From a virus: a DNA stretch of 64,000 bases. The stretch lies in IMG/VR virus record IMGVR_UViG_3300032214_000715, positions 175,164 to 239,163 of that record; one strand, given 5' to 3'. The number at the start of each line of letters is the position of its first letter. Positions within the stretch are counted from its first letter, which is position 1. Shown in pieces: positions 1 through 64,000 of this stretch. Under the pieces are notes generated by a model. That model was given only the letters and a program-made list of their open reading frames with translations. It did not search any database and was not told the origin of the DNA. The position numbers and the translations under genes are program-made.

Positions 1-678
1 GTCAGTGATTGATACGCCTGTACCACCACTGAAGTGAGCACGAACTTCACTAGCGCTTGGGCCAGTGTAGGTGAATACGCCAGTAGCAGAGTCGTATGAG
101 AATGAACCATCACCGCCAGCATCTGTAGCGCTGAATAGACTTCTTACAGAAGATGTATCAGTTGTAGCAGCGATTGTTAATGTACCAGCTACATCATCGT
201 ATGTCTTGGTGATGTTTGAACCAGCTACGATTAAATCAGCAACACGGTCGTCTACACGCTCGTTTGTGAAATATAGATTTGTTGTGCCTTCAGAAACACT
301 GTCTGTACCGAAACTAATATTTGAAGTTCCGTCAAAGCTTTCGCCGTTGATTGTACGAGCGGTTTCTAGAGCGGTTGCTGTACTAGCATTGCCGGTCAAA
401 GCACCGACAAAACTTGAAGCTGATACTGTGCCTAAACCAGATATTCCATTGCTGGAATCCAGAATAACTGCCTTACTAGCAGTAGCTGTGCCTGCTGTAA
501 CTTTTAGTAGGTCAGCGTAATATGCTCCGCCGACTTCAGAAATGGTAACAGCAGTTCCGTCCGTGCTACTACCGAAATATAATTTACCAGAGCCAGATGA
601 ATATGCTAACTCACCGAACGCTAGATTGGTTGGGACGGCACTCCCAGTAGAACGTTTGATTTTAATTGTTGATGCCAC
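1..678 (-). CDS. Tail-fibre-like virion protein, 3' end cut by window edge
   Basis: Open frame of 226 codons from a GTG start at 678 to the left edge with no stop, so the C-terminus is missing. An AAGGAG Shine-Dalgarno lies 6-7 nt before the GTG. The N-terminus (IKIKRSTGS, then GELAYSSGSGKLYFG) has the pattern of the Mtd_N-type domain common at the start of phage fibre proteins. It is followed by Gly/Thr/Ser-rich repeats such as YFTNERVDDRV and LFSATDAGGDGSFSYDSATG. The first 80 or so residues and the repeat near position 1-140 closely match the next gene (807-2633) in protein and DNA, so the two are tandem paralogues. A late-promoter element (736-743) and an 8-bp hairpin (699-716) lie upstream. 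Exact virion location is inferred only. Confidence 0.8.
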   Translation of the reverse strand, partial: MASTIKIKRSTGSAVPTNLAFGELAYSSGSGKLYFGSSTDGTAVTISEVGGAYYADLLKVTAGTATASKAVILDSSNGISGLGTVSASSFVGALTGNASTATALETARTINGESFDGTSNISFGTDSVSEGTTNLYFTNERVDDRVADLIVAGSNITKTYDDVAGTLTIAATTDTSSVRSLFSATDAGGDGSFSYDSATGVFTYTGPSASEVRAHFSGGTGVSITD

Positions 679-698
679 GAATAATCTCCTTAATTTAG

Positions 699-716
699 TC
701 TAGCAAAGTTGCTAGA
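699..716 (-). other. 5'-leader hairpin of the fibre gene at 1-678
   Basis: TCTAGCAA (699-706) and TTGCTAGA (709-716) form a perfect 8-bp stem with a 2-nt centre. It lies between the late-promoter element and the Shine-Dalgarno of the downstream gene. It has no U-run, so it is more likely an RNA-stability element than a terminator. Confidence 0.45.
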
Positions 717-735
717 TAGTCTATAGTCCTAGATA

Positions 736-743
736 TATTTATC
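736..743 (-). promoter_or_regulatory. Late-promoter element GATAAATA
   Basis: GATAAATA on the minus strand, one base from the T4 late consensus TATAAATA. It lies between the terminator of the preceding unit and the GTG start at 678. The same octamer, with a variable first base, precedes most virion genes here. Confidence 0.6.
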
Positions 744-756
744 CAATCAAGAAAAA

Positions 757-784
757 AGAGAGAATTAATTTCTTAATTCTCTCT
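757..784 (-). terminator. Rho-independent terminator after fibre gene 807-2633
   Basis: A 12-bp stem (AGAGAGAATTAA and its complement) with a GAAA tetraloop on the minus-strand RNA, followed by six U. It ends 23 nt past the stop codon of the fibre gene and separates it from its downstream paralogue. Confidence 0.85.
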
Positions 785-806
785 CGTTCTATTCACTCAC
801 GAGTGA

Positions 807-2633
807 TTAGTATGTACCGCCATCTAGTAGATCAGGATCGATAGATACTACGCCGTCAACTACGTCAAAGTGATTTGCGTTGTAGCTGGCAACACCCTTT
901 GTACCTGTGTCGGTTGCTACGGCAACACTTACGGTTACTTCGTTAGCAGTAACGGCAGTGCTGATAGCGCCTGTTCCGGAAATCGCTAGAGACTCGCCTA
1001 GAGCAACAGCGTCAGAACCAGAACCACCAGTTAGAGTGATTGAACTGTTAGCTAGCTTAGCGTTGGTAACAGCACCGTCAGCGATCTTGGCAGTTGTAAC
1101 TGCGTCAGCAGCGATCTTGGCTTCTGTTACAGCGGCAGCAGCTAGTTCAGCAGTGTCAACTCCAGCAGCCTTGATGGCTACGGCGCCAGCGGTTACAGCG
1201 AAATTGCCAGAAGCGAAGCTAGCAACACCCTGAACGGTGTCAGAAGCTACATCAACACTTACGGTTACTGTGTTAGCAGTAACGGCAGCACTGATAGCGC
1301 CAGAACCAGCGAATGTTAGAGTTTCAGTAGCTAAGTCTACTGTGTCTGTGCCACTGTCACCAGCGATATCTAGTGAGGTGGTGATAGAAGCGGTTGTAAC
1401 TGATGTTACACGACCCTTAGCGTCAACTGTTACTACTGGAATTTCTGAAGAAGAACCGTAGGCACCAGCTGTTACGCCAGAGTTTGCTAGTGTTAGAACT
1501 AGGTCAACGTTACCTGTGCCATCAAATGATACGGCAGAAGCAGTAGCATCGCCGCTAGCACTGAAGTCACGAGCTGTTTCTAGAGCAGTTGCTGTGTCAG
1601 CGTTACCAGTTAGATCACCAGTTACGTTAGCTTCTACTTGCTTGTTGAATACCCACTTGTCGCCAGCTGAAGCGTATGTCAATGTGGCTGAAGCACCAGC
1701 TACTGTTAGACCAGCGCCGTTAGCTTGAGCAGCAGTGGTAGCGTCTTTAGCTAGAGTGAGGTTGATGTCACTGATAGCAACAGCAGTTGAGTTAACTGTT
1801 GTGGTTGTACCCTGTACAGTTAGGTCGCCTGTGATTACAGCGTTACCAGTTACGGTTACGTTGGTAGCGGTGATGTCGTCAGAACTTAGTGTTCCGTCAA
1901 CTGTTACGTTGTTGAATGTAACGTTGTCGGTTGTACCAACAGCCTGACCGATGGAAACTTGACCGTCGGTGATTGATACGCCTGTACCAGCACTGAAGTG
2001 AGCGCGAACTTCACTAGCGCTTGGGCCGGTGTAAGTTAGAACGCCAGTTACGTTGTCGTAAGATAGTGAGCCGTCACCGCCAGCGTCTGTTACGCTGATT
2101 GAATCACGAGCGCGAGTTTCTGTGAAGTATAGATTGGTAGAGCCTTCAGCGATGTCGTCTGTGGTTAGATCAGCAGCGATGTCGCCTGTGTCTAAAGAGA
2201 AAACGCCAGTAGCGCTGTCGTATGTTAGAGCACCTGATGGATCGCTAGCACTTACTGAACCACGAGCACGAGCTTGTGTGAAGTATTGATTGGTTGCGCC
2301 TTCTGCTAGAGCATCGGTGTCATGATTGCTGATGTCACTAACTTGACCAGTTAGATCGCCAACGAACTCGGTAGCAGTAACAGTGGCTAGATTGCCAATA
2401 TTACGACTAGCGTCAACGACAAGAGACTTGCTGGCAGCAGCAGTACCTGGGGTAGCTGTTAGTAGATCAGCATAGTAAGCGCCACCGACTTCGGTGATGT
2501 TTACGGTAGTACCGTTTGTGCTACTACCAAAATATAGCTTGCCTGAGCCAGATGAATATGCTAACTCACCAAAAGCTAGATTGGTTGGGGCTGCTGAGCC
2601 CGTTGAACGTTTGATTTTGATTGTATTTGCCAC
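807..2633 (-). CDS. Tail-fibre-like virion protein with Mtd_N-type N-terminus (608 aa)
   Basis: GTG start at 2633 with an AGGAG Shine-Dalgarno 8 nt upstream. Residues 1-50 carry an Mtd_N-like motif (IKIKRSTGS...GELAYSSGSGKLYFG). Residues about 100-220 hold two related repeats (NQYFTQARARGSV, NLYFTETRARDSI, each followed by LTYDSATG/LSYDNVTG). The middle is a low-complexity beta-rich stretch (VTVDGTLSSDDI, ITGDLTVQGTT) typical of trimeric fibre shafts. The C-terminus ends in LDGGTY, like the DGGAF ending of the neighbour at 2748. It sits in its own unit, with a perfect TATAAATA late element at 2703-2710 and a terminator at 757-784. It is a paralogue of the partial gene at 1-678. Role: virion surface fibre, inferred from family features; which fibre is unknown. 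Confidence 0.85.
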   Translation of the reverse strand: MANTIKIKRSTGSAAPTNLAFGELAYSSGSGKLYFGSSTNGTTVNITEVGGAYYADLLTATPGTAAASKSLVVDASRNIGNLATVTATEFVGDLTGQVSDISNHDTDALAEGATNQYFTQARARGSVSASDPSGALTYDSATGVFSLDTGDIAADLTTDDIAEGSTNLYFTETRARDSISVTDAGGDGSLSYDNVTGVLTYTGPSASEVRAHFSAGTGVSITDGQVSIGQAVGTTDNVTFNNVTVDGTLSSDDITATNVTVTGNAVITGDLTVQGTTTTVNSTAVAISDINLTLAKDATTAAQANGAGLTVAGASATLTYASAGDKWVFNKQVEANVTGDLTGNADTATALETARDFSASGDATASAVSFDGTGNVDLVLTLANSGVTAGAYGSSSEIPVVTVDAKGRVTSVTTASITTSLDIAGDSGTDTVDLATETLTFAGSGAISAAVTANTVTVSVDVASDTVQGVASFASGNFAVTAGAVAIKAAGVDTAELAAAAVTEAKIAADAVTTAKIADGAVTNAKLANSSITLTGGSGSDAVALGESLAISGTGAISTAVTANEVTVSVAVATDTGTKGVASYNANHFDVVDGVVSIDPDLLDGGTY

Positions 2634-2672
2634 TTTGTTTTTCTCCTAGGTTAAAGTGTATTATGTATCTTA

Positions 2673-2699
2673 GTATGGGTACTACGAAAGTACTCATAC
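2673..2699 (-). other. 5'-leader hairpin of fibre gene 807-2633
   Basis: An 11-bp stem with one mismatch (GTATGGGTACT at 2673-2683 pairing with AGTACTCATAC at 2689-2699) lies directly after the late promoter at 2703-2710 and before the Shine-Dalgarno. The neighbouring paralogue also has a leader hairpin at the equivalent place. Confidence 0.45.
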
Positions 2700-2702
2700 A
2701 TA

Positions 2703-2710
2703 TATTTATA
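2703..2710 (-). promoter_or_regulatory. Late promoter TATAAATA
   Basis: Perfect T4-type late element TATAAATA on the minus strand, 69 nt before the GTG start of the 608-aa fibre protein. Confidence 0.75.
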
Positions 2711-2747
2711 CAAGACGTTTATTTTTTGAATAAAAACTTGTATTTCC

Positions 2748-3209
2748 TTAAAATGCGCCGCCGTCTAACTCAGAAGACGCATCCCATTTTCCAGTAACAC
2801 TATTGTACTTCAATAGTGCGTCCTGAGCAATTGGGTCGGCGGCATTTACATCTCCTATGTCTGATAATTTATCAATCTTTGCGCTGACGGTAAATTTAGT
2901 CCAATTTTCTTCCGCATTTGGCATTTCACCCGTGATGGAATCACGACTTTGCCCTGAAAGAAGAGAGTATTTATAGTATGAATCACCAGTTCTGGTGAAC
3001 CCGCCCGCAGTGTATTCAGTTTTTACATAGACCAACATACCCTCAGTTAATCGTTGACCTGTGATATTGGTTAATCTATTTCCAAATGATCCAGTGACGC
3101 TTTGTAACGAGCCACGAATTTCCGTATCCAGTACGATTGGATGATTGCCAGTAGGGCTCCAAGTACCAGTCCAAGTGTTTCTTGTTAAACCATCGTAATT
3201 TGTGCTCAT
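2748..3209 (-). CDS. Small virion/fibre-associated protein, function unknown (153 aa)
   Basis: The ATG at 3209 overlaps the stop of the upstream 1066-aa fibre gene (ATGA), implying translational coupling. The protein has no domain I recognise. It is Gly/Ser/Thr-rich, includes GSLQSVTGSFGNRLTNITG, and ends SELDGGAF. That resembles the C-terminus of other fibre proteins in this cluster (LDGGTY, INGGSFG). The segment LSDIGDVNAADPIAQDALLK near residue 115 resembles a fibre repeat (LSDIGDV...). Probably a short fibre or fibre-tip component, by position and composition only. Confidence 0.7.
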   Translation of the reverse strand: MSTNYDGLTRNTWTGTWSPTGNHPIVLDTEIRGSLQSVTGSFGNRLTNITGQRLTEGMLVYVKTEYTAGGFTRTGDSYYKYSLLSGQSRDSITGEMPNAEENWTKFTVSAKIDKLSDIGDVNAADPIAQDALLKYNSVTGKWDASSELDGGAF

Positions 3210-6200
3210 GATATACTCACATATGTTGTTCCAGGCTGTAAGGTTATTCCATACAGCGTGTATCCTTCAGCAACATATCCTGCTGGCGGCGTAGTTGGTT
3301 GTAAACTAACAGTGTTTCCAGTTGTCACGCTTACATCAGATAACAACGACGATGTTGGACCAGTTTTGAATGATGTTGGCTGACTAGCACTAGTGCGAAC
3401 GGCGAACCAAAATGCTCTTGGAGTGCTTTCAGTATTGTTTACATTCCCGGCAAATACTTTAACTTGACTTCCAAGCGCGGTGACTCCCGCGGCAAAAGCA
3501 GTTTCGTTTACTATGTTAGAAGCTGTTGGTGGAACACTTGTAGCTGTAGTAAATAGCCAGAAACTAGGGTATGTAAATGTAGCACTGGCGCTAGCGGTAG
3601 TAGCACTTAGATTTGCCGTGTACGAAGTTCCAGTGACGCTTGCTGGTCGTGTAAATGTGGTAGAAACACTTACAGTTCTTGTTGTCGCCGTGTTATTTTT
3701 GTGTATAGGATCAGTAAATGTAAATGTTCCACTTGCTGTAGCACTACTTGTAGTACCACCCACTGCTGTAACACTATTAGCATAATTTGAAGTACTTGAC
3801 ATTCCAGTTACAGTAACTGTATATGCCACTGAATTGTAACTCTGTAAGAATGTGTTGCCAGTTAAACTGGAAAGTGCTACTCCAAGAGTAGGTGTCGCCC
3901 AGTTTACTGATATACTAGCCGTAGAGGTCATGTACTCAGCGGTACTAGTTCCATTATAGAAATTGAATGCTATTGTCCCAGCGGCATTTCCACCTGCTAT
4001 TGTAGTACTTGTTGGTCTGATAAATGAATCGGCGTCTGTAGTAAACGTCTGAGTCCAATCTACAGTTCCTGCTGGAGTGGCAGATTGTACTCCAGCACTA
4101 AATGTATTCAATGCGCTTATTGAACCGCTTGTAGCAGTTATACTTCTAACGGCGGAAATATATTGATCAGTAATGTCATCTGGATTTACAACACTTACAG
4201 CAAATGATGTAATTGGTTGATCCCAGCTTGGAGATGCGGGAGATATAGTAGCACTGATTGTTGGTGTAAATGTGGCCAGTGTTAAACGAAGCTTGTTTCC
4301 AAAGAATTCAGCCACGCGAACTGGTGATGTGGACCCATTCTCTTGGTATCCAGTAAGAGTTCTATAAGAGCCACTAGTAGTAAATACCAGCGGGCCAGAT
4401 TGCTCAGATATACTAGTCCAACTAACATTTCCAGCACCGTCTGTACTCAATACTTGTCCACTGGTTCCTCCACCAATGCTTATATTGTCTGTGCTTTCAA
4501 ATGCTACTTTATCGGCAGTGGCAGTTACACCAGAAACGCCGGCAAAAGACCCATTGTTGTTATATTGTAGCTGCCCGTCAGTTCCACCAGGAATTCCAGC
4601 CGCGTCATCAACTGGAATCCACTTATCCATTACTGAGTTATAACCCAGTAACTGTCCATCGGTTGGTGGAACTGTAGTCAAGTCAACATTAACTAAATCA
4701 TCAAGACTTCCAGTTGTAGCTACTGTGGCAAAATCTGGCTTGTCGGTGATGTTATTCCACGTTAGTGAAGTTGTTGTAATGTATCCAGCGGCGTTCCCAA
4801 AGATACCAACATCTGGAACGGTGCCGTTAAGATTTTCCCAAGTGAAGTTTGATTGAGTTACATACTGCGCGTCGTTCGTGAATTCACTTACGTTTGTTGG
4901 GCGATTAATTACGTTTTCCCACGTTATATCAGTTTTTAACGCATAATTTATATCGTTTTGAAAGTAACTAAGACCAGTTGGAGTACCGCTAATAGAACTC
5001 CATGCTAATTCTGAAAATTTTACAAATCCAACATCATTTGTAAAGTCACTTACTTTAGTTGGAGCATTAGTCAAGTCTGTGTAGTTTCCACCGAATGGAG
5101 CTGCTACACTTATAGTTCCATCCTCGGCGACTGTAACGTTATCACCTATCTTAACTCCACCCAAAATAGTGCTAGTTGCTACCGCTATTGGGGTAGTATT
5201 TGACCAAGATACGTCACTACCGTCAGTAATTAAAACTTTGTTTGCGTTTCCGTTCTGACTTGGTAATAGCGCTGCTCGTGCTGCCGCTGGGGTTTCTGCT
5301 CCTGTGCCGCCGCTCTCTACTGGTAGTACGCCGCTAAATCCAACTGTTATGTTTCCAGTTGATCCAGTAATTGATATGTTTTGTCCAGCAGTAGCAGATA
5401 AAACTCCGGTATTGCTGATAGTATTTTCTACTATACTGATTCCGTTGCCAGCAATGTAGTTACCTACGGATCCAAACTGAGACCACTCTATAGCACTTGT
5501 TCCCAGAGATATAGTTCCGGGAGTAATCATAATCCATTGAGTGCCAGCTAATGTAGTTCCATTCTGTATAAATGTGAAATCACCAGCAGACACTTCACCA
5601 GCAAAGCTGTTATCAAAATCAGTGGCTCGCATCAGTACCCAATTTGGGTTATTAGCTGATAGCACATATATGCCGTTTTGTTTCTTGTCGGTTTGATTCT
5701 TAAGTAAGATTCTATCGCCAACTATTAATGTGTGACCATCTAGTTGTGTAAGTTGTCCTACGCCAGTTAGGGTTGCTCCTATACCGTTTGATCCATTGTT
5801 ATAAGTTCCGTTTAGATTAGCGGTAGAAGCAACCGCACAAGCAAGGTGTACGTTAAGACCACTAGCTAAATTATCTACGTATTGTTTTGTGGCAGCATCT
5901 AACGCACTTACTGGGTCCGCGTGTAGCGTTAGTGTGCCCTGCATAGTGTCGCCGGCTCGATTTACAGGAGTATATCCAAGACCACTGATTACATCAGACC
6001 CGCTGAACGCTTTCCAAACTATATTAGTTCCATCAGTTGATAGTACTCGACCAGAAAATGATGCCTGCGACGGCAATAAATTATTAATAGCATCAGTTGG
6101 ATTACTTGCCCCAGTACCGCCGTTAAATACTCCTAAAGTTCCGCCTACTGTAAATGTGCCAGAAGTCGTTATTGGGTTTCCGTCTCCAGTAGTAAAGGTT

Positions 6201-6406
6201 AGTCCGGTACCACCCGGATCAATATTTACAGACTTTACCGAACCAAAATCAGGGTTAGCGTTAAAATATTTAATAGTAGAGGTGCCGTCTTTATAAAACA
6301 GACGACCGTCAGCATAGTTAATCGCAATTTCACCAAACGATAAGTCAGATATTAATGGACTTGTTCCAGTCGTACCCGAATTTTTAATAATAATCGTTGT
6401 TGCCAT
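3206..6406 (-). CDS. Large tail fibre protein (1066 aa)
   Basis: ATG start with an AAGGA Shine-Dalgarno. The N-terminus (MATTIIIKNSG, then FGEIAINYADGRLFYKDG) is Mtd_N-like. Residues about 150-340 hold the common fibre module GDTMQGTLTLHADP, AATKQYVDN, then GDRILLKNQT and QNGIYVL. The same module occurs in the fibre at 9491-12667. Further on are repeats of the type FTNDVGFV / WENV / WNNITDKPDF and STDGAGNVSW. The last 380 residues are Ser/Thr-rich and look like tandem Ig-like beta domains (SATISPASPSWDQPITSFAVSV). It is the first gene of a pair with 2748-3209. Likely a long or side tail fibre; receptor specificity is not predictable. Confidence 0.85.
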   Translation of the reverse strand: MATTIIIKNSGTTGTSPLISDLSFGEIAINYADGRLFYKDGTSTIKYFNANPDFGSVKSVNIDPGGTGLTFTTGDGNPITTSGTFTVGGTLGVFNGGTGASNPTDAINNLLPSQASFSGRVLSTDGTNIVWKAFSGSDVISGLGYTPVNRAGDTMQGTLTLHADPVSALDAATKQYVDNLASGLNVHLACAVASTANLNGTYNNGSNGIGATLTGVGQLTQLDGHTLIVGDRILLKNQTDKKQNGIYVLSANNPNWVLMRATDFDNSFAGEVSAGDFTFIQNGTTLAGTQWIMITPGTISLGTSAIEWSQFGSVGNYIAGNGISIVENTISNTGVLSATAGQNISITGSTGNITVGFSGVLPVESGGTGAETPAAARAALLPSQNGNANKVLITDGSDVSWSNTTPIAVATSTILGGVKIGDNVTVAEDGTISVAAPFGGNYTDLTNAPTKVSDFTNDVGFVKFSELAWSSISGTPTGLSYFQNDINYALKTDITWENVINRPTNVSEFTNDAQYVTQSNFTWENLNGTVPDVGIFGNAAGYITTTSLTWNNITDKPDFATVATTGSLDDLVNVDLTTVPPTDGQLLGYNSVMDKWIPVDDAAGIPGGTDGQLQYNNNGSFAGVSGVTATADKVAFESTDNISIGGGTSGQVLSTDGAGNVSWTSISEQSGPLVFTTSGSYRTLTGYQENGSTSPVRVAEFFGNKLRLTLATFTPTISATISPASPSWDQPITSFAVSVVNPDDITDQYISAVRSITATSGSISALNTFSAGVQSATPAGTVDWTQTFTTDADSFIRPTSTTIAGGNAAGTIAFNFYNGTSTAEYMTSTASISVNWATPTLGVALSSLTGNTFLQSYNSVAYTVTVTGMSSTSNYANSVTAVGGTTSSATASGTFTFTDPIHKNNTATTRTVSVSTTFTRPASVTGTSYTANLSATTASASATFTYPSFWLFTTATSVPPTASNIVNETAFAAGVTALGSQVKVFAGNVNNTESTPRAFWFAVRTSASQPTSFKTGPTSSLLSDVSVTTGNTVSLQPTTPPAGYVAEGYTLYGITLQPGTTYVSIS

Positions 6407-6420
6407 TTATTTTTCCTTGT

Positions 6421-7389
6421 TTAACCGAAACTTCCGCCGTTTATTATGCCTACTAAATTGTCAACGTAATACTTGTTAACTAGATCGTTATCAGCTAGAC
6501 CTTGTGAGTACAGTTGAGCAGTGGGGCCTTGTACTGTAACTTTATTAGCATTATTGTTGGGTAGTATCATTGTAGTGTCTCCTGACTGAGACTCCAAAAA
6601 TAAATTAGATGTTCTGGCGCGCAGTGTTAGAGTTTCACCTGAATTAGTCTGTATTACTGAATTTCCAGTTCCAGTTACAACTACACTTCCACTTCCATTT
6701 GGTAACAACACTAGATCAGAATTAGTTGCCGTGGCAGAAATACTTGAGTTGGCACCGTTTATTACAACTGGATAAGCTGATCCAACGCTCAGTGTGCTTT
6801 GTGTGTTATCAAAACTAAGTTTATCCGATTGAGCTACTGCGTCTGTGCCGTTTCCGTACAGTATTTGATTTGGCATTAACTCAGTGAGTCCAGTACCGCC
6901 GCTACTTACTGGTACTGTATCAAGTGATATAGTAAGCGTGTCGCCGTTTAACTCAACCGTAATCGGGCTATCGCCAGTAGTAGTTACTGTTTTTCCAACA
7001 ACCTTCCAGGCAGCTCCGTCATAGTATTCCGCTACAGGGCTGGATCCGCTAGTGTTAATTCTCAACATTCCAACTGTCGGGGACTCTGGTCGTTCTTCAG
7101 TAGTACCAACTGGTATACTTACGGCTGAGGTTCCATCAAATTTAACGACACCCTGTTGTTGTAAACTAACTGTAGTTCCAGCAAAGCTTAATTTCCCAGT
7201 GTCGGAAGATATATTTACGTCGGTGTCTAATGCGGTAATAGACGAAGCCACCATTGGAATATGGGTGGATTCGTTTGTTGCTCTTACGCTAAAGGAATTA
7301 GTAATTACATCGTAATAAACTACGCCGCCATTTTTCCCGTACTGTACCGAGTTTGATGTTCCTGCTAATCCGTAATTTTTTGTAACCAT
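6421..7389 (-). CDS. Tail-fibre-like virion protein (322 aa)
   Basis: ATG at 7389 with AGGA upstream and a perfect TATAAATA late element at 7409-7416. The N-terminus (GLAGTSNSVQYGKNGGVVYYD) is an Mtd_N-like variant. Residues about 97-130 carry GTTEERPESPTVGMLRINT...AEYYDGAAWKVV, a motif widespread in phage fibres and receptor-binding proteins. A GGTGLTELMPNQILYGNGTD repeat follows, and the C-terminus has NDLVNKYYVDN and ends NGGSFG. Role as a fibre or baseplate attachment is inferred from these motifs and from its place between other fibres. Confidence 0.8.
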   Translation of the reverse strand: MVTKNYGLAGTSNSVQYGKNGGVVYYDVITNSFSVRATNESTHIPMVASSITALDTDVNISSDTGKLSFAGTTVSLQQQGVVKFDGTSAVSIPVGTTEERPESPTVGMLRINTSGSSPVAEYYDGAAWKVVGKTVTTTGDSPITVELNGDTLTISLDTVPVSSGGTGLTELMPNQILYGNGTDAVAQSDKLSFDNTQSTLSVGSAYPVVINGANSSISATATNSDLVLLPNGSGSVVVTGTGNSVIQTNSGETLTLRARTSNLFLESQSGDTTMILPNNNANKVTVQGPTAQLYSQGLADNDLVNKYYVDNLVGIINGGSFG

Positions 7390-7408
7390 ATTTAATTCCT
7401 AACTTAAA

Positions 7409-7416
7409 TATTTATA
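7409..7416 (-). promoter_or_regulatory. Late promoter TATAAATA
   Basis: Perfect TATAAATA on the minus strand, 19 nt before the ATG at 7389. The expected start site leaves a leader of roughly 13 nt containing AGGA. Confidence 0.75.
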
Positions 7417-7428
7417 TCACGATCATCA

Positions 7429-9471
7429 TCAAACATATGTGATGATTATAGTGGCCGCACCTTGAGTTGATCCACCATCATTAAAAGTACCAGTTACTGT
7501 TACATCTCCATCAACATTAACTCCTGGTGTGCCACCAACTCCAAATTTAAGCCCAGTATCAGCGGTGTATATACCAACGGCATTTAAGTTGTTTAGATTT
7601 ATCGCCATTAGTCCATTGATGGAAGTCACTGGAGTTTCTGAATTATTGATTAAGTAACCAAGCGCAAGTGTGGCCAATCCGTTAAATGGAACAGACACAT
7701 TTACTGCTACCGATGCTATTCTGCGACCAGTTGTTAGTGTTCCAATATTAAATTCAAGCGGAGAATTATTGGTTAATGTGTAGGATAGTGTCTTGCTGTC
7801 TACACTTGCTGAACTTTGTCTAGCAATTAAGACCCAATCAGATCCGTCCCACAACCAATTACTCCATTGATTTACATAATTATTATTTCCATCATTGCTG
7901 TCAATTACATAGGCTTGATCTCCTATTAATGGAGTAAGTGAGTCTCTGAAGGCCAAGTCAGTTACTACCATTGCGCCTGCTTGACGCACTCCGCCCTGTA
8001 TATAAAGACCAGCGGCCTTTGTTCCATTTTCAACACTTACTAAACCAAAGTCTAGAGTGACACTTCCCTGTACATCTAAGAAATTAATTGCTCTGGCATC
8101 AATGGCAGTAAATTTGACAATATTCTGTGTAGATGCTGAAGTACTTAACGAGATACCAGATCCTGAGTTTGGTCCAGCAAAGGGAACACCATTGGTATCA
8201 CTGTTAACATTACTAATAGTAATTATTCCGCCGCTGTCATTAATAATTTTCAATCCTGTTCCAGAGTTTATTACCTCGGCAGATATATTGGGTATGTTCG
8301 CATTGTTAATATCCTTTGCCATTTGCGTTGGTAGTGAGTAATCTTCGTATCCAGGAACAGATGATCTGCTAGAAAACGTCACCAATACTCCATTTATGCT
8401 GGCGCTGACCGGATTAGAGGCGGCGAATAGCGCAGGCTCACCATAGATTGTTGATATATTAGATGATATCGTTTGCGCCGATGATGGACTTAAACTTAGC
8501 TCCGCATTTACTCCAGTGTCTTCAGTCGCCGAGTTAATAGCAGATACTAAATCCTCTGCGGACCCAGTTCCACCAACAGTGATATTTACTGAATTCAGAG
8601 AAATTATACTTCCAGAAGTTGTCGGGCCAGTAGAAGTCCCAGACACCTTAGATACGGTCTGATTTCTTAATTTAATGTAGATAGGAGACCCGGCTGAATC
8701 CAACGATAGTTCCCCTGGAACATCAGTTGAACTGTATATTTGATCGCCTACGTCACCTGGAAGAGAGTCTAGAAAATCAACTATCTTGTTGATGGGATTT
8801 ATAGTAAACCATCCAGGGATAGCATCAGACACAGACGTTACTCGTCCAATTACAATTTTATAAAATTCATCGGCTAATACATATCTATGTGTTTCGTTAT
8901 CTACGGCTATGACATCATTGATAGCAAACGTATTGTCTGCTTGATATAGTGCGTAATCGTACTGTAGATTATTGTACGTAAATCTACTAATTAAATTTTG
9001 AGTGAAGTTAGAAGAAATTCCTGATGGGGGAACTGGGTCTATTTGCGGTATTCCGTCTCCACTTAGATTAAAAATGACATATACACCGAGACTTAGACCA
9101 CCATTTCCAACTTGAGAGGTATCTCTAAAGGTATTGTATCTATAAATATCCTGAACAGTGGCAACTACGCTATTTGCTGATTTGGACTCTATGGATATTA
9201 TTTGCCACGCTTGCCCAGTAGTGGCGTTGGCAATCCACTGCCCTATAGTTACATCATATCCATTATACAATCCGGGATTTCTAGTCAGATAAGAGCTTTG
9301 ATTTTGAGATGCCACTGACATCTCAATTTTCCAGCGATATGCTTTTGCCGACGGCGCTGGAGAGCCCGTAGATGGGAAATTTAAAGGATTGTACCAGGGT
9401 AAAAACTCTGTGCCCAATACGCTAGTAACGTTAGCCTCTAATGTTTTTACGGGTTTATTTAAAAATGACAT
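7429..9471 (-). CDS. Virion structural protein, probable fibre/baseplate component (680 aa)
   Basis: ATG start, downstream of the 1058-aa fibre gene with a 19-nt gap. The first 250 residues are not fibre repeats. They look folded (PWYNPLNFPSTGSP, KAYRWKIEMSVA, GQAWQIISIESK). Later segments (LVSAINSATEDTGVNAELS, MAKDINNANIPNISAEVI, LKIINDSGG) resemble the flagellin-hook-IN-like motif of tail/flagellar beta domains. Near residue 515, RQAGAMVVTDLAFRDSL then GDQAYVIDSNDGN precedes WLWDGSDWVLIARQ, a common fibre motif. The C-terminus is beta-rich. Virion location is well supported; the exact role is unknown. Confidence 0.75.
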   Translation of the reverse strand: MSFLNKPVKTLEANVTSVLGTEFLPWYNPLNFPSTGSPAPSAKAYRWKIEMSVASQNQSSYLTRNPGLYNGYDVTIGQWIANATTGQAWQIISIESKSANSVVATVQDIYRYNTFRDTSQVGNGGLSLGVYVIFNLSGDGIPQIDPVPPSGISSNFTQNLISRFTYNNLQYDYALYQADNTFAINDVIAVDNETHRYVLADEFYKIVIGRVTSVSDAIPGWFTINPINKIVDFLDSLPGDVGDQIYSSTDVPGELSLDSAGSPIYIKLRNQTVSKVSGTSTGPTTSGSIISLNSVNITVGGTGSAEDLVSAINSATEDTGVNAELSLSPSSAQTISSNISTIYGEPALFAASNPVSASINGVLVTFSSRSSVPGYEDYSLPTQMAKDINNANIPNISAEVINSGTGLKIINDSGGIITISNVNSDTNGVPFAGPNSGSGISLSTSASTQNIVKFTAIDARAINFLDVQGSVTLDFGLVSVENGTKAAGLYIQGGVRQAGAMVVTDLAFRDSLTPLIGDQAYVIDSNDGNNNYVNQWSNWLWDGSDWVLIARQSSASVDSKTLSYTLTNNSPLEFNIGTLTTGRRIASVAVNVSVPFNGLATLALGYLINNSETPVTSINGLMAINLNNLNAVGIYTADTGLKFGVGGTPGVNVDGDVTVTGTFNDGGSTQGAATIIITYV

Positions 9472-9490
9472 TTATCTGCCCTCGGATGCG

Positions 9491-12400
9491 TTAGAATCCA
9501 AATACAACGACCAAATGCGCTCGTTGTCCTAAACCTGCGGATGCTCCAGCATCACTCATTCTAGTTTGTAGAGTTATTGTGCTATTAAATACACTAGAGG
9601 CAATATTAGAGACGAACGCCGGATTTGCTAAGTCAGTTCCTCCGTCCAAGCTGGCTTGACCTAAACTAGTAATATCTCTTACGGCAAATCTCTGTGCGCT
9701 ACCGTTAGCGGCACAAATTTGTCCGTACACAGTTATTGACTTTGGAGGATTAGTTTTTCCTGTAAATGCGTAATTTACGATTGCGTTTGCTCCATCCGAA
9801 ATAGTAGCTGATACTCCAGATGTTTGAGATACCTTTGAATCGGAGCCAGATAAATTTCCACCGCTTCCAGTGGTGTATTTAAATACTACTATTTCTGGAG
9901 AACTAGTTCCGCCACCTCCGCCACCTGAACTAGCAATAGTAATAGTATTAGCGTCAGTTCTAGTAATCGTAACATTAGATCCAGCAGCTAAAGTAACATT
10001 ATCGGTAGAAGAATCGCTACCTGTAAGTCTTAAATTAGCACCGCCTGTTACTGTTTCTGCACTAATACTATAGGTTGTTCCTGCGCCACCGCCACCTGAA
10101 TATTGTGGAATGTTCAATGTGCCATTTGTAAACGTAGCAGCCCCGCTAGTTCCAGTTGTTGTTAGAGTAATTGGTGCTTGATAATCTGTTCCAGCGGAAG
10201 CAGCTACAAACCCACTTCCGTTTCCTTTTAATAGACCGTTTAGTGTAGTAGTTACCGCTAGTGTTCCAGATGCTGTTACTGGACTTCCGGTTACCGTAAA
10301 TCCAGTTGGCATTGTCAGTCCTACACTTGTTACTGTTCCAGAACCACCTCCACTTCCACCAGAAGCAGCAATAGTAATTTCGTTAGCTGCGGATCCCGTA
10401 CCTTTAGTTAAAGTAACATTAGTTCCAGCTACTAGCGTAACAGATGTAGTTCCAGTTCCACTTCCTCCGGCAGTTAATGTAATATTTTTCTTTGTAGCTT
10501 GTCCAGATACATCTGCTGCGCTTATGCTGTATGTAGTATCTGTGTTTGCTACTACATCAGTAAGCTTTGCTATGGCATTCCAAGCTCCGCCCTGAGCAAA
10601 GTAGGGTCTTGTATCAGCATTACTAACTGCTAGAGCGCCTTGATAAGTAGTGGCATTAGGAAAAGCAGCTTGATTTGTAAAATAGAAAGGAATAACACTG
10701 CCCACCGCCGGAGCTGTAATTAGTCCAGTGTCGGAAATTGTTACTAAGCTGTTTTGAATTAGCTTGCCTGTGTTGGAGTCAAATCTAGCAATAGCGTTGT
10801 CAGTAGCGGACGCTGGTCCAACTACATCTCCGCTTCCTCCTCCGCTAGAAACAGTTGCCCATTCTAGACCGCTAGCTGCGGAATTCACACGCAATACTTG
10901 AAGAGCAGTTCCTATACTTGTTAAACCTGTGCCGCCGGCGGTTGTTGGAACAGTAGACTGTGTAAATCCAAGTGTTACAGCACCATTAGTTGTGGAAGCA
11001 GTAACTCCACCGCCACCAGTTACACTTAGTACTCCAGTATTAGCAATAGCATTGTTAGTTATTGATATACCAGTGCCGGCGGTCAATGAATTGGGTCCAC
11101 CAAACTGCGTGAATACAATGTTTGTAGTCCCGAGAGTTATTGTGCCCGAGGTAGTCATTACCCACTGAGTGGTGGCAAGTGTTCCTTCACCAACGAAAAA
11201 TGCGTCTCCGGAATTAATATTTGATGAACTATTAAAATCACTTACTCTAGTCAACACAAACGGATTTAACGTAGTAAGCTCATACATACCATTTTGCGTT
11301 TGTGTTGTCTGATTTTTAACTAATATACGATCACCTAGCGATAAAGTTACTCCATTTATTGACCCTAATGATCCAGATCCAGTTAACGTAGCTCCAGTTC
11401 CTGCTGTACCATTGTTGTATGTAGCAGTGATATTAGATGCAGTAGCGGTACGAGCTGACTCTTTTACTACTAATCCAGACGCTAAATTGTCCACGTATTG
11501 TTTAGTTGCGGCGTGAAGAGCAGTTGTGGGATTGCCACTAAGAGACAGCGCTCCAGTCATAGTACCGCCAGCAAGAGGAACAAATCCGACAGCACTGATA
11601 ACGTCATTGTCAATAGTAATAGTTGTGCCGTCTACTTTTACTCCACCGCGGACCGTAGTAGACGCTGCTGGTAAAGTGTAACTACTACCCCCAGTAGAAT
11701 CGGTGCCGTTTACCCAATTAGTACCATTATACTTTAGCACTTCTCCAGTGGTTGGAGTGGTAATAACTACGTCCGTTAGATCATCTAAATTAGTGGCGCC
11801 ACCACCGCCACCACCACTCACAGCGCTTATTATTCCGTCTTCTATGGTAATTGTTGTTCCGTCTATCTTTACTAAACCCAAGACATTTACTGAAGCAGTG
11901 GGTATAGCTGCGTATTCTAGTGCGGTTCCAAGAGAGTTTACTTTTAGATAGCTGTTTGCTTCACCCTTAGAACTTAAACCAGTTCCGCCGTTATCGATGT
12001 CTAATGTTCCCGCTAGAGTAAATGTACCAGAGCTGGTTATAGGATTTTCAGAGGAAGAACTAACGGTTAGTCCAGTATTGCCAGTAGAAAAACCAATACT
12101 AGTTACAGTTCCAGTACCAGATGTGTTACCCCAGCTTAACTTGCCAGACCCGTCTGTAATCAACACTTGTCCAGTAGATCCGCCGCCTATGCTAAGTTTG
12201 TTTACATCGGTAAATGTGGCGCCCTGAGCTACTTCTATGGAATCAACTGATAGTATCTTGGTATTGGGATTGAAGGAAAATGAGCTTACTCCGTCCAAAT
12301 CACCGCCGTTGTTAAACTGAACTTGATAGTTAGAACCACCGGGCTCATCGACATACACAAATTGCTGTACAGTGCTTTGATCTATTCCGGTAACGTATAT

Positions 12401-12667
12401 ATCTTTGTCCGTGTTTATAACACTAACGGCATCTGCGCCGGCAAACAATAGCGTATTGTTGGTGGCGTTGTTAAATGTTATTCTGCCATCAGTTAAAGAA
12501 GGTTGACGAGAAACTGATGTAATAGAACTTGAAGTAGTATTTCCAATAGCATCTACTTGTGTTATATTTGTTGCTATCGGTGGACCACTTAGGGCTGTTG
12601 ATACAGTCTGCGCTACTACAGGATCGTCTCCTGAAATTATCGTTGCTGAGGGTGTTTTGATTGCCAT
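9491..12667 (-). CDS. Large tail fibre protein (1058 aa)
   Basis: ATG with an AAAAGGAAA Shine-Dalgarno. A weak late-like element (GCTAAATA, 12714-12721) lies 46 nt upstream. Repeats of the type STGQVLITDGSGKLSW and NGGTGLSS occur through the N-terminal third. Residues about 365-560 carry GGTMTGALSLSGNP, AATKQYVDNLASGL, GDRILVKNQTTQTQNGMY, the same module as in the fibre at 3206-6406. A long Gly/Ser/Thr shaft with Gly runs (GGGGGG near residue 290; GGGGGG near 925) leads to a compact C-terminal domain of about 130 residues (QRFAVRDITSLGQASLDGGT, then RAHLVVVFGF). That domain is a candidate receptor-binding tip. Confidence 0.85.
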   Translation of the reverse strand: MAIKTPSATIISGDDPVVAQTVSTALSGPPIATNITQVDAIGNTTSSSITSVSRQPSLTDGRITFNNATNNTLLFAGADAVSVINTDKDIYVTGIDQSTVQQFVYVDEPGGSNYQVQFNNGGDLDGVSSFSFNPNTKILSVDSIEVAQGATFTDVNKLSIGGGSTGQVLITDGSGKLSWGNTSGTGTVTSIGFSTGNTGLTVSSSSENPITSSGTFTLAGTLDIDNGGTGLSSKGEANSYLKVNSLGTALEYAAIPTASVNVLGLVKIDGTTITIEDGIISAVSGGGGGGATNLDDLTDVVITTPTTGEVLKYNGTNWVNGTDSTGGSSYTLPAASTTVRGGVKVDGTTITIDNDVISAVGFVPLAGGTMTGALSLSGNPTTALHAATKQYVDNLASGLVVKESARTATASNITATYNNGTAGTGATLTGSGSLGSINGVTLSLGDRILVKNQTTQTQNGMYELTTLNPFVLTRVSDFNSSSNINSGDAFFVGEGTLATTQWVMTTSGTITLGTTNIVFTQFGGPNSLTAGTGISITNNAIANTGVLSVTGGGGVTASTTNGAVTLGFTQSTVPTTAGGTGLTSIGTALQVLRVNSAASGLEWATVSSGGGSGDVVGPASATDNAIARFDSNTGKLIQNSLVTISDTGLITAPAVGSVIPFYFTNQAAFPNATTYQGALAVSNADTRPYFAQGGAWNAIAKLTDVVANTDTTYSISAADVSGQATKKNITLTAGGSGTGTTSVTLVAGTNVTLTKGTGSAANEITIAASGGSGGGSGTVTSVGLTMPTGFTVTGSPVTASGTLAVTTTLNGLLKGNGSGFVAASAGTDYQAPITLTTTGTSGAATFTNGTLNIPQYSGGGGAGTTYSISAETVTGGANLRLTGSDSSTDNVTLAAGSNVTITRTDANTITIASSGGGGGGTSSPEIVVFKYTTGSGGNLSGSDSKVSQTSGVSATISDGANAIVNYAFTGKTNPPKSITVYGQICAANGSAQRFAVRDITSLGQASLDGGTDLANPAFVSNIASSVFNSTITLQTRMSDAGASAGLGQRAHLVVVFGF

Positions 12668-12762
12668 TATAATTTCCTTTTAACCGCCTTTGTGCGAATT
12701 AATCTTTATAATGTATTTAGCACACCGTGTGTTTTTAATTCTATGAATATTGTAAAAGAAAT

Positions 12763-12789
12763 AAAAAAGACCGCACGTGCGGTCTTTTT
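12763..12789 (-). terminator. Rho-independent terminator after glycosyltransferase gene
   Basis: Perfect palindrome GACCGCACGTGCGGTC at 12769-12784, flanked by six A and five T. On the minus strand the stem is followed by six U, 26 nt after the stop of the glycosyltransferase gene. It could also act on the opposite strand. Confidence 0.85.
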
Positions 12790-12809
12790 AGAGCGAGTCT
12801 ATAGCTCAA

Positions 12810-13703
12810 TCAAGCACTGGCGGTCTCAATCAATTGAATTTTTCCAGCGTTTTTCATAGCTTCCAGATAACTTTGTCCAAGAGAACTAATTAAAGCGTCT
12901 TGTAGTTGAGCAGAGTATGCGAAGTTGCCACGATGTGAGAGCATTACGCGCTTATCAACATAAACCTTGCCTCCCAATGAACGCCAATTATCGCAGAAAG
13001 TCCAATCATCATTGTTGAGTGAATTACCAACTACGCTTGAGTTAAAGTAAGTGCGTAGATACTTATCGTACTCAGTAGATGTTCCAGCATCAACAGAATA
13101 TGGTGTAACGGCAGAGTGTTCATTCATCTTGGTGAATACTTCACGCTTGATGAGCATAAACCCAGTACCAGTACGTGCCACTTCGTGTAGTCCGTCATCG
13201 CCCTCTTCGGCATTTTCTAAGGTATTTATTACCCAGCGAATTGGAATAGTCTTAGTTGGGTACAGACCGCTGATAACATCAACTTTGCGATTTAGTAGCA
13301 CTAGTAGATGCCAGGGTTCCCAGCCAATGTCACTATCAATAAACATTAGATGAGTCTTATCTTCTTGCGACAAGAATTTAGCTGCTAGCATATTTTTTGA
13401 ACGGGCCTGCCAGGAATCGTTGGATGAGGTTTCCAGTGACCATTCAAAGCCAAACTGTCTGGCAGCGTTAGAGAACTTAATAAAGCTAATGAACGAACTT
13501 TCCGAGATAGATCCATTGACGCACGGCATAGCTAGATGTACTCTAGTTGAGCGTAGATAGTCCAAATCAATTTGAACTCCGTCGGTTTGTTCAGTTACTT
13601 CTTCTGTTCCCCCAGCACTGGCTTGCTGCGCTGACTTGTCTGCTAGTTCTTGTACTGCTTCTACGGGAATTTTTTGCTTCTTACTTGACTTTTTTGTTGC
13701 CAT
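12810..13703 (-). CDS. GT-A-fold glycosyltransferase-like protein (297 aa)
   Basis: ATG with AAAGG upstream. After a Lys-rich and then acidic leader (residues 1-48), the fold begins at VHLAMPCVNGSI. HLMFIDSDIGWEP (about residue 118-130) is the hydrophobic strand plus DxD metal/nucleotide-sugar motif of GT-A enzymes. Further on are ARTGTGFMLIKREVF and DDWTFCDNWRSLGGKVYVD then LSHRG, matching the acceptor-side and C-terminal motifs of GT2-like transferases. Probable reaction: transfer of a sugar from a nucleotide-sugar; donor and acceptor unknown. It is the last gene before a terminator and lies beside a fibre gene, so a virion protein or host surface glycan is a reasonable target, but this is inference. 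Confidence 0.75.
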   Translation of the reverse strand: MATKKSSKKQKIPVEAVQELADKSAQQASAGGTEEVTEQTDGVQIDLDYLRSTRVHLAMPCVNGSISESSFISFIKFSNAARQFGFEWSLETSSNDSWQARSKNMLAAKFLSQEDKTHLMFIDSDIGWEPWHLLVLLNRKVDVISGLYPTKTIPIRWVINTLENAEEGDDGLHEVARTGTGFMLIKREVFTKMNEHSAVTPYSVDAGTSTEYDKYLRTYFNSSVVGNSLNNDDWTFCDNWRSLGGKVYVDKRVMLSHRGNFAYSAQLQDALISSLGQSYLEAMKNAGKIQLIETASA

Positions 13704-13744
13704 ATTGTTACCTTTCTTAAGTATTAAAAAAACTATGATAACAA

Positions 13745-13752
13745 TATTTACG
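13745..13752 (-). promoter_or_regulatory. Possible late-promoter element CGTAAATA
   Basis: CGTAAATA on the minus strand, 41 nt before the ATG of the glycosyltransferase gene. It differs from TATAAATA at the first two bases, so support is weak. Confidence 0.35.
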
Positions 13753-13771
13753 ACTCAAGTCAATAGATAAA

Positions 13772-13951
13772 TTATTTTTCCTCTAGATAATCAGCAGTTT
13801 CGGACAAATGAACTCTGATCTGTTTTTTATTCTTTGCTGCGTTAATTGATTCTCTAATCAACTTTAATAGTTGAAGCTTCTGTTCAATGGTGGCGCCATT
13901 TAATAGTGGTCTGCTTTCTCGTATTAGTCTAAGTAGATTAGAGTTGTTCAT
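13772..13951 (-). CDS. Small protein of unknown function (59 aa)
   Basis: ATG at 13951 lies 1 nt after the stop of the upstream gene (13953-14300), indicating coupling. The product (MNNSNLLRLIRESRPLLNG... ending ETADYLEEK) is mostly helical and charged, with no recognised family. It fills an otherwise unexplained 250-nt gap and is spaced like its neighbours, so I consider it real. Confidence 0.65.
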   Translation of the reverse strand: MNNSNLLRLIRESRPLLNGATIEQKLQLLKLIRESINAAKNKKQIRVHLSETADYLEEK

Positions 13952-13952
13952 A

Positions 13953-14300
13953 TTAATAACTCACACTTACAAAGTGAACTGATCCTGCTGTCCAGTCAAC
14001 TAATCTTGCTCTTAGCAGAACAAAGTTTCCAGTAAAATTTAAGAACCCACTTTTCTCTGTAATATCAATTTCATTGATAATGACCCAATCGGACTCCGTT
14101 GGGCTAGTTTCAAGTGTACCCTCTAATAAAACCGTAGCATTAAATTGCTGCTCAAATGACCACGCAAAAGTCTGCAGATTACTGGAGGCCGTATAATAGG
14201 AAGCAGCTTCTACTGATTCACCGATAAATGTTGCCTGTGGCTGAGTCGGTCCTGGATGAGCCATGGCAGTAATCAAATTTAACGTAGTCGTTTGAGCCAT
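13953..14300 (-). CDS. Small virion structural protein candidate (115 aa)
   Basis: ATG at 14300 overlaps the stop of the upstream small gene (TAATG). The protein is beta-rich, with Trp and aromatic residues: QTFAWSFEQQFNATVLLEGTLE near residue 43, then LNFTGNFVLLRARLVDWTAG near the C-terminus. This pattern, VxLEGTLExxP...FTGNFVxxRAxVxxxTxGxI, is one I associate with short structural proteins of T4-like marine phages, possibly beta-sandwich modules. No enzymatic motif. Co-transcribed with the fibre-side genes. Confidence 0.65.
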   Translation of the reverse strand: MAQTTTLNLITAMAHPGPTQPQATFIGESVEAASYYTASSNLQTFAWSFEQQFNATVLLEGTLETSPTESDWVIINEIDITEKSGFLNFTGNFVLLRARLVDWTAGSVHFVSVSY

Positions 14301-14464
14301 TATGCTAATTCCGCTTCTACAATTACTGAATTTCCAAGAAGCTCCTGTGCCACTTGTTCTATAGAGCTAATTATTTCTTCTGTTATTAAAGAAGAATTTT
14401 CCGAATCAGCTTTAATCAGCTTACTAATTTTTACTACAATGATTTCTTCTTGTATCTTGGCCAC
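14300..14464 (-). CDS. Small protein of unknown function (54 aa), GTG start
   Basis: GTG at 14464 preceded by AGGAG with 6-nt spacing; 54 codons; its TAA overlaps the next ATG (TAATG). The product begins MAKIQEEIIVVKISKLIKAD and is rich in Ile, Glu and Ser, probably helical. A late-type element (AATAAATA, 14485-14492) lies 20 nt upstream of the start, so it may be the first gene of the unit running through 13772. Function unknown. Confidence 0.65.
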   Translation of the reverse strand: MAKIQEEIIVVKISKLIKADSENSSLITEEIISSIEQVAQELLGNSVIVEAELA

Positions 14465-14476
14465 AAAAAACTCCTA

Positions 14477-15205
14477 TTATGTTGTATTTATTCTTTTTTC
14501 AATATTGCTGACTTTGCGAATCAACTCAGGAAACTTTAACATCAAATAAGTAATATGTCGCTCATCATCAAGATCAATAAAAAAAGTAGAATTCATAAAT
14601 CTAGAACGCGACGAATGTTGAAAGAATCTTCTTAGAGCATAACTACAATCTATGTCCAATACATTATCACGTACATAATTCCATAAATCAGTTTTATCTT
14701 GATCGCTAATTCTGAATGAAGAAAAATATGTTCTTATTTTTCTTTTTGGATTCATATGATAAATTACGTCGCGTTGAAACCCTGCGATTTTTTCAACCTT
14801 GAAAAATGTCACTGGCAACATTGTATCATTGTATTCATTTTCAGTGAACGAATCAATCAACTCCTTTATCGCATCATCACTATTGTAATACACACTAAAT
14901 GTATCGCAGCAAAACATAAACTTTATGTCTGACTTGAGTGCTTTATGCTTATTTGTCCACAGTACTATGTTTCTAGCAATATTGTCACTTGATCCTATTA
15001 CTTGTCTTACGGTCATATTTTTACCGTGACCCAAATAATAACTACACTTAGTGTCTAATCTATTAGAAAACTGATACTCGTTTTTTACTGACCTGAAAAA
15101 ATGTATTCCAATAATATCAAATTTAACTTTGTACTGATATCGATCAAAGTAGTTATTAACGTGTGCTTTATCTAAAACAAAATTAGTGTAATGTAATGAT
15201 TCCAT
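14477..15205 (-). CDS. Conserved phage protein of unknown function (242 aa)
   Basis: No domain recognised. I place the start at the ATG at 15205 (MESLHYTNF), which overlaps the end of clpA by 23 nt; an in-frame ATG at 15229 would extend it by 8 residues. The protein is rich in aromatic and basic residues (YDRYQYKVKFDIIGIHFFRSVK, then MNPKRKIRTYFSSFRIS) and has no membrane segment or signal peptide. It may be the distal gene of the clpA-dnaJ unit. Its length and overlap pattern make it a real gene, but its function is open. Confidence 0.65.
   Translation of the reverse strand: MESLHYTNFVLDKAHVNNYFDRYQYKVKFDIIGIHFFRSVKNEYQFSNRLDTKCSYYLGHGKNMTVRQVIGSSDNIARNIVLWTNKHKALKSDIKFMFCCDTFSVYYNSDDAIKELIDSFTENEYNDTMLPVTFFKVEKIAGFQRDVIYHMNPKRKIRTYFSSFRISDQDKTDLWNYVRDNVLDIDCSYALRRFFQHSSRSRFMNSTFFIDLDDERHITYLMLKFPELIRKVSNIEKRINTT
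14485..14492 (-). promoter_or_regulatory. Possible late-promoter element AATAAATA
   Basis: AATAAATA on the minus strand, within the last codons of the 14477-15205 gene, 20 nt before a GTG with a good Shine-Dalgarno. Seven of eight bases match the T4 late consensus. Confidence 0.45.
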
Positions 15206-17459
15206 CTGACCCAACCACTCCAGTAACATCAGTCATCTTACTAACTACGTTAAATTCAATTTTTTCGTTTATCAATGTTGCGCACATTGTAGAATTCTTC
15301 AACTTTTCAAAAAGTATTTTCTTGCTAAGAGGAACACGAATCAACTCATCAATTTTACGTGCCAATGGTCTAGCTCCCATCTTATCATCGTATCCAATTT
15401 TTCCTAGATGCTCTATTGCTTCTTCGCTAAAGTTTATAGTAATTCCGTGCTGATTAATCAATTGCTTCTTTAGTTCGTTCAAAAACTTAACCACGATTTT
15501 CTTTATCGCTAGCATATCTAGTTTTTTGAACTTACATATCATGTCAATACGATTGCGCAACTCGGGCTTAAAGAATTCTTTTAGAGCCTTTTCATCACTG
15601 TCTGTTTTTCGTTGATCGCCGAAGCCAATATTATTACGCTCACTGTCGGCAGCGCCCATATTACTGGTCATAATTACAATAGTATTTTTAGCACTGACCT
15701 TTTTACCGTTAGTTCCGGTAATAGTTCCCTCGTCCAACAGTTGTAGGAATAAGTTGTATACGTCTGGGTGTGCCTTTTCAACTTCGTCAAACAGCATTAT
15801 TGAATATGGGTTTTTGCTTAGATCGCTAATTATTTTTCCGCCGCCCAGATTGCTGTCTTCGTAGCCTACATATCCAGGAGGAGCTCCAATCAACCCAGCG
15901 ACACTATGTTTTTCCTGATATTCACTCATATCGTACTTAAGCAAAATCATATCCAAGTTTTCGCTTAATAGACGAGCTAGTTCTGTTTTTCCTGTTCCGG
16001 TTGGGCCTAAAAATAGAAAGCTTGCCATTGGCTTCTTTTCATTTGAAATGCCAGCATAGCTTACATAAATGCGATTTAGTACTTCATCAACCACGTGTTC
16101 TTGTCCGTATAGCTTTTCTTTGATCCCAGCTTCAAGATTAATCACGTGTTCAGTCTTGTTAACATCAAGCTTGCTTTCTGGAATGTTTGCCATTTTACTG
16201 ATTTGTTCGCGCACGTTGGCATCAATAATAACAGCTCCGATATTATTTTCAACTCGTTGTTTAGCGCAGGCAGCATCCAATAAGTCTATGCTCTTATCTG
16301 GGTTTTTCTTATCGTGTATGTATCGTGCGCCATAATCAATGGCACTAGTAATAGCGCTTTCCTGAATAGTGACTTTATGAAATTCATTTAGTCTCTCGGA
16401 CAATCCAGTTAAAATCTTTTTAGTAGTTTCTAAACTAGGTTCATCTACGCTTACACGATAGAATCTACGCATAAGCGCCCGATCCTTTTCAAAGCTTTCG
16501 TAATATTCTTCCCACGTAGTACTGGCAATAATCTTTAGTGTGCCCTTTGTAATAGCAGGTTTAATCATATTGGCGAAATCAACACTACTTGATGTGCTGC
16601 CGCCTGCTCCACGCATAGTATGAGCTTCGTCAATAAACAGAATTACATTCTTTTTGGTGTTTAATGCTTCAATAACATTTTTGACTTTTTCTTCAAAGTC
16701 ACCACGATATTTACTACCAGCAAGTAAGCTTCCAATTTCTAAGGAATACAACTCGTGCTCCTTTAAGAATTCTGGAACATCTTCATTTACGATTTTATAT
16801 GCCATGCCCTCTGCTATGGCAGTTTTTCCAGTACCAGGGTCTCCCACCATTAATACATTACTCTTGTACTTCTTGGCAAGAATATTGACAATATCATAAA
16901 TTTCGGTATCCCTACCGATAACGGGATCAATCTTTCCTTCTCGTGCTAGTTGAGTTAAATTGGTAGTATGCTCATCCAATACTTCACTAGCTTGCTCCGC
17001 AGTCATCTTTGCCGACTTAGTGTTTTTAGCGTTCTTTTGCCAGAAAGCAATAAATTCGTTTCTAGTTACTCCCCACTTTAACAAAAAGTAATGTGCGTGA
17101 CTATTGGTTTCAGTAATGATACTTAGATATAAGTCTACAATCTCAATTTGACGACGACCGGTAAATAGTACCTGAGTCACAGCACGATTAAACACACGCT
17201 CTAAGGCATTTGTGCGCTTTGGATGAAATTCGTCTGTAACATTTTTTTCTATTAGAATTGTTTGATTATCCAAAAACCCAGATAAGTCAACAATCATTGA
17301 ATCAGCGTCAACTCCAAATGCGTCTAACTGACGCTTGAATGAGTCCTGAAGCACCATACTCAATAATGCGTGTTCAAGCGTAACGTATTTGTGATTTCTA
17401 TCTTTAGCCAGCGACACCGCTCTTTCAATAATTTGCTCTACTTCTGGGTTGTTTATCAT
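15183..17459 (-). CDS. clpA: ClpA-type AAA+ protein unfoldase (758 aa)
   Basis: Full-length two-ring Hsp100 ATPase, the same length as E. coli ClpA. An N-terminal Clp_N domain (PEVEQIIERAVSLAKDRNHK) is followed by AAA module 1 with Walker A GDPGTGKT (around residue 208) and Walker B ILFIDEAHT. AAA module 2 has Walker A GPTGTGKT, Walker B IMLFDEVEKAHPDVYN and sensor-2 GARPLARKID. There is no ClpB-type coiled-coil insertion, so this is an unfoldase, not a disaggregase. NNIGFGDQ in module 2 aligns with the ClpP-docking IGL loop of ClpA and carries the IGF form used by ClpX. No clpP is in the window, so it probably pairs with host ClpP. Its ATG overlaps the dnaJ stop by 4 nt. Confidence 0.93.
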   Translation of the reverse strand: MINNPEVEQIIERAVSLAKDRNHKYVTLEHALLSMVLQDSFKRQLDAFGVDADSMIVDLSGFLDNQTILIEKNVTDEFHPKRTNALERVFNRAVTQVLFTGRRQIEIVDLYLSIITETNSHAHYFLLKWGVTRNEFIAFWQKNAKNTKSAKMTAEQASEVLDEHTTNLTQLAREGKIDPVIGRDTEIYDIVNILAKKYKSNVLMVGDPGTGKTAIAEGMAYKIVNEDVPEFLKEHELYSLEIGSLLAGSKYRGDFEEKVKNVIEALNTKKNVILFIDEAHTMRGAGGSTSSSVDFANMIKPAITKGTLKIIASTTWEEYYESFEKDRALMRRFYRVSVDEPSLETTKKILTGLSERLNEFHKVTIQESAITSAIDYGARYIHDKKNPDKSIDLLDAACAKQRVENNIGAVIIDANVREQISKMANIPESKLDVNKTEHVINLEAGIKEKLYGQEHVVDEVLNRIYVSYAGISNEKKPMASFLFLGPTGTGKTELARLLSENLDMILLKYDMSEYQEKHSVAGLIGAPPGYVGYEDSNLGGGKIISDLSKNPYSIMLFDEVEKAHPDVYNLFLQLLDEGTITGTNGKKVSAKNTIVIMTSNMGAADSERNNIGFGDQRKTDSDEKALKEFFKPELRNRIDMICKFKKLDMLAIKKIVVKFLNELKKQLINQHGITINFSEEAIEHLGKIGYDDKMGARPLARKIDELIRVPLSKKILFEKLKNSTMCATLINEKIEFNVVSKMTDVTGVVGSDGIITLH

Positions 17460-18229
17460 CTTTGAACCTTTCTTGTATTCTGTTCTTGTTGAATTGAGTT
17501 TAATAACTCGTCACTTATTGTATCAGGTATCTTTGCTTTTATCAATATGTATTGGTCACCAACTGCTCCGAATCTATTAGATAGACCCTGTCCTGATAAT
17601 CTTAGTTGATGATCAGCCTTACTAAGTTTTGATAATGTGATTTCCAGTTCTCGCTTGTGTATAGTAGTGAATTTTATTACTGTACCCAGAATCAAATCAA
17701 ATACATCAACGTCCACGGTTGAATATAAATCCAATCCGCGTCTGTTAAATCGCTGATCGTGATTTACAATAAACGTAACTTGAATCACGGCGTTTTCTAT
17801 TAAGTTATCGTAACGATACACTTCACCGTTTTCTATTCCGCGTGGAACATTTATCTCTACGTATTTCGTTCCAGAGTGAGTATTTATTTGTAGTGCCTGT
17901 ACACTGTCTGCTACAATTTGTTCCAGATTTAGATGAATTCCAAAATTATAAACTTGAAGTGCGTTGGCTCTATTATGCGAATTAAACATATTGAAAATAT
18001 CATTAAAATTTCCAAAAGTAAATTCTGGGCTGTGTTGTCGTGGATTATCGTGTTGACTTCTTTTATCAGCATCGCTCAGTATATCGTAGGCACTTTGTAT
18101 TTCCTGAAACTTCTTAGTATCGCCCTGACTTTTATCCGGGTGATGCTGACTTGCCAATTTTCTGTATGCTTTTTTTATATCGTCTAACGTGGAGTTTCTA
18201 TCAACTCCTAGTATTTTATAAGGATCCAT
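17456..18229 (-). CDS. dnaJ: DnaJ/CbpA-like J-domain co-chaperone (257 aa)
   Basis: The J domain at residues 1-65 (DPYKILGVDRNSTLDDIKKA, then HHPDKSQG with the HPD tripeptide that activates Hsp70) is followed by a short linker containing FGNFNDIFNMF. A C-terminal substrate-binding region comes next (VPRGIENGEVYRYDNL, FNRRGLDLYSTVDVDVFDLILG). The zinc-finger (CxxCxGxG) repeats are absent, so it is a type II, CbpA-like protein. It would work with host DnaK. I chose the ATG at 18229; a TTG at 18232 is one codon upstream. Its stop overlaps the clpA start, suggesting coordinated production of a J-protein and unfoldase. Confidence 0.9.
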   Translation of the reverse strand: MDPYKILGVDRNSTLDDIKKAYRKLASQHHPDKSQGDTKKFQEIQSAYDILSDADKRSQHDNPRQHSPEFTFGNFNDIFNMFNSHNRANALQVYNFGIHLNLEQIVADSVQALQINTHSGTKYVEINVPRGIENGEVYRYDNLIENAVIQVTFIVNHDQRFNRRGLDLYSTVDVDVFDLILGTVIKFTTIHKRELEITLSKLSKADHQLRLSGQGLSNRFGAVGDQYILIKAKIPDTISDELLNSIQQEQNTRKVQR

Positions 18230-18242
18230 CAACTATATATGA

Positions 18243-18710
18243 CTATGACTTACCCTCTATTTTTTCTTTAGTACGACCGTATACTGCTATCCCTAGTACC
18301 GCTCCCATAGCAATATGATAAAGCCCAGCTCCTTGTAGAGTTATGGGTTGCCATTGACTAGTTACTTGTCCGCCCTGTAGAGTTTGTAGTACGCTCCATA
18401 ATACTGGAAAAATAACAAAGTCCGCTGTACAAGTGACAATATAGTGCCATCCCATAAGTGGTCTCCAACGTTTATTGATCCAGTCACTGTTAGTGTTTTC
18501 TACTAGAACATCGGCGCCGCTAGCAGCGTTGCTTGATGCTGAACCGGTTAATATAGTCGTGGATGGCGAAGGTGAGTACTGCTGAGATATTTGCTGAGTA
18601 TTTAAGTTTGTAAATTGAGGTATTTCTGGATCAGCTATCAAAATTTCTTGTGTTTGATCGTCGGTGGCAACTGGATGATTCTGTGTTCTTTTTGCTAATA
18701 ATGTTGGCAT
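18243..18710 (-). CDS. Putative holin (155 aa)
   Basis: Long polar N-terminus (residues 1-80, Gln/Ser/Thr-rich), then RWRPLMGWHYIVTCTADFVI and FPVLWSVLQTL, a hydrophobic segment. QWQPITLQGAGLYHIAMGAV, then LGIAVYGRTKEK, forms a second one before a charged tail. The arrangement and the RWRP and YGRTKEK motifs resemble the holin family annotated in T4-like marine phages and 3TM gene-transfer-agent holins. Role: inner-membrane lesion that starts lysis. It sits between a conserved unknown and dnaJ; the transglycosylase is far away (57872-58648). Confidence 0.65.
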   Translation of the reverse strand: MPTLLAKRTQNHPVATDDQTQEILIADPEIPQFTNLNTQQISQQYSPSPSTTILTGSASSNAASGADVLVENTNSDWINKRWRPLMGWHYIVTCTADFVIFPVLWSVLQTLQGGQVTSQWQPITLQGAGLYHIAMGAVLGIAVYGRTKEKIEGKS

Positions 18711-18711
18711 T

Positions 18712-19251
18712 TTATTTTATTCCTGCTTGACGTTGAATGCTTTTTATATACTCATCATCTTCCTCATAAACTTTAGAAGTTTTTATTCCTGCTATTTCTC
18801 TCCACTCATTTAATTCTGTTTCATTTTTACTCTTATAGTCACTAGAAGTTAATGGAATATGTCGCTGTATGTTTTCGCGTGTAGCCGGGTAACGGTCGTG
18901 TTTTATTTTTATACTCCAGTCCTCGGCCTTCACTCCGGTTAGCGTGTCCAGATCACTTAATAATTCCATAATTTTTCTAGGAGCACTTGGTCTGCGATTC
19001 ATTTCGGCAAACACGTAATATTTGCCGCGCTCTACTTCTCCTGGACTAGTGTCGGCATCAATGATAAATTCATACCCGCGTTCTAACCAACCAGTCAAGT
19101 CTTCTGCCGCTTCTTTTGATTTAATAATAAAACTAAGAGTAATAATGTCGTGATCTTCGCCTATTCTTGACTTGAACTCATCAATTCCAAGCGTAGTTAC
19201 TAGCTGATCTTCAAAATCTAAATGTGATAGACTTTCATTTAATTGTTTCAT
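18712..19251 (-). CDS. Conserved T4-like phage protein, unknown function (179 aa)
   Basis: ATG at 19251 overlaps the stop of the upstream gene (ATGA). No known domain. The N-terminus (MKQLNESLSHLDFED) weakly resembles the MKxxxE-type leaders seen on several genes here. The middle (AAEDLTGWLERGYEFIIDA, then FAEMNRRPSAPRKIMELLSD) looks like a small alpha/beta domain. The C-terminus carries two copies of a short motif, LNEWREIAGIK and YIKSIQRQAGIK, which also occurs in the proteins at 19936, 56281 and 60212. Confidence 0.7.
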   Translation of the reverse strand: MKQLNESLSHLDFEDQLVTTLGIDEFKSRIGEDHDIITLSFIIKSKEAAEDLTGWLERGYEFIIDADTSPGEVERGKYYVFAEMNRRPSAPRKIMELLSDLDTLTGVKAEDWSIKIKHDRYPATRENIQRHIPLTSSDYKSKNETELNEWREIAGIKTSKVYEEDDEYIKSIQRQAGIK

Positions 19252-19880
19252 AATGGTAGTCCTGGTCCACCCATTGGCGGTACTCCTAACGGCGGTCCTC
19301 CCAAGGGAGGCAGACCGCCCATACCGCCCATACCGCCCATGGCGGTCTGCTCTTCTTGATTCTTGATACTTTCAGTATCATAGTCCTTGGCATAAGCGTC
19401 ATCCAAATCTTCCAAGTCAATTGTTTGATTGGCTATGTCTATGCTACCTTCTTGTATATCGGATATTAGATCCTTAGGAATAGTAATTCTAATTAACCAA
19501 ATTTCTCTATCAATTAATTTTGGATAGTGTGTGCCAGAATCATAATCACTGGGAGTTTTTATTTGAATTGGTACTTTTATTTTTGTTTTTCTAAACGCGA
19601 TCTTACATCCAAGCGGCAGCAAACGCTTGGCTCCACGTGGGTCTGGCATCAACATTGCTGGCCACATAAATGTACACGTTACAGCGTACCTAGATACCAC
19701 TGGACCATCGACTAATTCGCCCAGTTTCCAGTTTTTGAATGCGTATATATCGGCCTCATCCAAAACCCGCTCAAAATCCAACAATGTGCTCATTGTCCCA
19801 TCACTGGTATATATACCCTTGATGTTACTGACTATTTCGGCCCACTGTGGGGAATCTATAAAAGTGTACTTTTTTCCCAT
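19248..19880 (-). CDS. Conserved T4-like phage protein with Gly/Pro/Met-rich tail (210 aa)
   Basis: ATG at 19880 lies 7 nt after the late element at 19888-19895, with no Shine-Dalgarno, so the message may be leaderless. Residues 1-160 appear folded (FERVLDEADIYAFKNWKLGE, TCTFMWPAMLMPDPRGAKRL). An acidic linker (LEDLDDAYAKDYDTESIKN) leads to a low-complexity tail of GGM and GGPPLG repeats (about residues 180-210). The tail suggests a flexible virion or assembly protein. Function unknown. Confidence 0.7.
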   Translation of the reverse strand: MGKKYTFIDSPQWAEIVSNIKGIYTSDGTMSTLLDFERVLDEADIYAFKNWKLGELVDGPVVSRYAVTCTFMWPAMLMPDPRGAKRLLPLGCKIAFRKTKIKVPIQIKTPSDYDSGTHYPKLIDREIWLIRITIPKDLISDIQEGSIDIANQTIDLEDLDDAYAKDYDTESIKNQEEQTAMGGMGGMGGLPPLGGPPLGVPPMGGPGLPL

Positions 19881-19885
19881 AATAT

Positions 19886-19912
19886 ACTATTTATCATCAG
19901 CCGATAAATAGT
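19886..19912. promoter_or_regulatory. Divergent late promoters in an inverted repeat
   Basis: ACTATTTATC (19886-19895) and GATAAATAGT (19903-19912) are perfect inverted copies separated by 7 nt. Each arm contains a GATAAATA late element pointing outward: the minus one towards the gene at 19248-19880, the plus one towards the gene at 19936. The two late transcription units thus start back to back. Confidence 0.7.
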
Positions 19913-19935
19913 ATTAATCAACTGTAGGAACAACA

Positions 19936-20256
19936 ATGACCGTTAATGAACTACTAAAAACTCTAACCGCTATTATGTATCGCGACGATACAGAAATCTC
20001 AACTGACGCCGAGAGCGAATCTTCTCAGGAGAATGCTGACAGTTCAGTTGGTGTTTTTATGCCGCCGCTTCAAGCAGAATTAGAACTATTCAAAAAATCA
20101 ACAGGAGTTGATAATGTGTATGACGAGGAGCAACAAAACTCAGAAGAGCAACATTGCGACTACGAGAATGAAGAAGACGAGCTTGATAGTATAAAAAGAA
20201 TGGCCGGACTTGAGCCAAGAGTAATAGTGGCCGCTCCAACACAAACAGAAATGTAA
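19936..20256 (+). CDS. Small acidic protein, unknown function (106 aa)
   Basis: One of only five plus-strand genes. The ATG is preceded by AGGA and by the plus-oriented GATAAATA at 19903-19910. The product is very acidic (SESSQENADSS, NEEDELDSIK), with a segment FMPPLQAELELFKKSTGVDN in the middle. DELDSIKRMAGL near the C-terminus is the short motif shared with other proteins in this window. No enzymatic motif. The next gene begins 1 nt after its stop, so the two are co-transcribed. Confidence 0.7.
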   Translation: MTVNELLKTLTAIMYRDDTEISTDAESESSQENADSSVGVFMPPLQAELELFKKSTGVDNVYDEEQQNSEEQHCDYENEEDELDSIKRMAGLEPRVIVAAPTQTEM

Positions 20257-20257
20257 C

Positions 20258-22105
20258 GTGAGCCGCATACAAAGAATATTCAGTAGCAGAGGACAAGCCG
20301 ACGTTAATTCATATGTTGGTGATCGCGGACGACTTTTTTATGAAGAAAGTGATACTCCGGGTATTGCTCCCGTACTAAGATACAGTGATGGAACTACTCC
20401 AGGTGGATTACCTATAACTGGATCCAGTGATGGCGGAGGAGGTAGCGTCACTAGCGTCAGTGTAGACGGGGGAACAACAGGATTAACTACCAGTGGTGGG
20501 CCAATAGTATCAAGTGGTACAATAACACTAGAGGGAACACTTAATGTATCATCGGGTGGAACTGGAGCAGCAGACTCAGTAACGGCAAGAATAAATTTAG
20601 ATGCCGCTAGAAGAGGAAGTAATAATGATATAACAAGTTTATCTGGACTTACAACTCCGCTTAGTGTAGCTCAGGGAGGAACGGGTGTAACTTCAATATC
20701 TGGATATCTTCGTGGAAACAATAATGACCCGTTTGACAGCGTTAATAATATACCATTTGATGATATAACAGGAATCGTGCCTATTAGTCAAGGAGGAACT
20801 GGTCAAACAGCCTTTTCGACTGGCATTTTAGTCAGTGATGGAACAACTCTTACTACTACTAACCTAATCTCAGGAAATGACATTGACGGTAACATAACCG
20901 GAAACTCTGCTAACGTTACCGGAATAGTTGGAATAAATCACGGTGGGACTGGAGCGATTACTCCAAGTACCGCTAGAGCAGCGTTAGAAGCAGCAAGAAG
21001 CGGAGCAAACGGTGACATTACTAGTCTAAGCGGTCTTACTACACCATTAAGCATAGCTCAGGGCGGAACAGGCGTTACGAATGCGTCCGATGCGCTAACA
21101 GCACTGCTGCCAAGTCAAGTAGCAAATGAAAATAAATTTTTAAAGACTGACGGAACCAACGTTAGTTGGGCATCAGTTACGACATCGCCCGCTAGAGTAT
21201 TGACAGTTGGTATAGACGCGATCACCATTCAAGGATGTATTAATTTAGCGACCGATGCGACTTCAGTTACGCCATACATAGTTCAAATACCACCGGGAAG
21301 ATATACCGAAAATTTAACACTAAAAGGGTCGGTAATGATTCAAGGAATGGGTAATCAGGAAGACACGACCAGTGTTGCTATTACTGGATATCACACTCTG
21401 TCTGGAACAGCAGCAAATGCTCTTAATAACAGAGTTTCTATTGCTAATATATTATTTGTTTCGGATGGGTCATTGAATCCTGTATTCGCTGTTAGCGGAA
21501 CAACTGCGACTCAATTTAACATTCAGGGTTGTTATATTCAAAATACCACTGCTAATACAGCCGCGGTGACATTTCAGATCGGTGTAAACGCTTCACTATA
21601 TCTAGATAACAGTACCGTTCAAATGGCTACCAACGGAGGAACTCAATTTAATATGGGCGGCGGATCCATTTATCTTAGAAACGTTCGCTCTGGAGGCGGT
21701 ACTAAAATTATAAACATGTCTGCCGCAGCATATGCCGAAATCACATATAGCAGACTAAGCTGTACGGGAACATCAGAAGCAATTTCAATATATGGAAACG
21801 GAGCGCTGGGCGCTTTCCCACTCAGTGGTCTAGTGAGCGCTGGATGGACCTCATTTCAAAACACAGCAACAAATGGAAATGGAGTAAATCTAATCGCCAG
21901 CGGGGCCAGTATGTTGGCATACTCCTGTTCTTTTGATGTATTGAGTGGGGTCAGTAACTACGTAATAACGGGAGTCTCTGGAACTAGCTTTGTTCAATTG
22001 AACAATAACTACGCTAACATACCGGGAATTTTATCAAGAAACGTGAAAATTAAAAATACAGTGACTCTACTGACTTACAGTAGCGCATTGACCAGTACTG
22101 CGTAA
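20258..22105 (+). CDS. Tail fibre with beta-helix C-terminal domain (615 aa)
   Basis: GTG start 1 nt after the preceding stop. The N-terminus has GRLFYEESDTPGIAP and LRYSDGTTPGGLPI, a variant of the fibre N-terminal domain. Residues 60-300 are repeats around LSVAQGGTGVTS, ISQGGTGQTAF and INHGGTGAITPSTARAALEA. Residues about 305-600 look like a right-handed beta-helix of the pectate-lyase/tailspike type (IDAITIQGCINLATDA, QIPPGRYTENLTLKG, FNIQGCYIQNTTANTAAVTF, SSLYL-like turns). Likely a receptor-binding fibre or spike; polysaccharide depolymerase activity is possible but no catalytic residues can be assigned. Confidence 0.82.
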   Translation: MSRIQRIFSSRGQADVNSYVGDRGRLFYEESDTPGIAPVLRYSDGTTPGGLPITGSSDGGGGSVTSVSVDGGTTGLTTSGGPIVSSGTITLEGTLNVSSGGTGAADSVTARINLDAARRGSNNDITSLSGLTTPLSVAQGGTGVTSISGYLRGNNNDPFDSVNNIPFDDITGIVPISQGGTGQTAFSTGILVSDGTTLTTTNLISGNDIDGNITGNSANVTGIVGINHGGTGAITPSTARAALEAARSGANGDITSLSGLTTPLSIAQGGTGVTNASDALTALLPSQVANENKFLKTDGTNVSWASVTTSPARVLTVGIDAITIQGCINLATDATSVTPYIVQIPPGRYTENLTLKGSVMIQGMGNQEDTTSVAITGYHTLSGTAANALNNRVSIANILFVSDGSLNPVFAVSGTTATQFNIQGCYIQNTTANTAAVTFQIGVNASLYLDNSTVQMATNGGTQFNMGGGSIYLRNVRSGGGTKIINMSAAAYAEITYSRLSCTGTSEAISIYGNGALGAFPLSGLVSAGWTSFQNTATNGNGVNLIASGASMLAYSCSFDVLSGVSNYVITGVSGTSFVQLNNNYANIPGILSRNVKIKNTVTLLTYSSALTSTA

Positions 22106-22186
22106 TTACGCACAGAATAATATTTATCAACTCAACGCGTGAAATAAGTGCTTAAGTGTTGATTAAGGTATCTTCTTAAATAGTTG

Positions 22187-22207
22187 TGTTGCTGTAAGAA
22201 AGCAACA
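22187..22207 (+). other. Leader hairpin upstream of phoH
   Basis: TGTTGC and GCAACA form a 6-bp stem with a 9-nt loop in the phoH leader, 24 nt before the TTG start. No other feature is seen in the 22106-22231 gap except the 14-bp palindrome that includes the fibre stop codon (22099-22112). Confidence 0.3.
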
Positions 22208-22231
22208 AACTTAACCACTAGGAGATATAAC

Positions 22232-23017
22232 TTGGGTAGAAGACGTAACAACGCACTGCGTAAAGAACAGGATCATCAATTCAATATGATTACTAACAAG
22301 CAAGCAAAGATTTTTTATCAAAAGCACGATAGTAGAGTGGAATCAAATACTATTCCGTTTAATCCAGCTAAGATAAAAAAACAGATTGAATTAGTACCAA
22401 AAACAATCAATCAGGAAAATTATATACTAGCACTCACTAATTCAAACGTTGACGTAGTGGTAGTCAGCGGGCCAGCAGGGACTGGAAAAACTTACTTAGC
22501 TATGTTGGCCGCAATTAAGGCTATGAAAAACAAAGAGTGCGAAAGAATAGTATTATGTAGACCGTCTGTTTCTATAGAAGATGAGAAACACGGCTTCTTG
22601 CCCGGAGACTTAAATTCAAAATTAGAGCCCTGGGTAAAACCTATGATTGACGTATTACGAGAATTCTATTCAATGAAAGAAGTAGAAGGTATGTTAGCAG
22701 AGCAAGTAATTGAATTTGCTCCTCTAGGAATGATGCGAGGCAGAACTTTTAAAAATACGTGGATATTCGCCGATGAGATGCAGAACGGCACTCCCACGCA
22801 ATTCAAAATGCTACTAACTCGCATAGGTCAAGGAAGTAAAATTATTATAGGCGGGGACGTGGAGCAGACAGACAGAAAACAGCCCGACAACGGACTGTTA
22901 GACTTCAAGCAAAAAATTAAAAAACATCCAGTAGATGGAATTGAAGTTTGTGAATTTGATAGAAGAGACATTCAACGTCATCGTATAATTGATGACGTAT
23001 TAAATCTTTACAAATAA
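22232..23017 (+). CDS. phoH: PhoH-like ATPase (261 aa)
   Basis: Start chosen at TTG 22232 because AGGAG lies 7 nt upstream; an in-frame ATG at 22184 has no ribosome site. After a basic N-terminus (MGRRRNNALRKEQ), the PhoH P-loop domain shows Walker A GPAGTGKT, the family motif RPSVSIEDEKHGFLPGDLNS, Walker B IFADEMQNGTPTQFKM and GGDVEQTD. PhoH is common in T4-like and marine phages; it belongs to the RecD-like helicase group and has been linked to phosphate stress or RNA metabolism, but its phage role is unsettled. It is the last gene of the plus-strand unit and is followed by a strong terminator. Confidence 0.9.
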   Translation: MGRRRNNALRKEQDHQFNMITNKQAKIFYQKHDSRVESNTIPFNPAKIKKQIELVPKTINQENYILALTNSNVDVVVVSGPAGTGKTYLAMLAAIKAMKNKECERIVLCRPSVSIEDEKHGFLPGDLNSKLEPWVKPMIDVLREFYSMKEVEGMLAEQVIEFAPLGMMRGRTFKNTWIFADEMQNGTPTQFKMLLTRIGQGSKIIIGGDVEQTDRKQPDNGLLDFKQKIKKHPVDGIEVCEFDRRDIQRHRIIDDVLNLYK

Positions 23018-23034
23018 CTCACATTTTATGTTTA

Positions 23035-23060
23035 AAAAAGCCCGACTAGTCGGGCTTTTT
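23035..23060. terminator. Bidirectional Rho-independent terminator
   Basis: 26-nt perfect palindrome: five A, GCCCGACTAGTCGGGC, five T. Converging transcripts (phoH on plus, the gp44 unit on minus) both end here. The stop codon TAG of the minus-strand gene 23046-23315 is part of the stem. Confidence 0.88.
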
Positions 23061-23315
23061 ACTAGATTCTTGATTTATTAGTATCAGTTGCTCTATTAGA
23101 GCTGGGTATATTTGTGAGTAGTACTCGTTCATTTTTTCAAATGATGTTGGCAATACCGACCCCTCTACCACGCACTTTACTACCTTTTTTTCTTTATAAT
23201 CTAGTATGATGTTACACATTGATTGATCGCTAGCTTTTAGTCTTTTGCTAAATCCAACTTGTTCATCAATTTGATTATTTGGCTTTTTGTAAAAACTTAC
23301 AAGTAAATAACGAAT
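23046..23315 (-). CDS. Conserved small protein with ATT start codon (89 aa)
   Basis: A 90-codon open frame follows the gp44 stop. AAGGAG (23322-23327) overlaps that stop and is 6 nt from an in-frame ATT; an ATC 3 nt earlier is the other candidate, and no ATG/GTG/TTG is near. The sequence (IRYLLVSFYKKPNNQIDEQV, then FSKRLKASDQSMCNIILDYK, FEKMNEYYSQIYPALIEQL) matches my recollection of a conserved small protein of T4-like marine phages. It has a beta-strand start and a helical C-terminus. Function unknown. The stop codon lies inside the terminator stem. Confidence 0.72.
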   Translation of the reverse strand: MRYLLVSFYKKPNNQIDEQVGFSKRLKASDQSMCNIILDYKEKKVVKCVVEGSVLPTSFEKMNEYYSQIYPALIEQLILINQESSKKPD

Positions 23316-23326
23316 GATATTCTCCT

Positions 23327-24259
23327 TTATAAGGTGGTCAATTCAATTACGGTGGCCGCAAGTGAAATCTCGGGAATTCCCACTAAGCTTAAATTTGCCA
23401 GTCCGTTACGAATAACAATAATAGCAGCGTCTTTCTTTTCTTGCGTGTCTCCCCACAAATACAAATTCTGATAAAGAAATTTGTATAAATCTTCTACTCG
23501 TGTAGGATTAAAACTCAAAAACTGTAAGAGTAACTGTCTTCCGTCTAAGACTTTTCCTGCTTTAAACAGTTCAGTTATCTCTACAAGCATAGCATCTTGC
23601 TCACTAGCTCCGTTTTGTACTGCTAATAGCGCTCCAGTGCTGCTATTTACTTGAAGTAGATTCAAGCATTTGCGTAAATCTGGGTAAGTACTGGCAACAT
23701 AATTATCAAGAGTATCTAAATCAAACTCAACGTTTTCATTAACTAGTACAGTGGCCGCTCTAGCAGTAAACTCAGTTCTGTCGGCCTTTGTAATCGTAAA
23801 TACAGGACAACGAGACTTTAGCGCTGGAATAATTCTATGCTCGTAGTTACAAGTCAGTATGAATCTAACACTGCTACTATAAACTTCAATGTCTCCACGT
23901 AGCATTGCTTGTCCATTTGGCGTTAGATAATCAGCTTCGTCTAGTAGAACTACTTTGAATTTTCCAAATGGCAGTGTTTGTACGAAGCCTAACACTTTGT
24001 CGCGTATAACCTCTACTCCGTTCTCACGACTAGCATTTATTTCTAATACATCATAGTCGTTGATGTCCAGTTCTTTGATAAGAACTTTAGCTAAAGTGGT
24101 TTTTCCAGTTCCGGCGTCACCACTTAAAGTCATATTTGGTATACTACCCTGTTGGATCCAATTTTTTACTTGTTCTCGTAGTCTTTCGTCTACAAAAACG
24201 TAATCGTCAATCTTTTGTGGACGATATTTTTCCACCCATAGCTTATCTTTGAAATTCAT
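23327..24259 (-). CDS. gp44: Sliding-clamp loader large subunit, gp44-like (310 aa)
   Basis: RFC small-subunit-type AAA+ ATPase. Motifs in order: WVEKYRPQKIDDYV (RFC box), Walker A GDAGTGKTTLAK (around residue 47), Walker B VVLLDEADYLT and the arginine-finger SRCP motif in LKSRCPVFTI. DLRKCLNLLQ follows in the sensor-2 region. It loads the clamp (gp45) at primer ends together with gp62. It starts at ATG 24259, overlapping the upstream stop by 1 nt, and lies in a compact unit 25323-23046. The length is close to T4 gp44 (319 aa). Confidence 0.93.
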   Translation of the reverse strand: MNFKDKLWVEKYRPQKIDDYVFVDERLREQVKNWIQQGSIPNMTLSGDAGTGKTTLAKVLIKELDINDYDVLEINASRENGVEVIRDKVLGFVQTLPFGKFKVVLLDEADYLTPNGQAMLRGDIEVYSSSVRFILTCNYEHRIIPALKSRCPVFTITKADRTEFTARAATVLVNENVEFDLDTLDNYVASTYPDLRKCLNLLQVNSSTGALLAVQNGASEQDAMLVEITELFKAGKVLDGRQLLLQFLSFNPTRVEDLYKFLYQNLYLWGDTQEKKDAAIIVIRNGLANLSLVGIPEISLAATVIELTTL

Positions 24260-24561
24260 TAATTCCTCAACATTTCAACTGTAATAATTTGTGCGATTGA
24301 TTCACCTAAGTCTTGATCTTGCGTGACTATATGAAGATTACGATCATGTTCATCACGTTTACGATCATACGTGGAGAACTCCAAAATGTATCCTCCATTA
24401 GCACGATGAATCTGTAAGTTCATAGGATGATCTCCTAGTGATCGTTCTATCGGCTTACTTGATGATAACATAGCTCTCGTTCGTGGCTGATCTGGAGGGC
24501 ATGCTTCTTCATCCCACGATTGTCTAACTTTTTTGCTAAACCATCTATCAAACCACTTCAT
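24259..24561 (-). CDS. Conserved T4-like phage protein, unknown function (100 aa)
   Basis: Overlaps both neighbours by 1 nt (TAATG). Begins MKWFDRWFSKKVRQSWDEEA; the C-terminal half (IHRANGGYILEFSTYDRKRD, then HIVTQDQDLGESIAQIITVE) has a regular beta-beta-alpha look. I recall close relatives next to replication genes in marine T4-like phages, always unnamed. Being locked between the GroES-like and clamp-loader genes suggests a role in early or middle infection. Confidence 0.75.
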   Translation of the reverse strand: MKWFDRWFSKKVRQSWDEEACPPDQPRTRAMLSSSKPIERSLGDHPMNLQIHRANGGYILEFSTYDRKRDEHDRNLHIVTQDQDLGESIAQIITVEMLRN

Positions 24562-24920
24562 TATATCACCTTATTACTTAGAGTATCGTCTGTTACGGGC
24601 TCATCGCTTACCATCAAAATGTCTTTTACATCCACTCTGCGTATAGTATGAACACCATCATCGTCTTGAATTTTGATTCCACGAGTCCAACGACCGTGAT
24701 CAATCAATATCCACTGACCGATCTTTACATCTTGTTGAGTTGGGCCAATAGCATATACTTGTCCCCAGCGAGGTCTAATGCCGCTGTTCTTGGCATCGTC
24801 GCTTACCAACACTATTCCAGTGCTAGTTACTCGCTCGTCAAAGTTCATATCTTTTACTATTACGTTATTTCCCAACGGAATTAATCCGCTGATTTTATTA
24901 GGTTCGTAGCTGTATTTCAT
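24561..24920 (-). CDS. GroES-like co-chaperonin, gp31-like (119 aa)
   Basis: Cpn10 fold signature: SGLIPLGNNVIVKDMNFDER at the N-terminus, a mobile-loop region (TSTGIVLVSDDAKNSGIRPR), WGQVYAIGPTQQDVKIGQWI and VKDILMV at the C-terminus. T4 gp31 replaces host GroES to fold the capsid protein; this protein would do the same with host GroEL, by family inference. About 20 residues longer than bacterial GroES, mainly at both ends. Coupled by overlap to the next gene. Confidence 0.85.
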   Translation of the reverse strand: MKYSYEPNKISGLIPLGNNVIVKDMNFDERVTSTGIVLVSDDAKNSGIRPRWGQVYAIGPTQQDVKIGQWILIDHGRWTRGIKIQDDDGVHTIRRVDVKDILMVSDEPVTDDTLSNKVI

Positions 24921-24921
24921 T

Positions 24922-25323
24922 TTACTTTTCCGGGTTGGGTTCGTTAAAAGCGTCTGCTTCCTTTAGCTCAGCCTCAGTATGCTGCGGCTCCGCTTGTTTT
25001 GGCTTACGAGAGCGTACTGTTTTAGATGGCTGACTAATAGTCAGTGACTCTGATACAGAAGCTTGTACTGGCGCTGAAGCTATTTCACTTCCTGGGGCTG
25101 GGGCGGTATTAGTACCAGCGACCGCACCTTTGTTTACAGTTGTACTATTGTAGTATGTGCTTACTCGTTTAGTAGCATCATTGATGACATTACCGTCGCT
25201 ATCAATAGTATCTCCGCGAGCGTTTACATTCATATTACCTACTGCTCTAACTTTTTCATTTTTAAGTGCTAGAGCAGCCATATCAATGCTCTTGCCTAAT
25301 GCTGATGTATATTTTCTACTCAT
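24922..25323 (-). CDS. Conserved phage protein, unknown function (133 aa)
   Basis: ATG with an AAGGAGAATG-type ribosome site. Residues 1-60 (MSRKYTSALGKSIDMAALAL, then VRAVGNMNVNARGDTIDSDG) are the conserved part as I recall from other T4-like marine phages. Residues 65-133 are a disordered Ala/Pro/Ser/Glu region with a basic patch KTVRSRKPKQ. No enzymatic motif. Possibly a DNA-associated or virion protein; not determinable. Confidence 0.72.
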   Translation of the reverse strand: MSRKYTSALGKSIDMAALALKNEKVRAVGNMNVNARGDTIDSDGNVINDATKRVSTYYNSTTVNKGAVAGTNTAPAPGSEIASAPVQASVSESLTISQPSKTVRSRKPKQAEPQHTEAELKEADAFNEPNPEK

Positions 25324-25326
25324 ATT

Positions 25327-25842
25327 TCATTCTCCTTTTAAGAATTCGTTGATGTCTAGTGAATAATAAATTGAATTTATTTTGTGTACTCCAATCAAAT
25401 ACAATACATAACTTGCTACACTGCTACCGCGGCCCACTCCCCAGACGATATTATTTGTTCTCATAGTATCTACTAAGTATTTTAGATACTGTAGTAGTGA
25501 GAAAGCATTGCGATCCAAATACATTAGTAGTTCTTCGCCAACTCGCTGACGCTCAGCATCAGTTTCACACTGTAGTAACACCCATTCGGCTATATCTAAA
25601 TTTTTATATTCGTCTGGCATTTTCCAGTTAGACTGACATTGTTGATCATAATGATCTGTACTTAGTGAATTAGATTCCCACTGAGTTAGTGATATCATAT
25701 CAGTTAAGTCCAACTCGTTGTAGAGTTGGACCACGTTGAAATCAACCACACACTGTTTTGGACGCCATTCAGGGTCAATCATTAACTGATTTACCACATC
25801 ATCTTCGCTTAGTATTACTTGACCGTGAACATCTACTCTCAT
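25327..25842 (-). CDS. DnaE-like polymerase fragment A: palm GRGS segment (171 aa)
   Basis: The C-terminal 70 residues (EELLMYLDRNAFSLLQYLKY, VWGVGRGSSVASYVLYLIGV, then INSIYYSLDINEFL) align by eye with bacterial DnaE just before its catalytic aspartates (GPGRGSGAGSLVAY...LDP...LLFERFL). The gene stops exactly where DnaE would continue into PDFDVDF; that continuation is found in the gene at 39875-40471. No PHP domain. Start uncertain: I use the ATG at 25842; a TTG at 25878 would add 12 residues. Neither has a Shine-Dalgarno, and the ATG sits in a hairpin (25835-25849). Possible role: half of a split C-family polymerase or a domesticated remnant. Confidence 0.75.
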   Translation of the reverse strand: MRVDVHGQVILSEDDVVNQLMIDPEWRPKQCVVDFNVVQLYNELDLTDMISLTQWESNSLSTDHYDQQCQSNWKMPDEYKNLDIAEWVLLQCETDAERQRVGEELLMYLDRNAFSLLQYLKYLVDTMRTNNIVWGVGRGSSVASYVLYLIGVHKINSIYYSLDINEFLKGE

Positions 25843-25863
25843 AGAGAGTATGATACTAGTATC
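25835..25863 (-). promoter_or_regulatory. Two adjacent hairpins at the start of DnaE-like fragment A
   Basis: ACTCTC-TAT-GAGAGT (complement at 25835-25849) encloses the candidate ATG at 25842, and 3 nt upstream lies the 12-nt palindrome GATACTAGTATC (25852-25863). Together they could block or position translation initiation in place of the missing Shine-Dalgarno. Confidence 0.4.
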
Positions 25864-25887
25864 TACAGAACATATCAAGATATTTGG

Positions 25888-26121
25888 TTATTTTATGTCT
25901 ATTTTTTCGCCCAGTTGTTTAGATTTTTTATCTAGCATTTCCACTTGTCTTCTTCCATATTCTGCTTTGTAACTATTGAGTACCATAATCAACTGATTCA
26001 TCATCGGCTGATTATGCGTTCTACTAGCAAATAAAATTTTGCTTGATAAATTGCTAATAGTCTCTTGTAGCTCTTCAAGTGATTTTTCAGATAAATCACC
26101 TACTAATGGATGTGTAATCAT
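25888..26121 (-). CDS. Conserved T4-like phage protein, unknown function (77 aa)
   Basis: Entirely helical, charged: HPLVGDLSEKSLEELQETIS, then a second helix with MMNQLIMVLNSYKAEYGRRQ and a Lys-rich end. It resembles a small conserved protein I recall in many T4-like marine phages. ATG lies 3 nt after the preceding stop. No catalytic or binding motif; probably an assembly or adaptor protein, but this is a guess. Confidence 0.7.
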   Translation of the reverse strand: MITHPLVGDLSEKSLEELQETISNLSSKILFASRTHNQPMMNQLIMVLNSYKAEYGRRQVEMLDKKSKQLGEKIDIK

Positions 26122-26124
26122 AAT

Positions 26125-27297
26125 TTAAGAAGTGGGTGGGACATTGCCTATAATAATGTCGTTTGATCTTGCCACGCCAGTTCCAAACATATTCATTGAC
26201 GCTTCCGATGTGTACAATCTTGTATAGAATCTTTCTCCTGTTTCTGGAGTCAAGCTGTCGGTGGCCAAAGTAATACTAAACGAAGCAGTATTATTATTGA
26301 CTATAACACTTCCCCATGGAGGACTTGGAGACTGAGCATCTTGAGGGGATGCGCCATTTACGCCGAATGTAGTCCACCATAGTACAGTTCCATTACTAAC
26401 ATTAGTGGTAGTAATACTAAATGTAATGGTTTGTCCTTCATCTACTTGAGTCCCGTCAGCAGGAGCAGTAAATTGATATGTCGGATTTAATGGAACTGGC
26501 GGAGGAGTAGGAGCTGGAGGTGCTGGAGTTGTAGTGAACGATGCCAACTGTACTTTTTTCCAGATCGCTGTAGTCCCATCATAGTTACCCACGCACATAT
26601 AAAGATAGTTTCCGTCAATTGCCATAGTTCCTATCTTATCTCCAAATCTACCCACACTTGATGTTGGAGCTAAAGCAGACACTTGAAATGTTTTGCGTGG
26701 GCGATTTACTGGAACTATGGTTAGCGTTTCACCGCAATTTTTAGTGTAGATTATATAGTGTAGTTCAGTAACAGTATCGGGAACAGTGACGCTAAAACCA
26801 CCAGCAGTCTCGGTGTAATTTTCAATACTTAGTTTACTATCATCAAACTGAGCCGGAAAATTAATGACGCTTGAATTATTGGCAATCGGAACAGTTAATA
26901 TCAAATGAGTGCTACATAATGGATATTCACCCGATATTGAACTCCACTTCATAAAGTTCAACGTTACATTTCCAGTAACAGTTCCGTAATGTACGTCTGC
27001 CTTTGATACGTCTACAGTTACTGTGCCACTCAGATTTGAACCTAAATTTTTTGCGGTTCTACTAAATCCTTGTGTTTGAGCATTACTTATCAATCCGTGA
27101 TTCATATCATTATCAAGCACAGTGCCGGACAATGAACTCTTTAGTATTGCCTTTGATTGTAGATCGCTCAATTCACTTGCGGTGATATCCAAATTGGTTT
27201 TTATTCCACTGAAATTATCTCTAAATCCCTGAGTGTTATTGTTAACACCGGGGACAGGATAATTTATATCAATAGACCCTGTATTTATTGTACTCAT
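26125..27297 (-). CDS. Fibre/virion protein with Calx-beta-like C-terminus (390 aa)
   Basis: The N-terminus INYPVPGVNNNTQGFRDNFS is a signature of short fibre or virion proteins in T4-like marine phages (compare GDPLRTAFQKINSNF at 60826). The middle includes a beta region and VPDTVTELHYIIYTKNCGET. GDKIGTMAIDGNYLYMCVGN resembles the fibre motif that ends in TAIWKKV. After a Pro-rich linker (PAPPAPTPPPVPL), residues about 275-390 (VDEGQTITFSITTTNVSNGT, then LYTSEASM) match a Calx-beta or Ig-like domain. A weak late element (AGTAAATA, 27314-27321) lies upstream. Probable surface-exposed virion protein. Confidence 0.78.
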   Translation of the reverse strand: MSTINTGSIDINYPVPGVNNNTQGFRDNFSGIKTNLDITASELSDLQSKAILKSSLSGTVLDNDMNHGLISNAQTQGFSRTAKNLGSNLSGTVTVDVSKADVHYGTVTGNVTLNFMKWSSISGEYPLCSTHLILTVPIANNSSVINFPAQFDDSKLSIENYTETAGGFSVTVPDTVTELHYIIYTKNCGETLTIVPVNRPRKTFQVSALAPTSSVGRFGDKIGTMAIDGNYLYMCVGNYDGTTAIWKKVQLASFTTTPAPPAPTPPPVPLNPTYQFTAPADGTQVDEGQTITFSITTTNVSNGTVLWWTTFGVNGASPQDAQSPSPPWGSVIVNNNTASFSITLATDSLTPETGERFYTRLYTSEASMNMFGTGVARSNDIIIGNVPPTS

Positions 27298-27321
27298 AAT
27301 TATTTCCCGTAACTATTTACT

Positions 27322-30300
27322 TCACAGTATTACTGCTTCTATTTTTTTAACTTCATCCAACTCGCTTGACTCAATGGCTATAGCAAAAACATTACTGTAA
27401 TCAATTACGTCAATGATTTCATTTACAGCATTAATTGAGATAGCGTAGCCATTATTGTGTGCTATCAATCTATCTCCTTTATTGACTTTGCCAATTACCT
27501 TTACTGGGACTCTACCCTTTAGTGCTACGTATATTCCATTTATTAAAGCAGAATTCATCATATAAGCTGGATTTTTACTTATTACTCCAATAGCTTTATC
27601 TCTAAATGATGAAGCTGTTATTTCTGCTGCTCCGCCAATAGACACTACCGTTCCGTAATCATAGTTTTCATCGGACAAGTATTTCTCAGCTAAGTCGGCA
27701 TACTGAGCGCTAGTAGCAACCCCGTTAAATTTTACAGCATTAAGCTCGCCGTTTGAATTTCTACAAGCAATACTATTTGCTGTTCCCACGCCGGCCGTAT
27801 CTACTCTAGCTTCTCTCCAAGAATCAGTTGATATATCAACTACTTTAAGTTTTGTGACCGTGACGATTTGATTTGAATCTATCGTTAATCCATTTCCGAT
27901 CTTGATTCCACCTAGAACACTATCCGTGGCAACTGGTAATTCATAAACAGATGAAGCAGCAACTGATATAACTCCGTTGGCATCTATAGTTACATTGCTT
28001 CCCTGCTTGACACCACCAAGTGTAGATGAAGTAGCTATCGGTAATTCATAAACAGATGAAGCAGCAACTGATATGACTCCATTGGCATCTATGGTCACAT
28101 TACTTCCCTGCTTGACACCGCCCAGCACTGAGCTAGTAGCTATCGGTAATGAATAAGGAGCAGCAACTGATATAACTCCGTTGGCATCTATAGTTACATT
28201 GCTTCCTTGCTTGACTCCACCTAATATGGATGAAGTAGCTATCGGTAATTCGTAAACAGATGGAGCAGCAACTGATATAACTCCGTTGGCATCTATAGTT
28301 ACATTACTTCCCTGTTTTACACCACCCAGTACTGAGCTAGTAGCTATCGGTAATTCGTAAACAGATGGAGCAGCAACTGATATAACTCCGTTGGCATCTA
28401 TAGTTACATTACTTCCCTGAATAACTCCACCCAGTGTAGATGAAGTAGCTATCGGTAATGGGGGTGCTGACACCGCAGCAGAAACCCATTCTGTTCCATT
28501 CCATTTTAAATAATCATTAGTTTGTTTATTTCCGGTAGATACATTTAACAACTCATCTAGTGAATCGCGTTGACGTATTAAATAATTTGTCTGACTAATT
28601 ATTGATCTAGCGTCAGTTTCCATCTTTGCTATTAATACTCTAGTAAAAGAACTAGGCAATTCTATATCGGACTTAAAAACGGTTACAGATGTTGTATCGT
28701 CATCATTTTTTAATACATAGATATAATTAATTGAATTAGCAGAAAGACTAATGCTCTGTGTTGGAATAGTAGTGTAGTACCCACCTATAAATAGTGGGCA
28801 CGTTGTAACATACGCAATTAATCCAGTAGCACTTTCAGTAGACACATAAATCTGGTTTCTAGGTTTACTACCTGTTAGCCACTCTAGTTCTGTTAGTTCT
28901 GTTTTAACCCCAGTTACATCTTTGGACGACAGAAATACCATAGAGTCATAATTACCGCTTGAAGCGGCTCTATAGTATCCTAGAGCAGTACTATATCCAA
29001 AGGATCCGCCAGGATAACCATTGGTTGATGTGTATCCTCCTGAGCCAGTAGATGTTTCAGCAAAGCTAGACACGTGAGAAGTACTAACGATGTCCGAGCT
29101 AATTTCTATAGATGCCCAATAAAATGCTCTTCCGCCAACTACATTTATACCAAAATTTACTAATAACTTCCCGCTATTAGTTAATAACGTCGGGCCACTA
29201 AATTCAATTTGATTGATATTGTCACCGCGATTTGTTTTACCGTAATCAATTTCTGTTTGAAAGACGGAATTTGTGTTTAGCGTCCAAGTACCATTGGTAC
29301 ACTTGGCCAAATAGCACATGCCGACTGAATCTTTAACTATGGCATAGTATTTGGGAGTGATAGTATTTGCGTCCCAGCAAATATGAATCACAGTTATTCC
29401 AGATTTTCCATTAAGTGTGGTTGGTATTGATGGTACGATAATGTTTGTGTTTGTATAAGTTCTAGTGGCGCCCGTGCTGTTAATAGTGTAAATTGGTTCA
29501 TTTCCTACTATCCAACAGTAGCTTGGTGTAGTTCCAACCACCGTAGTTGAGAAATTGGTAATAGACCCATTATTTTTTATTACAGCAGGAGCATTAGCTA
29601 AAGGATCTAAATTTATATCAGAATTACTTAATATCAACGTATCATTAGTTTGTCCCTGAGCCTTTGAGGCAAACTCAGTCTTGCTGAATGTAGTTTGTAT
29701 AATTTTTGTTCCGTAAGTTACTGATCCTGCTGAAAAATACATATTATTGTCTATTACATAGACCGAATCGCTGTAAACATACTTGGACCAGGGAGACGCA
29801 TCAATTATTCTTTCGGTAAAACTGGTATATCTAGCGGAATTGTTTATGCTTAATGTTTTGTAAGTGAACCCACTAGTGTGTGGCAAAACATATACATCTC
29901 CTATATCAGTTGAAGTCCACGTACTTCTAAATAATTGAAATATTGTTCCGCTATACTCATCTGTTACAAGAGAAGTGGAGTAGCCGGCGCCACCCAATCC
30001 CTGACTCATACCTCCGTTATCCGTATCCCACGTGGAGTCGCTTAACTGATTATATCTAAAAGTTCCAGATTTAATTGGAATTAAATTAACAGTAGTTCCG
30101 CTACCACTTTCTATCCAGGATTTTGGTATAGACCATGATATGTCAAGTGCTACACCCTGACCAACTGATGCTCCTGTGCTAGTGGTATATACATACCAGA
30201 TATGAAATCTTTGATGAAAAGTTTCCGAAAATGAATTCCAGGTAAACCCATAAGAATTATTGGGCGCATATCCTAGTAAAGGCAAAACGTTTGGAGCAAT

Positions 30301-31956
30301 TCTTCCTTGACCAGTGGTGTCGGAAGTGTTAACCATAGTGACTTTATCATACAACAGTTGAGAGCGTAGTAAAGAAAGATTAGCATCATACACTTTTAGA
30401 GTTACTGTATTAGTATCCGAACTTACGTCCGATACTAATATTCTATCGCCACTAGTAGTTGATACTAAAGAGAAATTGGTTCTGCTAGATAATGATGTTA
30501 CGTCATAAGCAAGCGTCCAATCTCTCCACTTAGACGAACCGTATGTCTTTGCTATTACTATTCTAGTAATCGTTTCTGGTTTTTGAATTGTGGTTAGTTT
30601 TAAAACTATAAAATTAGTACCTAGATTTAAAACATCCTGAACCTTCTCATTAACATTTAAAAACGTGGCGCTTATGAGTTCATTATCAAAAATTAAACTA
30701 TCAGTACTTTTTATTCTATAAGCTTTAGCTACATTTCGTGATCCTACTGGAGTTGACGTAGAAAAGTAAAATACTTGATTTCCAGTTTTATCAACAAACA
30801 TAAAATTGGTGGCGTTAAATGAGCCCTGAGAAAAATTAAAACTTCCATATACCGGGATATAATTCTCTTTTAGATACCCAGCAAACGGAGAAAAATTCAA
30901 AAAGTCCTTTATATCAGCGCTAGATACGGAAATGGTTCCGGTCGTTTCGTCAGTTGTAATTCTTTCTCCAATTCTTACTCCGCCCAATGTAGAACTAGTA
31001 GCTTTCGGTAATTCGTAAACTGGCGGAGCAGCAACTGATATAACTCCGTTGGCATCTATAGTTACATTACTGCCCTGTTTTACACCACCCAGTACTGAGC
31101 TAGTAGCTATAGGTAATGAATAAGGAGCAGCAACTGATATAACTCCGTTGGCATCTATAGTTACATTACTGCCCTGTTTTACACCACCCAGTGTAGATGA
31201 AGTAGCTATCGGTAATGAATAAGGAGCAGCAACTGATATAACTCCGTTGGCATCTATAGTTACATTACTGCCCTGTTTTACACCACCCAGTGTAGATGAA
31301 GTAGCTATAGGTAATGAATATGAATAGCTAGGAATGTTTAAAATATTTCCAGTAAGAGTGGATACTCCGCTACTTCCATTTGTAGTTAGAATAATTGGGC
31401 CTTGATAATCAGTACCCTCAACAGCAAAATCTATACTAGTTCCGTTACCTTTTAATAATCCGTTTACAGTGGTTGATATAGTTATTTCAGCAGTAGTTGA
31501 ATTTTTACTCACAGTGCCAAAAAAACCGTTTTCATTTTTTATAGCTACAGTGTTAATATACCCAGCTGGATTAGATACAGAATAGCCGCCCAAGTTTGAT
31601 AGTGCCGTTGATGGCGAAGTTGCTCCGGTGCCGCCGTTTTCTACAGATATAGGATAATCAACTGGTGAGGTGACAGATAATAATCCAAAGTCATCTACCG
31701 TTAATCCTTCACCAACTTTTATTGCCCCTAATGTGGTGGGACTCGCTATGCCAACAACACCGGTAGCACCACTGTGCTCAGTCAAAATTTCAGTAACATT
31801 AGGCCCATCTGAGGTTTCAGAATGAAGCGCGGGGTCATTTCCTATGTACAATCTTCTGGCATCGGTAGCATATCCAATCTCACCAACGTCCAGTTGAGGC
31901 AAATTTTCATTTGCGCCTGTTCTTAATAAAATTTTGCTTATCTGTTTTATAGGCAT
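27322..31956 (-). CDS. Giant tail fibre with ten near-identical repeats (1544 aa)
   Basis: The longest gene here. The N-terminus (RTGANENLPQLDVGEIGYAT, then RRLYIGNDP) is Mtd_N-like. Four repeats of about 32 residues (core ATSSTLGGVKQGSNVTIDAN, GVISVAAP) lie at residues 215-345. A large globular region of about 800 residues follows (PVYGSFNFSQGSFNATNFMF and onward), then six more copies of the same repeat. The last 150 residues (KFNGVATSAQYADLAEKYLS, YGTVVSIGGAAEITAS, KGRVPVKVIGKVNKGDRLIA) form a conserved fibre C-terminus seen in T4-like phages. Late element GATAAATA at 31978-31985, with a leader of about 16 nt. Probable long tail fibre. Confidence 0.88.
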   Translation of the reverse strand: MPIKQISKILLRTGANENLPQLDVGEIGYATDARRLYIGNDPALHSETSDGPNVTEILTEHSGATGVVGIASPTTLGAIKVGEGLTVDDFGLLSVTSPVDYPISVENGGTGATSPSTALSNLGGYSVSNPAGYINTVAIKNENGFFGTVSKNSTTAEITISTTVNGLLKGNGTSIDFAVEGTDYQGPIILTTNGSSGVSTLTGNILNIPSYSYSLPIATSSTLGGVKQGSNVTIDANGVISVAAPYSLPIATSSTLGGVKQGSNVTIDANGVISVAAPYSLPIATSSVLGGVKQGSNVTIDANGVISVAAPPVYELPKATSSTLGGVRIGERITTDETTGTISVSSADIKDFLNFSPFAGYLKENYIPVYGSFNFSQGSFNATNFMFVDKTGNQVFYFSTSTPVGSRNVAKAYRIKSTDSLIFDNELISATFLNVNEKVQDVLNLGTNFIVLKLTTIQKPETITRIVIAKTYGSSKWRDWTLAYDVTSLSSRTNFSLVSTTSGDRILVSDVSSDTNTVTLKVYDANLSLLRSQLLYDKVTMVNTSDTTGQGRIAPNVLPLLGYAPNNSYGFTWNSFSETFHQRFHIWYVYTTSTGASVGQGVALDISWSIPKSWIESGSGTTVNLIPIKSGTFRYNQLSDSTWDTDNGGMSQGLGGAGYSTSLVTDEYSGTIFQLFRSTWTSTDIGDVYVLPHTSGFTYKTLSINNSARYTSFTERIIDASPWSKYVYSDSVYVIDNNMYFSAGSVTYGTKIIQTTFSKTEFASKAQGQTNDTLILSNSDINLDPLANAPAVIKNNGSITNFSTTVVGTTPSYCWIVGNEPIYTINSTGATRTYTNTNIIVPSIPTTLNGKSGITVIHICWDANTITPKYYAIVKDSVGMCYLAKCTNGTWTLNTNSVFQTEIDYGKTNRGDNINQIEFSGPTLLTNSGKLLVNFGINVVGGRAFYWASIEISSDIVSTSHVSSFAETSTGSGGYTSTNGYPGGSFGYSTALGYYRAASSGNYDSMVFLSSKDVTGVKTELTELEWLTGSKPRNQIYVSTESATGLIAYVTTCPLFIGGYYTTIPTQSISLSANSINYIYVLKNDDDTTSVTVFKSDIELPSSFTRVLIAKMETDARSIISQTNYLIRQRDSLDELLNVSTGNKQTNDYLKWNGTEWVSAAVSAPPLPIATSSTLGGVIQGSNVTIDANGVISVAAPSVYELPIATSSVLGGVKQGSNVTIDANGVISVAAPSVYELPIATSSILGGVKQGSNVTIDANGVISVAAPYSLPIATSSVLGGVKQGSNVTIDANGVISVAASSVYELPIATSSTLGGVKQGSNVTIDANGVISVAASSVYELPVATDSVLGGIKIGNGLTIDSNQIVTVTKLKVVDISTDSWREARVDTAGVGTANSIACRNSNGELNAVKFNGVATSAQYADLAEKYLSDENYDYGTVVSIGGAAEITASSFRDKAIGVISKNPAYMMNSALINGIYVALKGRVPVKVIGKVNKGDRLIAHNNGYAISINAVNEIIDVIDYSNVFAIAIESSELDEVKKIEAVIL
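27860..28465 (-). repeat. Six tandem about 100-bp fibre repeats (C-terminal block)
   Basis: Inside the 1544-aa fibre gene, copies with the shared core GGCATCTATAGTTACATT (plus-strand reading, small variants) recur about every 90-105 nt. The DNA is nearly identical between copies, including at third codon positions, which implies recent duplication or gene conversion. The last copy is the most diverged. Confidence 0.85.
30940..31325 (-). repeat. Four tandem about 95-bp fibre repeats (N-terminal block)
   Basis: Same unit as the block at 27860-28465. Three copies are almost identical in DNA and the fourth (nearest 30950) is diverged. The two blocks lie 2.5 kb apart in the same gene and orientation, so recombination between them would delete the central domain in frame. 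Confidence 0.85.
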
Positions 31957-31977
31957 AGTATACTCATTGAATATACT

Positions 31978-31985
31978 TATTTATC
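31978..31985 (-). promoter_or_regulatory. Late-promoter element GATAAATA
   Basis: GATAAATA on the minus strand, 21 nt before the ATG of the giant fibre gene. Confidence 0.65.
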
Positions 31986-31986
31986 A

Positions 31987-32700
31987 CTACGTTAATGTGT
32001 AATACTGCTCTACTCTTTTCCACCATAATGAACGATATTTTTCAAATTCATCGCCCTCAAGTATAAATTCCTGATACACGGGTTCAGTTAATAGCTTTTG
32101 TTGTTGATCAACTTCGGGCTTAACACACATTAAAACAACGCCGCGTTTTATATTTGTTCCGTGTATTTCATTATGAGCCTCGGAATAAGCCGCTAGTTGT
32201 AGAAAGTAATCGTCAATCCACTCACGCTTTTTTGGCTTGTTTGTTTGTTTAAAATCCAATATCGATTCTTTATTTTCGTGTATACCAACACAATCGGTAG
32301 TACCAGCATATACTTCAGGAAAAAATAACGGAACCTCAATACCCCAATATTCAGTTACATTTAAAAGTCCCTGATTTATAACTACATTTGCCATAGCGTG
32401 ACTAGCCCAAGAAAAGGGATTCTGGTCTCGCTCTTTTATTTCTCCAGTTTTAACATAGTGCTCTAGATAGGCATGCATGCGAGTGCCGCGACTAGCAGCC
32501 TCGGTAGTAATTTGCTGAGCACGATCATTACCAACACGATTGCGCCACTGTTGTAGTATTTTCTTTTTTTCCTCTGGCTTAGTTGCTTCTAAAATAGTAG
32601 TAACGCTTGCTAACTTGTTTCCGTCAGGAGTGGAATAACGTCTTTGCCCATTAATGGTCTGACGATCTAATGGTTGATAATTAAATTTTGGATTGTACAT
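31987..32700 (-). CDS. RecB-like PD-(D/E)XK exonuclease (237 aa)
   Basis: Nuclease core: EAASRGTRMHAYLEHYV (conserved GTxxH helix), VPLFFPEVYAGTTDCVGIHE with the catalytic Asp, SILDFKQTNK (D-x-K triad) and DDYFLQLAAYSEAHNE (QxxxY helix of Cas4/RecB/lambda-exo-type nucleases). Probably a DNA end-processing nuclease used in recombination or host DNA degradation. I use the ATG at 32700 (MYNPKF); an in-frame ATG at 32718 would start inside a hairpin. A TTGACA/TATGCT pair (32709-32738) ends 8 nt before this ATG and no Shine-Dalgarno is present, so the message may be leaderless. Confidence 0.85.
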   Translation of the reverse strand: MYNPKFNYQPLDRQTINGQRRYSTPDGNKLASVTTILEATKPEEKKKILQQWRNRVGNDRAQQITTEAASRGTRMHAYLEHYVKTGEIKERDQNPFSWASHAMANVVINQGLLNVTEYWGIEVPLFFPEVYAGTTDCVGIHENKESILDFKQTNKPKKREWIDDYFLQLAAYSEAHNEIHGTNIKRGVVLMCVKPEVDQQQKLLTEPVYQEFILEGDEFEKYRSLWWKRVEQYYTLT

Positions 32701-32706
32701 AGTAAA

Positions 32707-32738
32707 ACAGCATAACATTTCTGCTATGCTGTTGTCAA
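32707..32738 (-). promoter_or_regulatory. Possible sigma70 promoter/hairpin upstream of exonuclease
   Basis: On the minus strand TTGACA (32733-32738), an 18-bp spacer, then TATGCT (32709-32714). The same stretch forms an 8-bp stem (ACAGCATA and TATGCTGT, 32707-32732, 10-nt loop), so it may instead be a 3' hairpin of the upstream unit. The two uses are not exclusive. Confidence 0.4.
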
Positions 32739-32748
32739 GTAATTAATT

Positions 32749-33105
32749 TTATATTTCTCGCTTTTTGGTAGCCCGTTTGGCCATTTTTTCCAGAGTATCG
32801 GCTTGTTTTTCTTCCTCGTCTTGTTCCGAAGAAATATCGGTTGCTTGTTTTCCGTCCATGCCTTTGAAAACAATATCCCCGTCTTGTACACTATCAATAA
32901 TATTGGACAATGGGGGTTTTTCAATCATCTTGACAAACATTTCTTCGTCAATGTCCAAGCCACGATCCTGTAATTGACCCAATACAGTTTGTAGACTGTA
33001 TGTGTTTTTATACCCGGTATCCTTAATACGATTTAACACCAGTCCGACAACGCCAGACAGTATAGTTTCGTCGCTGGTACCAAAGTCAAACTCATACAGT
33101 TTCAT
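32749..33105 (-). CDS. Conserved phage protein, unknown function (118 aa)
   Basis: ATG at 33105, 1 nt after the upstream stop. N-terminal half (MKLYEFDFGTSDETILSGVV, then GLVLNRIKDTGYKNTYSL) is followed by a helix, LDIDEEMFVKMIEKPPLSNI, and a polar tail with EQDEEEKQADTLEKMAKRAT, likely coiled or disordered. It ends the unit that starts at 34689. No known domain. Confidence 0.7.
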   Translation of the reverse strand: MKLYEFDFGTSDETILSGVVGLVLNRIKDTGYKNTYSLQTVLGQLQDRGLDIDEEMFVKMIEKPPLSNIIDSVQDGDIVFKGMDGKQATDISSEQDEEEKQADTLEKMAKRATKKREI

Positions 33106-33106
33106 A

Positions 33107-33811
33107 TTATCTGCGCTCGCGACCTAAACTAGTTGGTCTTTCTGGCTCTTCTTCTGGTTCTTCGGGCAGTTCAGGTAGTTCAGGTAGTTCTTCACCCATA
33201 TCTGGTTCTTCTCCTGGCATTCCTGGCATTTCGGGAGATTCTTCTCCTGGAGCAGCTGGCATCGCACCACCATCTCCGGTCAGACCGCCTAATGCTCCAC
33301 TTACGGCTTCCTTCGCTGTCTTTACGGCTTCCTGTAAAGTAGTTAGAGCTTGACCAACGGCCGTATTGAACTGATCGGCGTCACTTGATTGAAAGTCTGG
33401 AGAGTTTTTTATGCCCTCTACTACAGCATTCAATTCTTCAACATTCATCTTACTAACTTGTTCCATCATTTTTTGAATGTCGTCAATCATACTTTGAGCC
33501 GCAAGCAATACTTGAGATTTTTGAATCTCTTCATTTTCTATTACTATGCGAGTTTGTGATCTCAAGTCGCGCAAGTGACCACTTAGCGCTTGTTCCATCA
33601 TTAATAGTTTTAAATAAGCAGGATCGCGATGACTAGAATGTATTCTTGAACTTGCTTTAGACTCATTTATAAGAGAACGTACTTTAGTAAGCATTGAATG
33701 AGTTTTTCTAATATCAAGCTGTTCTAAGTTCATATCGTATTTGAAATTTTCACGCAGCACTTTAGTTGCTAATTTGCTCTTTTTGTTTTCGCGCAGGTCG
33801 GTTAAGTTCAT
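33107..33811 (-). CDS. Probable head/core-type virion protein (234 aa)
   Basis: Long helical region at residues 1-165 (MNLTDLRENKKSKLATKVLR, PAYLKLLMMEQALSGHLRDL, QSMIDDIQKMMEQVSKMNVE). A Gly/Ala hinge and a Pro/Glu-rich acidic tail follow (LPELPELPEEPEEEP). This arrangement, helical rod plus acidic Pro-rich end, fits scaffolding or internal head proteins. I recall relatives among structural proteins of marine T4-like phages. The N-terminus overlaps the upstream gene by 50 nt. Role is inferred, not shown. Confidence 0.65.
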   Translation of the reverse strand: MNLTDLRENKKSKLATKVLRENFKYDMNLEQLDIRKTHSMLTKVRSLINESKASSRIHSSHRDPAYLKLLMMEQALSGHLRDLRSQTRIVIENEEIQKSQVLLAAQSMIDDIQKMMEQVSKMNVEELNAVVEGIKNSPDFQSSDADQFNTAVGQALTTLQEAVKTAKEAVSGALGGLTGDGGAMPAAPGEESPEMPGMPGEEPDMGEELPELPELPEEPEEEPERPTSLGRERR

Positions 33812-34250
33812 TTTGAAATCCTCGTTCTTGGCACATTTTTGCCATTATTATGTATTTATCTATTTCTCTTTGAAATTTGTTTTGTCTTTCAATGTCCTGT
33901 TCGTACTTTACACTATAAAGTAAAAAGTCAAAATTCTTATTTTTTTTGAGCTTTGAATGTATCAACTTATCTACCGCAACGCTCTCTAGCTTTAGATCCA
34001 GTTCTAATATTCTAGCAGTCTCATAAAACTTATTGCTTCTGTCTAAAATTGTCCAAGCAATCGCGTGCTTCATTTTATGAAACACAAATGTTTTTTCATC
34101 GCGATATCTATAAACAGTAATCTTGTGTTTGTCTTGACGAATTTCATACTGCTCAAAAATTGTATGGGTCCCGTCGTCGTTTTTAAAGAACATACAGTTT
34201 AGTAACGACGGGCTGATTAAATTTTGTATATGATGTAAAGTATTATTCAT
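33762..34250 (-). CDS. Conserved T4-like phage protein, unknown function (162 aa)
   Basis: ATG overlaps the end of the upstream gene by 8 nt, and the 3' end overlaps the next gene by 50 nt. Sequence: FEQYEIRQDKHKITVYRYRD (beta hairpin), KHAIAWTILDRSNKFYETAR, then a basic helical C-terminus REIDKYIIMAKMCQERGFQN ending with a Lys/Arg patch. The pattern resembles a conserved unnamed family in T4-like marine phages. The order 34243-33762-33107 with overlaps suggests a functional group. Confidence 0.72.
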   Translation of the reverse strand: MNNTLHHIQNLISPSLLNCMFFKNDDGTHTIFEQYEIRQDKHKITVYRYRDEKTFVFHKMKHAIAWTILDRSNKFYETARILELDLKLESVAVDKLIHSKLKKNKNFDFLLYSVKYEQDIERQNKFQREIDKYIIMAKMCQERGFQNELNRPARKQKEQISN

Positions 34251-34689
34251 CTTCTACTATCTCAAACTCAACATTTTTTAAATTTGATGAAGTATTTAGC
34301 TGACTTACGTTTGTTACTGACTCGTCCAAATTTAAAAGCATAGGAACTCCATCGCAATCGGTTAGAAGTTTTCCTAAATTAGAGTTTTCATCAGCAAATA
34401 CTCCACTGTGACTAATAGTAAAAGAAAATGACCACATTATTACATCGTCTGTCTTAAACTGTATTTTGTCTCCCCATCGCAAATCTTTCTTAGAAACACT
34501 GAGTTGTTTTGGGGTAGTTATATTTTCTGGTTGACTACGCATACTTATTACTTGTAGCATAGTTTCAAAATTGGCTTGTTGATTTCTTTGCTTTACGTAT
34601 TCAGCTTGATTCGTAACAACAGAATGATTTTGTCGGTGACTGATATTAGTATTGGTAATATCAAATAGAGTGTAGCATCTAATCTTCAT
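34243..34689 (-). CDS. Conserved T4-like phage protein, unknown function (148 aa)
   Basis: MKIRCYTLFDITNTNISHRQ, then NFETMLQVISMRSQPENITT, MWSFSFTISHSGVFADENSN and LLTDCDGVPMLLNLDESVTN form a pattern I recall from a conserved marine T4-like family without known function. A late-like element (GGTAAATA, 34698-34705) ends 8 nt before the ATG and there is no Shine-Dalgarno, so the transcript could be leaderless. It is the first gene of the unit 34689-32749. Confidence 0.72.
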   Translation of the reverse strand: MKIRCYTLFDITNTNISHRQNHSVVTNQAEYVKQRNQQANFETMLQVISMRSQPENITTPKQLSVSKKDLRWGDKIQFKTDDVIMWSFSFTISHSGVFADENSNLGKLLTDCDGVPMLLNLDESVTNVSQLNTSSNLKNVEFEIVEDE

Positions 34690-34697
34690 AGTATTAG

Positions 34698-34705
34698 TAT
34701 TTACC
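34698..34705 (-). promoter_or_regulatory. Possible late-promoter element GGTAAATA
   Basis: Six of eight bases match TATAAATA. It lies between the terminator at 34713-34742 and the ATG at 34689, where a new promoter is expected because transcription has just been terminated. Confidence 0.45.
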
Positions 34706-34712
34706 GACCAAT

Positions 34713-34742
34713 AAAAAACCCAGGAATATTCCTGGGTTTTTT
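34713..34742 (-). terminator. Rho-independent terminator after virion gene 34760-35149
   Basis: 30-nt perfect palindrome: six A, CCCAGGAATATTCCTGGG, six T. It lies 17 nt past the stop of the isolated virion gene. Confidence 0.9.
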
Positions 34743-34759
34743 GAGTGCTTACTGTACTA

Positions 34760-35149
34760 TTAAGCTAGTCCGCCAGCAGTAACTACTGCGCCAGCCAAGT
34801 TATAGCCATTTACTGTTCCTAGTGCTTGTATCGCAGACTGTAGAGAGGCAGCAGCGTCTCCGCCTGTTGGGTACATAGCAACGCGGAATACTCCATTATT
34901 GTTGAATTGATACATGTGAATGGTACTCATTTGAGCCATTACACGTAGAACTGCTTCAACGGCGCCGCCTGTGCCAAACTGTCCGCTAACACCATCAGCG
35001 CCCAAGTCGCCGGTGTAAAAGTCTAGCTTTGGACCCTGAGGTTGAATTGGGATGCCAGCAGAACCACTTGTGGCCCCGTTTACATAAGTACCTACGTCAT
35101 ATACGGCTACGCCACTTGCGTCACCATTTGTTCTTGTAAAACTTGCCAT
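34760..35149 (-). CDS. Small Gly/Ala-rich virion protein, monocistronic (129 aa)
   Basis: Strong AAGGAG Shine-Dalgarno, its own late promoter (GATAAATA, 35193-35200) and its own terminator (34713-34742), so it forms a single-gene late unit. Sequence: MASFTRTNGDASGVAVYDVG, PQGPKLDFYTGDLGADGVSG, TGGAVEAVLRVMAQMSTIHM, then GTVNGYNLAGAVVTAGGLA. It is rich in Gly, Ala and Val with almost no charged residues in the second half. The pattern resembles a small abundant virion protein family of marine T4-like phages. A capsid-decoration or similarly high-copy role is inferred from the expression context. Confidence 0.75.
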   Translation of the reverse strand: MASFTRTNGDASGVAVYDVGTYVNGATSGSAGIPIQPQGPKLDFYTGDLGADGVSGQFGTGGAVEAVLRVMAQMSTIHMYQFNNNGVFRVAMYPTGGDAAASLQSAIQALGTVNGYNLAGAVVTAGGLA

Positions 35150-35192
35150 TTTTAAATCTCCTTGTTGTTATGAGGTTAAAATCCTCTATACT

Positions 35193-35200
35193 TATTTATC
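35193..35200 (-). promoter_or_regulatory. Late-promoter element GATAAATA
   Basis: GATAAATA on the minus strand, 43 nt before the ATG at 35149. The transcript would begin close to a short GAGG/CCTC stem (35172-35186) ahead of the Shine-Dalgarno. Confidence 0.65.
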
Positions 35201-35219
35201 ATTTTGATAAAAAAAATAG

Positions 35220-36026
35220 TCATAGACGATAATAAGCGTGAAACAGCTTATTTAGCTTGTCTATCGTTGCGGTCGTAGTAACTTTCATATCACCAACAAC
35301 TGGAGTCAGTGAGCGACCGGTGACATCTATCCAAACGCTGTTTACGAAATCGTATCTAAAATCTCTGTTCTCAGTAATAACTCGTGGCTCTGGAGTTATG
35401 TCGCTACCAGGAGGATTAAAAGAGTCAAATTTAGATTTAGACATAGGATTACTAACTGGTAATTTTCCACCCGCTCCTATTCTGTTGTAGAAAATTGTCC
35501 ATACCGTTTTATCAGGAGGTTGATCATTTCCTAGCGGTGTTGCTCCTGCGGGCGCAGATTGTTCCTGTGATGAATATACTATATTCCACACGGCATTAGA
35601 TAAAATCTCTGCTATTTTAGGGTTTAGTCTGCTTCCGGCAGCGGTGTAAGCAGTAACAAATTCATTAATAGCATTATCTATAGACGTCAATTGTTGCTGA
35701 GTTGGACGCAATTTATTATTAACAGTGATCTCGTACATTAAAAACTCTTTAACTACCTGATCAACAGATCCAACGGCTTCATTGGCAATAATAGACTCAA
35801 CCAAATGATTAAAAGACGAGTATGACTGATTCTGTCTAGTTTCGGCCAACCCGTTAGATTTAAATTTCTGTTGAAGTCTACTGTAGAAACCGGTAAACCA
35901 CTTTTTATTGGCAATTTCCATATCTCTTTTATCGTAGGCTACCGCTTGTCTTGTTTGACCTAACCAGCCGCGCCTTGCCGCCCAGTCCGTTACGGCATTC
36001 TCATCAACAAATTCACTACTTTTCAT
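35220..36026 (-). CDS. Phage protein with possible capsid-targeting N-terminus (268 aa)
   Basis: The N-terminus MKSSEFVDENAV resembles the T4 capsid-targeting peptide (MKTYQEFIAEA). Then come WAARRGWLGQTRQAVAYDKR and helical regions (SFNHLVESIIANEAVGSVDQ, TAAGSRLNPKIAEILSNAVW), a Pro/Gly linker near residue 160, and FRYDFVNSVWIDVTGRSLTP. No enzyme motif. The start overlaps the upstream gene by 11 nt. Possibly an internal head protein packaged through its N-terminus; this depends on the targeting-peptide idea. Confidence 0.65.
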   Translation of the reverse strand: MKSSEFVDENAVTDWAARRGWLGQTRQAVAYDKRDMEIANKKWFTGFYSRLQQKFKSNGLAETRQNQSYSSFNHLVESIIANEAVGSVDQVVKEFLMYEITVNNKLRPTQQQLTSIDNAINEFVTAYTAAGSRLNPKIAEILSNAVWNIVYSSQEQSAPAGATPLGNDQPPDKTVWTIFYNRIGAGGKLPVSNPMSKSKFDSFNPPGSDITPEPRVITENRDFRYDFVNSVWIDVTGRSLTPVVGDMKVTTTATIDKLNKLFHAYYRL

Positions 36027-36270
36027 TTGAATCCTCTGATCGCTTTAAGCTACGAACAAACTTTCCTTGATCGCGATTTTTGATAGCAATCAATAATTTT
36101 TTTTCTAAAACGGCAGCTTGCTCAGCAGTATAGTTACGCTGTATTACTTCAAGTAAATGTATAGCACTGGAAATAACATTCACCGCACGATTTTCAATTA
36201 TGTGCTTAGTGTCATGGCTTCTGCTGATGCTTTCAAGCTCTTCTAACAATGTTTTAGTTTGTCGTTTCAT
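36016..36270 (-). CDS. Conserved small helical protein, unknown function (84 aa)
   Basis: MKRQTKTLLEELESISRSHD, then AVNVISSAIHLLEVIQRNYT and a basic C-terminus (RDQGKFVRSLKRSEDSNEK). A GATAAATA element (36277-36284) ends 6 nt before the ATG and there is no Shine-Dalgarno, making it a leaderless candidate. It heads the pair with 35220-36026. Unnamed in relatives as far as I recall. Confidence 0.7.
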   Translation of the reverse strand: MKRQTKTLLEELESISRSHDTKHIIENRAVNVISSAIHLLEVIQRNYTAEQAAVLEKKLLIAIKNRDQGKFVRSLKRSEDSNEK

Positions 36271-36276
36271 ATTAAA

Positions 36277-36284
36277 TATTTATC
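36277..36284 (-). promoter_or_regulatory. Late-promoter element GATAAATA, adjacent to ATG
   Basis: GATAAATA followed by 6 nt and then ATG. T4 late transcripts start about 6 nt after this element, which would leave a leader of about 1 nt. Confidence 0.6.
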
Positions 36285-36298
36285 TTGTATTACGATAA

Positions 36299-37729
36299 TT
36301 AATTAGTCTTCTTTAAATTACTAAGCATTGATTTAAGCTTGGCACTTTGTACGTCTGCCTGTACTGCTTTCACAGGAGTGGACAATATCTCTCCAGTTTC
36401 AGTATCAATCTTGGGTGCCACTACTGTTCCAACAGTACTACTGGTTTTAATCTTATTCAATAGTGTGCTAGCACTATTACTGCTGGCAACATAACCAGTA
36501 CTATCTCCGTCATCAAAGATTCTTAGCGTATCAACATTGAATGACAGATCAATCTTTTGCCCTACGCCGCTGCTGCTACGAGTTTTCATCAATTGAATTT
36601 GATACTGACCCTTTTCACGCATATGACGACTAGTAAAAATACCAAACACATTATCAGCGGTATTGATTTTAGAAATGCCACCGCTAATATGACTGTGATC
36701 AAATTCAATTTCTTCTACCGCACTACGATTAAGCTGACTGGCAGTTACTAACAACACATTTAATTCTTTGGCAAGATTACGTATCTCTTCACTAACGTAC
36801 TTGTCTTTAATAAACAAATCACTAGGGCTAACTTTAGCACTTACTGGCATCAACAAGTCCAAATAGTCAATACACACAAAATCTATTCTGATTCCGGTTT
36901 CAATACTAAGAGTCTTAATGTAAGCACGTATATCATTAATGTTACTTTGTGCTGGCATATACTTGATGTAAAACTTTCCAGCTTTCTTGGCTGTCATTTT
37001 AACTTTAAGTTCAACATCATCTAGATTCTTAAACACATCCTTTGTTGATGTGTCTGTCATCATACTATCAATACGCCAAGCACACAGTTCTTCGCTAAGT
37101 TCTAGCGTTACATAGACTCCGTTCAATCCAGCTAATGCCCAATTCACACTTAAGTTCTGCATGAACAGTGACTTGCCGCTGCCACTACCCCCAGCAAATA
37201 TCTGTAACTCACCACGATTAAACCCACCGTACAATTTATTATCAAGACAGGGCCAGCCAGTGCTAATTTGCCCGTTGTTGTTTTTAATCTTATTCAATCT
37301 AGCACGTGGATCGGCAAAGTAATCAGTGCCCATATCTTTAGTCAGTGATATTTGTACAGCGTCCTTAATTAGCTTTTCTACTGGATCATAATTGCCTTTT
37401 TCAAGTAAGTCAGCACTCTTTAGAATTGCTCGTTCTAGTTCTTGTCTGCGAGTGAATACTTCAAAAGAATCTAGAAACCAATCTATGTCGCTTTTTCTTA
37501 GGTCGTCAATAACCGTTAAGCTAACTTTAGTAACCGCATGAATTTGATCACTGTCCGGGACACTGGTATATTTCTCAGCAAATTCTTTAATGAATTTGAC
37601 CGCTGGACGCAGCGATTTATCAAAGTTTTCTGTATTCAGAATGTTACTGATTCTAGTGTATAACTGCGGATCACTAATCATCATTCTTAGAAACAGTTCT
37701 TGAATTTCTATTCCGTATTCTGTGCTCAT
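36299..37729 (-). CDS. gp41: Replicative DNA helicase, DnaB-type gp41 (476 aa)
   Basis: N-terminal helical domain (residues 1-145), then a RecA-like core: Walker A GGSGSGKSLFMQNL (around residue 180), YVTLELSEELCAWRID (motif H1a), VCIDYLDLLMP (Walker B), VTASQLNRSAVEEIE and HISGGISKINTADNVFGI (motif H3 region). It unwinds the replication fork 5' to 3' as a hexamer with the primase. It overlaps the primase gene by 4 nt (ATGA). The last 70 residues are a disordered Ser/Thr/Val-rich linker and a basic helix (AKLKSMLSNLKKTN). Confidence 0.93.
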   Translation of the reverse strand: MSTEYGIEIQELFLRMMISDPQLYTRISNILNTENFDKSLRPAVKFIKEFAEKYTSVPDSDQIHAVTKVSLTVIDDLRKSDIDWFLDSFEVFTRRQELERAILKSADLLEKGNYDPVEKLIKDAVQISLTKDMGTDYFADPRARLNKIKNNNGQISTGWPCLDNKLYGGFNRGELQIFAGGSGSGKSLFMQNLSVNWALAGLNGVYVTLELSEELCAWRIDSMMTDTSTKDVFKNLDDVELKVKMTAKKAGKFYIKYMPAQSNINDIRAYIKTLSIETGIRIDFVCIDYLDLLMPVSAKVSPSDLFIKDKYVSEEIRNLAKELNVLLVTASQLNRSAVEEIEFDHSHISGGISKINTADNVFGIFTSRHMREKGQYQIQLMKTRSSSGVGQKIDLSFNVDTLRIFDDGDSTGYVASSNSASTLLNKIKTSSTVGTVVAPKIDTETGEILSTPVKAVQADVQSAKLKSMLSNLKKTN

Positions 37730-38691
37730 TTAATTCTCTTTTTTGCCATTTCTACTTTAATTTTACTTGTAGTAGCTGATTGAAATATGCTTAATAGTGT
37801 TGGAATTTTTCCATATCTACGAACAGCGTCATTAACATCCTTTACGTCACTGTGCCACTCAGGAATACTTATCTTATATCCTAACTCTAAAGCACGATCA
37901 CAAATTTGTAATCCACTTTTATCCTGATCAGGCACAACTATTATTGTTCTGTTCAATCTGTTGATTAATTGTGCTTGCTCATCACTGATATTGCTACCCA
38001 TATAAGCACATCCACCAATGCTAATAGCATCAAATTGGCCCTCAACCATAATACACGATGACCAATTATCGTTTTTGAACTGAGCATCTATATTGAACAC
38101 GTATCCAGACGGCTGATCAGATAGATACTTAGGTTTTCTGCCATCTAAAAATCTACAGGTATTTCCCACAATGTCGCCATTGTAAAAATATGGGATTATG
38201 ATTCCTGGTCTAGTAGCATCACTATCTACATAATATGAATAGGAATGTTCAGACAGTCCACGACTACGCAGATACTCAATATATAGTTGATGTTCAGAAT
38301 AGCTAGCATTCAATCTAACGCACGTATCACTTAATTGTTTTACTGGAAAGTTTATAACTACTGCTTTTGACTTTTTAGTTCTTAAATCCAATACATCACG
38401 CTGGCTGAAGCTTTCAAAGCTTATCTTATTGATAACGTATTCGTCCAATCCGCACCAACTTAACAACAATCTAGTGTTTTTAGTTAATTGTTTTCCAAGT
38501 CTAAATCCAGCTTTGTAGTGACAATTGAAACAGTGATAGGTCCAATTTTGATTATCATCAAATATTATTCCGCCACGCATTCTGCGATCAGCACTATGAC
38601 CACGATTAACGCAGCAAGGAGCGTTGAAACTGTACCATCCACTTTGAGTACGTTTCTTTTTACCCGGAACAACAGACAATATATCTAACAT
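37726..38691 (-). CDS. gp61: DNA primase, gp61-like (321 aa)
   Basis: An N-terminal zinc-binding region (NAPCCVNRGHSADRR, then WTYHCFNCHYKAGF) supplies Cys/His ligands. A Toprim domain follows, with the acidic motif MVEGQFDAISIG (around residue 220) and VVPDQDKSGLQICDRALELG (DxD). It makes RNA primers for lagging-strand synthesis and couples to gp41. A sigma70-like promoter (38700-38728) ends 8 nt before the ATG, without a Shine-Dalgarno, so the primase-helicase message may be leaderless. Confidence 0.92.
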   Translation of the reverse strand: MLDILSVVPGKKKRTQSGWYSFNAPCCVNRGHSADRRMRGGIIFDDNQNWTYHCFNCHYKAGFRLGKQLTKNTRLLLSWCGLDEYVINKISFESFSQRDVLDLRTKKSKAVVINFPVKQLSDTCVRLNASYSEHQLYIEYLRSRGLSEHSYSYYVDSDATRPGIIIPYFYNGDIVGNTCRFLDGRKPKYLSDQPSGYVFNIDAQFKNDNWSSCIMVEGQFDAISIGGCAYMGSNISDEQAQLINRLNRTIIVVPDQDKSGLQICDRALELGYKISIPEWHSDVKDVNDAVRRYGKIPTLLSIFQSATTSKIKVEMAKKRIK

Positions 38692-38699
38692 ATACTACT

Positions 38700-38728
38700 A
38701 GTATACGCTACTGCGGCGAAGTATTCAA
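38700..38728 (-). promoter_or_regulatory. Sigma70-like promoter of primase-helicase unit
   Basis: On the minus strand TTGAAT (38723-38728), a 17-bp spacer, then TATACT (38700-38705). The ATG begins at 38691, so the predicted start site is about 2 nt from it. Confidence 0.6.
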
Positions 38729-38738
38729 GTTTATAGAC

Positions 38739-39500
38739 TTATCTGACCAGTATTTTGGTCACACTGCCGATGGCGTCATCAGTCTCAAACTTTACTCGTA
38801 TGAATGGATGAAATCCCTCTATATTATAGAATCTATTTTCCGTTACGTTTGTAAAAGAAATTGAATCAGTAATGTCGTAAGCATGAGCAAAGTTGGACAG
38901 TGTACTTCCTTGAAAAATTATTCTGCCAGTATAGTTTTTAAAATACAACTGAAACGTGTAAAAATTTTGTTGTTTGGTGTAAAAGCTACTACTATAGTGA
39001 ATGGTCGGAGCGGTTAACACTGTGTAGTCGGGTATAGTTAATTCATAAGATGGCACATAAGAACTTAACACGCTATCCATTATTCTTACCACACCACGAG
39101 CCCCGCCTTGAGCGTCTACGAATACTGGATAATCAAATTCATCCACTGGTATTTCAATACTGTAATAGCATAGTTGACGATCTAGTTTATCCAATTCTTC
39201 GGAGCTAACTCTTAGACCAGCTATTCCGGTCACTGGGAAAATATACACTAATGTTTTTTGTAGTAATATTTTTTTGCCGTCTGGATTAATAATTCTAGCT
39301 GTTATTTCTTTATTGGAAATATCAACTGGCTTTTGCTCCTGATTTACAAAAGCAAACTCAATCAAATTGTCCACTCCGCGATGTAGTATTAGTTCTTTTG
39401 CGTACACTTTGTTATACCTTATCTTTCCAGATGAGGCTGCCTCTAATAAAACCACTTGCGTTCTTTGATTGTATAAATAAACTTGAGTCTGGGCTGCCAC
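38739..39500 (-). CDS. Virion structural protein, BppU-like N-terminus (253 aa)
   Basis: GTG at 39500 with GAGGA upstream. Residues 1-115 (QTQVYLYNQRTQVVLLEAAS, NLIEFAFVNQEQKPVDISNK, ITARIINPDGKKILLQKTL, AGLRVSSEELDKLDRQLCYY) follow the Ig-like pattern of N-terminal domains in baseplate upper proteins. The C-terminal half is beta-rich (FYTFQLYFKNYTGRIIFQGS). A late element (CATAAATA, 39518-39525) lies upstream. Likely a baseplate or fibre-attachment protein; a single gene between replication units. Confidence 0.72.
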   Translation of the reverse strand: MAAQTQVYLYNQRTQVVLLEAASSGKIRYNKVYAKELILHRGVDNLIEFAFVNQEQKPVDISNKEITARIINPDGKKILLQKTLVYIFPVTGIAGLRVSSEELDKLDRQLCYYSIEIPVDEFDYPVFVDAQGGARGVVRIMDSVLSSYVPSYELTIPDYTVLTAPTIHYSSSFYTKQQNFYTFQLYFKNYTGRIIFQGSTLSNFAHAYDITDSISFTNVTENRFYNIEGFHPFIRVKFETDDAIGSVTKILVR

Positions 39501-39517
39501 TTTTCTGTCCTCTTAAC

Positions 39518-39525
39518 TATTTATG
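39518..39525 (-). promoter_or_regulatory. Late-promoter element CATAAATA
   Basis: CATAAATA on the minus strand, 17 nt before the GTG at 39500. The motif overlaps the ATG of the divergent plus-strand gene at 39523. Confidence 0.5.
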
Positions 39526-39900
39526 ACCAATGATTTTTTTCAAAAACTGAGCGATTCTCACCCGTTCATAACCGTTTGTAGCTATGCCGGACAAGAATAC
39601 GTGGGTGTAATTCAAAATCGTGATGATTTTATAACTACATTCTATGATTACGGTTCTATAGTAGATCAGAAATTAAAACAGCTATATTTGTCGTTGGGAG
39701 ATCAATGGTGGTGGGAGAGCAACAGATTAATTCCCATCAACATCTTTCTACGCGATGATTGGGCTATTTTTAAGCCATATCTTAGAACGTTTAACAATAA
39801 AGGTCTGAATATTCTTCACGGGCCTGCCACGTGTATGAGCGATCTTGCTAAAAAACGAGTTAAGCGTCGTAGCATTACTCTTGTGAAGAAAATGCTATAG
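39523..39900 (+). CDS. Conserved phage protein, unknown function (125 aa), plus strand
   Basis: A lone plus-strand gene between minus-strand units. Motifs: HPFITVCSYAGQEYVGVIQN, FITTFYDYGSIVDQKLKQLY, GDQWWWESNRLIPINIFLRD, then a basic C-terminus KKRVKRRSITLVKKML. The WWWESNR...IPINIFL block is one I recall from a conserved unnamed family in marine T4-like phages. Its 3' end overlaps the convergent DnaE-like gene by 26 nt. No Shine-Dalgarno is evident. Confidence 0.72.
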   Translation: MTNDFFQKLSDSHPFITVCSYAGQEYVGVIQNRDDFITTFYDYGSIVDQKLKQLYLSLGDQWWWESNRLIPINIFLRDDWAIFKPYLRTFNNKGLNILHGPATCMSDLAKKRVKRRSITLVKKML

Positions 39901-40471
39901 CATTTTCTGTCAAAAGATTCATATTTACAACTATCAAATTACTGTATGCAACGGCGTGGGCTTTTTTGAACATATAACCGTCATCCTTATTTTTGTCCCA
40001 TACTGTTTTTGCCACCTCCGCCCAAGATTTACCAATTAGATTCCGCTTTCCAGGTCTTATAACAGCCAGAAACATTGCCATTCTAGTAATACTATTGATT
40101 GATTCTGGCATTTTCAGCATACTATCGTAGTGATTTCCAATGTGAATCAATTTACTAAAGTAATCGCGATTCTGTAATAGTGACCAATCTGGTTCTTTCA
40201 TTAACTCAACCAAATGCTGTTCATCTTTTACATATTTGTAAATCCATACGTTCAATAAATCTAATTTAATATACCCACGTTGCTCAGCCATCTCATAATC
40301 TAGGGCGGCCGTTTTATGAATCGGATCATAGGGTATGTCGGTCGGATAAACTCCAGTGTTGTGCTTTTTTACTACATTATCTTTGCGTATAGAAGCCGAA
40401 GTAACATCTACGATTTTTAATATCGCATCCCGATCAGCAAAATCTATATCAATATCACTATTTAATTTCAT
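39875..40471 (-). CDS. DnaE-like polymerase fragment B: catalytic Asp motifs and finger segment (198 aa)
   Basis: Begins MKLNSDIDIDFADRDAILKI, matching the DnaE palm motif PDFDVDF...RD with both catalytic aspartates (D8, D10 here). RGYIKLDLLNVWI (D71) matches LVKFDFLGLRTL, which holds the third catalytic Asp. Later MAMFLAVIRPGKRNLIG parallels ALYRPGP, and FKKAHAVAYSNLIVVN (168-183) parallels the finger motif FNKSHAAAYA. DnaE reads directly from the end of the fragment at 25327-25842 into this one. The ATG overlaps the upstream zinc-finger gene by 4 nt. It could be the second half of a split C-family polymerase or a repurposed pair; activity is unproven. Confidence 0.78.
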   Translation of the reverse strand: MKLNSDIDIDFADRDAILKIVDVTSASIRKDNVVKKHNTGVYPTDIPYDPIHKTAALDYEMAEQRGYIKLDLLNVWIYKYVKDEQHLVELMKEPDWSLLQNRDYFSKLIHIGNHYDSMLKMPESINSITRMAMFLAVIRPGKRNLIGKSWAEVAKTVWDKNKDDGYMFKKAHAVAYSNLIVVNMNLLTENAIAFSSQE

Positions 40472-41178
40472 TTGAACGCCATATCAATTACGGTTTTAAT
40501 CTCATTCATTAACACCAAATCTCTTTTGAATTTTATGTTCCAACGCTCAGTATCAATATATTCCCATATCACGGCACGTTGATCCATATTCAACTCAGAC
40601 AAAAATGTGTTACCACTGTCACTCAGATAAAGCACCCAGGGGCTAATATGACCAGTACTAATCAAATGACACAACTTATTTTTGTTATAGTAGTTTAACA
40701 CATCTTGAAGACGAATATTTTCTGCGTCGGCTATCTCTAGCATAGTTTTTATGCTACGTTTCACGGCATCGTAAGCGTCTTCTGTTCTAAGATACTGTGT
40801 TAAATACTTAGTATATACTGAGTCACTACTCCAATTATCAATTGACACGTTATTACTTAGCAAGTGATTTAAGTACTCAGCTACATTTACAACTTTAACA
40901 TTCACGCAATATGTCCCGAATCTTAGAAAGGCCGAGTAGTAAGCACTTTCAGCAAACGCTTTATAGTCTTTTTTCTTTTTCCCAGGTTGTATTCTGGAAT
41001 AAAACGTGAGCCAGGAATCATAAGCAATGCGATTTTGAGGCCTGTCTCTTTCTTGCCAGCGAAGTTTCTGCTCACATAAATGCTTAATCAATGTAGACTC
41101 ACGAACAAAACTTCTATTACAATGTTGACAAGTGTTTGATTCCTGTACGTCAATTGCCTGAGAGATTTTCATATTCAT
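40468..41178 (-). CDS. C2H2 zinc-finger phage protein (236 aa)
   Basis: CQHCNRSFVRESTLIKHLCE (around residues 17-36) is a C2H2/C2HC finger followed by an Arg/Lys-rich stretch, suggesting nucleic-acid contact. The rest is helical (AYDSWLTFYSRIQPGKKKKD, SAYYSAFLRFGTYCVNVKVV, then LCHLISTGHISPWVLYLSDS). The stop overlaps the start of DnaE-like fragment B, and the start overlaps the gp62-like gene by 29 nt, so the three are translated together. This suggests a replication or repair role, but no precise function is known to me. Confidence 0.7.
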   Translation of the reverse strand: MNMKISQAIDVQESNTCQHCNRSFVRESTLIKHLCEQKLRWQERDRPQNRIAYDSWLTFYSRIQPGKKKKDYKAFAESAYYSAFLRFGTYCVNVKVVNVAEYLNHLLSNNVSIDNWSSDSVYTKYLTQYLRTEDAYDAVKRSIKTMLEIADAENIRLQDVLNYYNKNKLCHLISTGHISPWVLYLSDSGNTFLSELNMDQRAVIWEYIDTERWNIKFKRDLVLMNEIKTVIDMAFK

Positions 41179-41743
41179 TCAATTCTTGCTCAGTGACTAA
41201 AGAAGATAAAACTTCTATGTCTTCTAATTTTAGAGTTTGGTACTGTGTTGCTATTTTGTATTTGTGATTTAATGACCGTTCTAGCGCGACAGATATTTGC
41301 TTTATATCATCAGCGCTGCTGTTCTTGTATATTTTGCTAAAGTAATCCGATAATTCTTTGCGTTTTACTGGCTCTTTTAACTGACTTATCTTGGAGCTGA
41401 GATGAGGAATCCATTGATGAAACTGCTTTCCAAGCCCAGGACTGGTCGCACACAGCATCATCCATTGAAGTTCTGGATGATTTTGAACGTGCTCATTAAA
41501 CAGATGCTTGTTAGCACAAATATCAGTGCTCATTACGTAGTAATTACTAATTTCAGTCTTGCCCTTTACAGTGCTGATCCAGTGTAGCATCATATAGGGA
41601 ACAAATTTTTTCCTCTGCTCTTCACTTAAAGAACTATAGTAATCGTAATTCTTGCGATCTATTTGCTCAATCGCCGAGAATAGATCAAAGTCCTGACGTT
41701 CAAACTTTTCGTCTGAGCCAGTTTTATTCTTTGCTGCTGTCAT
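41150..41743 (-). CDS. Probable clamp-loader small subunit, gp62-like (197 aa)
   Basis: No catalytic motif, as expected for gp62. Features: DLFSAIEQIDRKNYDYYSSL, VPYMMLHWISTVKG, STDICANKHLFNEHVQNHPE and LQWMMLCATSPGLGKQFHQW, then a helical C-terminus. The order fits the gp62 pattern of a hydrophobic FxPxxxxxW/R segment, N-x-H/F, hPxhQxxhhhxxxPxxKxxxxW. Size is close to T4 gp62 (187 aa). It would complete the loader with gp44 (23327-24259). Support is by eye only and sequence similarity in this family is low, hence moderate confidence. Confidence 0.55.
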   Translation of the reverse strand: MTAAKNKTGSDEKFERQDFDLFSAIEQIDRKNYDYYSSLSEEQRKKFVPYMMLHWISTVKGKTEISNYYVMSTDICANKHLFNEHVQNHPELQWMMLCATSPGLGKQFHQWIPHLSSKISQLKEPVKRKELSDYFSKIYKNSSADDIKQISVALERSLNHKYKIATQYQTLKLEDIEVLSSLVTEQELNEYENLSGN

Positions 41744-41900
41744 TGTACTCTACCAATTTTACCGTTGCTTCCGGCAACACATCAAATAAAGCATCACGAA
41801 TTAATTGCGTTACCTCATCGCACCCAGATTTTCCATAAAGTTGTTCCCAGAACTCATCATATCCTTCTGTTACTGTTAACACAAATTTATAAGTCTTCAT
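41724..41900 (-). CDS. Small protein of unknown function (58 aa)
   Basis: ATG at 41900, 2 nt after the stop of the upstream gene; its end overlaps the gp62-like start by 20 nt. The product (MKTYKFVLTVTEGYDEFWEQ... ending LVEYNDSSKE) has a beta-alpha-beta look, acidic overall. The tight coupling on both sides argues that it is real. Confidence 0.65.
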   Translation of the reverse strand: MKTYKFVLTVTEGYDEFWEQLYGKSGCDEVTQLIRDALFDVLPEATVKLVEYNDSSKE

Positions 41901-41902
41901 AT

Positions 41903-42403
41903 TTAAAAAGCCTGACTGTAATCCACAATCTCACAATTCTTACTTACTTCTTTTACAAAGTAAATACATCGCGGTTTTGTATCGGTGTCAATCGGTACAC
42001 ACAAAAATTGTCCATTTCGCAATCTAGGGGCGTACCAAGTAACGTCATGATACACATCAACAATCTCTATGTCAAGAAATGATGGCCGAAAAGCGCTCAA
42101 TGGATTAAATTGAAATGCCTTAAACCCGCGATCATTAATGCTTGTCAACGGAACAATCTCTAAATCACCGAAATCTGGCTCTCCAATAAGTATCTGCCAG
42201 TCTAGAGGCATCTTAATTATTTTATCACCAACGCGTAGAACTAGAGCAGGGCTATTAAAGCTCTCTAGAAAAATAAGAGGTATGTAGTGATAATCTACAG
42301 CGTGTGGGTTGCTATTGTCCATAATAGCAAACCTTAAATCATCCACTTCTTCTGGTAGATTTTCAAGGTTATACGAAGTGTCTTCTAGTGTTAGTATTTT
42401 CAT
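41903..42403 (-). CDS. Strongly conserved T4-like marine phage protein, unknown function (166 aa)
   Basis: Segments: PLIFLESFNSPALVLRVGDK, MPLDWQILIGEPDFGDLEIV, PLTSINDRGFKAFQFNPLSA, IEIVDVYHDVTWYAPRLRNG, then CIYFVKEVSKNCEIVDYSQA. I recall near-identical blocks in marine T4-like phages, always without function. The fold looks mostly beta. It sits 12 nt downstream of the UvsW stop and 2 nt before the next gene, so it is expressed with recombination and replication genes. Confidence 0.75.
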   Translation of the reverse strand: MKILTLEDTSYNLENLPEEVDDLRFAIMDNSNPHAVDYHYIPLIFLESFNSPALVLRVGDKIIKMPLDWQILIGEPDFGDLEIVPLTSINDRGFKAFQFNPLSAFRPSFLDIEIVDVYHDVTWYAPRLRNGQFLCVPIDTDTKPRCIYFVKEVSKNCEIVDYSQAF

Positions 42404-42415
42404 TTTTTTATGATA

Positions 42416-43873
42416 TCATTTATATTCTAGTTTCTCAAGCGTATAGGGATAATTTGCTTCCCTATAGAACTCTTTTCGTTTAGTTAGATGACGTTTTGCA
42501 AATTTACAACTACTGGTTATGTCCCAGATTTGAACGAAGTCTTTGTCCTCTGCTTTTCTAATGCCTCGCCCAATGCTTTGTATAACTCTGACAAAGCTTT
42601 TTCCGGGTTCCACAAGAACCAGATTAAAAATACGAGGAATATTAATACCCACAGCGGCCACACCATAAGTCGCCACAATAATCTTGTCATCACTAGTCGC
42701 AACTTCATCATATTCTTCTTTGCGTTCTTTTAGTTTTGTTTTGCCACGAATAAACACACTATTTGGTAATCTAGCAATCAACTCTTCTCCGGCAGCAACA
42801 CGATCAACCAATATTAATGTGTTGCCACTTTCTACAATTTTTTCAACCAAACTGCTGATAGTGTCTAGTCGTTTTCCATCAGTAAGTAAGTGAGTCAACT
42901 CACTTTGATAATCACGAAACTCAACGTGATCCTGCATCTGAACGATATTCACATGACACTGTGACAACACACCGGCATTTTGTAATTCGTTGGCACTTAG
43001 TTTACCAATTACTGAGCCTATACAAGTGAATAGCGCTTGACTGGCAAACTTATCTTTTGGTATGGTGCCAGTTAGCCCCCAACGAATCGGAATTTTAGAC
43101 ATCGTTCCGCTTAGCAATTGCTTTAGTGCGTCTGCTTTTACCGAATGGCATTCATCAATCATCAAGCATACTACACCCTCAATAAACTCATCAATAGTTA
43201 TGTCTGCTTCGCCATTCTTGGTGTTCTTTAGTAGATTGTTTAGACTTTGCCAAGTACAAATTGTATGCGTGTGACCTACTTCTTTGCGATCACCAAAATA
43301 GACTCCAACGTCTAACCCAAGATTTCTGTAGTCTGCTTCAGTCTGTGTTACAAGCGATTTGTTTGGCACAATCACTAAAGTTCTTCCGGAATTTTCGCAA
43401 CAATACGATAGTGCGGCCGTAATCAGTGTCTTTCCCGCGCCCGTAGCGACCTCTTGTATTGATTGTGGATTACTTAAGAAATTGTTTACAATGTCAACCT
43501 GATAGTCGCGCAACACTACAGGCTGCCCAACAAGTGGATGCCCCACAGGCCAAGTCTTGTTGGAAAAAGTGGCTTCTGTTATTTGATTAAAACTAAAATT
43601 GGTCTGATAGTCTCTTGTATCGTCTAGTTCAATATCATAATTGTGTTCTTCTAGATAAGGAAGAATTTCTTCTAACAGATTTATATAAGTGCTACCGCCT
43701 AATTGAAAGTAAGATGTTTTACCATTCCAACGTCCAAGTCTGACACTAGGTAGATATTTGGCACCTGGAATTTCATATTCAAATTTCTTTACCAAAGCAC
43801 GACGAGTATCTAAATCCAAGCCCTCTAGCTTGACGTTGACCTCATCGCGTATGATTATTTTACATTTCTTCAT
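42416..43873 (-). CDS. uvsW: UvsW-type DNA helicase (485 aa)
   Basis: SF2 helicase. Residues 1-110 match the UvsW N-terminal domain (YEIPGAKYLPSVRLGRWNGK). Then: LRDYQVDIVNNFL (Q-like motif), Walker A EVATGAGKTLITAA, TLVIVPNKSLVTQTEADY, DECH box LMIDECHSVKAD, motif III WGLTGTIP, VATYGVAAVGINIP and motif VI QSIGRGIRKAED. T4 UvsW migrates branched DNA and unwinds R-loops. I use the ATG at 43873; it lies at the predicted start site of a sigma70-like promoter (43880-43909), without a Shine-Dalgarno. An alternative GTG at 43888 falls inside that promoter. Confidence 0.92.
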   Translation of the reverse strand: MKKCKIIIRDEVNVKLEGLDLDTRRALVKKFEYEIPGAKYLPSVRLGRWNGKTSYFQLGGSTYINLLEEILPYLEEHNYDIELDDTRDYQTNFSFNQITEATFSNKTWPVGHPLVGQPVVLRDYQVDIVNNFLSNPQSIQEVATGAGKTLITAALSYCCENSGRTLVIVPNKSLVTQTEADYRNLGLDVGVYFGDRKEVGHTHTICTWQSLNNLLKNTKNGEADITIDEFIEGVVCLMIDECHSVKADALKQLLSGTMSKIPIRWGLTGTIPKDKFASQALFTCIGSVIGKLSANELQNAGVLSQCHVNIVQMQDHVEFRDYQSELTHLLTDGKRLDTISSLVEKIVESGNTLILVDRVAAGEELIARLPNSVFIRGKTKLKERKEEYDEVATSDDKIIVATYGVAAVGINIPRIFNLVLVEPGKSFVRVIQSIGRGIRKAEDKDFVQIWDITSSCKFAKRHLTKRKEFYREANYPYTLEKLEYK

Positions 43874-43879
43874 TAAAGT

Positions 43880-43909
43880 AGTATACACAATTCACGTGTG
43901 AATTGTCAA
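43880..43909 (-). promoter_or_regulatory. uvsW promoter with embedded operator-like inverted repeat
   Basis: On the minus strand TTGACA (43904-43909), an 18-bp spacer, TATACT (43880-43885). Between and overlapping the boxes lie ACAATTCAC (43887-43895) and GTGAATTGT (43898-43906), a perfect 9-bp inverted repeat with a 2-bp centre, well placed for repressor binding. Confidence 0.65.
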
Positions 43910-43925
43910 ACACATAGTAGCCAAT

Positions 43926-44144
43926 TTATTTGTGTTTTGCTTTTTGTACTACGATCCAATCGTTACGAGAAGTTATTTCTGTGTCGTTATCCAGCACTAT
44001 AGTAGTGCCTTCAACCGCGGTTACTGTTCTTTGTTCGCCGGTTTCTTTGTGTTTGATAACATCACCACGCATAATGCCGCGACCATATGGGTACTTGTAT
44101 TCACTTCCGCCATAACTTTCGGTCAGCAATTCGACTATCTTCAT
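43926..44144 (-). CDS. Small protein with capsid-targeting-like N-terminus (72 aa)
   Basis: MKIVELLTESYGGSEYKYPY resembles the MKxxxELIxEA leader with an LxE cleavage site of T4 head proteins. The rest (GDVIKHKETGEQRTVTAVEG, then IVLDNDTEITSRNDWIVVQK) looks like a small SH3/KOW-type barrel. A perfect TATAAATA (44150-44157) ends 5 nt before the ATG, without a Shine-Dalgarno, so the message is probably leaderless. No terminator is visible between it and uvsW. Confidence 0.7.
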   Translation of the reverse strand: MKIVELLTESYGGSEYKYPYGRGIMRGDVIKHKETGEQRTVTAVEGTTIVLDNDTEITSRNDWIVVQKAKHK

Positions 44145-44149
44145 AGTAT

Positions 44150-44157
44150 TATTTATA
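44150..44157 (-). promoter_or_regulatory. Late promoter TATAAATA, adjacent to ATG
   Basis: Perfect TATAAATA, 5 nt, then ATG. By T4 spacing the start site coincides with the A of the start codon. Confidence 0.7.
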
Positions 44158-44180
44158 CAGAAAGCAAAAAGCCCGCGCTA

Positions 44181-44188
44181 GATAAATA
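44181..44188 (+). promoter_or_regulatory. Late-promoter element GATAAATA (plus strand)
   Basis: GATAAATA facing the HNH endonuclease gene, 63 nt before its ATG. Confidence 0.5.
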
Positions 44189-44251
44189 AAAGTGTAGTTC
44201 GCGAGCCTCGGAAACTCCAACTACTCTAACGCTTATAAGGAGCAATCAGCA

Positions 44252-44902
44252 ATGTTATTTAGTAAAAATAAACGAGATATTTCATATATAAAAATTTGGG
44301 TTGAACATCATGGTCCAATTCCATTAGATAAAAATGGAAGAAGAATGGAAATTCATCACATAGACGGTGATAAAACCAACAATAACATAAACAATCTTCA
44401 ACTACTGACAATTGAAGAACATTTTGATATTCATTACAAACAACAGGACTATGGATCTTGCTATCTAATTGCTATTAGAATGAAAAAATCACCAGAAGAA
44501 ATTTCTGATCTTGCTCGTCAAGCACAATTAAAAAGAGTGACAGACGGAACTCATCATTTTTTAGGCCCTGCTATGAATGCTAAAAGAGTGACAGCCGGAA
44601 CTCATCACTGGCTTGATGGAACAAAGTCCAGAGAGACTCAAAACAATCTTGTGAAAAGCGGAGTACACAGATTTGTCAATTCTGATTGGCAGAAAAATAA
44701 TCAACTCAGTCTAGTTGAGTCAGGAAAGCATAACTTTCTCGGCGGACATTTACAAAAATCATTGGTAAAATCAGGAAAGCATCATTTCGTGACATCCAAT
44801 CCAGGAAAGATTCAGTGGGTGTGCGAGAAATGCGGGAAAGAGGGAAAGGGAAAAACCAATTACGCTCGTTGGCATGGAGAAAATTGCGTAGTAAAAAAAT
44901 AG
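44252..44902 (+). CDS. HNH homing-type endonuclease with five SG/TGxHxF repeats (216 aa)
   Basis: AAGGAG Shine-Dalgarno 9 nt before the ATG. The HNH core is at residues 28-65: PIPLDKNGRRMEIHHIDGDK, then NNNINNLQLLTIEEH. C-terminal to it are five copies of a short unit (RVTDGTHHFLG, RVTAGTHHWLD, LVKSGVHRFVN, LVESGKHNFLG, LVKSGKHHFVT), similar to NUMOD-type DNA-recognition repeats. A final Cys pair (VCEKCGKEGK) and a His/Cys near the end could form a zinc finger. Probably a free-standing mobile endonuclease. It is oriented against its neighbours, supporting independent insertion. Confidence 0.85.
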   Translation: MLFSKNKRDISYIKIWVEHHGPIPLDKNGRRMEIHHIDGDKTNNNINNLQLLTIEEHFDIHYKQQDYGSCYLIAIRMKKSPEEISDLARQAQLKRVTDGTHHFLGPAMNAKRVTAGTHHWLDGTKSRETQNNLVKSGVHRFVNSDWQKNNQLSLVESGKHNFLGGHLQKSLVKSGKHHFVTSNPGKIQWVCEKCGKEGKGKTNYARWHGENCVVKK

Positions 44903-44920
44903 GGAGCAATTGCTCCCTAT
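44899..44920 (-). terminator. Rho-independent terminator of early AAA gene
   Basis: 22-nt perfect palindrome centred on CAATTG with flanking GGGAG/CTCCC arms. On the minus strand it is followed by seven U, 15 nt past the stop at 44936. The plus-strand HNH gene ends inside it. Confidence 0.85.
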
Positions 44921-44935
44921 AACGTGTGATGAATT

Positions 44936-45982
44936 TCAGTTCTTAACGCAGCATGTCTCCAGCGCAAGCATCTTCCAGTCAGTGGGATCAATTCTATACA
45001 GATCAGCAATCTTGAGAGCCATACGCAAACTCAACTCGCGAAGAATTTCTTTATTAGCCCACATGAACTCCAGAATTTCTTCGGATTGATTGTCCAGAAA
45101 TTCGTAATCAGCAAACAGACCGCCAACCACATCTTGACTGGCATCGGTGTGTACCTGACGAATTCTCAACATTTTGTCACGCGAGGTATTGATCGTGAGA
45201 TCCAGATAGTGACACCGAGATTGCAGAGCGGACAAGTGAGCAGCAATCTTCTTAGAGCGACGGTCGCTAAGATCCAGATTCGTCACAAAGATGCACGCCC
45301 CGTTGAACTCAAAATCGGTGGGAATGCCTTCCTTACGAAGAAAAGACGAATCACTATTCCACCAAATACGACGGCGCTTACCCGAATCAAGTGCGGCCTT
45401 CAGAATGTTCAGCGCATCTGGGTCATCAAAAACGTCTACGTCATCAAAGACCAAAACATTCTTACTGTCGCTATACTTGTACAGCAGTGCGTACAAACCG
45501 ATGGCAGTAATAGCGCCCTTGACAATCTCAAAGCGAACACGCTTGCCTGCCAGCTTGTCAAACAGACTTGCCTTTTCCAGTTGAGTCTCAATACCAAACG
45601 ACTTGCCAACGCCAGGAGGGCCAGTAACGATCATAGCACGACAGTCGCCGTTGATCGTAGCCTTGGTCATGGTGTCAAGAATACGAAACCGGCGACGGAT
45701 GCGATCCATGGCCTGCTCGTCAGTTTCATTGGATTCGGTCATAACTTCTGGCGAGAATGCTACAATTTGAGTGGGACGCGAGTTACCGTTGACGAATTCA
45801 ACATCAGCAGAATCGGTGATTTCAATATAAACCTGCTTGGAATCTCCAGGCAGTTGACCGTCATTCTTAACTTGAACACGACCAGGAGTAGAATCCAGAG
45901 GACGAGCCAGCGTGAACATCATGTTCTCAACAGCAAAGTTCATCTTGCGATACACGCCGCGCTTGACAAGAATTTGAGCCAT
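44936..45982 (-). CDS. Early AAA-family ATPase (348 aa)
   Basis: Single AAA module: Walker A TGPPGVGKSFGIETQLE (around residue 120), Walker B NVLVFDDVDVFDDPDALNIL, sensor-1 CIFVTNLDLSD and SALQSRCHYLDL with the arginine-finger region. Residues 1-95 form a separate N-terminal region (KRGVYRKMNFAVENMMFTLA). Similar ATPases occur in many phages without known targets. Two tandem early promoters (46017-46045, 46124-46152) precede it and a terminator follows, so it is a strongly expressed early unit. No protease or nuclease domain is attached. Confidence 0.85.
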   Translation of the reverse strand: MAQILVKRGVYRKMNFAVENMMFTLARPLDSTPGRVQVKNDGQLPGDSKQVYIEITDSADVEFVNGNSRPTQIVAFSPEVMTESNETDEQAMDRIRRRFRILDTMTKATINGDCRAMIVTGPPGVGKSFGIETQLEKASLFDKLAGKRVRFEIVKGAITAIGLYALLYKYSDSKNVLVFDDVDVFDDPDALNILKAALDSGKRRRIWWNSDSSFLRKEGIPTDFEFNGACIFVTNLDLSDRRSKKIAAHLSALQSRCHYLDLTINTSRDKMLRIRQVHTDASQDVVGGLFADYEFLDNQSEEILEFMWANKEILRELSLRMALKIADLYRIDPTDWKMLALETCCVKN

Positions 45983-46016
45983 TTCGTTGATTCCTTATCT
46001 AACTGTCTAGAGAATG

Positions 46017-46045
46017 ATTATAGTTGATTTTTGATTTATTGTCAA
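46017..46045 (-). promoter_or_regulatory. Early sigma70 promoter (AAA gene, proximal)
   Basis: TTGACA (46040-46045), 17-bp spacer, perfect TATAAT (46017-46022) on the minus strand, with ATAAATC directly after the -35 box as in the other early cassettes. Confidence 0.85.
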
Positions 46046-46123
46046 AAAATTTCGGAAGAAATTTATTGAAAAAATCAGCGAGTCAGTGTTGTTCGGAACT
46101 GTCTCTATCAACTCAACAACAAT

Positions 46124-46152
46124 AGTATATCACTGCGTTGATTTATTGTCAA
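46124..46152 (-). promoter_or_regulatory. Early sigma70 promoter (AAA gene, distal)
   Basis: TTGACA (46147-46152), 17-bp spacer, TATACT (46124-46129) on the minus strand. Its -35 box lies just before the stop of gene 46156. The 80 nt between the two promoters contain no open frame I can support. Confidence 0.75.
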
Positions 46153-46155
46153 ATT

Positions 46156-46908
46156 TCAGACAAAAATCTTGACGCGGTTAAATTGAGTCTTACCGTCGGT
46201 ATGATGAGCCTTGACAGTACCCTGAGCGGCAATCTTGCTTCCAACTTCAGGGTTAGACTTGTTGGAGAAGAAAACAACCTGATCATTGTCAGTAATCATA
46301 GTGACGAAATAGCAAGCCCATTGCTGACTATACACTGTACGAACGACTTCGCCCTTGAACGAAACCTTATCACCAACTTGTCCGACATGTCCACCTCGGG
46401 CATCGGCAATACGATCCTCTACCGATTGGCGAACTGTAGCACGTTCGTAACCTTGGGGCAGATACGCAACCGTACCCAGATCACGTTCGCTCACAGTTTC
46501 ACTGTTGGCAAGAGCAAGAGCCTTGGCATCAAATTCATTCAACACCTTGCCACCAAGAATCTTGAACATCAGACCCTTGTAATGTGTGCGGATCTTCTCG
46601 CCCATTTCACGGTCAAAGTCCGTAAGGGTAGATTGATCGGCAAGCATACGAACCATCAGTTCACGATTACTTTGCTTGGGAACAGCAACGCCATCAGCAT
46701 CAAGAGTGTAGGCACCAGCCTTGATATACTCATTTCCGACCGCACGATAGGCAGCGTAAGCAGCAGCAAACACCGTGCTGGTATCGTACATCATGGGTTG
46801 AGAACGCACGTAACGTTGGCTGCGTGTCGGCTTATAGCCTTCATCTGCTTGACACAGGGCCTTGACTTGAGAATTGGTCATACCAGAAACATCAACAAAA
46901 CCAGCCAT
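46156..46908 (-). CDS. Early phage protein with OB-fold-like C-terminus (250 aa)
   Basis: The N-terminal half is helical (MTNSQVKALCQADEGYKPTR, STVFAAAYAAYRAVGNEYIK, MVRMLADQSTLTDFDREMGE). Residues about 180-250 (GDKVSFKGEVVRTVYSQQWA, FVTMITDNDQVVFFSNKSNP, GSKIAAQGTVKAHHTDGKTQ, FNRVKIFV) have the strand pattern of an OB fold. That pattern often marks nucleic-acid binding in phage early proteins. Own early promoter at 46940-46968 and a GGAG ribosome site. Function not known. Confidence 0.78.
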   Translation of the reverse strand: MAGFVDVSGMTNSQVKALCQADEGYKPTRSQRYVRSQPMMYDTSTVFAAAYAAYRAVGNEYIKAGAYTLDADGVAVPKQSNRELMVRMLADQSTLTDFDREMGEKIRTHYKGLMFKILGGKVLNEFDAKALALANSETVSERDLGTVAYLPQGYERATVRQSVEDRIADARGGHVGQVGDKVSFKGEVVRTVYSQQWACYFVTMITDNDQVVFFSNKSNPEVGSKIAAQGTVKAHHTDGKTQFNRVKIFV

Positions 46909-46939
46909 TTCGTACTCCGTTGTCTAACTCAGTGAATAC

Positions 46940-46968
46940 AGTATATCAAAATCCGTATTATTTGTCAA
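46940..46968 (-). promoter_or_regulatory. Early sigma70 promoter of gene 46156-46908
   Basis: TTGACA (46963-46968), 17 bp, TATACT (46940-46945) on the minus strand, followed by the shared leader GTATTCACTGAGTTAGA and a GGAG site. Confidence 0.85.
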
Positions 46969-47246
46969 ATATTGCCGCAGGCTACATCAACCCGCAGATC
47001 GTGAATGCTGCCAAAGTATTCATTGACCAGCGTCTTCTTGCTCTCAGTGACCTTGTAGCGACCATAACGGTTCTTCTTGGCATTGATCACTCGTCCCTTG
47101 AACAAGAGCGTAGTGCTGGCATCATTACGAACCATTTCGACTTGTCGCATCGTTTCCAACCGCAGAGCACCCTGCTCTGCTCGGGCTAGGGCAAGGTCCT
47201 TTTCCAAAGAATCAATACGCTGTTGGATCTGTTCGAACTTGCTCAT
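46965..47246 (-). CDS. Small early protein with coiled-coil N-terminus (93 aa)
   Basis: Residues 1-40 are a heptad-like helix (MSKFEQIQQRIDSLEKDLAL, then ARAEQGALRLETMRQVEMVR). Residues 45-93 (TTLLFKGRVINAKKNRYGRY, then KVTESKKTLVNEYFGSIHDL) look beta-rich. Its 3' end overlaps the -35 box of the next promoter. Own early promoter at 47280-47308. Function unknown. Confidence 0.72.
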   Translation of the reverse strand: MSKFEQIQQRIDSLEKDLALARAEQGALRLETMRQVEMVRNDASTTLLFKGRVINAKKNRYGRYKVTESKKTLVNEYFGSIHDLRVDVACGNI

Positions 47247-47279
47247 TTCGTTTACTCCGTTATCTAACTCAACAAATAC

Positions 47280-47308
47280 AGTATATCACCAAACCGATTT
47301 ACTGTCAA
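47280..47308 (-). promoter_or_regulatory. Early sigma70 promoter of gene 46965-47246
   Basis: TTGACA (47303-47308), 17 bp, TATACT (47280-47285) on the minus strand, then a leader with GAGTTAGA and GGAG as in neighbouring cassettes. Confidence 0.85.
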
Positions 47309-47757
47309 ATTTTGAAACAAAGCCTAGATTTGATTTCTATGAAAAACTGATGGTACTTTGCCATACGGGCAATGTCCTTTTCACTGACCCCCTTCAGTCG
47401 GCGAATGTCGGTGTTGTGTCGAAGGTCTGCCATCTTGACACGCATAGCATCCTCACTAGCAAAGACACCTTCCTTGTATTCTTCGTAGGTCTGACCAGGG
47501 ACTTTTGTCAGTGCGCGGATACCACTGATTACTCTCTCACTGATGCCCGCGTCACGAAGGTCCTTGTATGTGACACTAGTGTCCTCGATAACATCGTGAC
47601 CTAGTGCGATACACATCAGTTCCTCATCATCGGTCTTGAGATAATGCATGACCTTAAGAGGGTGAAGAATGTAGGGATTGCCACCTTTGTCAAATTGATC
47701 GGCATGAGCATTAGTCGCAATGACTAGCATCTTGCCTAACATTTCACCTTTTCTCAT
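47305..47757 (-). CDS. HD-domain alarmone hydrolase, SpoT/MESH1-like (150 aa)
   Basis: Carries the metal-dependent (p)ppGpp 3'-pyrophosphohydrolase motifs: NAHADQFDKGGNPYILHPLK (H32), ALGHDVIEDT (H54, D55, E58, D59) and VKMADLRHNTD (D111, N115). In SpoT and MESH1 these positions bind Mn2+ and the substrate. The synthetase, TGS and ACT domains are absent, so it is a stand-alone hydrolase, slightly shorter than MESH1 (about 180 aa). Own early promoter at 47787-47815. It probably lowers host alarmone levels early in infection; the exact nucleotide substrate is inferred. Confidence 0.85.
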   Translation of the reverse strand: MRKGEMLGKMLVIATNAHADQFDKGGNPYILHPLKVMHYLKTDDEELMCIALGHDVIEDTSVTYKDLRDAGISERVISGIRALTKVPGQTYEEYKEGVFASEDAMRVKMADLRHNTDIRRLKGVSEKDIARMAKYHQFFIEIKSRLCFKI

Positions 47758-47786
47758 TTTTCGGTCCTTTCTTTTACTGTAGTTAC

Positions 47787-47815
47787 AGTATACTACCGAA
47801 CCGATTATTTGTCAA
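47787..47815 (-). promoter_or_regulatory. Early sigma70 promoter of alarmone hydrolase gene
   Basis: TTGACA (47810-47815), 17 bp, TATACT (47787-47792) on the minus strand. The leader differs from the other cassettes after TATACTGTA, but AAAGGACC provides a ribosome site. Confidence 0.85.
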
Positions 47816-48087
47816 GCAGTCTCTAGCATGTTGGCAGGAACACGCCAACGAGTCATTCCTGTATCAACAACTACATTCTTGGTCATGATCTTGGATACCT
47901 TACCAACTTCAGTCTGTCCCGTACGGCTATTGACGAACTTCACCATAGAACCAATCGTTACGGAACGACGAGTCTGCTTTGCCAAATTACCACGTGCGAA
48001 CTTCACCGCAGAAATAATAGAATTCAACTGTTCATTGGTCAAGGACCCGAACATGATGCTAGAATTGATTTCTTGAATAGTAGCCAT
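47812..48087 (-). CDS. Small early protein with SH3/KOW-like barrel (91 aa)
   Basis: N-terminal helices (MATIQEINSSIMFGSLTNEQ, LNSIISAVKFARGNLAKQTR), then a barrel-like segment VTIGSMVKFVNSRTGQTEVG, KVSKIMTKNVVVDTG and WRVPANMLETA. This combination is common among small phage proteins of unknown function and resembles KOW-type nucleic-acid binding. Own early promoter at 48122-48150 with the shared leader and AGGAG. Confidence 0.75.
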   Translation of the reverse strand: MATIQEINSSIMFGSLTNEQLNSIISAVKFARGNLAKQTRRSVTIGSMVKFVNSRTGQTEVGKVSKIMTKNVVVDTGMTRWRVPANMLETA

Positions 48088-48121
48088 TTCGTTTACTCCT
48101 GTTTTCTAACTCAGTGAATAC

Positions 48122-48150
48122 AGTATATCAAAAATCGGATTTATTGTCAA
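48122..48150 (-). promoter_or_regulatory. Early sigma70 promoter of gene 47812-48087
   Basis: TTGACA (48145-48150), 17 bp, TATACT (48122-48127) on the minus strand. The leader from TATACTGTATTCA through GAGTTAGA to AGGAG is nearly the same as upstream of 46156 and 48147. Confidence 0.85.
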
Positions 48151-48500
48151 ACCCCGAGAACTTCGCGTTCCTCTTCGGACAACTTATTCAGTGCTGCCCT
48201 GCGAAGCATAGCCCTACGCTCGGCTTCGGCAGCCTGTGCTTCCTCACGGTCCAGAACGAATTCCAGATCGTAGAGTACTTCATCGGTTACTCCGTCGTAT
48301 TCCAACGCAAGGATGAAACCCTCATTATTCAGAGTTGCATCGAACATTCCGCGTCGAACGAAAACATCACCGCCCAACTTGTTCAAGCGTTCCAGAGCAG
48401 CCATCAATCGTGCAGGGTACGTCGCCCGGGCTTCTGCGATCTGCGCGTTCCGCAGTGCGTCACGTTCTGCCATCAGTTCTGCTTTAGTCTTACGTGCCAT
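48147..48500 (-). CDS. Small early Ala/Glu/Arg-rich protein (117 aa)
   Basis: Start set at ATG 48500 because GGAG lies 7 nt upstream; an upstream in-frame start would lie inside the promoter. Helical N-terminus (MARKTKAELMAERDALRNAQ), a short beta region (GGDVFVRRGMFDATLNNEGF), then a helical, highly charged end (EAQAAEAERRAMLRRAALNK). Own early promoter at 48530-48558. No family recognised. Codons look more G+C-rich than in the late genes. Confidence 0.72.
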   Translation of the reverse strand: MARKTKAELMAERDALRNAQIAEARATYPARLMAALERLNKLGGDVFVRRGMFDATLNNEGFILALEYDGVTDEVLYDLEFVLDREEAQAAEAERRAMLRRAALNKLSEEEREVLGV

Positions 48501-48529
48501 TTTGTGCTCCTGTTTTCTAACTTGAATAC

Positions 48530-48558
48530 AGTATATCAAAAAACGGATTTATTGTCAA
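48530..48558 (-). promoter_or_regulatory. Early sigma70 promoter of gene 48147-48500
   Basis: TTGACA (48553-48558), 17 bp, TATACT (48530-48535) on the minus strand, starting just past the stop of the upstream small gene. Confidence 0.85.
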
Positions 48559-48559
48559 A

Positions 48560-48730
48560 TTACTGAGACTCAACGCTACATTCGCATTCATAATCAGTCG
48601 ACTTACGATTAGGATTTTTCTCCCACTCGGCCCAGGCAGCTTCCTCAATTTCATCTTCGCTTGCTTCATTCAAAACATCAAAGACAACACGATAGGTTAC
48701 AGTCTCGGTAAAAATAGCAACGCGGCGCAT
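48560..48730 (-). CDS. Small early acidic protein (56 aa)
   Basis: ATG at 48730, 11 nt after the upstream stop; weak GGAC ribosome site. Product: MRRVAIFTETVTYRVVFDVL, then NEASEDEIEEAAWAEWEKNP and a tail with two Cys (YECECSVESQ). The start looks like two beta strands and a helix follows, a size and composition common among phage early host-takeover proteins. Third gene of the unit driven by the promoter at 49148. Confidence 0.68.
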   Translation of the reverse strand: MRRVAIFTETVTYRVVFDVLNEASEDEIEEAAWAEWEKNPNRKSTDYECECSVESQ

Positions 48731-48741
48731 TTGTTTGTCCT

Positions 48742-49002
48742 TTACAGAGTATTCAGTGTCGCTTGTAGTTCAGTAAAAGTCTTATAGACTTGAGAGCCAT
48801 CACGACTAGTACGCAAGATCATAAAGTTACGATTGTAGATTTCTACAGTGGCATCTAATGTGCGAGCGCGACCAAAAGTGATGGCAAGATACTTGCGTCC
48901 ATTCTTACTGGTCTGCTCACTGGTAAGAATGCCGTATGGCGCATTGAAATTTCTAGACTTGACAAACGTTTCAATCGCCGAAAGTATTGCTTGACTGTTC
49001 AT
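48742..49002 (-). CDS. Small early protein, unknown function (86 aa)
   Basis: Sequence: MNSQAILSAIETFVKSRNFN, GILTSEQTSKNGRKYLAITF, ARTLDATVEIYNRNFMILRT, then QVYKTFTELQATLNTL. Helix then beta sheet, no recognised family. Starts 3 nt after the stop of the 37-codon gene upstream. Shares the early promoter at 49148-49176. Confidence 0.7.
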   Translation of the reverse strand: MNSQAILSAIETFVKSRNFNAPYGILTSEQTSKNGRKYLAITFGRARTLDATVEIYNRNFMILRTSRDGSQVYKTFTELQATLNTL

Positions 49003-49005
49003 TCT

Positions 49006-49119
49006 TCAACCAAATTCATTGTAAATTTGAATATCTTGCTCGTATTGTTCAACAAAAGCGAGAAAAGCAGCATCTTCATCGTGCTGTTGATCCGTCAACT
49101 CTGGCTGTGTAGTGTTCAT
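49006..49119 (-). CDS. Very small early peptide (37 aa)
   Basis: ATG at 49119 with GGAG 6 nt upstream, directly after an early promoter (49148-49176). Product: MNTTQPELTDQQHDEDAAFL, then AFVEQYEQDIQIYNEFG, strongly acidic. A good promoter, ribosome site and 3-nt spacing to the next gene support translation. Function unknown. Confidence 0.6.
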   Translation of the reverse strand: MNTTQPELTDQQHDEDAAFLAFVEQYEQDIQIYNEFG

Positions 49120-49147
49120 CAACATCTCCAACTGATTCAATACTGGT

Positions 49148-49176
49148 AGTATAGCAGGACCATGATTTATTGTCAA
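49148..49176 (-). promoter_or_regulatory. Early sigma70 promoter of the 49119-48560 unit
   Basis: TTGACA (49171-49176), 17 bp, TATACT (49148-49153) on the minus strand. No gene is seen between it and the UvsY stop at 49238. Confidence 0.82.
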
Positions 49177-49237
49177 ATTGTGAAACTAAAAGTAAATCAT
49201 CTCCAGGAAACAATTATGTTCGAGGAAGACTTTCGCG

Positions 49238-49693
49238 TCACAACTCATAGCCATCAAGGCCAGCTGCCTTCAACTTGATCAAGTGGCCAAGCATGAAGTT
49301 CTTAGACTCTAACGCTTTGAGAACTCCCAAGTAGCGATTTCTAATGAGTGCCACCTCATTTATTAGTATCTCAAAATCAATCACTTCATTTTCACCGTCC
49401 ACGTATTTCTCAGCATCTCGACTTGTCAACGCACGATTGTACCCTTCTAAGTACTTCTGAAAGTACTTGCGTCGGAGAGCCCGCAACTTGATGTTGAGAT
49501 AGTTTAGTACTGCCTCAATATCCTGTAGACTGGCAAAATAGGACTCTGTTAGTCCTGGCATCATAAAGACATTCTTCTCTACTCTGCCAGAAATCTTGAC
49601 ATCCTGTTTTGCCGTCTCCAACTGTTGCTCATAATAAGCAACAAAGTCAGGCAGAACACCTAGGTCAGCAGTAATTCTACTGTACCAATTCAT
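49238..49693 (-). CDS. uvsY: Probable recombination mediator UvsY (151 aa)
   Basis: All-helical protein of UvsY size (T4: 137 aa). RALRRKYFQKYLEGYNRALT, DAEKYVDGENEVIDFEILIN and LGVLKALESKNFMLGHLIKL follow the UvsY layout. That layout is a basic helix, an invariant acidic turn before a central helix, then a C-terminal K/R-S-x-x-F-x-h-K/G-H/N motif (T4: ALDAIKSRGFAIKHIQ). It lies two genes downstream of uvsX. It would load UvsX onto gp32-covered ssDNA. Assignment by pattern and context; sequence identity to T4 is low. Confidence 0.65.
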   Translation of the reverse strand: MNWYSRITADLGVLPDFVAYYEQQLETAKQDVKISGRVEKNVFMMPGLTESYFASLQDIEAVLNYLNIKLRALRRKYFQKYLEGYNRALTSRDAEKYVDGENEVIDFEILINEVALIRNRYLGVLKALESKNFMLGHLIKLKAAGLDGYEL

Positions 49694-49697
49694 TTAA

Positions 49698-49973
49698 TTA
49701 CTCATCGTAATCTTCTTCGTCACCAAAGCCTAATTCTTCATAGTTATCATCGTAGTCATCCAAATTTTCCGACGTATCTTCGCTATAGAACTTTACAGCG
49801 TCAAGTACGTCCCGATCACCGTCAAATTCATGACGAATGTCCTCTAAATCAAAATCATACTCCATAAGTAGCGTCACCATACTATCTGCTAGTTGCGTCT
49901 TATCATCTGGTGTTACATACTCGCTCATCATATTCCAAATATCAGCAATTGCGGCTAGGGCTGATTTACTCAT
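49698..49973 (-). CDS. Small acidic protein between uvsX and uvsY (91 aa)
   Basis: Overlaps the uvsX stop by 8 nt. MSKSALAAIADIWNMMSEYV, then DSMVTLLMEYDFDLEDIRHE, helical; the last 30 residues are Asp/Glu/Tyr-rich (NLDDYDDNYEELGFGDEEDY). Similar acidic proteins beside uvsX are known to me from marine T4-like phages but are unnamed. The acidic tail resembles DNA-mimic or gp32-type protein-interaction tails; this is speculation. Confidence 0.72.
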   Translation of the reverse strand: MSKSALAAIADIWNMMSEYVTPDDKTQLADSMVTLLMEYDFDLEDIRHEFDGDRDVLDAVKFYSEDTSENLDDYDDNYEELGFGDEEDYDE

Positions 49974-51030
49974 CTTCTACTTCCTCCGTTACTTGAATGT
50001 TGATTTCTTGATCGCGTAAAGAAAATTCTTTCATTACTAGATCCATGATTCCATTTTCATTTTTATTCCACTCTTTGCGAAAGTATTTATGTACTTCTCC
50101 ATTCAAATCTGTATATGAATAACGATTTCCCTCTTTCTTAATAAGTTGTCGCTTTTCAATCAAATCAAAAAATCCACTGTAAGGATTCATACCCGTGCTA
50201 TATGGAATTTGAATTTGAATGTCTTCAAATGGCTTAGCGTATCGGGTCTTCATAATTTTACAACCAGCACGAATTCCAAGTACATCGCTTACTTTGTTGC
50301 CATCCTCGTCTTCTTTTAGTTTCAACTTCTTCATTGCTACCAGAATAGAACTGGCATACACGAATCCCTGACCACCGCTAACTACTGGGTCTGGATTATA
50401 TGGGTCCTGACTAGCATAGCTATGATTGGTAGCTACTAATCCAACATTATGATTACCAAACATATTTACGCAATTGGTAACTAATGCCTTAAGAGCCTTT
50501 GCTTTTCGCCCCATATCTCCCTTCATGTCACCCGCTTCAAACTGATTGAGTTCAGTAGGCGACATCAGCATTCCAAGGCTATCAATTACAAATAAAACTT
50601 TGAGACGAGCTTCTGCTGGCATTTCCTTGTAGTCGCTCATGAACTTTGAAATTGTCTTAGCAACATCGTCAATCATTGCCATAGATAACTTGAGTAATTT
50701 TTCTTCGCTAGTATCAACGCCCAATGCTTTTAGCCAACTTTCGTCAAGAGCATTTTCGGTATCAATTAATACTACAAAAATGCCCTGTTCTTGAGCATGT
50801 CGCACTAGATTGCCACTACAAATGTAGCTTTTTCCGCTACCGCTTTCTCCAGCAAATACAGTTACTTTTCCTAGAGGAACGCCCTTGTTAAAGTCCCCGC
50901 TAATCAGATAATTCAGTGCGTAATTGCCTGTGTTGACCCAATCAGTGGGATCATTAAATCCGATACTAAGACCATCAATACTCTTGGTCAGTTCTCGTCT
51001 AAATTTTGAAATGTCGAACGGTTTTGTCAT
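49966..51030 (-). CDS. uvsX: UvsX/RecA-type recombinase (354 aa)
   Basis: RecA core: Walker A GESGSGKSYICSGNLVRHA (around residue 60), VVLIDTENALDESWLKALGV, Walker B LFVIDSLGMLMSPTELNQFE, NMFGNHNVGLVATNHSYASQ (motif with the sensing polar residue) and the L2 region VVSGGQGFVYASSILVAMKK. It forms presynaptic filaments for strand exchange and recombination-dependent replication. Follows the 79-aa gene by 2 nt and is followed by the acidic gene and uvsY, a compact recombination unit. Confidence 0.93.
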   Translation of the reverse strand: MTKPFDISKFRRELTKSIDGLSIGFNDPTDWVNTGNYALNYLISGDFNKGVPLGKVTVFAGESGSGKSYICSGNLVRHAQEQGIFVVLIDTENALDESWLKALGVDTSEEKLLKLSMAMIDDVAKTISKFMSDYKEMPAEARLKVLFVIDSLGMLMSPTELNQFEAGDMKGDMGRKAKALKALVTNCVNMFGNHNVGLVATNHSYASQDPYNPDPVVSGGQGFVYASSILVAMKKLKLKEDEDGNKVSDVLGIRAGCKIMKTRYAKPFEDIQIQIPYSTGMNPYSGFFDLIEKRQLIKKEGNRYSYTDLNGEVHKYFRKEWNKNENGIMDLVMKEFSLRDQEINIQVTEEVEDE

Positions 51031-51032
51031 AT

Positions 51033-51272
51033 TTACTTTCCATTAACTACTTGTTTATTACTATACACGCTAAACGGCTGCGTGTCTAATAATTCCGGGC
51101 ACTTTTCTGCCAATCTTTCAAATTCATAGTCATTTGGGTAGTGACGCAAAATAGCACGAACTCGCTGACGCACAATGCTTGGAACACGTGGTGTTTTTCC
51201 TGGGTCAGTTAGTTCTTGTAGTAATTTTTTACCCTGAACCAAAGACCGATATCTTTCATCCGGCAGTGTCAT
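51033..51272 (-). CDS. BPSL0761-family-like small protein (79 aa)
   Basis: MTLPDERYRSLVQGKKLLQE, then TDPGKTPRVPSIVRQRVRAI and LRHYPNDYEFERLAEKCPEL match the pattern (PxERxxxLxxxxxLLxEL, PxxRVPxxVRxxAxxxLRHYP) of the BPSL0761 family found in bacteria and phages, whose function is unknown. AUGGAGG-type ribosome site. It lies between gp32 and uvsX. Confidence 0.72.
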   Translation of the reverse strand: MTLPDERYRSLVQGKKLLQELTDPGKTPRVPSIVRQRVRAILRHYPNDYEFERLAEKCPELLDTQPFSVYSNKQVVNGK

Positions 51273-51293
51273 ATTAAACCTCCATTGTATAGA

Positions 51294-51321
51294 ATAGTAC
51301 CCAGAATATTCTGGGTACTAT
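51294..51321 (-). other. 28-nt perfect palindrome between gp32 and the next gene
   Basis: Two 14-nt arms (ATAGTACCCAGAAT and its complement) with no spacer, 16 nt past the gp32 stop. There is no U-run, so it is unlikely to be a strong terminator on the minus strand. It may act as a 3'-end stabiliser of the gp32 message or as a partial attenuator before uvsX. Confidence 0.6.
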
Positions 51322-51336
51322 AAACACTATAAGCTT

Positions 51337-52383
51337 TTAAGCTACTTTGTTTTGCCTTGAGCGAATCATCGCCAAAATGTCTTGAGTTTTTTCGCTAGTT
51401 TGCTTCGGTGGAACCTTTACCTCAACTGCTGGCGCTGGTTCTTCCCAAGGAGCTGATTCCTCAACTGTCGCCTTTACTGCTGGCTTAGAAACAAAAGTAG
51501 CGGTACGCGTTGACTTGCTTGATTCGTCAAATTCGGGAACATCAGCATCTTCAGATGAAGATCCAGAGGTCTGAAGGCCCCAAGGCTTGTAGTAAGACGC
51601 CCACTTATCCGGATCGTACATACGTCCATCAACGCTAGCCTCAAACATATCCTTGATGATGCGAACTTCACTTTCGCTGGGCTTCTTAGGCAAGAATTCC
51701 TTTAGATTGTACAACCCATAAGCATCAATCGCCGCACGTTCTGCTTCAGTAAGAGCGGTAGGACCCTTCATAAATGACCAGTCGCTAGTACTCCAGTCCG
51801 CGTATCCACCTGGATTCTTGGAGCGAATAACCTTGAAGTCTAGACCTTGATTGAAGTCGCTAGGCATAACATCAAACTCTGGATCAAGCAAACTCTTCTT
51901 AATGTTCTTAAAGATTTGAGGGGTAATGATAAAGCGACGAATCGGATTCTCTGGTTGTTCATCGTCTGGTAAGCCATTTGTACGAACAAAGCCCTGTAGT
52001 AAATAACTACGCTTCTTCCAGTACTTGTTGGCGGTTTCCTTTAGACTTTCATCCTTGTACCAAGTGCGAACTTCTGCCAGAACTGGGCACTTTTCGCTTT
52101 CGCCGTACATTTCAATACACGGCACTTGAACCACGACTTCCTTGTTTTCATTTTGACCCTTAATGCCAGCAAATGGCAGTTTGATCATTTGACGCTCAAT
52201 CCAAAAATATACGTTATCGGTATCGCCGTCCGGTAGAAAACGAAGCGAAGAGCTTGCTCCTTCAGGCAAATTCCAGTGAGCGTAGATGGACTTATCTCCA
52301 CCGATCTTCTGTGATTGTTGTTGATTTTGTTGTGAACGATTTTCTTGTGCCTGTAGTTTGGCACGCAATGCTGCTAGTGACAT
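51337..52383 (-). CDS. gp32: Single-stranded DNA-binding protein gp32 (348 aa)
   Basis: Order of features matches gp32: basic/Gln-rich N-terminus (LRAKLQAQENRSQQNQQQSQ), then an OB-fold core (HWNLPEGASSSLRFLPDGDT, VYFWIERQMIKLPFAGIKGQ, YWKKRSYLLQGFVRTNGLPD, NPIRRFIITPQIFKNIKKSL, FKVIRSKNPGGYADWSTSDW). A long acidic, Ser/Glu/Pro-rich tail ends the protein. T4 gp32 binds zinc through H64, C77, C87 and C90. Here only C89 and C99 are visible in that region, so the zinc site seems reduced. It has both a sigma70-like and a late promoter and a leader hairpin. Confidence 0.9.
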   Translation of the reverse strand: MSLAALRAKLQAQENRSQQNQQQSQKIGGDKSIYAHWNLPEGASSSLRFLPDGDTDNVYFWIERQMIKLPFAGIKGQNENKEVVVQVPCIEMYGESEKCPVLAEVRTWYKDESLKETANKYWKKRSYLLQGFVRTNGLPDDEQPENPIRRFIITPQIFKNIKKSLLDPEFDVMPSDFNQGLDFKVIRSKNPGGYADWSTSDWSFMKGPTALTEAERAAIDAYGLYNLKEFLPKKPSESEVRIIKDMFEASVDGRMYDPDKWASYYKPWGLQTSGSSSEDADVPEFDESSKSTRTATFVSKPAVKATVEESAPWEEPAPAVEVKVPPKQTSEKTQDILAMIRSRQNKVA

Positions 52384-52438
52384 TTTTATCTCCTTCTAAA
52401 TTGTAAAAAGTGTACTATAAACCAAGATATAAAGTGTT

Positions 52439-52453
52439 GTTGTCGGAGACAAC
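52439..52453 (-). promoter_or_regulatory. gp32 leader hairpin
   Basis: GTTGTC, 3-nt loop, GACAAC in the 5' leader, 56 nt before the ATG. In T4, gp32 represses its own translation through a leader pseudoknot; whether this hairpin is part of a similar operator cannot be told from sequence alone. Confidence 0.45.
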
Positions 52454-52468
52454 GTGACTTATGAATCA

Positions 52469-52496
52469 AGTATAAACTACTTTCTTCATTCGTCAA
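52469..52496 (-). promoter_or_regulatory. Sigma70-like promoter of gp32
   Basis: TTGACG (52491-52496), 16-bp spacer, TATACT (52469-52474) on the minus strand. Confidence 0.6.
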
Positions 52497-52499
52497 GTA

Positions 52500-52507
52500 T
52501 ATTTATC
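52500..52507 (-). promoter_or_regulatory. Late-promoter element GATAAATA upstream of gp32
   Basis: GATAAATA on the minus strand, immediately upstream of the sigma70-like -35 box. gp32 therefore appears to be served by both an early/middle and a late start. Confidence 0.55.
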
Positions 52508-52543
52508 ACCGTTTCGGTAAAATTGATAAAATATGTGAGAAAT

Positions 52544-54547
52544 TTAAGCGCCGCGTCTCATCCATTTTTTTAATTTTGACATCTCGCGGTTGTAGTGAAC
52601 GTCGGATTTTGATGTGCGTGATTGATTGACTCCAGAAAATGGACTTAAGCTACTGCCACCAAAATAATCCGGATTATCGGATTCTGTTATGCCGCCAAGC
52701 ACACTATCCAAAATGTGTTTGATTTTCTTTGGAGCTTTGCCCAGCGGGTATAAGTCGTGTATTATGTCTTTTCGTTCTTCATCATCGGCTGATGTATACA
52801 TATTTCGGATTTTGCTAGCACTATCAATAACTTGTCCGTTTATTTCAAAGTCAATTTTTGGAACGATGTAGATGTAACCGTGCTTGCTCATTGGTTGATC
52901 AGCCGCATCTGAATATGGTTGAAAGTACGCTGGGCTTCCATCTTTCTTTGGTGCGAAACTAAATCTATCACTGTCTTTTTCACTGACAGCAAACACTAGC
53001 ACTGTGTTTTCTGGATCATAATTTGTGGTAATTTCATTTGCTTTGTAGGGACTTTTAACTTGTACGAATCTGTCTTTTGGAACACCGCTTTGATTTGCTA
53101 GAAATTTTTTATCATCAAACCCAAATGGACGTTCTGTTTTGGAATCGGTTGCTGCTACAAATACCTCACCGTCTGGAAATTTGTGAGCCAGATGATCAAA
53201 CACACTTGCGTGTCCAAGATGAAATGGATGAAATCCGCCTGGGTAAATAACTAATTCTTGCTTACCGTTAATATTTTCTTTAAGAGTCGGTTGCGCTGAT
53301 TGTGGTCGTTGTTTGGCTAATCTTGCTTGTGCGTTTTGTCTGCTAAATCCAAGACGATCTACTATTTTTATTCCTCCACTTACGAATCCTTCTTGACTGG
53401 CAGTCATTTCACCACCAGGCGTAGTAGATCGTAAATAGCCCTGTAATGGACTTTGTTGTGCCGCTTTTTCTAGCGATGGAATCAAACTCATTTTGTATCT
53501 ATAAACTTTTATCCAATTATCCCATATTTTGCTAATAATGCTGCGATTTTGTTCGTAGTATTCAATTAAGGCTTCATATTTTCTACGTGATATTGGAAGT
53601 TTTGGTTTTGCCAATTCCGAATCCAATCTCAATTTGTAAGCAGCATCAAATCCAGAATCTAGTGTTTTTAGATCAAGTTTCCCAACATTGATTAATCCAT
53701 TTACGTAAGTAGTAAATCTGTTGGCAAAATTAGTAGCAGATTCGGGAGCACCTGTAATAAACTTTTTAATCGCTGAGTCATCCGATATAGTTGATTCTGC
53801 GACAGATTTTATTTGTTCATTTACGTTTATAGTTGGAGTCACTGGCATACGAACAGGCAACAGTGCTACGTTTCCACGACGACGTAATTTTCCTAATCCT
53901 GATAGCCAAGTGATATTACTTTCTGTGGTTGCCGCATTTGGTGGCAAGTATCTGTGTATAGCTATTCCGGCAATTTTATCACGTAAATATTCTCCAAGAT
54001 CGCTATCAACCGGAACACGATACATTAGTCCTTCTGGGTTAGCTTGAAACTGATAAACCTGATTTGAATTTATATTTTGTACGGTCAGTGGCTTGCTAGG
54101 ATAAAATATTAAGTCTCCCATATACCAACCAGTATTACCACTATAAGAGGCCTCCAATGATTTCCAAAGTGATGCGACGGTTCTGGACAAATCTGTTCTT
54201 GCCTTTTCTCCACGAGCCGCTTCTCGTTGTGCGAATTCTTCTGGGCTATAAACGGCACGATTTTCGCGATTGGAGCTATTAAACATATGCTTGTCTAGTA
54301 TAGCAAATCTTCCGTCTGGCCCACTACCGAATACTAGTGCTGGCCATCCATCTATTTTTATAGTTACCGCTTGTGGACGCTCTATAGTCGCATTTAGTCC
54401 AGCTATTGCTTGAGGTAGCGGAGTATATACTTGTCCTTTTCCAGCTTCTAGTCCGCCCCAGATCACCATGTCTTCTGGGTGATCCATATGTCCAGCGGCC
54501 TCTAATAGAAGCGTTTTATTTTCTAATATAAGTTCTCTGGACAACAT
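52544..54547 (-). CDS. Fusion: ligase-like KxDG domain plus HxGH nucleotidylyltransferase (667 aa)
   Basis: N-terminus MLSRELILENKTLLLEAAGH resembles a capsid-targeting leader. Residues 20-230: HPEDMVIWGG, then VTIKIDGWPALVFGSGPDGR contains the KxDG motif I of ATP-dependent ligases/nucleotidyltransferases. GYMGDLIFYP and NPEGLMYRVP follow at plausible later motif positions. I recall a KxDG family of this type in marine T4-like phages. A helical middle (residues 260-430) leads to residues 440-620: VIYPGGFHPFHLGHASVFDH with the HxGH active site of cytidylyl/NMN-adenylyl transferases, then SASKIRNMY, matching the C-terminal ISSTxIR motif. Substrates unknown. Starts 1 nt from the upstream stop. 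Confidence 0.78.
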   Translation of the reverse strand: MLSRELILENKTLLLEAAGHMDHPEDMVIWGGLEAGKGQVYTPLPQAIAGLNATIERPQAVTIKIDGWPALVFGSGPDGRFAILDKHMFNSSNRENRAVYSPEEFAQREAARGEKARTDLSRTVASLWKSLEASYSGNTGWYMGDLIFYPSKPLTVQNINSNQVYQFQANPEGLMYRVPVDSDLGEYLRDKIAGIAIHRYLPPNAATTESNITWLSGLGKLRRRGNVALLPVRMPVTPTINVNEQIKSVAESTISDDSAIKKFITGAPESATNFANRFTTYVNGLINVGKLDLKTLDSGFDAAYKLRLDSELAKPKLPISRRKYEALIEYYEQNRSIISKIWDNWIKVYRYKMSLIPSLEKAAQQSPLQGYLRSTTPGGEMTASQEGFVSGGIKIVDRLGFSRQNAQARLAKQRPQSAQPTLKENINGKQELVIYPGGFHPFHLGHASVFDHLAHKFPDGEVFVAATDSKTERPFGFDDKKFLANQSGVPKDRFVQVKSPYKANEITTNYDPENTVLVFAVSEKDSDRFSFAPKKDGSPAYFQPYSDAADQPMSKHGYIYIVPKIDFEINGQVIDSASKIRNMYTSADDEERKDIIHDLYPLGKAPKKIKHILDSVLGGITESDNPDYFGGSSLSPFSGVNQSRTSKSDVHYNREMSKLKKWMRRGA

Positions 54548-54548
54548 A

Positions 54549-56279
54549 TCATTTAATCCACTTTGCTACCTGTTCTCCAACAATCGTGTCTACCATTTTA
54601 TCAATTGATTCTCTAAAAAGCTCAGCAGGTGGTAGCGTTGACGGCTCATCTGGCTCATCATGTAACTTTTGAAAGTCGCGTGTCGGCGCTCCACGAGTGT
54701 TTAATGGGCTCGGTTTCTTATCAGATGTTGACTTTTCTAAAAACTCTAATACATTAACAAGCTTGTCTAATTGTACTATAGAGTGTTTTAAAATAACTTT
54801 AGCAAATCCCAAATCTGTAGCCCATCTGTTTAGATCATCATCGTCGCGTTCAGCTCCTACCGCGATTAATACGTGTAGTATTACTGGTTCAATCACCTCA
54901 GTTAATGCTGCGTATTTCTTATTACTTTTTAGTGCTAAAATATCATTTTTTAAGAAATGTAAAACTTCAGTGAACAAATATAAAAGCGTATCGGCGTGAA
55001 CGTTATCACTTTCGCTATCGGAATCCAGTAGTTTATTTAAAGTGTATACACTTTTAATATATTTTTCTACCGATGATCTAGGAAGTCCAGTGGTGCTCCA
55101 AATTTCATATGGATCGGCCATCTCATTTAATTGATAGGTTGTGTTTTCTTTGAGTTCAGTATCACTCATTTCAGGCTCTCTTGTTTTTTTTGTTTGTCCA
55201 ACTCCAAATCTTCCTAGCATTGAAGATGTCTGTTTTCCCGCTACTTGTGCTTGTGGACTAGTAAAATCTTCATCATCAGTGTCAATCGTTGAAGCAGTTG
55301 ATTGAGCGAGTTTAATTGATTTAAGTTTATTGTTTATTGCCGCAAGTTCATTATTAACAAGATCAATAGATCGCGTGGTTGCGTCAGCAAACTCGGGAAA
55401 TTTTTCATCAGTTACTTTGTAAATGTCTGGCAAATCTCTATTTAAAAAATTCTTAATAAGAGTACTTGCTTGTTTGCTTCTCTTACTAACCGCCTTGCGA
55501 TATTTTTGCGTTCTATCGGAAGAAGTTGCTTGTTTTACTTTATCTTCTATTTCTTTTCCAATTTGTTTTTCTCGTTGCTCTAATTCTTGTTGTCTTTTTT
55601 CCAATTGAGAAAGCTTACTCATCACATCTGTTTTCTGAGCAGCTACATCCTGTTGCTGAGTGGTTAATTTTGCCGCTAAATTACCTAATTGTGCTAGTCT
55701 CTCTTTTTCTATAGTTTGTTCGCCACTGAGTGTTTTAATTTTGTCAGTAAGATCACTAAACTGTTCTGGATTAATTTTACTTATGTTTTGTTTTGCTGTT
55801 TCTAAATCCTGCTTTAACTCAGTATATTTCTTTTCATCCATACCTGGTTTATTTTTTAGTTCTTCTACTTGAGCTAGCATACGTGCGACATCAGCAGAAC
55901 TAACTTGACGCTGTTGAACGTCTGTAGATAATTTTCCACTTAAAGACTTTAATCGTTGAATTTCAGCATCGGAATCTTTTCCAGAATCTTCTACTGACTG
56001 TAGCGTTCGTTGTAATTGATTTAAATTTGCGGTTAATTTAGCATTTTCTTTACGCTGAGCATTTATAACGGCATTTTGATCCATATCGCGACGATCAAAA
56101 TCTTTTAATTTATCGTCTAGATATAGACCAAGAGCCTGTTCCTTGTTTAAGTCAGGATAATCACGCGATGCCTGATATACTATATCTCTTTCACGTGATA
56201 TTTGTTTTTCTGTTGGCTTCTCAATAGCAGCTTCATATATGCCATTTGCCCAAGACTCAAATTCCTTTAAGTGCTTCAT
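54549..56279 (-). CDS. Coiled-coil virion/assembly protein, unknown function (576 aa)
   Basis: N-terminus MKHLKEFESWANGIYEAAIE resembles a capsid-targeting leader with an I/L-x-E site. Residues 65-265 are a continuous coiled coil (AQRKENAKLTANLNQLQRTL, LARMLAQVEELKN-like heptads, QLEKRQQELEQREKQIGKEI). A helical middle is followed by NTTYQLNEMADPYEIWSTTG and a globular C-terminus (TLLYLFTEVLHFLKNDILAL, IEPVILHVLIAVGAERDDDD). Size and architecture fit a scaffold or internal head protein. Tight spacing with both neighbours (1 nt) indicates one operon. Confidence 0.7.
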   Translation of the reverse strand: MKHLKEFESWANGIYEAAIEKPTEKQISRERDIVYQASRDYPDLNKEQALGLYLDDKLKDFDRRDMDQNAVINAQRKENAKLTANLNQLQRTLQSVEDSGKDSDAEIQRLKSLSGKLSTDVQQRQVSSADVARMLAQVEELKNKPGMDEKKYTELKQDLETAKQNISKINPEQFSDLTDKIKTLSGEQTIEKERLAQLGNLAAKLTTQQQDVAAQKTDVMSKLSQLEKRQQELEQREKQIGKEIEDKVKQATSSDRTQKYRKAVSKRSKQASTLIKNFLNRDLPDIYKVTDEKFPEFADATTRSIDLVNNELAAINNKLKSIKLAQSTASTIDTDDEDFTSPQAQVAGKQTSSMLGRFGVGQTKKTREPEMSDTELKENTTYQLNEMADPYEIWSTTGLPRSSVEKYIKSVYTLNKLLDSDSESDNVHADTLLYLFTEVLHFLKNDILALKSNKKYAALTEVIEPVILHVLIAVGAERDDDDLNRWATDLGFAKVILKHSIVQLDKLVNVLEFLEKSTSDKKPSPLNTRGAPTRDFQKLHDEPDEPSTLPPAELFRESIDKMVDTIVGEQVAKWIK

Positions 56280-56280
56280 C

Positions 56281-57831
56281 TTAATACCTCTTTAATAATC
56301 CACTTAATTTGCGAATTCGAGCTAACTCGTTTTCGGCAAGTGGTGGTGCTGATGGCATAGAGTCCAAATCACGCGGTGGTTGCTGAGGGAGTTCTTTTGA
56401 CTGCGCCGGTGATTTATTATTGCTTGATGGTTTAAGTTTTTCTGTATTTGGTTTTGCTGTAGGCTCTGGTTTAGCTGGTGTGTCTAAACCTTCTTTGTCT
56501 AGATCGTCCAACTTATTCAGTACTTTACTAAAGTGCTCGTTGTCTGGCTGTTCTCTCATCCAAGCAATAATTATTGTTTTTGCGTCTGCGTTTGGATCGC
56601 CGGCGGCATTCTCAAGTCTATTGAATAAGGTGTCATCATCAATATAATCTTTAATTTGCCCTATTGCGTTGGTTGCGTCTGGACCCAAAAATAATTCTTC
56701 ACTATCAGTCGATAGTAATTCAACTAATGCATCTATGTCGCCAGTCTGCGTTGGCTCTAAATCTTCTTCAACGCTAGCAGGATTCATATCAGCGACTATG
56801 CTTGAATTATTAGAGCTTGTGGAACTTGAATTACTGCCGCCTGTAAGCCCACTAACTGCTCCGCTAACTGCTCCTCTTGCCACTCCACTGGCTACTGCGC
56901 CAGCTACTCGACCAACTGCTCCTATCGCTAGCCCAAGATTTTCCAATACCGGTATAGCAGCCTCTATTCTTGGGTCTAGATGTTGGTGAGTAAACATTTC
57001 AGCCACCATACCCTCTGAGGGTTGAACTTCTCTTAGAGTTGGAGTCCAGTTTTCAAAGTACTGTCTAAATCCTCTGCTGCTACGTAGTTTTTTCATTGTC
57101 TCGCGCAGATTTAAATAGTGTTCAGCTGCCTCTGTTATAAGAACGTTTACGCTTTCATTGAACTGTTTTTTATGTGTGGCTCTTATAAATCCACCTAACT
57201 TTTTGATATCGTCGCACAACTGAGCTATATGTTTGCCGCGCTCATCATATGGATTTCCGCCTTCTGCTATCAATCTAGCAAACACATAACCCTCAGAGGG
57301 TTTCTTTGTGGGTAGAACAAATCTTTCGCCGAATTGATTTTCAACAAATATTTTGTCCACGTGTCTAAATCGTTGATCGTTTTCTTCTAATGCCTTATTG
57401 TGACGTATAAACATTTTAACTTGCGCCGGCGTGGAATCGCTAGTACTGGTATATTTGGTGCCGTGATAACCCTCGCTTATAGAGTGCTTTTTTTGTCTCT
57501 TCATCCAATCGTTAAAGCTTCCTGGGTCTGTATCGTATCGCAGTCCATGTCTTGTTGCCCAATTACTCATATCTTTTAAAAAGTCAGTCCAATCAGCGGT
57601 TGCGTTTTTTACAGCATTTTTATTAAAAAAGATTATTAACTCATTAAGATTGTTTATCGCTATAATAAAAGTTCCGACTTTTTTGTTTTTTCTTTTAAAA
57701 GTAAAATTAAAAGCAGTGGCATTTTCTGCGTCAAGCGCCGGTTTACCATCGTTAATAGCTACGGGATCAAAATTCAGTGTATCCAACTTATCATAAAGTT
57801 TAACGTTTAATGGTTCTTTTGTTTTAGGCAT
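56281..57831 (-). CDS. Virion-type protein, unknown function (516 aa)
   Basis: N-terminal domain (FNFTFKRKNKKVGTFIIAIN, ADWTDFLKDMSNWATRHGLR), a middle helical part with NVLITEAAEHYLNLRETMKK, and a Gly/Ala-rich amphipathic stretch (AVGRVAGAVASGVARGAVSG). Then come a Ser/Asn run, an acidic helical part, a Pro/Lys-rich linker and the end LARIRKLSGLLKRY. The final piece is one copy of a short motif shared with several proteins here. Late element GATAAATA at 57853-57860. The Gly/Ala segment could contact membrane or other proteins. Function unknown. Confidence 0.7.
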   Translation of the reverse strand: MPKTKEPLNVKLYDKLDTLNFDPVAINDGKPALDAENATAFNFTFKRKNKKVGTFIIAINNLNELIIFFNKNAVKNATADWTDFLKDMSNWATRHGLRYDTDPGSFNDWMKRQKKHSISEGYHGTKYTSTSDSTPAQVKMFIRHNKALEENDQRFRHVDKIFVENQFGERFVLPTKKPSEGYVFARLIAEGGNPYDERGKHIAQLCDDIKKLGGFIRATHKKQFNESVNVLITEAAEHYLNLRETMKKLRSSRGFRQYFENWTPTLREVQPSEGMVAEMFTHQHLDPRIEAAIPVLENLGLAIGAVGRVAGAVASGVARGAVSGAVSGLTGGSNSSSTSSNNSSIVADMNPASVEEDLEPTQTGDIDALVELLSTDSEELFLGPDATNAIGQIKDYIDDDTLFNRLENAAGDPNADAKTIIIAWMREQPDNEHFSKVLNKLDDLDKEGLDTPAKPEPTAKPNTEKLKPSSNNKSPAQSKELPQQPPRDLDSMPSAPPLAENELARIRKLSGLLKRY

Positions 57832-57852
57832 ATTTAAAGTCCGATTATCTAG

Positions 57853-57860
57853 TATTTATC
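57853..57860 (-). promoter_or_regulatory. Late-promoter element GATAAATA
   Basis: GATAAATA on the minus strand, 21 nt before the ATG of the 516-aa gene. Confidence 0.6.
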
Positions 57861-57871
57861 ACTGACTCACT

Positions 57872-58648
57872 CTATTGAATCGTATCGGATCTGCTATCAA
57901 ATTTTTTTCTTACATCACCGACGGTAAAGTATCCACGTTTTGCTACTTCAGGAAGCTCGCGAAATGCTGGGTTTTGATCCCACACACTACCGCGATTTAA
58001 TTTGTTAGCTGAAATACTTTTAAAAATTGGAACGTTATATTGCTTTCTAGCACCCAACACAAAGTCATCTGGCTTGTTGTGTGTTACCACCGCTGGCATA
58101 AACGTTGATAGATAGATATCACTAGCCTTTGATCCGGGCGGTAATTTTTTAATCTTGTAGTATCTTAATACCCAATCAAGTTGCTCTACTGCCGACATTC
58201 CTCTTAACTTGTCGGTAGTTGTTCCAATATACTCAGCAGTTTTTGGCATAAACTGAATAAGTCCAGTTGCTCCAATTCTGTTTGTTATACTTGGATCAAT
58301 AGTTTGTTTTGTTTCAAAAGACATCACCTTTAATAAATCTAGCGGATTTACCTGTAATGAGTTAGATATCTGCCTTAATTTTTGAGTGAATGGACCAATT
58401 TCATTTCTGGGCATTTTTGTCTTATTAGTAAGAATTTTCTCAATGTTATCTTGTTCAGGATATCTCTGTTGTAATTTAGTGACTTCTTGACCTGTCATTG
58501 CACTATGATCTTGTGCTGGTTCGCGATCTTGATAATACTTATATCCGCCGCCGAGAGCAAACCCAGTCGCTAACGCAGCAGCTCCGAGTTTATCTCGCCA
58601 TCCCTCTTCTAGTTCAGTATTTTCTAGTATGATTTCATTAACGCGCAT
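57872..58648 (-). CDS. Lytic transglycosylase (SLT-type) with capsid-targeting-like leader (258 aa)
   Basis: SLT/goose-lysozyme-like domain at residues about 95-190: LLKVMSFETKQTIDPSITNR with the catalytic Glu (SFE), then GATGLIQFMPKTAEYIG and LDWVLRYYKIKKLPPGSKAS. It cleaves the peptidoglycan glycan backbone. The N-terminus MRVNEIILENTELEEGWRDK looks like a head-targeting leader. It is followed by a hydrophobic stretch (LGAAALATGFALGGGYKYYQ) that could be a membrane segment or processed. Placed next to the terminase, not the holin, so a virion-borne or assembly role is as likely as lysis. A CATAAATA element lies 4 nt before the ATG. Confidence 0.82.
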   Translation of the reverse strand: MRVNEIILENTELEEGWRDKLGAAALATGFALGGGYKYYQDREPAQDHSAMTGQEVTKLQQRYPEQDNIEKILTNKTKMPRNEIGPFTQKLRQISNSLQVNPLDLLKVMSFETKQTIDPSITNRIGATGLIQFMPKTAEYIGTTTDKLRGMSAVEQLDWVLRYYKIKKLPPGSKASDIYLSTFMPAVVTHNKPDDFVLGARKQYNVPIFKSISANKLNRGSVWDQNPAFRELPEVAKRGYFTVGDVRKKFDSRSDTIQ

Positions 58649-58652
58649 CTAG

Positions 58653-58660
58653 TATTTATG
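58653..58660 (-). promoter_or_regulatory. Possible late-promoter element CATAAATA, adjacent to ATG
   Basis: CATAAATA, 4 nt, ATG (58648). The motif includes the TAA stop of the terminase gene, so part of it is constrained by coding, and its promoter role is less certain. Confidence 0.45.
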
Positions 58661-60215
58661 ACATGACCATTATAAACGGCATCGGTTGAATTTCTTCGCT
58701 ATGATCGCGTATGTGTGAGTCAAGATCAACGTGATAGTTTTGTAGATGCTGTAGCATTCTTACTATCAACACTAAAGCCATTACCAAGTCATCAGTTTCG
58801 CCCAACTTAGCGGCATAACTACCACCACTACTGACAAAAGTTTTTAGTTCGCTTATCAATGATTGACTCTTAATCTTTAACTTTTTACTCTCTATTAGAT
58901 TTTTTAACTTACTACAAGCGTTTAGTTTTGATTTATTAGTAGTATTGAATCCTCGTCTGTATCTTCGTGATGCTCCGACGGATTTTGGTTCACTAATCAT
59001 AGTGCCTGGTATATTTTCTTCACCGTATTCTGCTAGAGATATGAGTGCCGCTTCTCCAATAGTATTGTTCTCTAAACTGTAGTACAAATTGTTTGGCTGT
59101 TTTGTGTGTTCAACTATTTCTTTATTAATAGTAGCTATCAACTTAATTTGTTCTGGTATAGTGGTGCGATTGTGAGTCCATTCTGCTACTTGCTCGGTAG
59201 TATCAGCTTCAAATACTTGTATAGCAGCAGGGTCTCCTCCAGTTCCTAAGCTAGGGTCCAGTGATACTACGTATATATGATCTCTACTAGGTTTTTTGAA
59301 CCAACGAACTTGTCCAGTCTTATACAGTGGAGCGGACGCCTCTAATCCAGCAAGAACTATACTGTCTATTAATGTCTCCTCGTCAATGATGAATTCGCAA
59401 TTGTGTTCGCGGCGGAATCTTTCATCACCTATTTTACTGCGTTCTTCTTCAGCCCATATTTGATCACGATCTGGGTGTTCATCCCACAATGCCATAAATG
59501 GACTGAACCCATTTTTACCCAACTTAGTTGGGTTACCATATGCGTCAACTTTTTTGTTGGCATCTTTCCATATTTGCGCAAATTGATCTTCATCGCTATT
59601 TGGAGTACTTGTGATAATACACTTACCGCCTGTTGCTAGAGTCGGCGATATAGATGTCCAGAATTCTTTAGCAATTGTTGGTCTTACGAATGCGAACTCG
59701 TCAAGATATAGCAGTGACAATGCCATGCCTCGTCCGGTTTTTTCGGTAGTTGCTCGTGCTACTATGCGACTTTTGTTCTCCAGGTCTATATTTCCCTGAT
59801 TGTATGATTCTACGCCCGGTTTTAACCACATTGGGCACATTTCATACGCATAGCGTATACGCTGCATGATTTCTTGAGCTCCGCTGTACTGATGCGCTGC
59901 TATCAATATAGTTTTATCATAGTTGAACATAGCAAACCATAACAAGTAACCAGCAGCACTAGTGGTTTTACCCAACTGTCTACCAAGCAAAGAAACTGAA
60001 AACCGATTCTCGTGATAATTTTTAATTAAATCAACTTGATAGGCGTATGGATCATATAGCACTTGGCCCTTAGTAGGATGCTGGATATAAAAGTAGTTTC
60101 TCATCCAGTACTCGTAACCAGTATCAGGGTCAGCGCATTTTAGAACCTCAAGTATTTGTTCATCAGTAAGACTTATTACTGCGCCTTTAGAACGAATAAA
60201 TTGATTATCGCTCAT
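58656..60215 (-). CDS. gp17: Terminase large subunit gp17 (519 aa)
   Basis: ATP-driven DNA packaging motor and headful nuclease. ATPase: adenine-binding DPYAYQVDLI, Walker A LLGRQLGKTTSAAGYLL (around residue 80), Walker B LSLLYLDEFAFV with catalytic Glu, and motif III IITSTPNS. Nuclease: VVSLDPSLGTGGDPAAIQVF (first Asp), LYYSLENNTIG and ETDDLVMALVLIVRML (last acidic motif). Start chosen at ATG 60215 (MSDNQF), overlapping the upstream stop by 4 nt; a longer in-frame start at 60254 would lie deep inside the upstream gene. Slightly shorter than T4 gp17 (610 aa). Confidence 0.94.
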   Translation of the reverse strand: MSDNQFIRSKGAVISLTDEQILEVLKCADPDTGYEYWMRNYFYIQHPTKGQVLYDPYAYQVDLIKNYHENRFSVSLLGRQLGKTTSAAGYLLWFAMFNYDKTILIAAHQYSGAQEIMQRIRYAYEMCPMWLKPGVESYNQGNIDLENKSRIVARATTEKTGRGMALSLLYLDEFAFVRPTIAKEFWTSISPTLATGGKCIITSTPNSDEDQFAQIWKDANKKVDAYGNPTKLGKNGFSPFMALWDEHPDRDQIWAEEERSKIGDERFRREHNCEFIIDEETLIDSIVLAGLEASAPLYKTGQVRWFKKPSRDHIYVVSLDPSLGTGGDPAAIQVFEADTTEQVAEWTHNRTTIPEQIKLIATINKEIVEHTKQPNNLYYSLENNTIGEAALISLAEYGEENIPGTMISEPKSVGASRRYRRGFNTTNKSKLNACSKLKNLIESKKLKIKSQSLISELKTFVSSGGSYAAKLGETDDLVMALVLIVRMLQHLQNYHVDLDSHIRDHSEEIQPMPFIMVMS

Positions 60216-60409
60216 ACTGGTCGCTCCCCAGTAAGATATGGTTTTGAGAACCAAAGTTTAAACCACTCATCAGTGCCAGGTCTGATATTGTTCTCACGCA
60301 TTAATCGTGCCTTTTCGGCAGCAGTAATGCTTATATTACTACCTGCGGTTGATTCTCCCGATTGTGGTTTAATGCCGGCGATTGCTCGCCATCTATCCAA
60401 TTCGTCCAT
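60212..60409 (-). CDS. Small conserved protein upstream of terminase (65 aa)
   Basis: MDELDRWRAIAGIKPQSGES at the N-terminus contains the short (W/I)RxxAG(I/L) motif seen elsewhere here. The rest, ITAAEKARLMRENNIRPGTD then EWFKLWFSKPYLTGERPV, is a block I recall in marine T4-like phages next to gp17. It could be a terminase partner, but it is too short for a canonical small terminase (T4 gp16 is 164 aa). ATGA coupling to gp17. A CATAAATA element ends 4 nt before the ATG and no Shine-Dalgarno is present. Confidence 0.72.
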   Translation of the reverse strand: MDELDRWRAIAGIKPQSGESTAGSNISITAAEKARLMRENNIRPGTDEWFKLWFSKPYLTGERPV

Positions 60410-60413
60410 ATAC

Positions 60414-60421
60414 TATTTATG
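60414..60421 (-). promoter_or_regulatory. Late-promoter element CATAAATA, adjacent to ATG
   Basis: CATAAATA, 4 nt (GTAT), ATG at 60409. By T4 spacing, transcription would start within or at the start codon. Confidence 0.5.
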
Positions 60422-60435
60422 AGCAAAATAATAGA

Positions 60436-60819
60436 TTACTTATAACCCTTAAATGGCGTTATTGGGCTGCTCTTATCAATATGCGAGGGCTCAACACTTT
60501 TCTTGCTGCTAGTTTTTATTTTTTTACTAAGCCCCATAGTACTCATAGCAGCATCTATATATCCATCCAATTCTACGCCGTATCCAATTACTATTTCGTT
60601 CTCACCCCATTCGGATTCCGCAGACAATGAAGACACCCCGTCTTTCTTTCTTTGTTCTTTACCACGATGACCTGCTACTAGTACCCCAAATCTATATTGA
60701 CGATAGGCATCTTGATTTTTTAATTCAGGAAGAGCATATGAGTGCGGAAGAGTATCATAAATGTCAGGATGTGGCTCCCGTTCGTGCTTAGACTCGTTTA
60801 TAAATTCACGTGCTCTCAT
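60436..60819 (-). CDS. Phage protein with capsid-targeting-like leader (127 aa)
   Basis: MRAREFINESKHEREP is the closest match in the window to the T4 capsid-targeting peptide (MKTYQEFIxEA), with a possible cleavage after INE. The body (HSYALPELKNQDAYRQYRFG, LVAGHRGKEQRKKDG, WGENEIVIGYGVELDGYIDA) is a compact domain of unknown function, with a basic tail. Starts 6 nt after the upstream stop. An internal head protein is a reasonable guess. Confidence 0.68.
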   Translation of the reverse strand: MRAREFINESKHEREPHPDIYDTLPHSYALPELKNQDAYRQYRFGVLVAGHRGKEQRKKDGVSSLSAESEWGENEIVIGYGVELDGYIDAAMSTMGLSKKIKTSSKKSVEPSHIDKSSPITPFKGYK

Positions 60820-60825
60820 AATAGT

Positions 60826-61080
60826 TTAGTTCAAGTCTTGCCACGCAGCAGCAACACCATTGAATCCACGAAATTTTCCAGTAGTAGTGTTGTAATAGAA
60901 TTGACCTGGTATTGGATTTGTTGGATCCATATCAGCCAGAGGAGCAATAAAAACGCCAGTAGCTCCACTCTGTGTATATAATTCAGTAAAGTTACTGTTG
61001 ATTTTTTGAAACGCAGTACGTAACGGATCGCCCTGTCTATCATTTGCTTGAGTTCCAACGTTAATTGATTGCTGAGCCAT
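60826..61080 (-). CDS. Short fibre-type virion protein (84 aa)
   Basis: INVGTQANDRQGDPLRTAFQ, then KINSNFTELYTQ is a signature found at the N-termini of many virion proteins in T4-like marine phages. PTNPIPGQFYYNTTTGKFRG, then FNGVAAAWQDLN is the PxxGxxxYNxxTxxFxxxNGxxW fibre motif. Late element GATAAATA at 61104-61111 and GGAA ribosome site. Probably a small fibre or adhesin adapter. Confidence 0.75.
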   Translation of the reverse strand: MAQQSINVGTQANDRQGDPLRTAFQKINSNFTELYTQSGATGVFIAPLADMDPTNPIPGQFYYNTTTGKFRGFNGVAAAWQDLN

Positions 61081-61103
61081 ATGCTATTCCAATTGTGTAT
61101 AAG

Positions 61104-61111
61104 TATTTATC
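61104..61111 (-). promoter_or_regulatory. Late-promoter element GATAAATA
   Basis: GATAAATA on the minus strand, 23 nt before the ATG at 61080. Confidence 0.6.
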
Positions 61112-61113
61112 AC

Positions 61114-62454
61114 TTATGCTATATAAAGAAATCTCAAAGCACACATATGATTTTGATAATTTATAGGTGTGGGCGAGCCCTGCCAGGTGGAGCTGGGAGA
61201 AATAGTATTATAGCCATATAGAACAATCGTGCTATTGTCAATTTTTTCAGCAAACGAAAATTTATTAACGCACCCGAGTGATATACCACCTGAAGAAAAA
61301 CTAATTGTCGGCGGCGTGAAAGTTGGAGACGTACATTGAAGATTTTTATAATTAATAATTCTAACGCGAATCGTATGACTATTTACCCAGTTCCAGCCAT
61401 CGCCGGATGCGTTGCTCGGGAACGGTCCAAAAATAATAGCGTTATCATTTGATAGCGAAAATGCGTTACTACAAACTACGCTCGACGTACTAGCTCCAGT
61501 AAAAGGTATTACTGTCGGGTTGGTGACGGCCCCGTACTGATAGAAATTCAATCTGCCGCCGTCAAGATTAGCAATATATGTTGACTCTCCGTTTATGTTA
61601 TTTAATATTGCCGATGATCCCGCGGTACACGCCGTTGGAACTGTACTATTCCCGGGAACAGTTGTAAGTGTGTCAATATTGGCAATATTTGTAGTGGTTA
61701 GCACGCTGTATGCCTTCAAGGCAACAGAGTTAAGGCCACTGACAGAACTATAGTGAAGCATCGCTATTCCGCTTCCATCTTCGGCATCCAAAAATCTAGT
61801 AAATCCTAAGTCACCGCGTTGGCCGCCAGTTAGATAAGCACCAAAATTAGTACTGGTTATTACTTTTGTTGTATTATTCCAATTTATTTTTAAAATGTTC
61901 AGTGTAGCGGCATTATTATAATTAGGTATAGAAATTAAAACATTAGATTGATTAACTCTTTTATAAGTCACTATGGGTAAATATGTAGCTGATCCAAGTA
62001 ATGGTCCCCAAGCTGCTTGAGAAGTAAAGTTACCAGTATTCGAACCCATATTAATTGTAACACTGTTAGAATTTACTCTTGTGATTACATTTGTAGATGA
62101 ATTTATTTCTAATACGCTTACATCTAATATATAATTTGGACTAACAAACGAGCCTCTTAATACCATAACCTGAGTATCACTTAATTTTACTAAACGATAA
62201 ACAGCATTATTTACGGTAGATGGTGATTGTAAATCTAATAAAACTTGATTACGCAATATAGTGGTAGTAGGACTAGCAGTTTTAATGTTACTGACTGTAA
62301 AAATACAAGCGTAAGTTCTATTTGGACTGTTTTGTTCGTATATACATATAAATCTATTAGAGCTTAGCCATATAACATCTCTGGACCACACGTGTGTGAA
62401 GCTAGCGGAAGAACCACTAGCCGTAATTGGTATATTTACTGTTGTATCTGGCAT
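61114..62454 (-). CDS. Virion protein with possible beta-propeller repeats (446 aa)
   Basis: AAAGGA ribosome site. No fibre shaft repeats. The sequence is a series of beta blades with W/F-x-S-x-N-R/x-F/x patterns: VIWLSSNRFICIYEQNSPNR, YRLVKLSDTQVMVLRGSFVS, FTRFLDAEDGSGIAMLHYSS, FSLSNDNAIIFGPFPSNASG, FSFAEKIDNSTIVLYGYNTI. This suggests six to seven blades of a propeller-type domain. Perfect TATAAATA at 62470-62477. Likely a surface-exposed adhesin in the fibre cluster. Confidence 0.72.
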   Translation of the reverse strand: MPDTTVNIPITASGSSASFTHVWSRDVIWLSSNRFICIYEQNSPNRTYACIFTVSNIKTASPTTTILRNQVLLDLQSPSTVNNAVYRLVKLSDTQVMVLRGSFVSPNYILDVSVLEINSSTNVITRVNSNSVTINMGSNTGNFTSQAAWGPLLGSATYLPIVTYKRVNQSNVLISIPNYNNAATLNILKINWNNTTKVITSTNFGAYLTGGQRGDLGFTRFLDAEDGSGIAMLHYSSVSGLNSVALKAYSVLTTTNIANIDTLTTVPGNSTVPTACTAGSSAILNNINGESTYIANLDGGRLNFYQYGAVTNPTVIPFTGASTSSVVCSNAFSLSNDNAIIFGPFPSNASGDGWNWVNSHTIRVRIINYKNLQCTSPTFTPPTISFSSGGISLGCVNKFSFAEKIDNSTIVLYGYNTISPSSTWQGSPTPINYQNHMCALRFLYIA

Positions 62455-62469
62455 ATTTTTCCTTTATGT

Positions 62470-62477
62470 TATTTATA
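62470..62477 (-). promoter_or_regulatory. Late promoter TATAAATA
   Basis: Perfect TATAAATA on the minus strand, 15 nt before the ATG at 62454, with AAAGGA in the short leader. The rest of the gap to 62530 shows nothing else. Confidence 0.72.
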
Positions 62478-62530
62478 GAACTAACTTATTAGAACAATAA
62501 TCACTAATATTTGATATATCACACATCATA

Positions 62531-64000
62531 TTATAAGAATGGGTTAAGCGTCGATGTAAACGCGTTGCCGACGTTAGTGATAGTAACATTATTAATACTT
62601 TTGTCAACAATTGATTCGCTTTGACATGTCAACAATGCTGTGTTTGTTATAGCAGTTAATGGTGATGTGGGCACACTAACACCACTAGGATAAACTCCGG
62701 ATCCTCTTACTATTCTAAAATTACTTATAAAAGATTTACTGAGATATTGACTACCATATCCTCCCCCAATAGCAAAGTTTCCACCATAACTTATATAGTC
62801 GCCCCCCACTGATACATTATCCTCACCATTTATTGTTAATTTAGTTGATCCGTTAATTCTACTGATTACTAAGTGATACCAGGTATTTGTCGTCACTATA
62901 GCCATTGTCCCTCCGCCACCTTCGCCAACACCTCCAGCGACCATAAACAATGAATTGTTTTGTACTCTAAGCAGTAATCCATTGGGGTTGGCGGGGTATT
63001 TCAATCCTCCAGTTGTAGTGCTGATCTGCCATACCACTCTATTTTCTGTAGCATCAGTAAAAAGTACCCAACACTCTACAGTGAAATCCCCCGTACCTAG
63101 CGCAGGTATTACGCCATTCAAATAACTACTTCCGTCAAAGTTGACACTGTTATAACCAGAACCATCAGAACCACCACCGGTACCTCCGCCTCCGCCTCCG
63201 CCGCCTCCTCCAGATGCTAGAGAAATTTCAACTCCACACCATCCAGTAGTCCAGTTTGTGGTTGTTACTCCATTGGCTGTGGTGCCTGAATAATTTTGTA
63301 AGTACCCAACAAAATTTTTAGTTATCGTAGCAGTAGCTCCAGGGGCAACTAACCCGGCGTGAACGGCAGCTACGGCAAAATCCGAATCCTGTGTGTAAGG
63401 ATTTGAGCCCCACACTGTGGTGCCAGTTAATGACCCAGTTACTGTTTGAGTTGCTGATGTTGCTTCGTTACAAATCGTAACGCTGTCGGCGTTTATTTCT
63501 ATAGCTGTCGATGGCATATTAATATTTATAGAACTTACTTGATCGACAGACCAATAATCCCAACTATTAGATATATATCCATCACTTTCTATAGTCGCTG
63601 TCGTCGGCATACTTCTATTAGTTGATCCAATAAAATTATTATCCCAAAAATTCCAACTATTAGGTATATATCCATTGCTTTCTAATACGGCAGTAGTCGG
63701 CATATTCAAGTTAGTAGAACTAACCATACCGCTTGTCCATGTACTCCAATCAACATTTAACTCAATTCTATATACATAAGCACTGCCAGCATCAGTAAAT
63801 CCGCTATGATCGTCAAGATATGCGCCAACTACAATAAGATCACCACTTATACTTATTGAAACTCCAAAACTGTCAATTCCAGCAGCATCACTAGCTGTTA
63901 ATTTTTGTTCTTGTACCCAACTAGTTCCGTTATATCTATATACATACGCACTACCAGCATCAGTAAATTCACTATGATCGTCTTGTCTTGATCCAACTAC
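62531..64000 (-). CDS. Adhesin-like fibre with FG-GAP repeats and LamG domain, 5' end cut by window edge
   Basis: Open for 490 codons to the right edge without a start that I trust. An in-frame ATG at 63727 exists, but the frame upstream of it clearly encodes FG-GAP/integrin-type repeats (LTASDAAGIDSFGVSISISG, DLIVVGAYLDDHSGFTDAGS, AYVYR twice). Next come three short repeats of the type NMPTTAxxExxGYIxNSW. A Cys-containing domain and a poly-Gly hinge (nine Gly) precede a C-terminal LamG/ConA-like jelly roll: FDGSSYLNGVIPALGTGDFT, VECWVLF, WYHLVISRINGSTKLTINGE, FISNFRIVRGSGVYPSG. Probable receptor-binding protein. Confidence 0.85.
   Translation of the reverse strand, partial: VVGSRQDDHSEFTDAGSAYVYRYNGTSWVQEQKLTASDAAGIDSFGVSISISGDLIVVGAYLDDHSGFTDAGSAYVYRIELNVDWSTWTSGMVSSTNLNMPTTAVLESNGYIPNSWNFWDNNFIGSTNRSMPTTATIESDGYISNSWDYWSVDQVSSININMPSTAIEINADSVTICNEATSATQTVTGSLTGTTVWGSNPYTQDSDFAVAAVHAGLVAPGATATITKNFVGYLQNYSGTTANGVTTTNWTTGWCGVEISLASGGGGGGGGGGTGGGSDGSGYNSVNFDGSSYLNGVIPALGTGDFTVECWVLFTDATENRVVWQISTTTGGLKYPANPNGLLLRVQNNSLFMVAGGVGEGGGGTMAIVTTNTWYHLVISRINGSTKLTINGEDNVSVGGDYISYGGNFAIGGGYGSQYLSKSFISNFRIVRGSGVYPSGVSVPTSPLTAITNTALLTCQSESIVDKSINNVTITNVGNAFTSTLNPFL

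What the first reader, a model, noticed from the sequence alone, without database searches (positions are those of the whole stretch)
25327..40471. A C-family (DnaE-like) polymerase core split into two genes 14 kb apart
The gene at 25327-25842 ends with the DnaE palm segment GVGRGSSVASYVLYLIGV...DINEFL, which in DnaE runs straight into PDFDVDF. The gene at 39875-40471 starts with that next piece (SDIDIDFADRD). It also has the third catalytic Asp motif (YIKLDLLNVW), an IRPGK segment and a finger-like FKKAHAVAY motif. All three catalytic aspartates of DnaE have counterparts (D8, D10, D71 of the second protein). Together the pieces are only about 370 residues, with no PHP, beta-binding or OB domains visible. 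A T4-like phage would be expected to use a B-family polymerase (gp43). This could be a trans-assembled minimal C-family enzyme, a primer-extension or repair factor, or a dead remnant with a new role. Relatives may exist in marine T4-like phages; I cannot say whether the split has been described.
Basis: partly seen in the sequence, partly recalled or inferred. Interest (0 to 1): 0.9.

Follow-up and report, generated by a model that had tools for sequence, protein, structure and literature searches.

The report
Two-gene minimal DnaE-like polymerase core
This large bacterial virus carries a stripped-down bacterial-type DNA polymerase catalytic core cut into two genes far apart; the split is real and widespread in such viruses, but it was already described in 2021, although nobody has yet reported testing what it does.

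Summary
The gene at 25327-25842 (N) ends in the DnaE GRGS half-palm. The gene at 39875-40471 (C) starts where N stops and carries the DIDIDF, KLDLLN and FKKAH motifs. Profile comparison, AlphaFold plus Foldseek, and residue mapping all place both in the C-family polymerase core; 23 of 28 near-invariant DnaE positions in the aligned segments are kept.

One correction: by E. coli numbering the catalytic triad D401/D403/D555 is D6/D8/D71 of C, not D8/D10/D71. D10 is D405. The thumb and most of the fingers are gone.

Both genes occur in RaK2-like jumbo myophages and in at least 579 (C) and 593 (N) IMG/VR loci. Wherever both were located they are far apart. All 9 isolate genomes examined also carry a family-B polymerase. 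N sits by the clamp loader, C by the primase-helicase. No fusion or intein was found.

This architecture was published by Iyer et al. 2021 (PMC7824862). The window is a new, divergent member of a known kind. Most likely the two proteins assemble into a small dNTP-using C-family nucleotidyltransferase that is auxiliary to the family-B replicase. Physical assembly and activity remain untested.

The parts
25327..25842 (-). N piece (171 aa): N-terminal half of the DnaE palm with the GVGRGSS nucleotide-binding loop (R138 G139 S140 = E. coli R362 G363 S364)
39875..40471 (-). C piece (198 aa): C-terminal half of the palm with catalytic D6, D8, D71 (= D401, D403, D555), K69 (= K553), H37 (= H511), a shrunken finger segment with IRPGK, and FKKAH with H172 (= steric gate H760)
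24922..25323 (-). 133-aa protein of unknown function directly downstream of N in 104 of 106 N loci (phrog_14844); candidate partner
24561..24920 (-). GroES/Cpn10-like protein, conserved neighbour of N (103 of 106)
23327..24259 (-). gp44-like clamp loader, conserved neighbour of N (93 of 106)
40468..41178 (-). C2H2-zinc-finger-like protein (phrog_11058; zf-C2H2 match is below the Pfam cut-off); its stop overlaps the C start; conserved neighbour (79 of 82)
41150..41743 (-). 197-aa protein (phrog_11758), overlapping the zinc-finger gene; conserved neighbour of C (72 of 82)
39523..39900 (+). 125-aa protein (phrog_11637), convergent with C and overlapping its 3' end by 26 bases; conserved neighbour (79 of 82)
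37726..38691 (-). Toprim DNA primase downstream of C
36299..37729 (-). DnaB-like replicative helicase downstream of C

Best explanation
The two genes encode the two halves of one minimal C-family (DnaE-type) catalytic core, cut in the loop between E. coli residues about 393 and 400. After translation the two proteins most likely associate non-covalently. N supplies the GRGS loop that holds the dNTP triphosphate. C supplies the three metal-binding aspartates, the palm lysine and the steric-gate histidine. Together they would form a small nucleotidyltransferase that adds dNTPs to a 3' end. Lacking a thumb, most of the fingers, and the PHP, beta-binding and OB parts, it should not be a processive replicase. 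It most likely does short synthesis (gap filling, primer extension or hand-off, repair) beside the family-B replicase, probably tethered through the clamp-loader and primase-helicase machinery next to whose genes the two halves are encoded. Shown: homology, colinearity, residue retention, domain loss, co-occurrence, synteny. Inferred: assembly, catalysis, dNTP use, role.
For: Profile matches for both halves. Colinear, nearly contiguous mapping onto E. coli DnaE: N to 319-393, C to 401-420, 510-568 and 741-774. AlphaFold models of good confidence (pLDDT 86.8 and 84.0), with all 11 best PDB hits of C and the 13 best of N being bacterial Pol III-type polymerases. 23 of 28 near-invariant DnaE positions are the same near-invariant residue in the phage pair, against at most 6 in 20,000 column shuffles (optimistic, because the alignment itself favours matches). 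C D6, D8, D10, D71, K69, H37, H172 and N R138, G139, S140 are invariant. 9 of 9 isolate genomes and 13 of 22 long metagenomic contigs carry both halves. Replication-gene neighbourhoods are fixed for each half. Family-B polymerase in the same genomes, with intact motifs where read. The steric-gate role of H760 is from PMC8485763.
Against: No complex was modelled; only single chains could be folded. Finger residues that are invariant in DnaE (F609, Q610, Q687, E688, R709) and the thumb have no counterpart, so ordinary template-directed polymerisation is not assured. No biochemical work is known to me or was found in the library searches. Foldseek E-values are modest (3.6e-3 and 4.6e-3 at best).
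Confidence: 0.72

Rival explanations
1. The halves assemble, but the product is not a template-directed polymerase. It is a specialised nucleotidyltransferase (terminal addition, end or primer tailing) that reuses the Pol III palm.
For: Thumb reduced from about 89 to 12-13 residues and most of the fingers lost, including R709, Q687, E688. No PHP in 16 of 16 records; no clamp-binding or OB part within the 369 residues.
Against: The steric-gate histidine and the DnaE signature D405 are kept, as expected for DNA synthesis. The IRP[AG]K segment is near-invariant and may replace the lost finger contacts.
Confidence: 0.15
2. Catalytically dead remnant kept as a structural or regulatory subunit, for example a decoy of host Pol III.
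For: Small, stripped of most domains, and accompanied by a full family-B polymerase in relatives.
Against: All catalytic and nucleotide-contacting palm residues are invariant in 33 (C) and 58 (N) diverse homologues. Host-docking parts (beta-binding, tau-binding, OB) are exactly what is missing. Purifying selection (Ka/Ks 0.13-0.31 in the few unsaturated pairs).
Confidence: 0.07
3. The two halves never meet; each has its own function in its own cassette.
For: Always far apart, in separate conserved cassettes; no contig with adjacent or fused halves seen.
Against: Complementary cut at the same loop, co-occurrence in 9 of 9 isolates, and each half alone holds an incomplete active site. The ends facing the missing partner are among the lower-confidence stretches of the models.
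Confidence: 0.05
4. Split by frameshift or assembly error, or joined by a trans-splicing split intein as in cyanobacterial DnaE.
For: Cyanobacterial DnaE is a known two-gene polymerase joined by a split intein.
Against: Same split in hundreds of contigs and in isolates. N ends within 0-3 residues of EFL[KR] and C starts 4-6 residues before DIDIDF in most members, leaving no room for intein fragments. The scan for a direct fusion found none.
Confidence: 0.01

Closest known systems
Split minimal DNA polymerase III alpha of group 2.2 jumbo phages (Iyer et al. 2021, Viruses 13:63, PMC7824862)
   Same: Same thing: an N-terminal NTP-binding protein and a C-terminal metal- and template-binding protein, encoded by distant genes, beside a family-B polymerase and without other Pol III domains.
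   Different: This is a divergent metagenomic member (about 50% identity or less to isolates). The two genes are 14 kb apart, the closest pair I measured; isolates range from about 30 kb to over 180 kb.
RaK2, CBB, 121Q, PA5oct/MIJ3, Atu_ph07 and SCTP-2 jumbo myophages
   Same: Homologues of both halves with the same gene neighbourhoods.
   Different: CBB's N half was noted in its paper only as a truncated Pol III alpha (PMC5259590); the C half is often annotated as hypothetical or membrane protein.
Bacterial DnaE (E. coli Pol III alpha) and phage full-length DnaE
   Same: Palm motifs, catalytic triad, D405, steric-gate His.
   Different: One chain of roughly 770-1300 residues there; here two chains totalling 369 residues without PHP, thumb, most of the fingers, beta-binding or OB parts.
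Cyanobacterial split-intein DnaE (own knowledge; the split is noted in PMC3919608)
   Same: DnaE encoded by two distant genes.
   Different: There the cut is near the FNKSH motif (own knowledge) and an intein splices the parts together; here the cut is inside the palm and there is no intein.

Membership tests
C-family DNA polymerase (DnaE type) | Catalytic Asp triad D401, D403, D555 | tested here: met
   C D6, D8, D71, invariant
C-family DNA polymerase (DnaE type) | GRGS triphosphate-binding loop | tested here: met
   N R138 G139 S140, invariant
C-family DNA polymerase (DnaE type) | D405, which separates DnaE from PolC (Asn) | tested here: met
   C D10 invariant; criterion from PMC3919608
C-family DNA polymerase (DnaE type) | Thumb and complete fingers (R709, Q687, E688) | tested here: not met
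   No counterpart; finger family PF17657 only below cut-off, inside the C piece of relatives
C-family DNA polymerase (DnaE type) | N-terminal PHP domain | tested here: not met
   PF02811 absent from 16 of 16 records while present in 14 of 14 controls
C-family DNA polymerase (DnaE type) | Template-directed DNA synthesis | not testable with these tools
   Needs protein
Split minimal Pol III alpha of group 2.2 jumbo phages | Two separate proteins, NTP-binding half and metal-binding half | tested here: met
Split minimal Pol III alpha of group 2.2 jumbo phages | Distant genes | tested here: met
   14 kb apart here; about 30 kb or more in isolates
Split minimal Pol III alpha of group 2.2 jumbo phages | Family-B polymerase in the same genome | tested here: inconclusive
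   Not in this 239-kb linear record, which ends before the expected locus; present in 9 of 9 isolates and 16 of 22 contigs
Cyanobacterial split-intein DnaE | Intein fragments at the split | tested here: not met
   N ends at EFLKGE, C starts at MKLNSDIDIDF; no intein-sized extension in 106 N or 82 C loci

The most novel reading that the evidence does not exclude
The pair is a trans-assembled, thumb-less C-family enzyme whose two halves are delivered by two replisome sub-assemblies, N with the clamp loader and C with the primase-helicase. It would become active only where these meet, for example to extend or hand over primers to the family-B replicase.
Probability: 0.12. Interest if true: 0.75.

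Novelty: new member of a known kind. Interest (0 to 1): 0.38.

Why it matters
If the pair is active, it would be among the smallest natural C-family polymerase cores and would help define the minimum needed for Pol III chemistry. It would also mean that one virus carries bacterial-type and archaeo-eukaryotic-type polymerases together, as Iyer et al. argued for ancient replicons. The mapping given here (which residues are kept, which are lost, where the cut lies) makes a biochemical test straightforward. The architecture itself is already in the literature.

Tried and rejected
Fusion of N and C: an exact-pattern scan of 2.9 million viral contigs found none. Controls: the first half-pattern matches every N locus but the divergent L030, the second matches all 82 C loci. 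The scan covers a spacing of 84-114 nt only.

An apparent N fusion to the downstream gene in L030 was my own read-through artefact and vanished on re-calling.

Sequence search of C against PDB chains by phmmer gave nothing relevant; profile and fold comparison were needed.

T4 gp45-type clamp PF02916: none in 16 records, but the control set has no T4 relative, so this is weak.

DnaQ-type exonuclease PF00929: seven of nine isolates and one contig are over the cut-off; two isolates are not, and this record has none. It does not strictly track with the split enzyme.

Full report
WHAT WAS CHECKED. Both ORFs lie intact on the minus strand: N at 25327-25842 (171 aa) and C at 39875-40471 (198 aa). 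The window is the last 64 kb of a 239,163-base linear virus record. N matches Pfam DNA_pol3_alpha above its cut-off and phrog_11127; C matches no Pfam family but phrog_11778; both phrogs are labelled DNA polymerase.

HOMOLOGY TO DnaE. I built profiles from 58 N and 33 C homologues and from 10 bona fide DnaE-type proteins from plasmids and phages, E. coli DnaE among them. hhalign gives one strong match for N (residues 95-169 to E. coli 319-393) and three colinear matches for C (6-23 to 401-420; 36-84 to 510-568; 154-186 to 741-774). N stops at residue 393 and C starts at 401, so the cut lies in the loop between FLN and PDFDVDF. AlphaFold models have pLDDT 86.8 (N) and 84.0 (C). Against the PDB, the 13 best hits of N and the 11 best of C are all bacterial replicative polymerases of the Pol III type; against viral models, the named leading hits of C are phage DNA polymerases, two of them labelled DnaE. 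Foldseek E-values are modest, but no other fold competes.

RESIDUES. E. coli D401, D403 and D555 are the metal ligands, and D405 is conserved in DnaE but Asn in PolC (PMC3919608). By the alignment these are C D6, D8, D71 and D10. K553, H511 and the steric gate H760 (PMC8485763) are C K69, H37 and H172; R362-G363-S364 are N R138-G139-S140. In the aligned segments 23 of 28 near-invariant DnaE columns hold the same near-invariant residue in the phage pair; shuffled columns reach at most 6 (the alignment favours matches, so this is optimistic). No counterpart exists for the thumb (E. coli 421-509 is reduced to 12-13 residues) or for finger residues F609, Q610, Q687, E688 and R709. The IRPGK segment probably corresponds to R639-P640, as weak PF17657 matches inside the C piece of relatives suggest.

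DISTRIBUTION. tblastn finds N-like sequence in 97 and C-like sequence in 90 phage records: the RaK2/121Q/CBB group, PA5oct/MIJ3, Atu_ph07, SCTP-2, Phosso and others. All nine isolate genomes examined carry N, C and a family-B polymerase. Of 22 long N-bearing contigs, 13 carry C and 16 a family-B polymerase; of the six family-B genes read out, five show motif A (D-x-N-SLYPS) and all six motif C (DTDS). No PHP domain was found in 16 records. In the isolates N and C are about 30-45 kb apart in RaK2, 121Q, CBB, XbC2, MIJ3 and Vibrio phage 2.275, and over 100 kb in SCTP-2, Atu_ph07 and Phosso. No fused form was found.

SURROUNDINGS. N is followed by a 133-aa protein (104 of 106 loci), a GroES-like protein (103) and the clamp loader (93). 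C follows UvsW, two unknown proteins and a zinc-finger-like protein (79 of 82), and precedes a convergent 125-aa gene (79), the primase and the DnaB helicase. The same order is seen in phage CBB, where gene numbering puts the gp43-type family-B polymerase (CBB_263; PMC5259590) on the far side of the terminase (CBB_275). In the window the terminase is at 58.7-60.3 kb and the contig ends at 64.0 kb, so truncation is the likely reason for the absence of PF00136 from this record.

MECHANISM. Shown: homology, complementarity of the halves, retained active site, lost accessory domains, co-occurrence, synteny. Inferred: non-covalent assembly, nucleotidyl transfer with dNTPs, and an auxiliary role in short synthesis or repair. 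The retained steric gate argues for dNTP use; the lost thumb argues against processive replication. The conserved catalytic residues argue against a dead remnant; the missing docking domains argue against mimicry of host Pol III.

NOVELTY. Iyer et al. described exactly this in 2021: a phage-specific minimal Pol III alpha, split into two proteins from distant genes, beside family-B polymerase, proposed to reassemble and to act in synthesis of one strand or repair (PMC7824862). No later experimental work turned up in the searchable library, which misses most subscription journals. The window is therefore a new member of a known kind. What this work adds: the cut site, the residue-level account of what is kept and lost, the absence of fusions in the scan, the abundance in metagenomes, and the fixed separate gene cassettes.

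Noticed in passing
window 46121-49176 (seven copies, e.g. 47277-47308): A 32-nt repeat before successive small minus-strand genes; read on the minus strand it is TTGACA-17 nt-TATACT, i.e. a series of near-consensus sigma-70 promoters.
   Followed up: partly
relatives: Atu_ph07 (W05), MIJ3 (W06), G012, G019: The family-B polymerase is itself split into two ORFs in some relatives (578+418, 825+379, 577+421, 560+417 aa); in MIJ3 an intein/HNH insertion is published.
   Followed up: no
window 44252-44902, + strand: HNH_3 endonuclease gene against the local gene direction, probably a homing endonuclease.
   Followed up: no
window 47305-47757, - strand: HD-domain protein resembling RelA/SpoT-type hydrolases (PF13328, E 7e-5, below cut-off); possible (p)ppGpp hydrolase.
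   Followed up: no
window 15183-18232: Clp-type ATPase (phrog_4871) with an adjacent DnaJ-like gene, overlapping by 4 bases; together with the GroES-like gene at 24561 a rich chaperone set (DnaJ by eye).
   Followed up: no
window 27322-31956, - strand: Tail-fibre-like gene with 99-105-bp tandem repeats (VYELPIATSSTLGGVKQGSNVTIDANGVISVAAP units); related modules recur in other genes of the record.
   Followed up: no
locus L212 (Microbacterium phage Chivey gp57/gp58): Another split DnaE: two adjacent genes both annotated DnaE-like Pol III alpha (345 and 767 aa), cut before the palm.
   Followed up: no
16 jumbo-phage records: No gp45-type sliding clamp (PF02916) detected although a gp44-type clamp loader is present; either divergent or replaced.
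   Followed up: partly

Follow-up and report, generated by a model that had tools for sequence, protein, structure and literature searches.

Subgroups of the small alarmone hydrolases (SAHs) were defined in 2011 (PMC3153485). Phage-encoded SAHs have been tested against toxSAS toxins and serve as laboratory antidotes (PMC7644958, PMC11559606, PMC9712102). The toxins act in one of two ways: synthesis of (p)ppApp drains ATP, and pyrophosphate attached to the 3′-terminal A of tRNA brings translation to a halt (PMC11782079, PMC9712102). CapRel acts against phages via tRNA 3′ pyrophosphorylation, and PhRel, another tRNA-targeting toxSAS, is protective too (PMC11559606).

On the phage side, Jimmy 2020, which PMC7644958 cites, is reported to have found that the SAH of the Salmonella phage PVP-SE1 relieves the toxicity of FaRel in vivo, and the PaSpo SAH of the Salmonella phage SSU5 removes the 3′ pyrophosphate with which FaRel2 modifies tRNA (PMC11559606). 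A jumbo-phage "HD-alarmone PDease" was proposed as a counter-defence factor in 2021 (Iyer et al., PMC7824862), and a Pakpunavirus SAH, that of Pseudomonas phage Adele, was discussed in 2025 (PMC12846349). With these SAHs published, the view taken in the first-pass annotation of the DNA studied here, with MazG as the main known route by which phages control alarmones, is outdated. The protein we describe is a new addition to a family that hundreds of phages are known to carry.

Its gene lies in the window, the 64,000-nucleotide stretch that we analysed, which forms the final 64 kb of a 239,163-base IMG/VR record. The record encodes UvsX, UvsY, a single-strand binding protein, a DnaB-like helicase, a primase and a T4-type terminase; the source virus is, by its sequence, a T4-like jumbo phage. 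A near-identity DNA search of named phage records, with 24 kb of the window as the query, returned no match. The ORF listing of the window places the hydrolase gene on the minus strand, from an ATG at 47757 down to 47305, with a product of 150 aa; the first-pass annotation had given the same ORF and omitted the strand. The neighbouring genes are small ORFs without known function and genes for an OB-fold protein and an AAA protein. Elsewhere in the record, outside the window, there is a match to a MazG-like pyrophosphohydrolase (contig C1:717–869; PF03819, 30 bits, above the cut-off); the same phage has nucleotide pyrophosphohydrolases of both the MazG and the HD type.

In an alignment covering 95% of the query, the SAH of PVP-SE1 (gp220, YP_004894027, PHROG 990) has 54.9% identity to the window protein. 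The two have the same HD site and the same DKGGNPYILHPLKVMHYLKTDD and DLRHNxDxRRLKG motifs, and both are encoded by stand-alone genes of large phages. PVP-SE1 belongs to another phage group (Vequintavirinae), and its SAH was tested against toxSAS toxins according to the citation of Jimmy 2020 in PMC7644958, whereas the window protein is known from sequence. PaSpo is a stand-alone phage SAH as well, but its name is that of a different SAH subgroup, paSpo (PMC3153485), and we liken it to the window protein by description only. The jumbo-phage HD-alarmone PDease, also likened by description, shares the counter-defence idea and is itself a prediction only. MESH1, PaSAH and XccSAH have the fold and the catalytic residues of the window protein (TM 0.77–0.81 for MESH1 and PaSAH), but they are longer and only 23–26% identical to it. 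Two residues past the catalytic Asn, MESH1 has Arg (NLR), whereas the window protein has Asp.

The first-pass annotation had credited the protein with a full HD catalytic set, and all seven residues are present at the numbers it gave: the metal ligands H32, H54, D55 and D111, the ED pair E58 and D59, and the Asn N115. The HD-motif set is thus complete, and across 84 aligned relatives none of these residues is less than 97% conserved. By profile, the protein matches PHROG 990, "metal-dependent phosphohydrolase" (E=1.8e-58), and the NCBIfam model TIGR00691 (spoT_relA) matches with E=8.4e-16, in the HD part of the profile only. We built an AF2 model from an alignment (A2) that includes Aph1-like bacterial proteins retrieved with a protein of the pneumococcal phage IPP64. 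The model (mean pLDDT 95, pTM 0.90) consists of a single domain, and, as had been claimed, no synthetase, TGS, ACT or other regulatory domain was found in the 150 aa.

With this model as the query, Foldseek gave 27 matches at E ≤ 0.001. The first was PDB entry 7smg (TM 0.88, rmsd 1.2–1.6 Å, E=2.5e-10), which is 34–35% identical to the window protein, followed by MESH1 (E=1.5e-6), the P. aeruginosa SAH (1.6e-5) and Rel (2.4e-5). Entry 7smg is the (p)ppApp hydrolase of Bacteroides caccae, and we take it to be the Aph1 of Ahmad 2023 (PNAS), a study that reportedly defined a two-residue (p)ppApp signature. The comparison with MESH1 that had been suggested earlier recovers the same fold, but 7smg is closer. 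All solved structures matched at E<0.001, by sequence or by fold, are alarmone hydrolases, Rel/SpoT or unnamed HD proteins such as Lmo0812, which also aligns to MESH1. HD proteins beyond the alarmone set first appear at E=0.29–0.41 in Foldseek. Because the significant structure matches of known function are alarmone hydrolases and Rel/SpoT, with other HD proteins only from about E=0.3, the window protein (47305–47757, minus strand) is, as judged from profiles and the predicted fold, an SAH, that is, a member of the RSH superfamily with the HD domain only.

Relatives are encoded by 135 IMG/VR stretches, of which 80 were kept at 75–100% identity. A relative is also present in 315 of 50,697 phage records and in 319 plasmid records, and 427 bacterial-genome stretches were matched when the pneumococcal homologue was the query. 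Pairwise dN/dS was 0.03–0.06 in four pairs with unsaturated dS, and the gene is under strong purifying selection. The many relatives, the conserved residues, the low dN/dS and the PHROG 990 match rule out a chance ORF.

A sigma-70 type promoter (TTGACA-17 nt-TATACT; 47787–47815, minus strand) lies about 30 nt upstream of the ATG of the hydrolase gene. Between the two is a leader (47758–47786, minus strand) with a ribosome-binding site, AAAGAAAGGACCGAAAA, ahead of the ATG. The consensus promoter noted in the first-pass annotation is therefore there, and it has an equivalent in relatives: of 79 relatives, 42 have a strict sigma-70 site ahead of the gene, where shuffled sequences give 0.03 and random positions 3.4. 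When each hexamer may differ from the pattern in one letter, the site is found in 53 of the 79, and most such sites end about 24–31 nt before the ATG. The promoter is thus conserved upstream of the hydrolase relatives and is genuine. As it is of the host-type sigma-70 form, we infer early expression of the gene.

The gene neighbourhood, on the other hand, is little conserved, since any single neighbour is common to at most 7 of the 50 loci with flanks. With its own promoter conserved while the neighbourhood is not, the gene behaves as a portable accessory cassette carrying its own host-type promoter.

From 43.9 to 49.2 kb (43909–49176) the minus strand has nine near-consensus sigma-70 sites, and the hydrolase promoter is one of them. 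Most of the nine share the core TTGACAATAAATC...GATATACTGTA and have similar leaders, and many of them each drive one of a run of consecutive small genes. The set looks like an amplified early-gene promoter array. Within it, five consecutive genes (46940–48558, minus strand) each have their own near-identical TTGACA-17-TATACTGTA promoter (48558, 48150, 47815, 47308 and 46968). The promoter of this type that serves the 93-aa ORF at 46965–47246 (47280–47308, minus strand) overlaps the end of the hydrolase gene.

The question of which alarmone the protein acts on was approached through its nearest relatives and through the positions on the base side of the active site. In a single-sequence phmmer search the score was 87.6 bits for 7smg, compared with 49.3 for the best Rel. 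Since the Aph1-like bacterial proteins in A2 bias its profile, a phage-only profile (A3), which consists of the window protein and its IMG/VR relatives and contains no Aph1 member, was used for the profile search; it scored 106.7 bits to 7smg and 57.7 to the best Rel. In a maximum-likelihood tree, PVP-SE1, CR9, phiN3 and Vibrio phage 2.275.O fall within the window clade. With a support of 98 this clade joins 7smg, bacterial relatives and the protein of the pneumococcal prophage; SpoT, Rel and MESH1 are separated from them by further branches, with supports of 94–95. A grouping with metazoan Mesh1 was not found in this tree, and human MESH1 reached 24.5 bits in the profile search.

The base-side positions follow the same division. 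Rel R44, nine residues ahead of the first metal histidine, faces guanine in the RelSeq structure. Its position is occupied by D23 in the window protein and by Asp in 79 of 80 relatives. Likewise, the window protein and 79 of 80 relatives have N-x-D where SpoT, Rel and MESH1 carry N-x-R (NMR/NLR). The Rel/SpoT-type Arg is therefore absent at both positions, each of which is Asp in the window protein. Besides their common side of the tree, 7smg and the pneumococcal prophage Aph1 share with the window protein the N-x-D (NMD in 7smg, NSD in the IPP64 relative) and the Asp at the R44 position.

The IPP64 relative is 45% identical to the window protein, and its gene stands in the order MuF protein, 70-aa ORF, HD protein. 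Such an order has been described for Apk2-IapK-Aph1, where the Aph1 component is a (p)ppApp hydrolase (PMC12226406). By sequence, profile, fold and tree, the window protein is nearest to the (p)ppApp hydrolases (7smg/Aph1) and apart from Rel, SpoT and MESH1. From this relatedness, from D23 and N-x-D, and from the likeness of the IPP64 order to Apk2-IapK-Aph1, a preference for adenosine, that is, for (p)ppApp, is predicted. Of the first-pass reading as a (p)ppGpp hydrolase like MESH1, the stand-alone RelA/SpoT-type HD hydrolase is retained, but both (p)ppGpp and MESH1 are doubtful with 7smg/Aph1 as the nearest relatives and Asp in place of Arg.

We consider it probable, on sequence and by analogy with tested SAHs, that the window gene is an accessory SAH gene with its own sigma-70 promoter, and that its product serves counter-defence by undoing toxSAS-made 3′-pyrophosphorylation of adenosine. 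Host RNA polymerase would transcribe the gene from this promoter, probably early. The product would be a metal-dependent (probably Mn2+) SAH of the RelA/SpoT superfamily, within the (p)ppApp hydrolase (Aph1) clade. It would remove the 3′-pyrophosphate from adenosine in (p)ppApp and possibly at the 3′-terminal A of tRNA, with (p)ppGpp as the expected poorer substrate. Effectors of the FaRel, CapRel, PhRel or Apk type produce (p)ppApp or tRNA-PP in the course of abortive infection, and by undoing this damage the SAH could keep the ATP and translation of the infected cell running for the phage. An enzyme that undoes toxSAS damage is the simplest reading because PaSpo cleans tRNA and the PVP-SE1 SAH, 55% identical, is reported to relieve FaRel. 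Two counterpoints should be mentioned: with a MazG-like gene in the genome, the phage may simply manage nucleotides broadly, and several SAHs (MESH1, XccSAH, PaSAH) are promiscuous.

The second counterpoint leads to a reading that is possible, if unlikely, namely a 3′-pyrophosphohydrolase with no strong base preference, which would hydrolyse (p)ppApp, (p)ppGpp and tRNA-PP equally and so erase RSH products in general. The catalytic core that such an enzyme needs is intact, and MESH1, the Xanthomonas SAH and the Treponema SAH set the precedent (PMC7644958, PMC9765508, PMC10434055). The base-side positions, however, are of neither the MESH1 nor the Rel type, and MESH1 was the most distant solved relative among the matches listed in the phage-only profile search.

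It is rather doubtful that the protein is a (p)ppGpp hydrolase which removes the stringent-response signal as infection begins and thereby lets rRNA synthesis and transcription continue. Some SAHs do act on G as well as A alarmones (PMC7644958, PMC9765508). In addition, the protein belongs to the RelA/SpoT HD superfamily with every catalytic residue present, and its relatives are often annotated as guanosine-3′,5′-bis(diphosphate) 3′-pyrophosphohydrolase. Nevertheless, among the relatives whose activity is known, the closest hydrolyse (p)ppApp, the guanine-facing R44 of Rel is replaced by Asp, and NxR has become NxD. Of the two roles put forward in the first-pass annotation, the neutralisation of (p)ppApp-type defences is consequently the better supported half, and stringent-response clearing the less supported one.

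In prophages of Streptococcus and Aggregatibacter, members of the same subfamily are encoded next to MuF or head proteins, which would fit an antitoxin or immunity protein with a synthetase partner in the same phage, as in Apk2-IapK-Aph1 of temperate phages. Here this arrangement is improbable. The pneumococcal Aph1 adjoins a (p)ppApp-synthesising toxin as its immunity protein, whereas the window gene stands alone under its own promoter, and no (p)ppApp synthetase toxin gene was found adjacent to it at the locus. The IPP64 MuF protein has no match in the record. A local toxin–immunity pair is unlikely also because no RelA_SpoT synthetase was found in the 239-kb record, by a search of limited sensitivity to divergent toxins. 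Across 40 SAH-carrying phage records no RelA_SpoT synthetase (PF04607) scored above the cut-off, which is weak evidence because PF04607 is equally silent on the MuF-carrying IPP64 phage.

Finally, membership in another HD subfamily (dNTPase, YfbR-type nucleotidase or cyclic-dinucleotide phosphodiesterase), which the Pfam HD_4 match under the gathering score (23 vs 27.2 bits) might suggest, is very improbable, as the spoT_relA match is strong, structures at E<0.001 are alarmone-type or unnamed HD proteins, and neither by profile nor by fold was a dNTPase or nucleotidase subfamily the best match, the kind of result that the first-pass annotation had named as grounds against its own reading.

The counter-defence reading of the window SAH can be extended, tentatively and with less than even confidence, to the entire PHROG 990 phage clade. 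Its members would then be dedicated counter-defence enzymes for adenosine 3′-pyrophosphate, which erase (p)ppApp and the tRNA 3′-PP of CapRel, PhRel and FaRel type, are expressed as soon as infection starts, from a sigma-70 promoter that is conserved, and make their lytic carriers resistant to toxSAS. We know of no demonstration in an infection that this clade protects lytic phages from toxSAS. If the proposal is true, labels such as "(p)ppGpp hydrolase", "GTP pyrophosphokinase" and "SpoT-like" on these phage genes mislead, because the likely targets are toxSAS products, (p)ppApp and perhaps tRNA 3′ ends. A widespread, vaguely named phage gene would become a directly testable counter-defence factor, and the D23 and D117 positions would offer a concrete test of specificity. 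The window protein itself looks tuned to (p)ppApp and not to (p)ppGpp, and this speaks for a role in counter-defence more than for one in regulating the stringent response.

A separate observation concerns the Sinorhizobium phage phiN3 (NC_028945), which also carries the hydrolase. At 150020–150325 it has a sub-threshold match to the RelA_SpoT synthetase (E=4e-6), and the two may form a synthetase/hydrolase pair within a single phage.

Several other features of the window deserve mention. Among the minus-strand genes there is a lone plus-strand gene for an HNH endonuclease (44252–44902; PHROG 12324, intron-like DNA endonuclease), which is probably a free-standing homing endonuclease. On the minus strand, a short ORF with a full-length match to the 197-aa "DNA polymerase" PHROG 11778 adjoins a conserved ORF without known function (39875–40471 and 40468–41178), and it may be a split or reduced polymerase. 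The 667-aa protein encoded at 52544–54547 (minus strand) has an N-terminal DUF6267 followed by a weak cytidylyltransferase-like match. Matches to LCCL and laminin-G/ConA-like lectin domains, an unusual pairing for a phage, occur in the protein encoded at 62531–63727 (minus strand).
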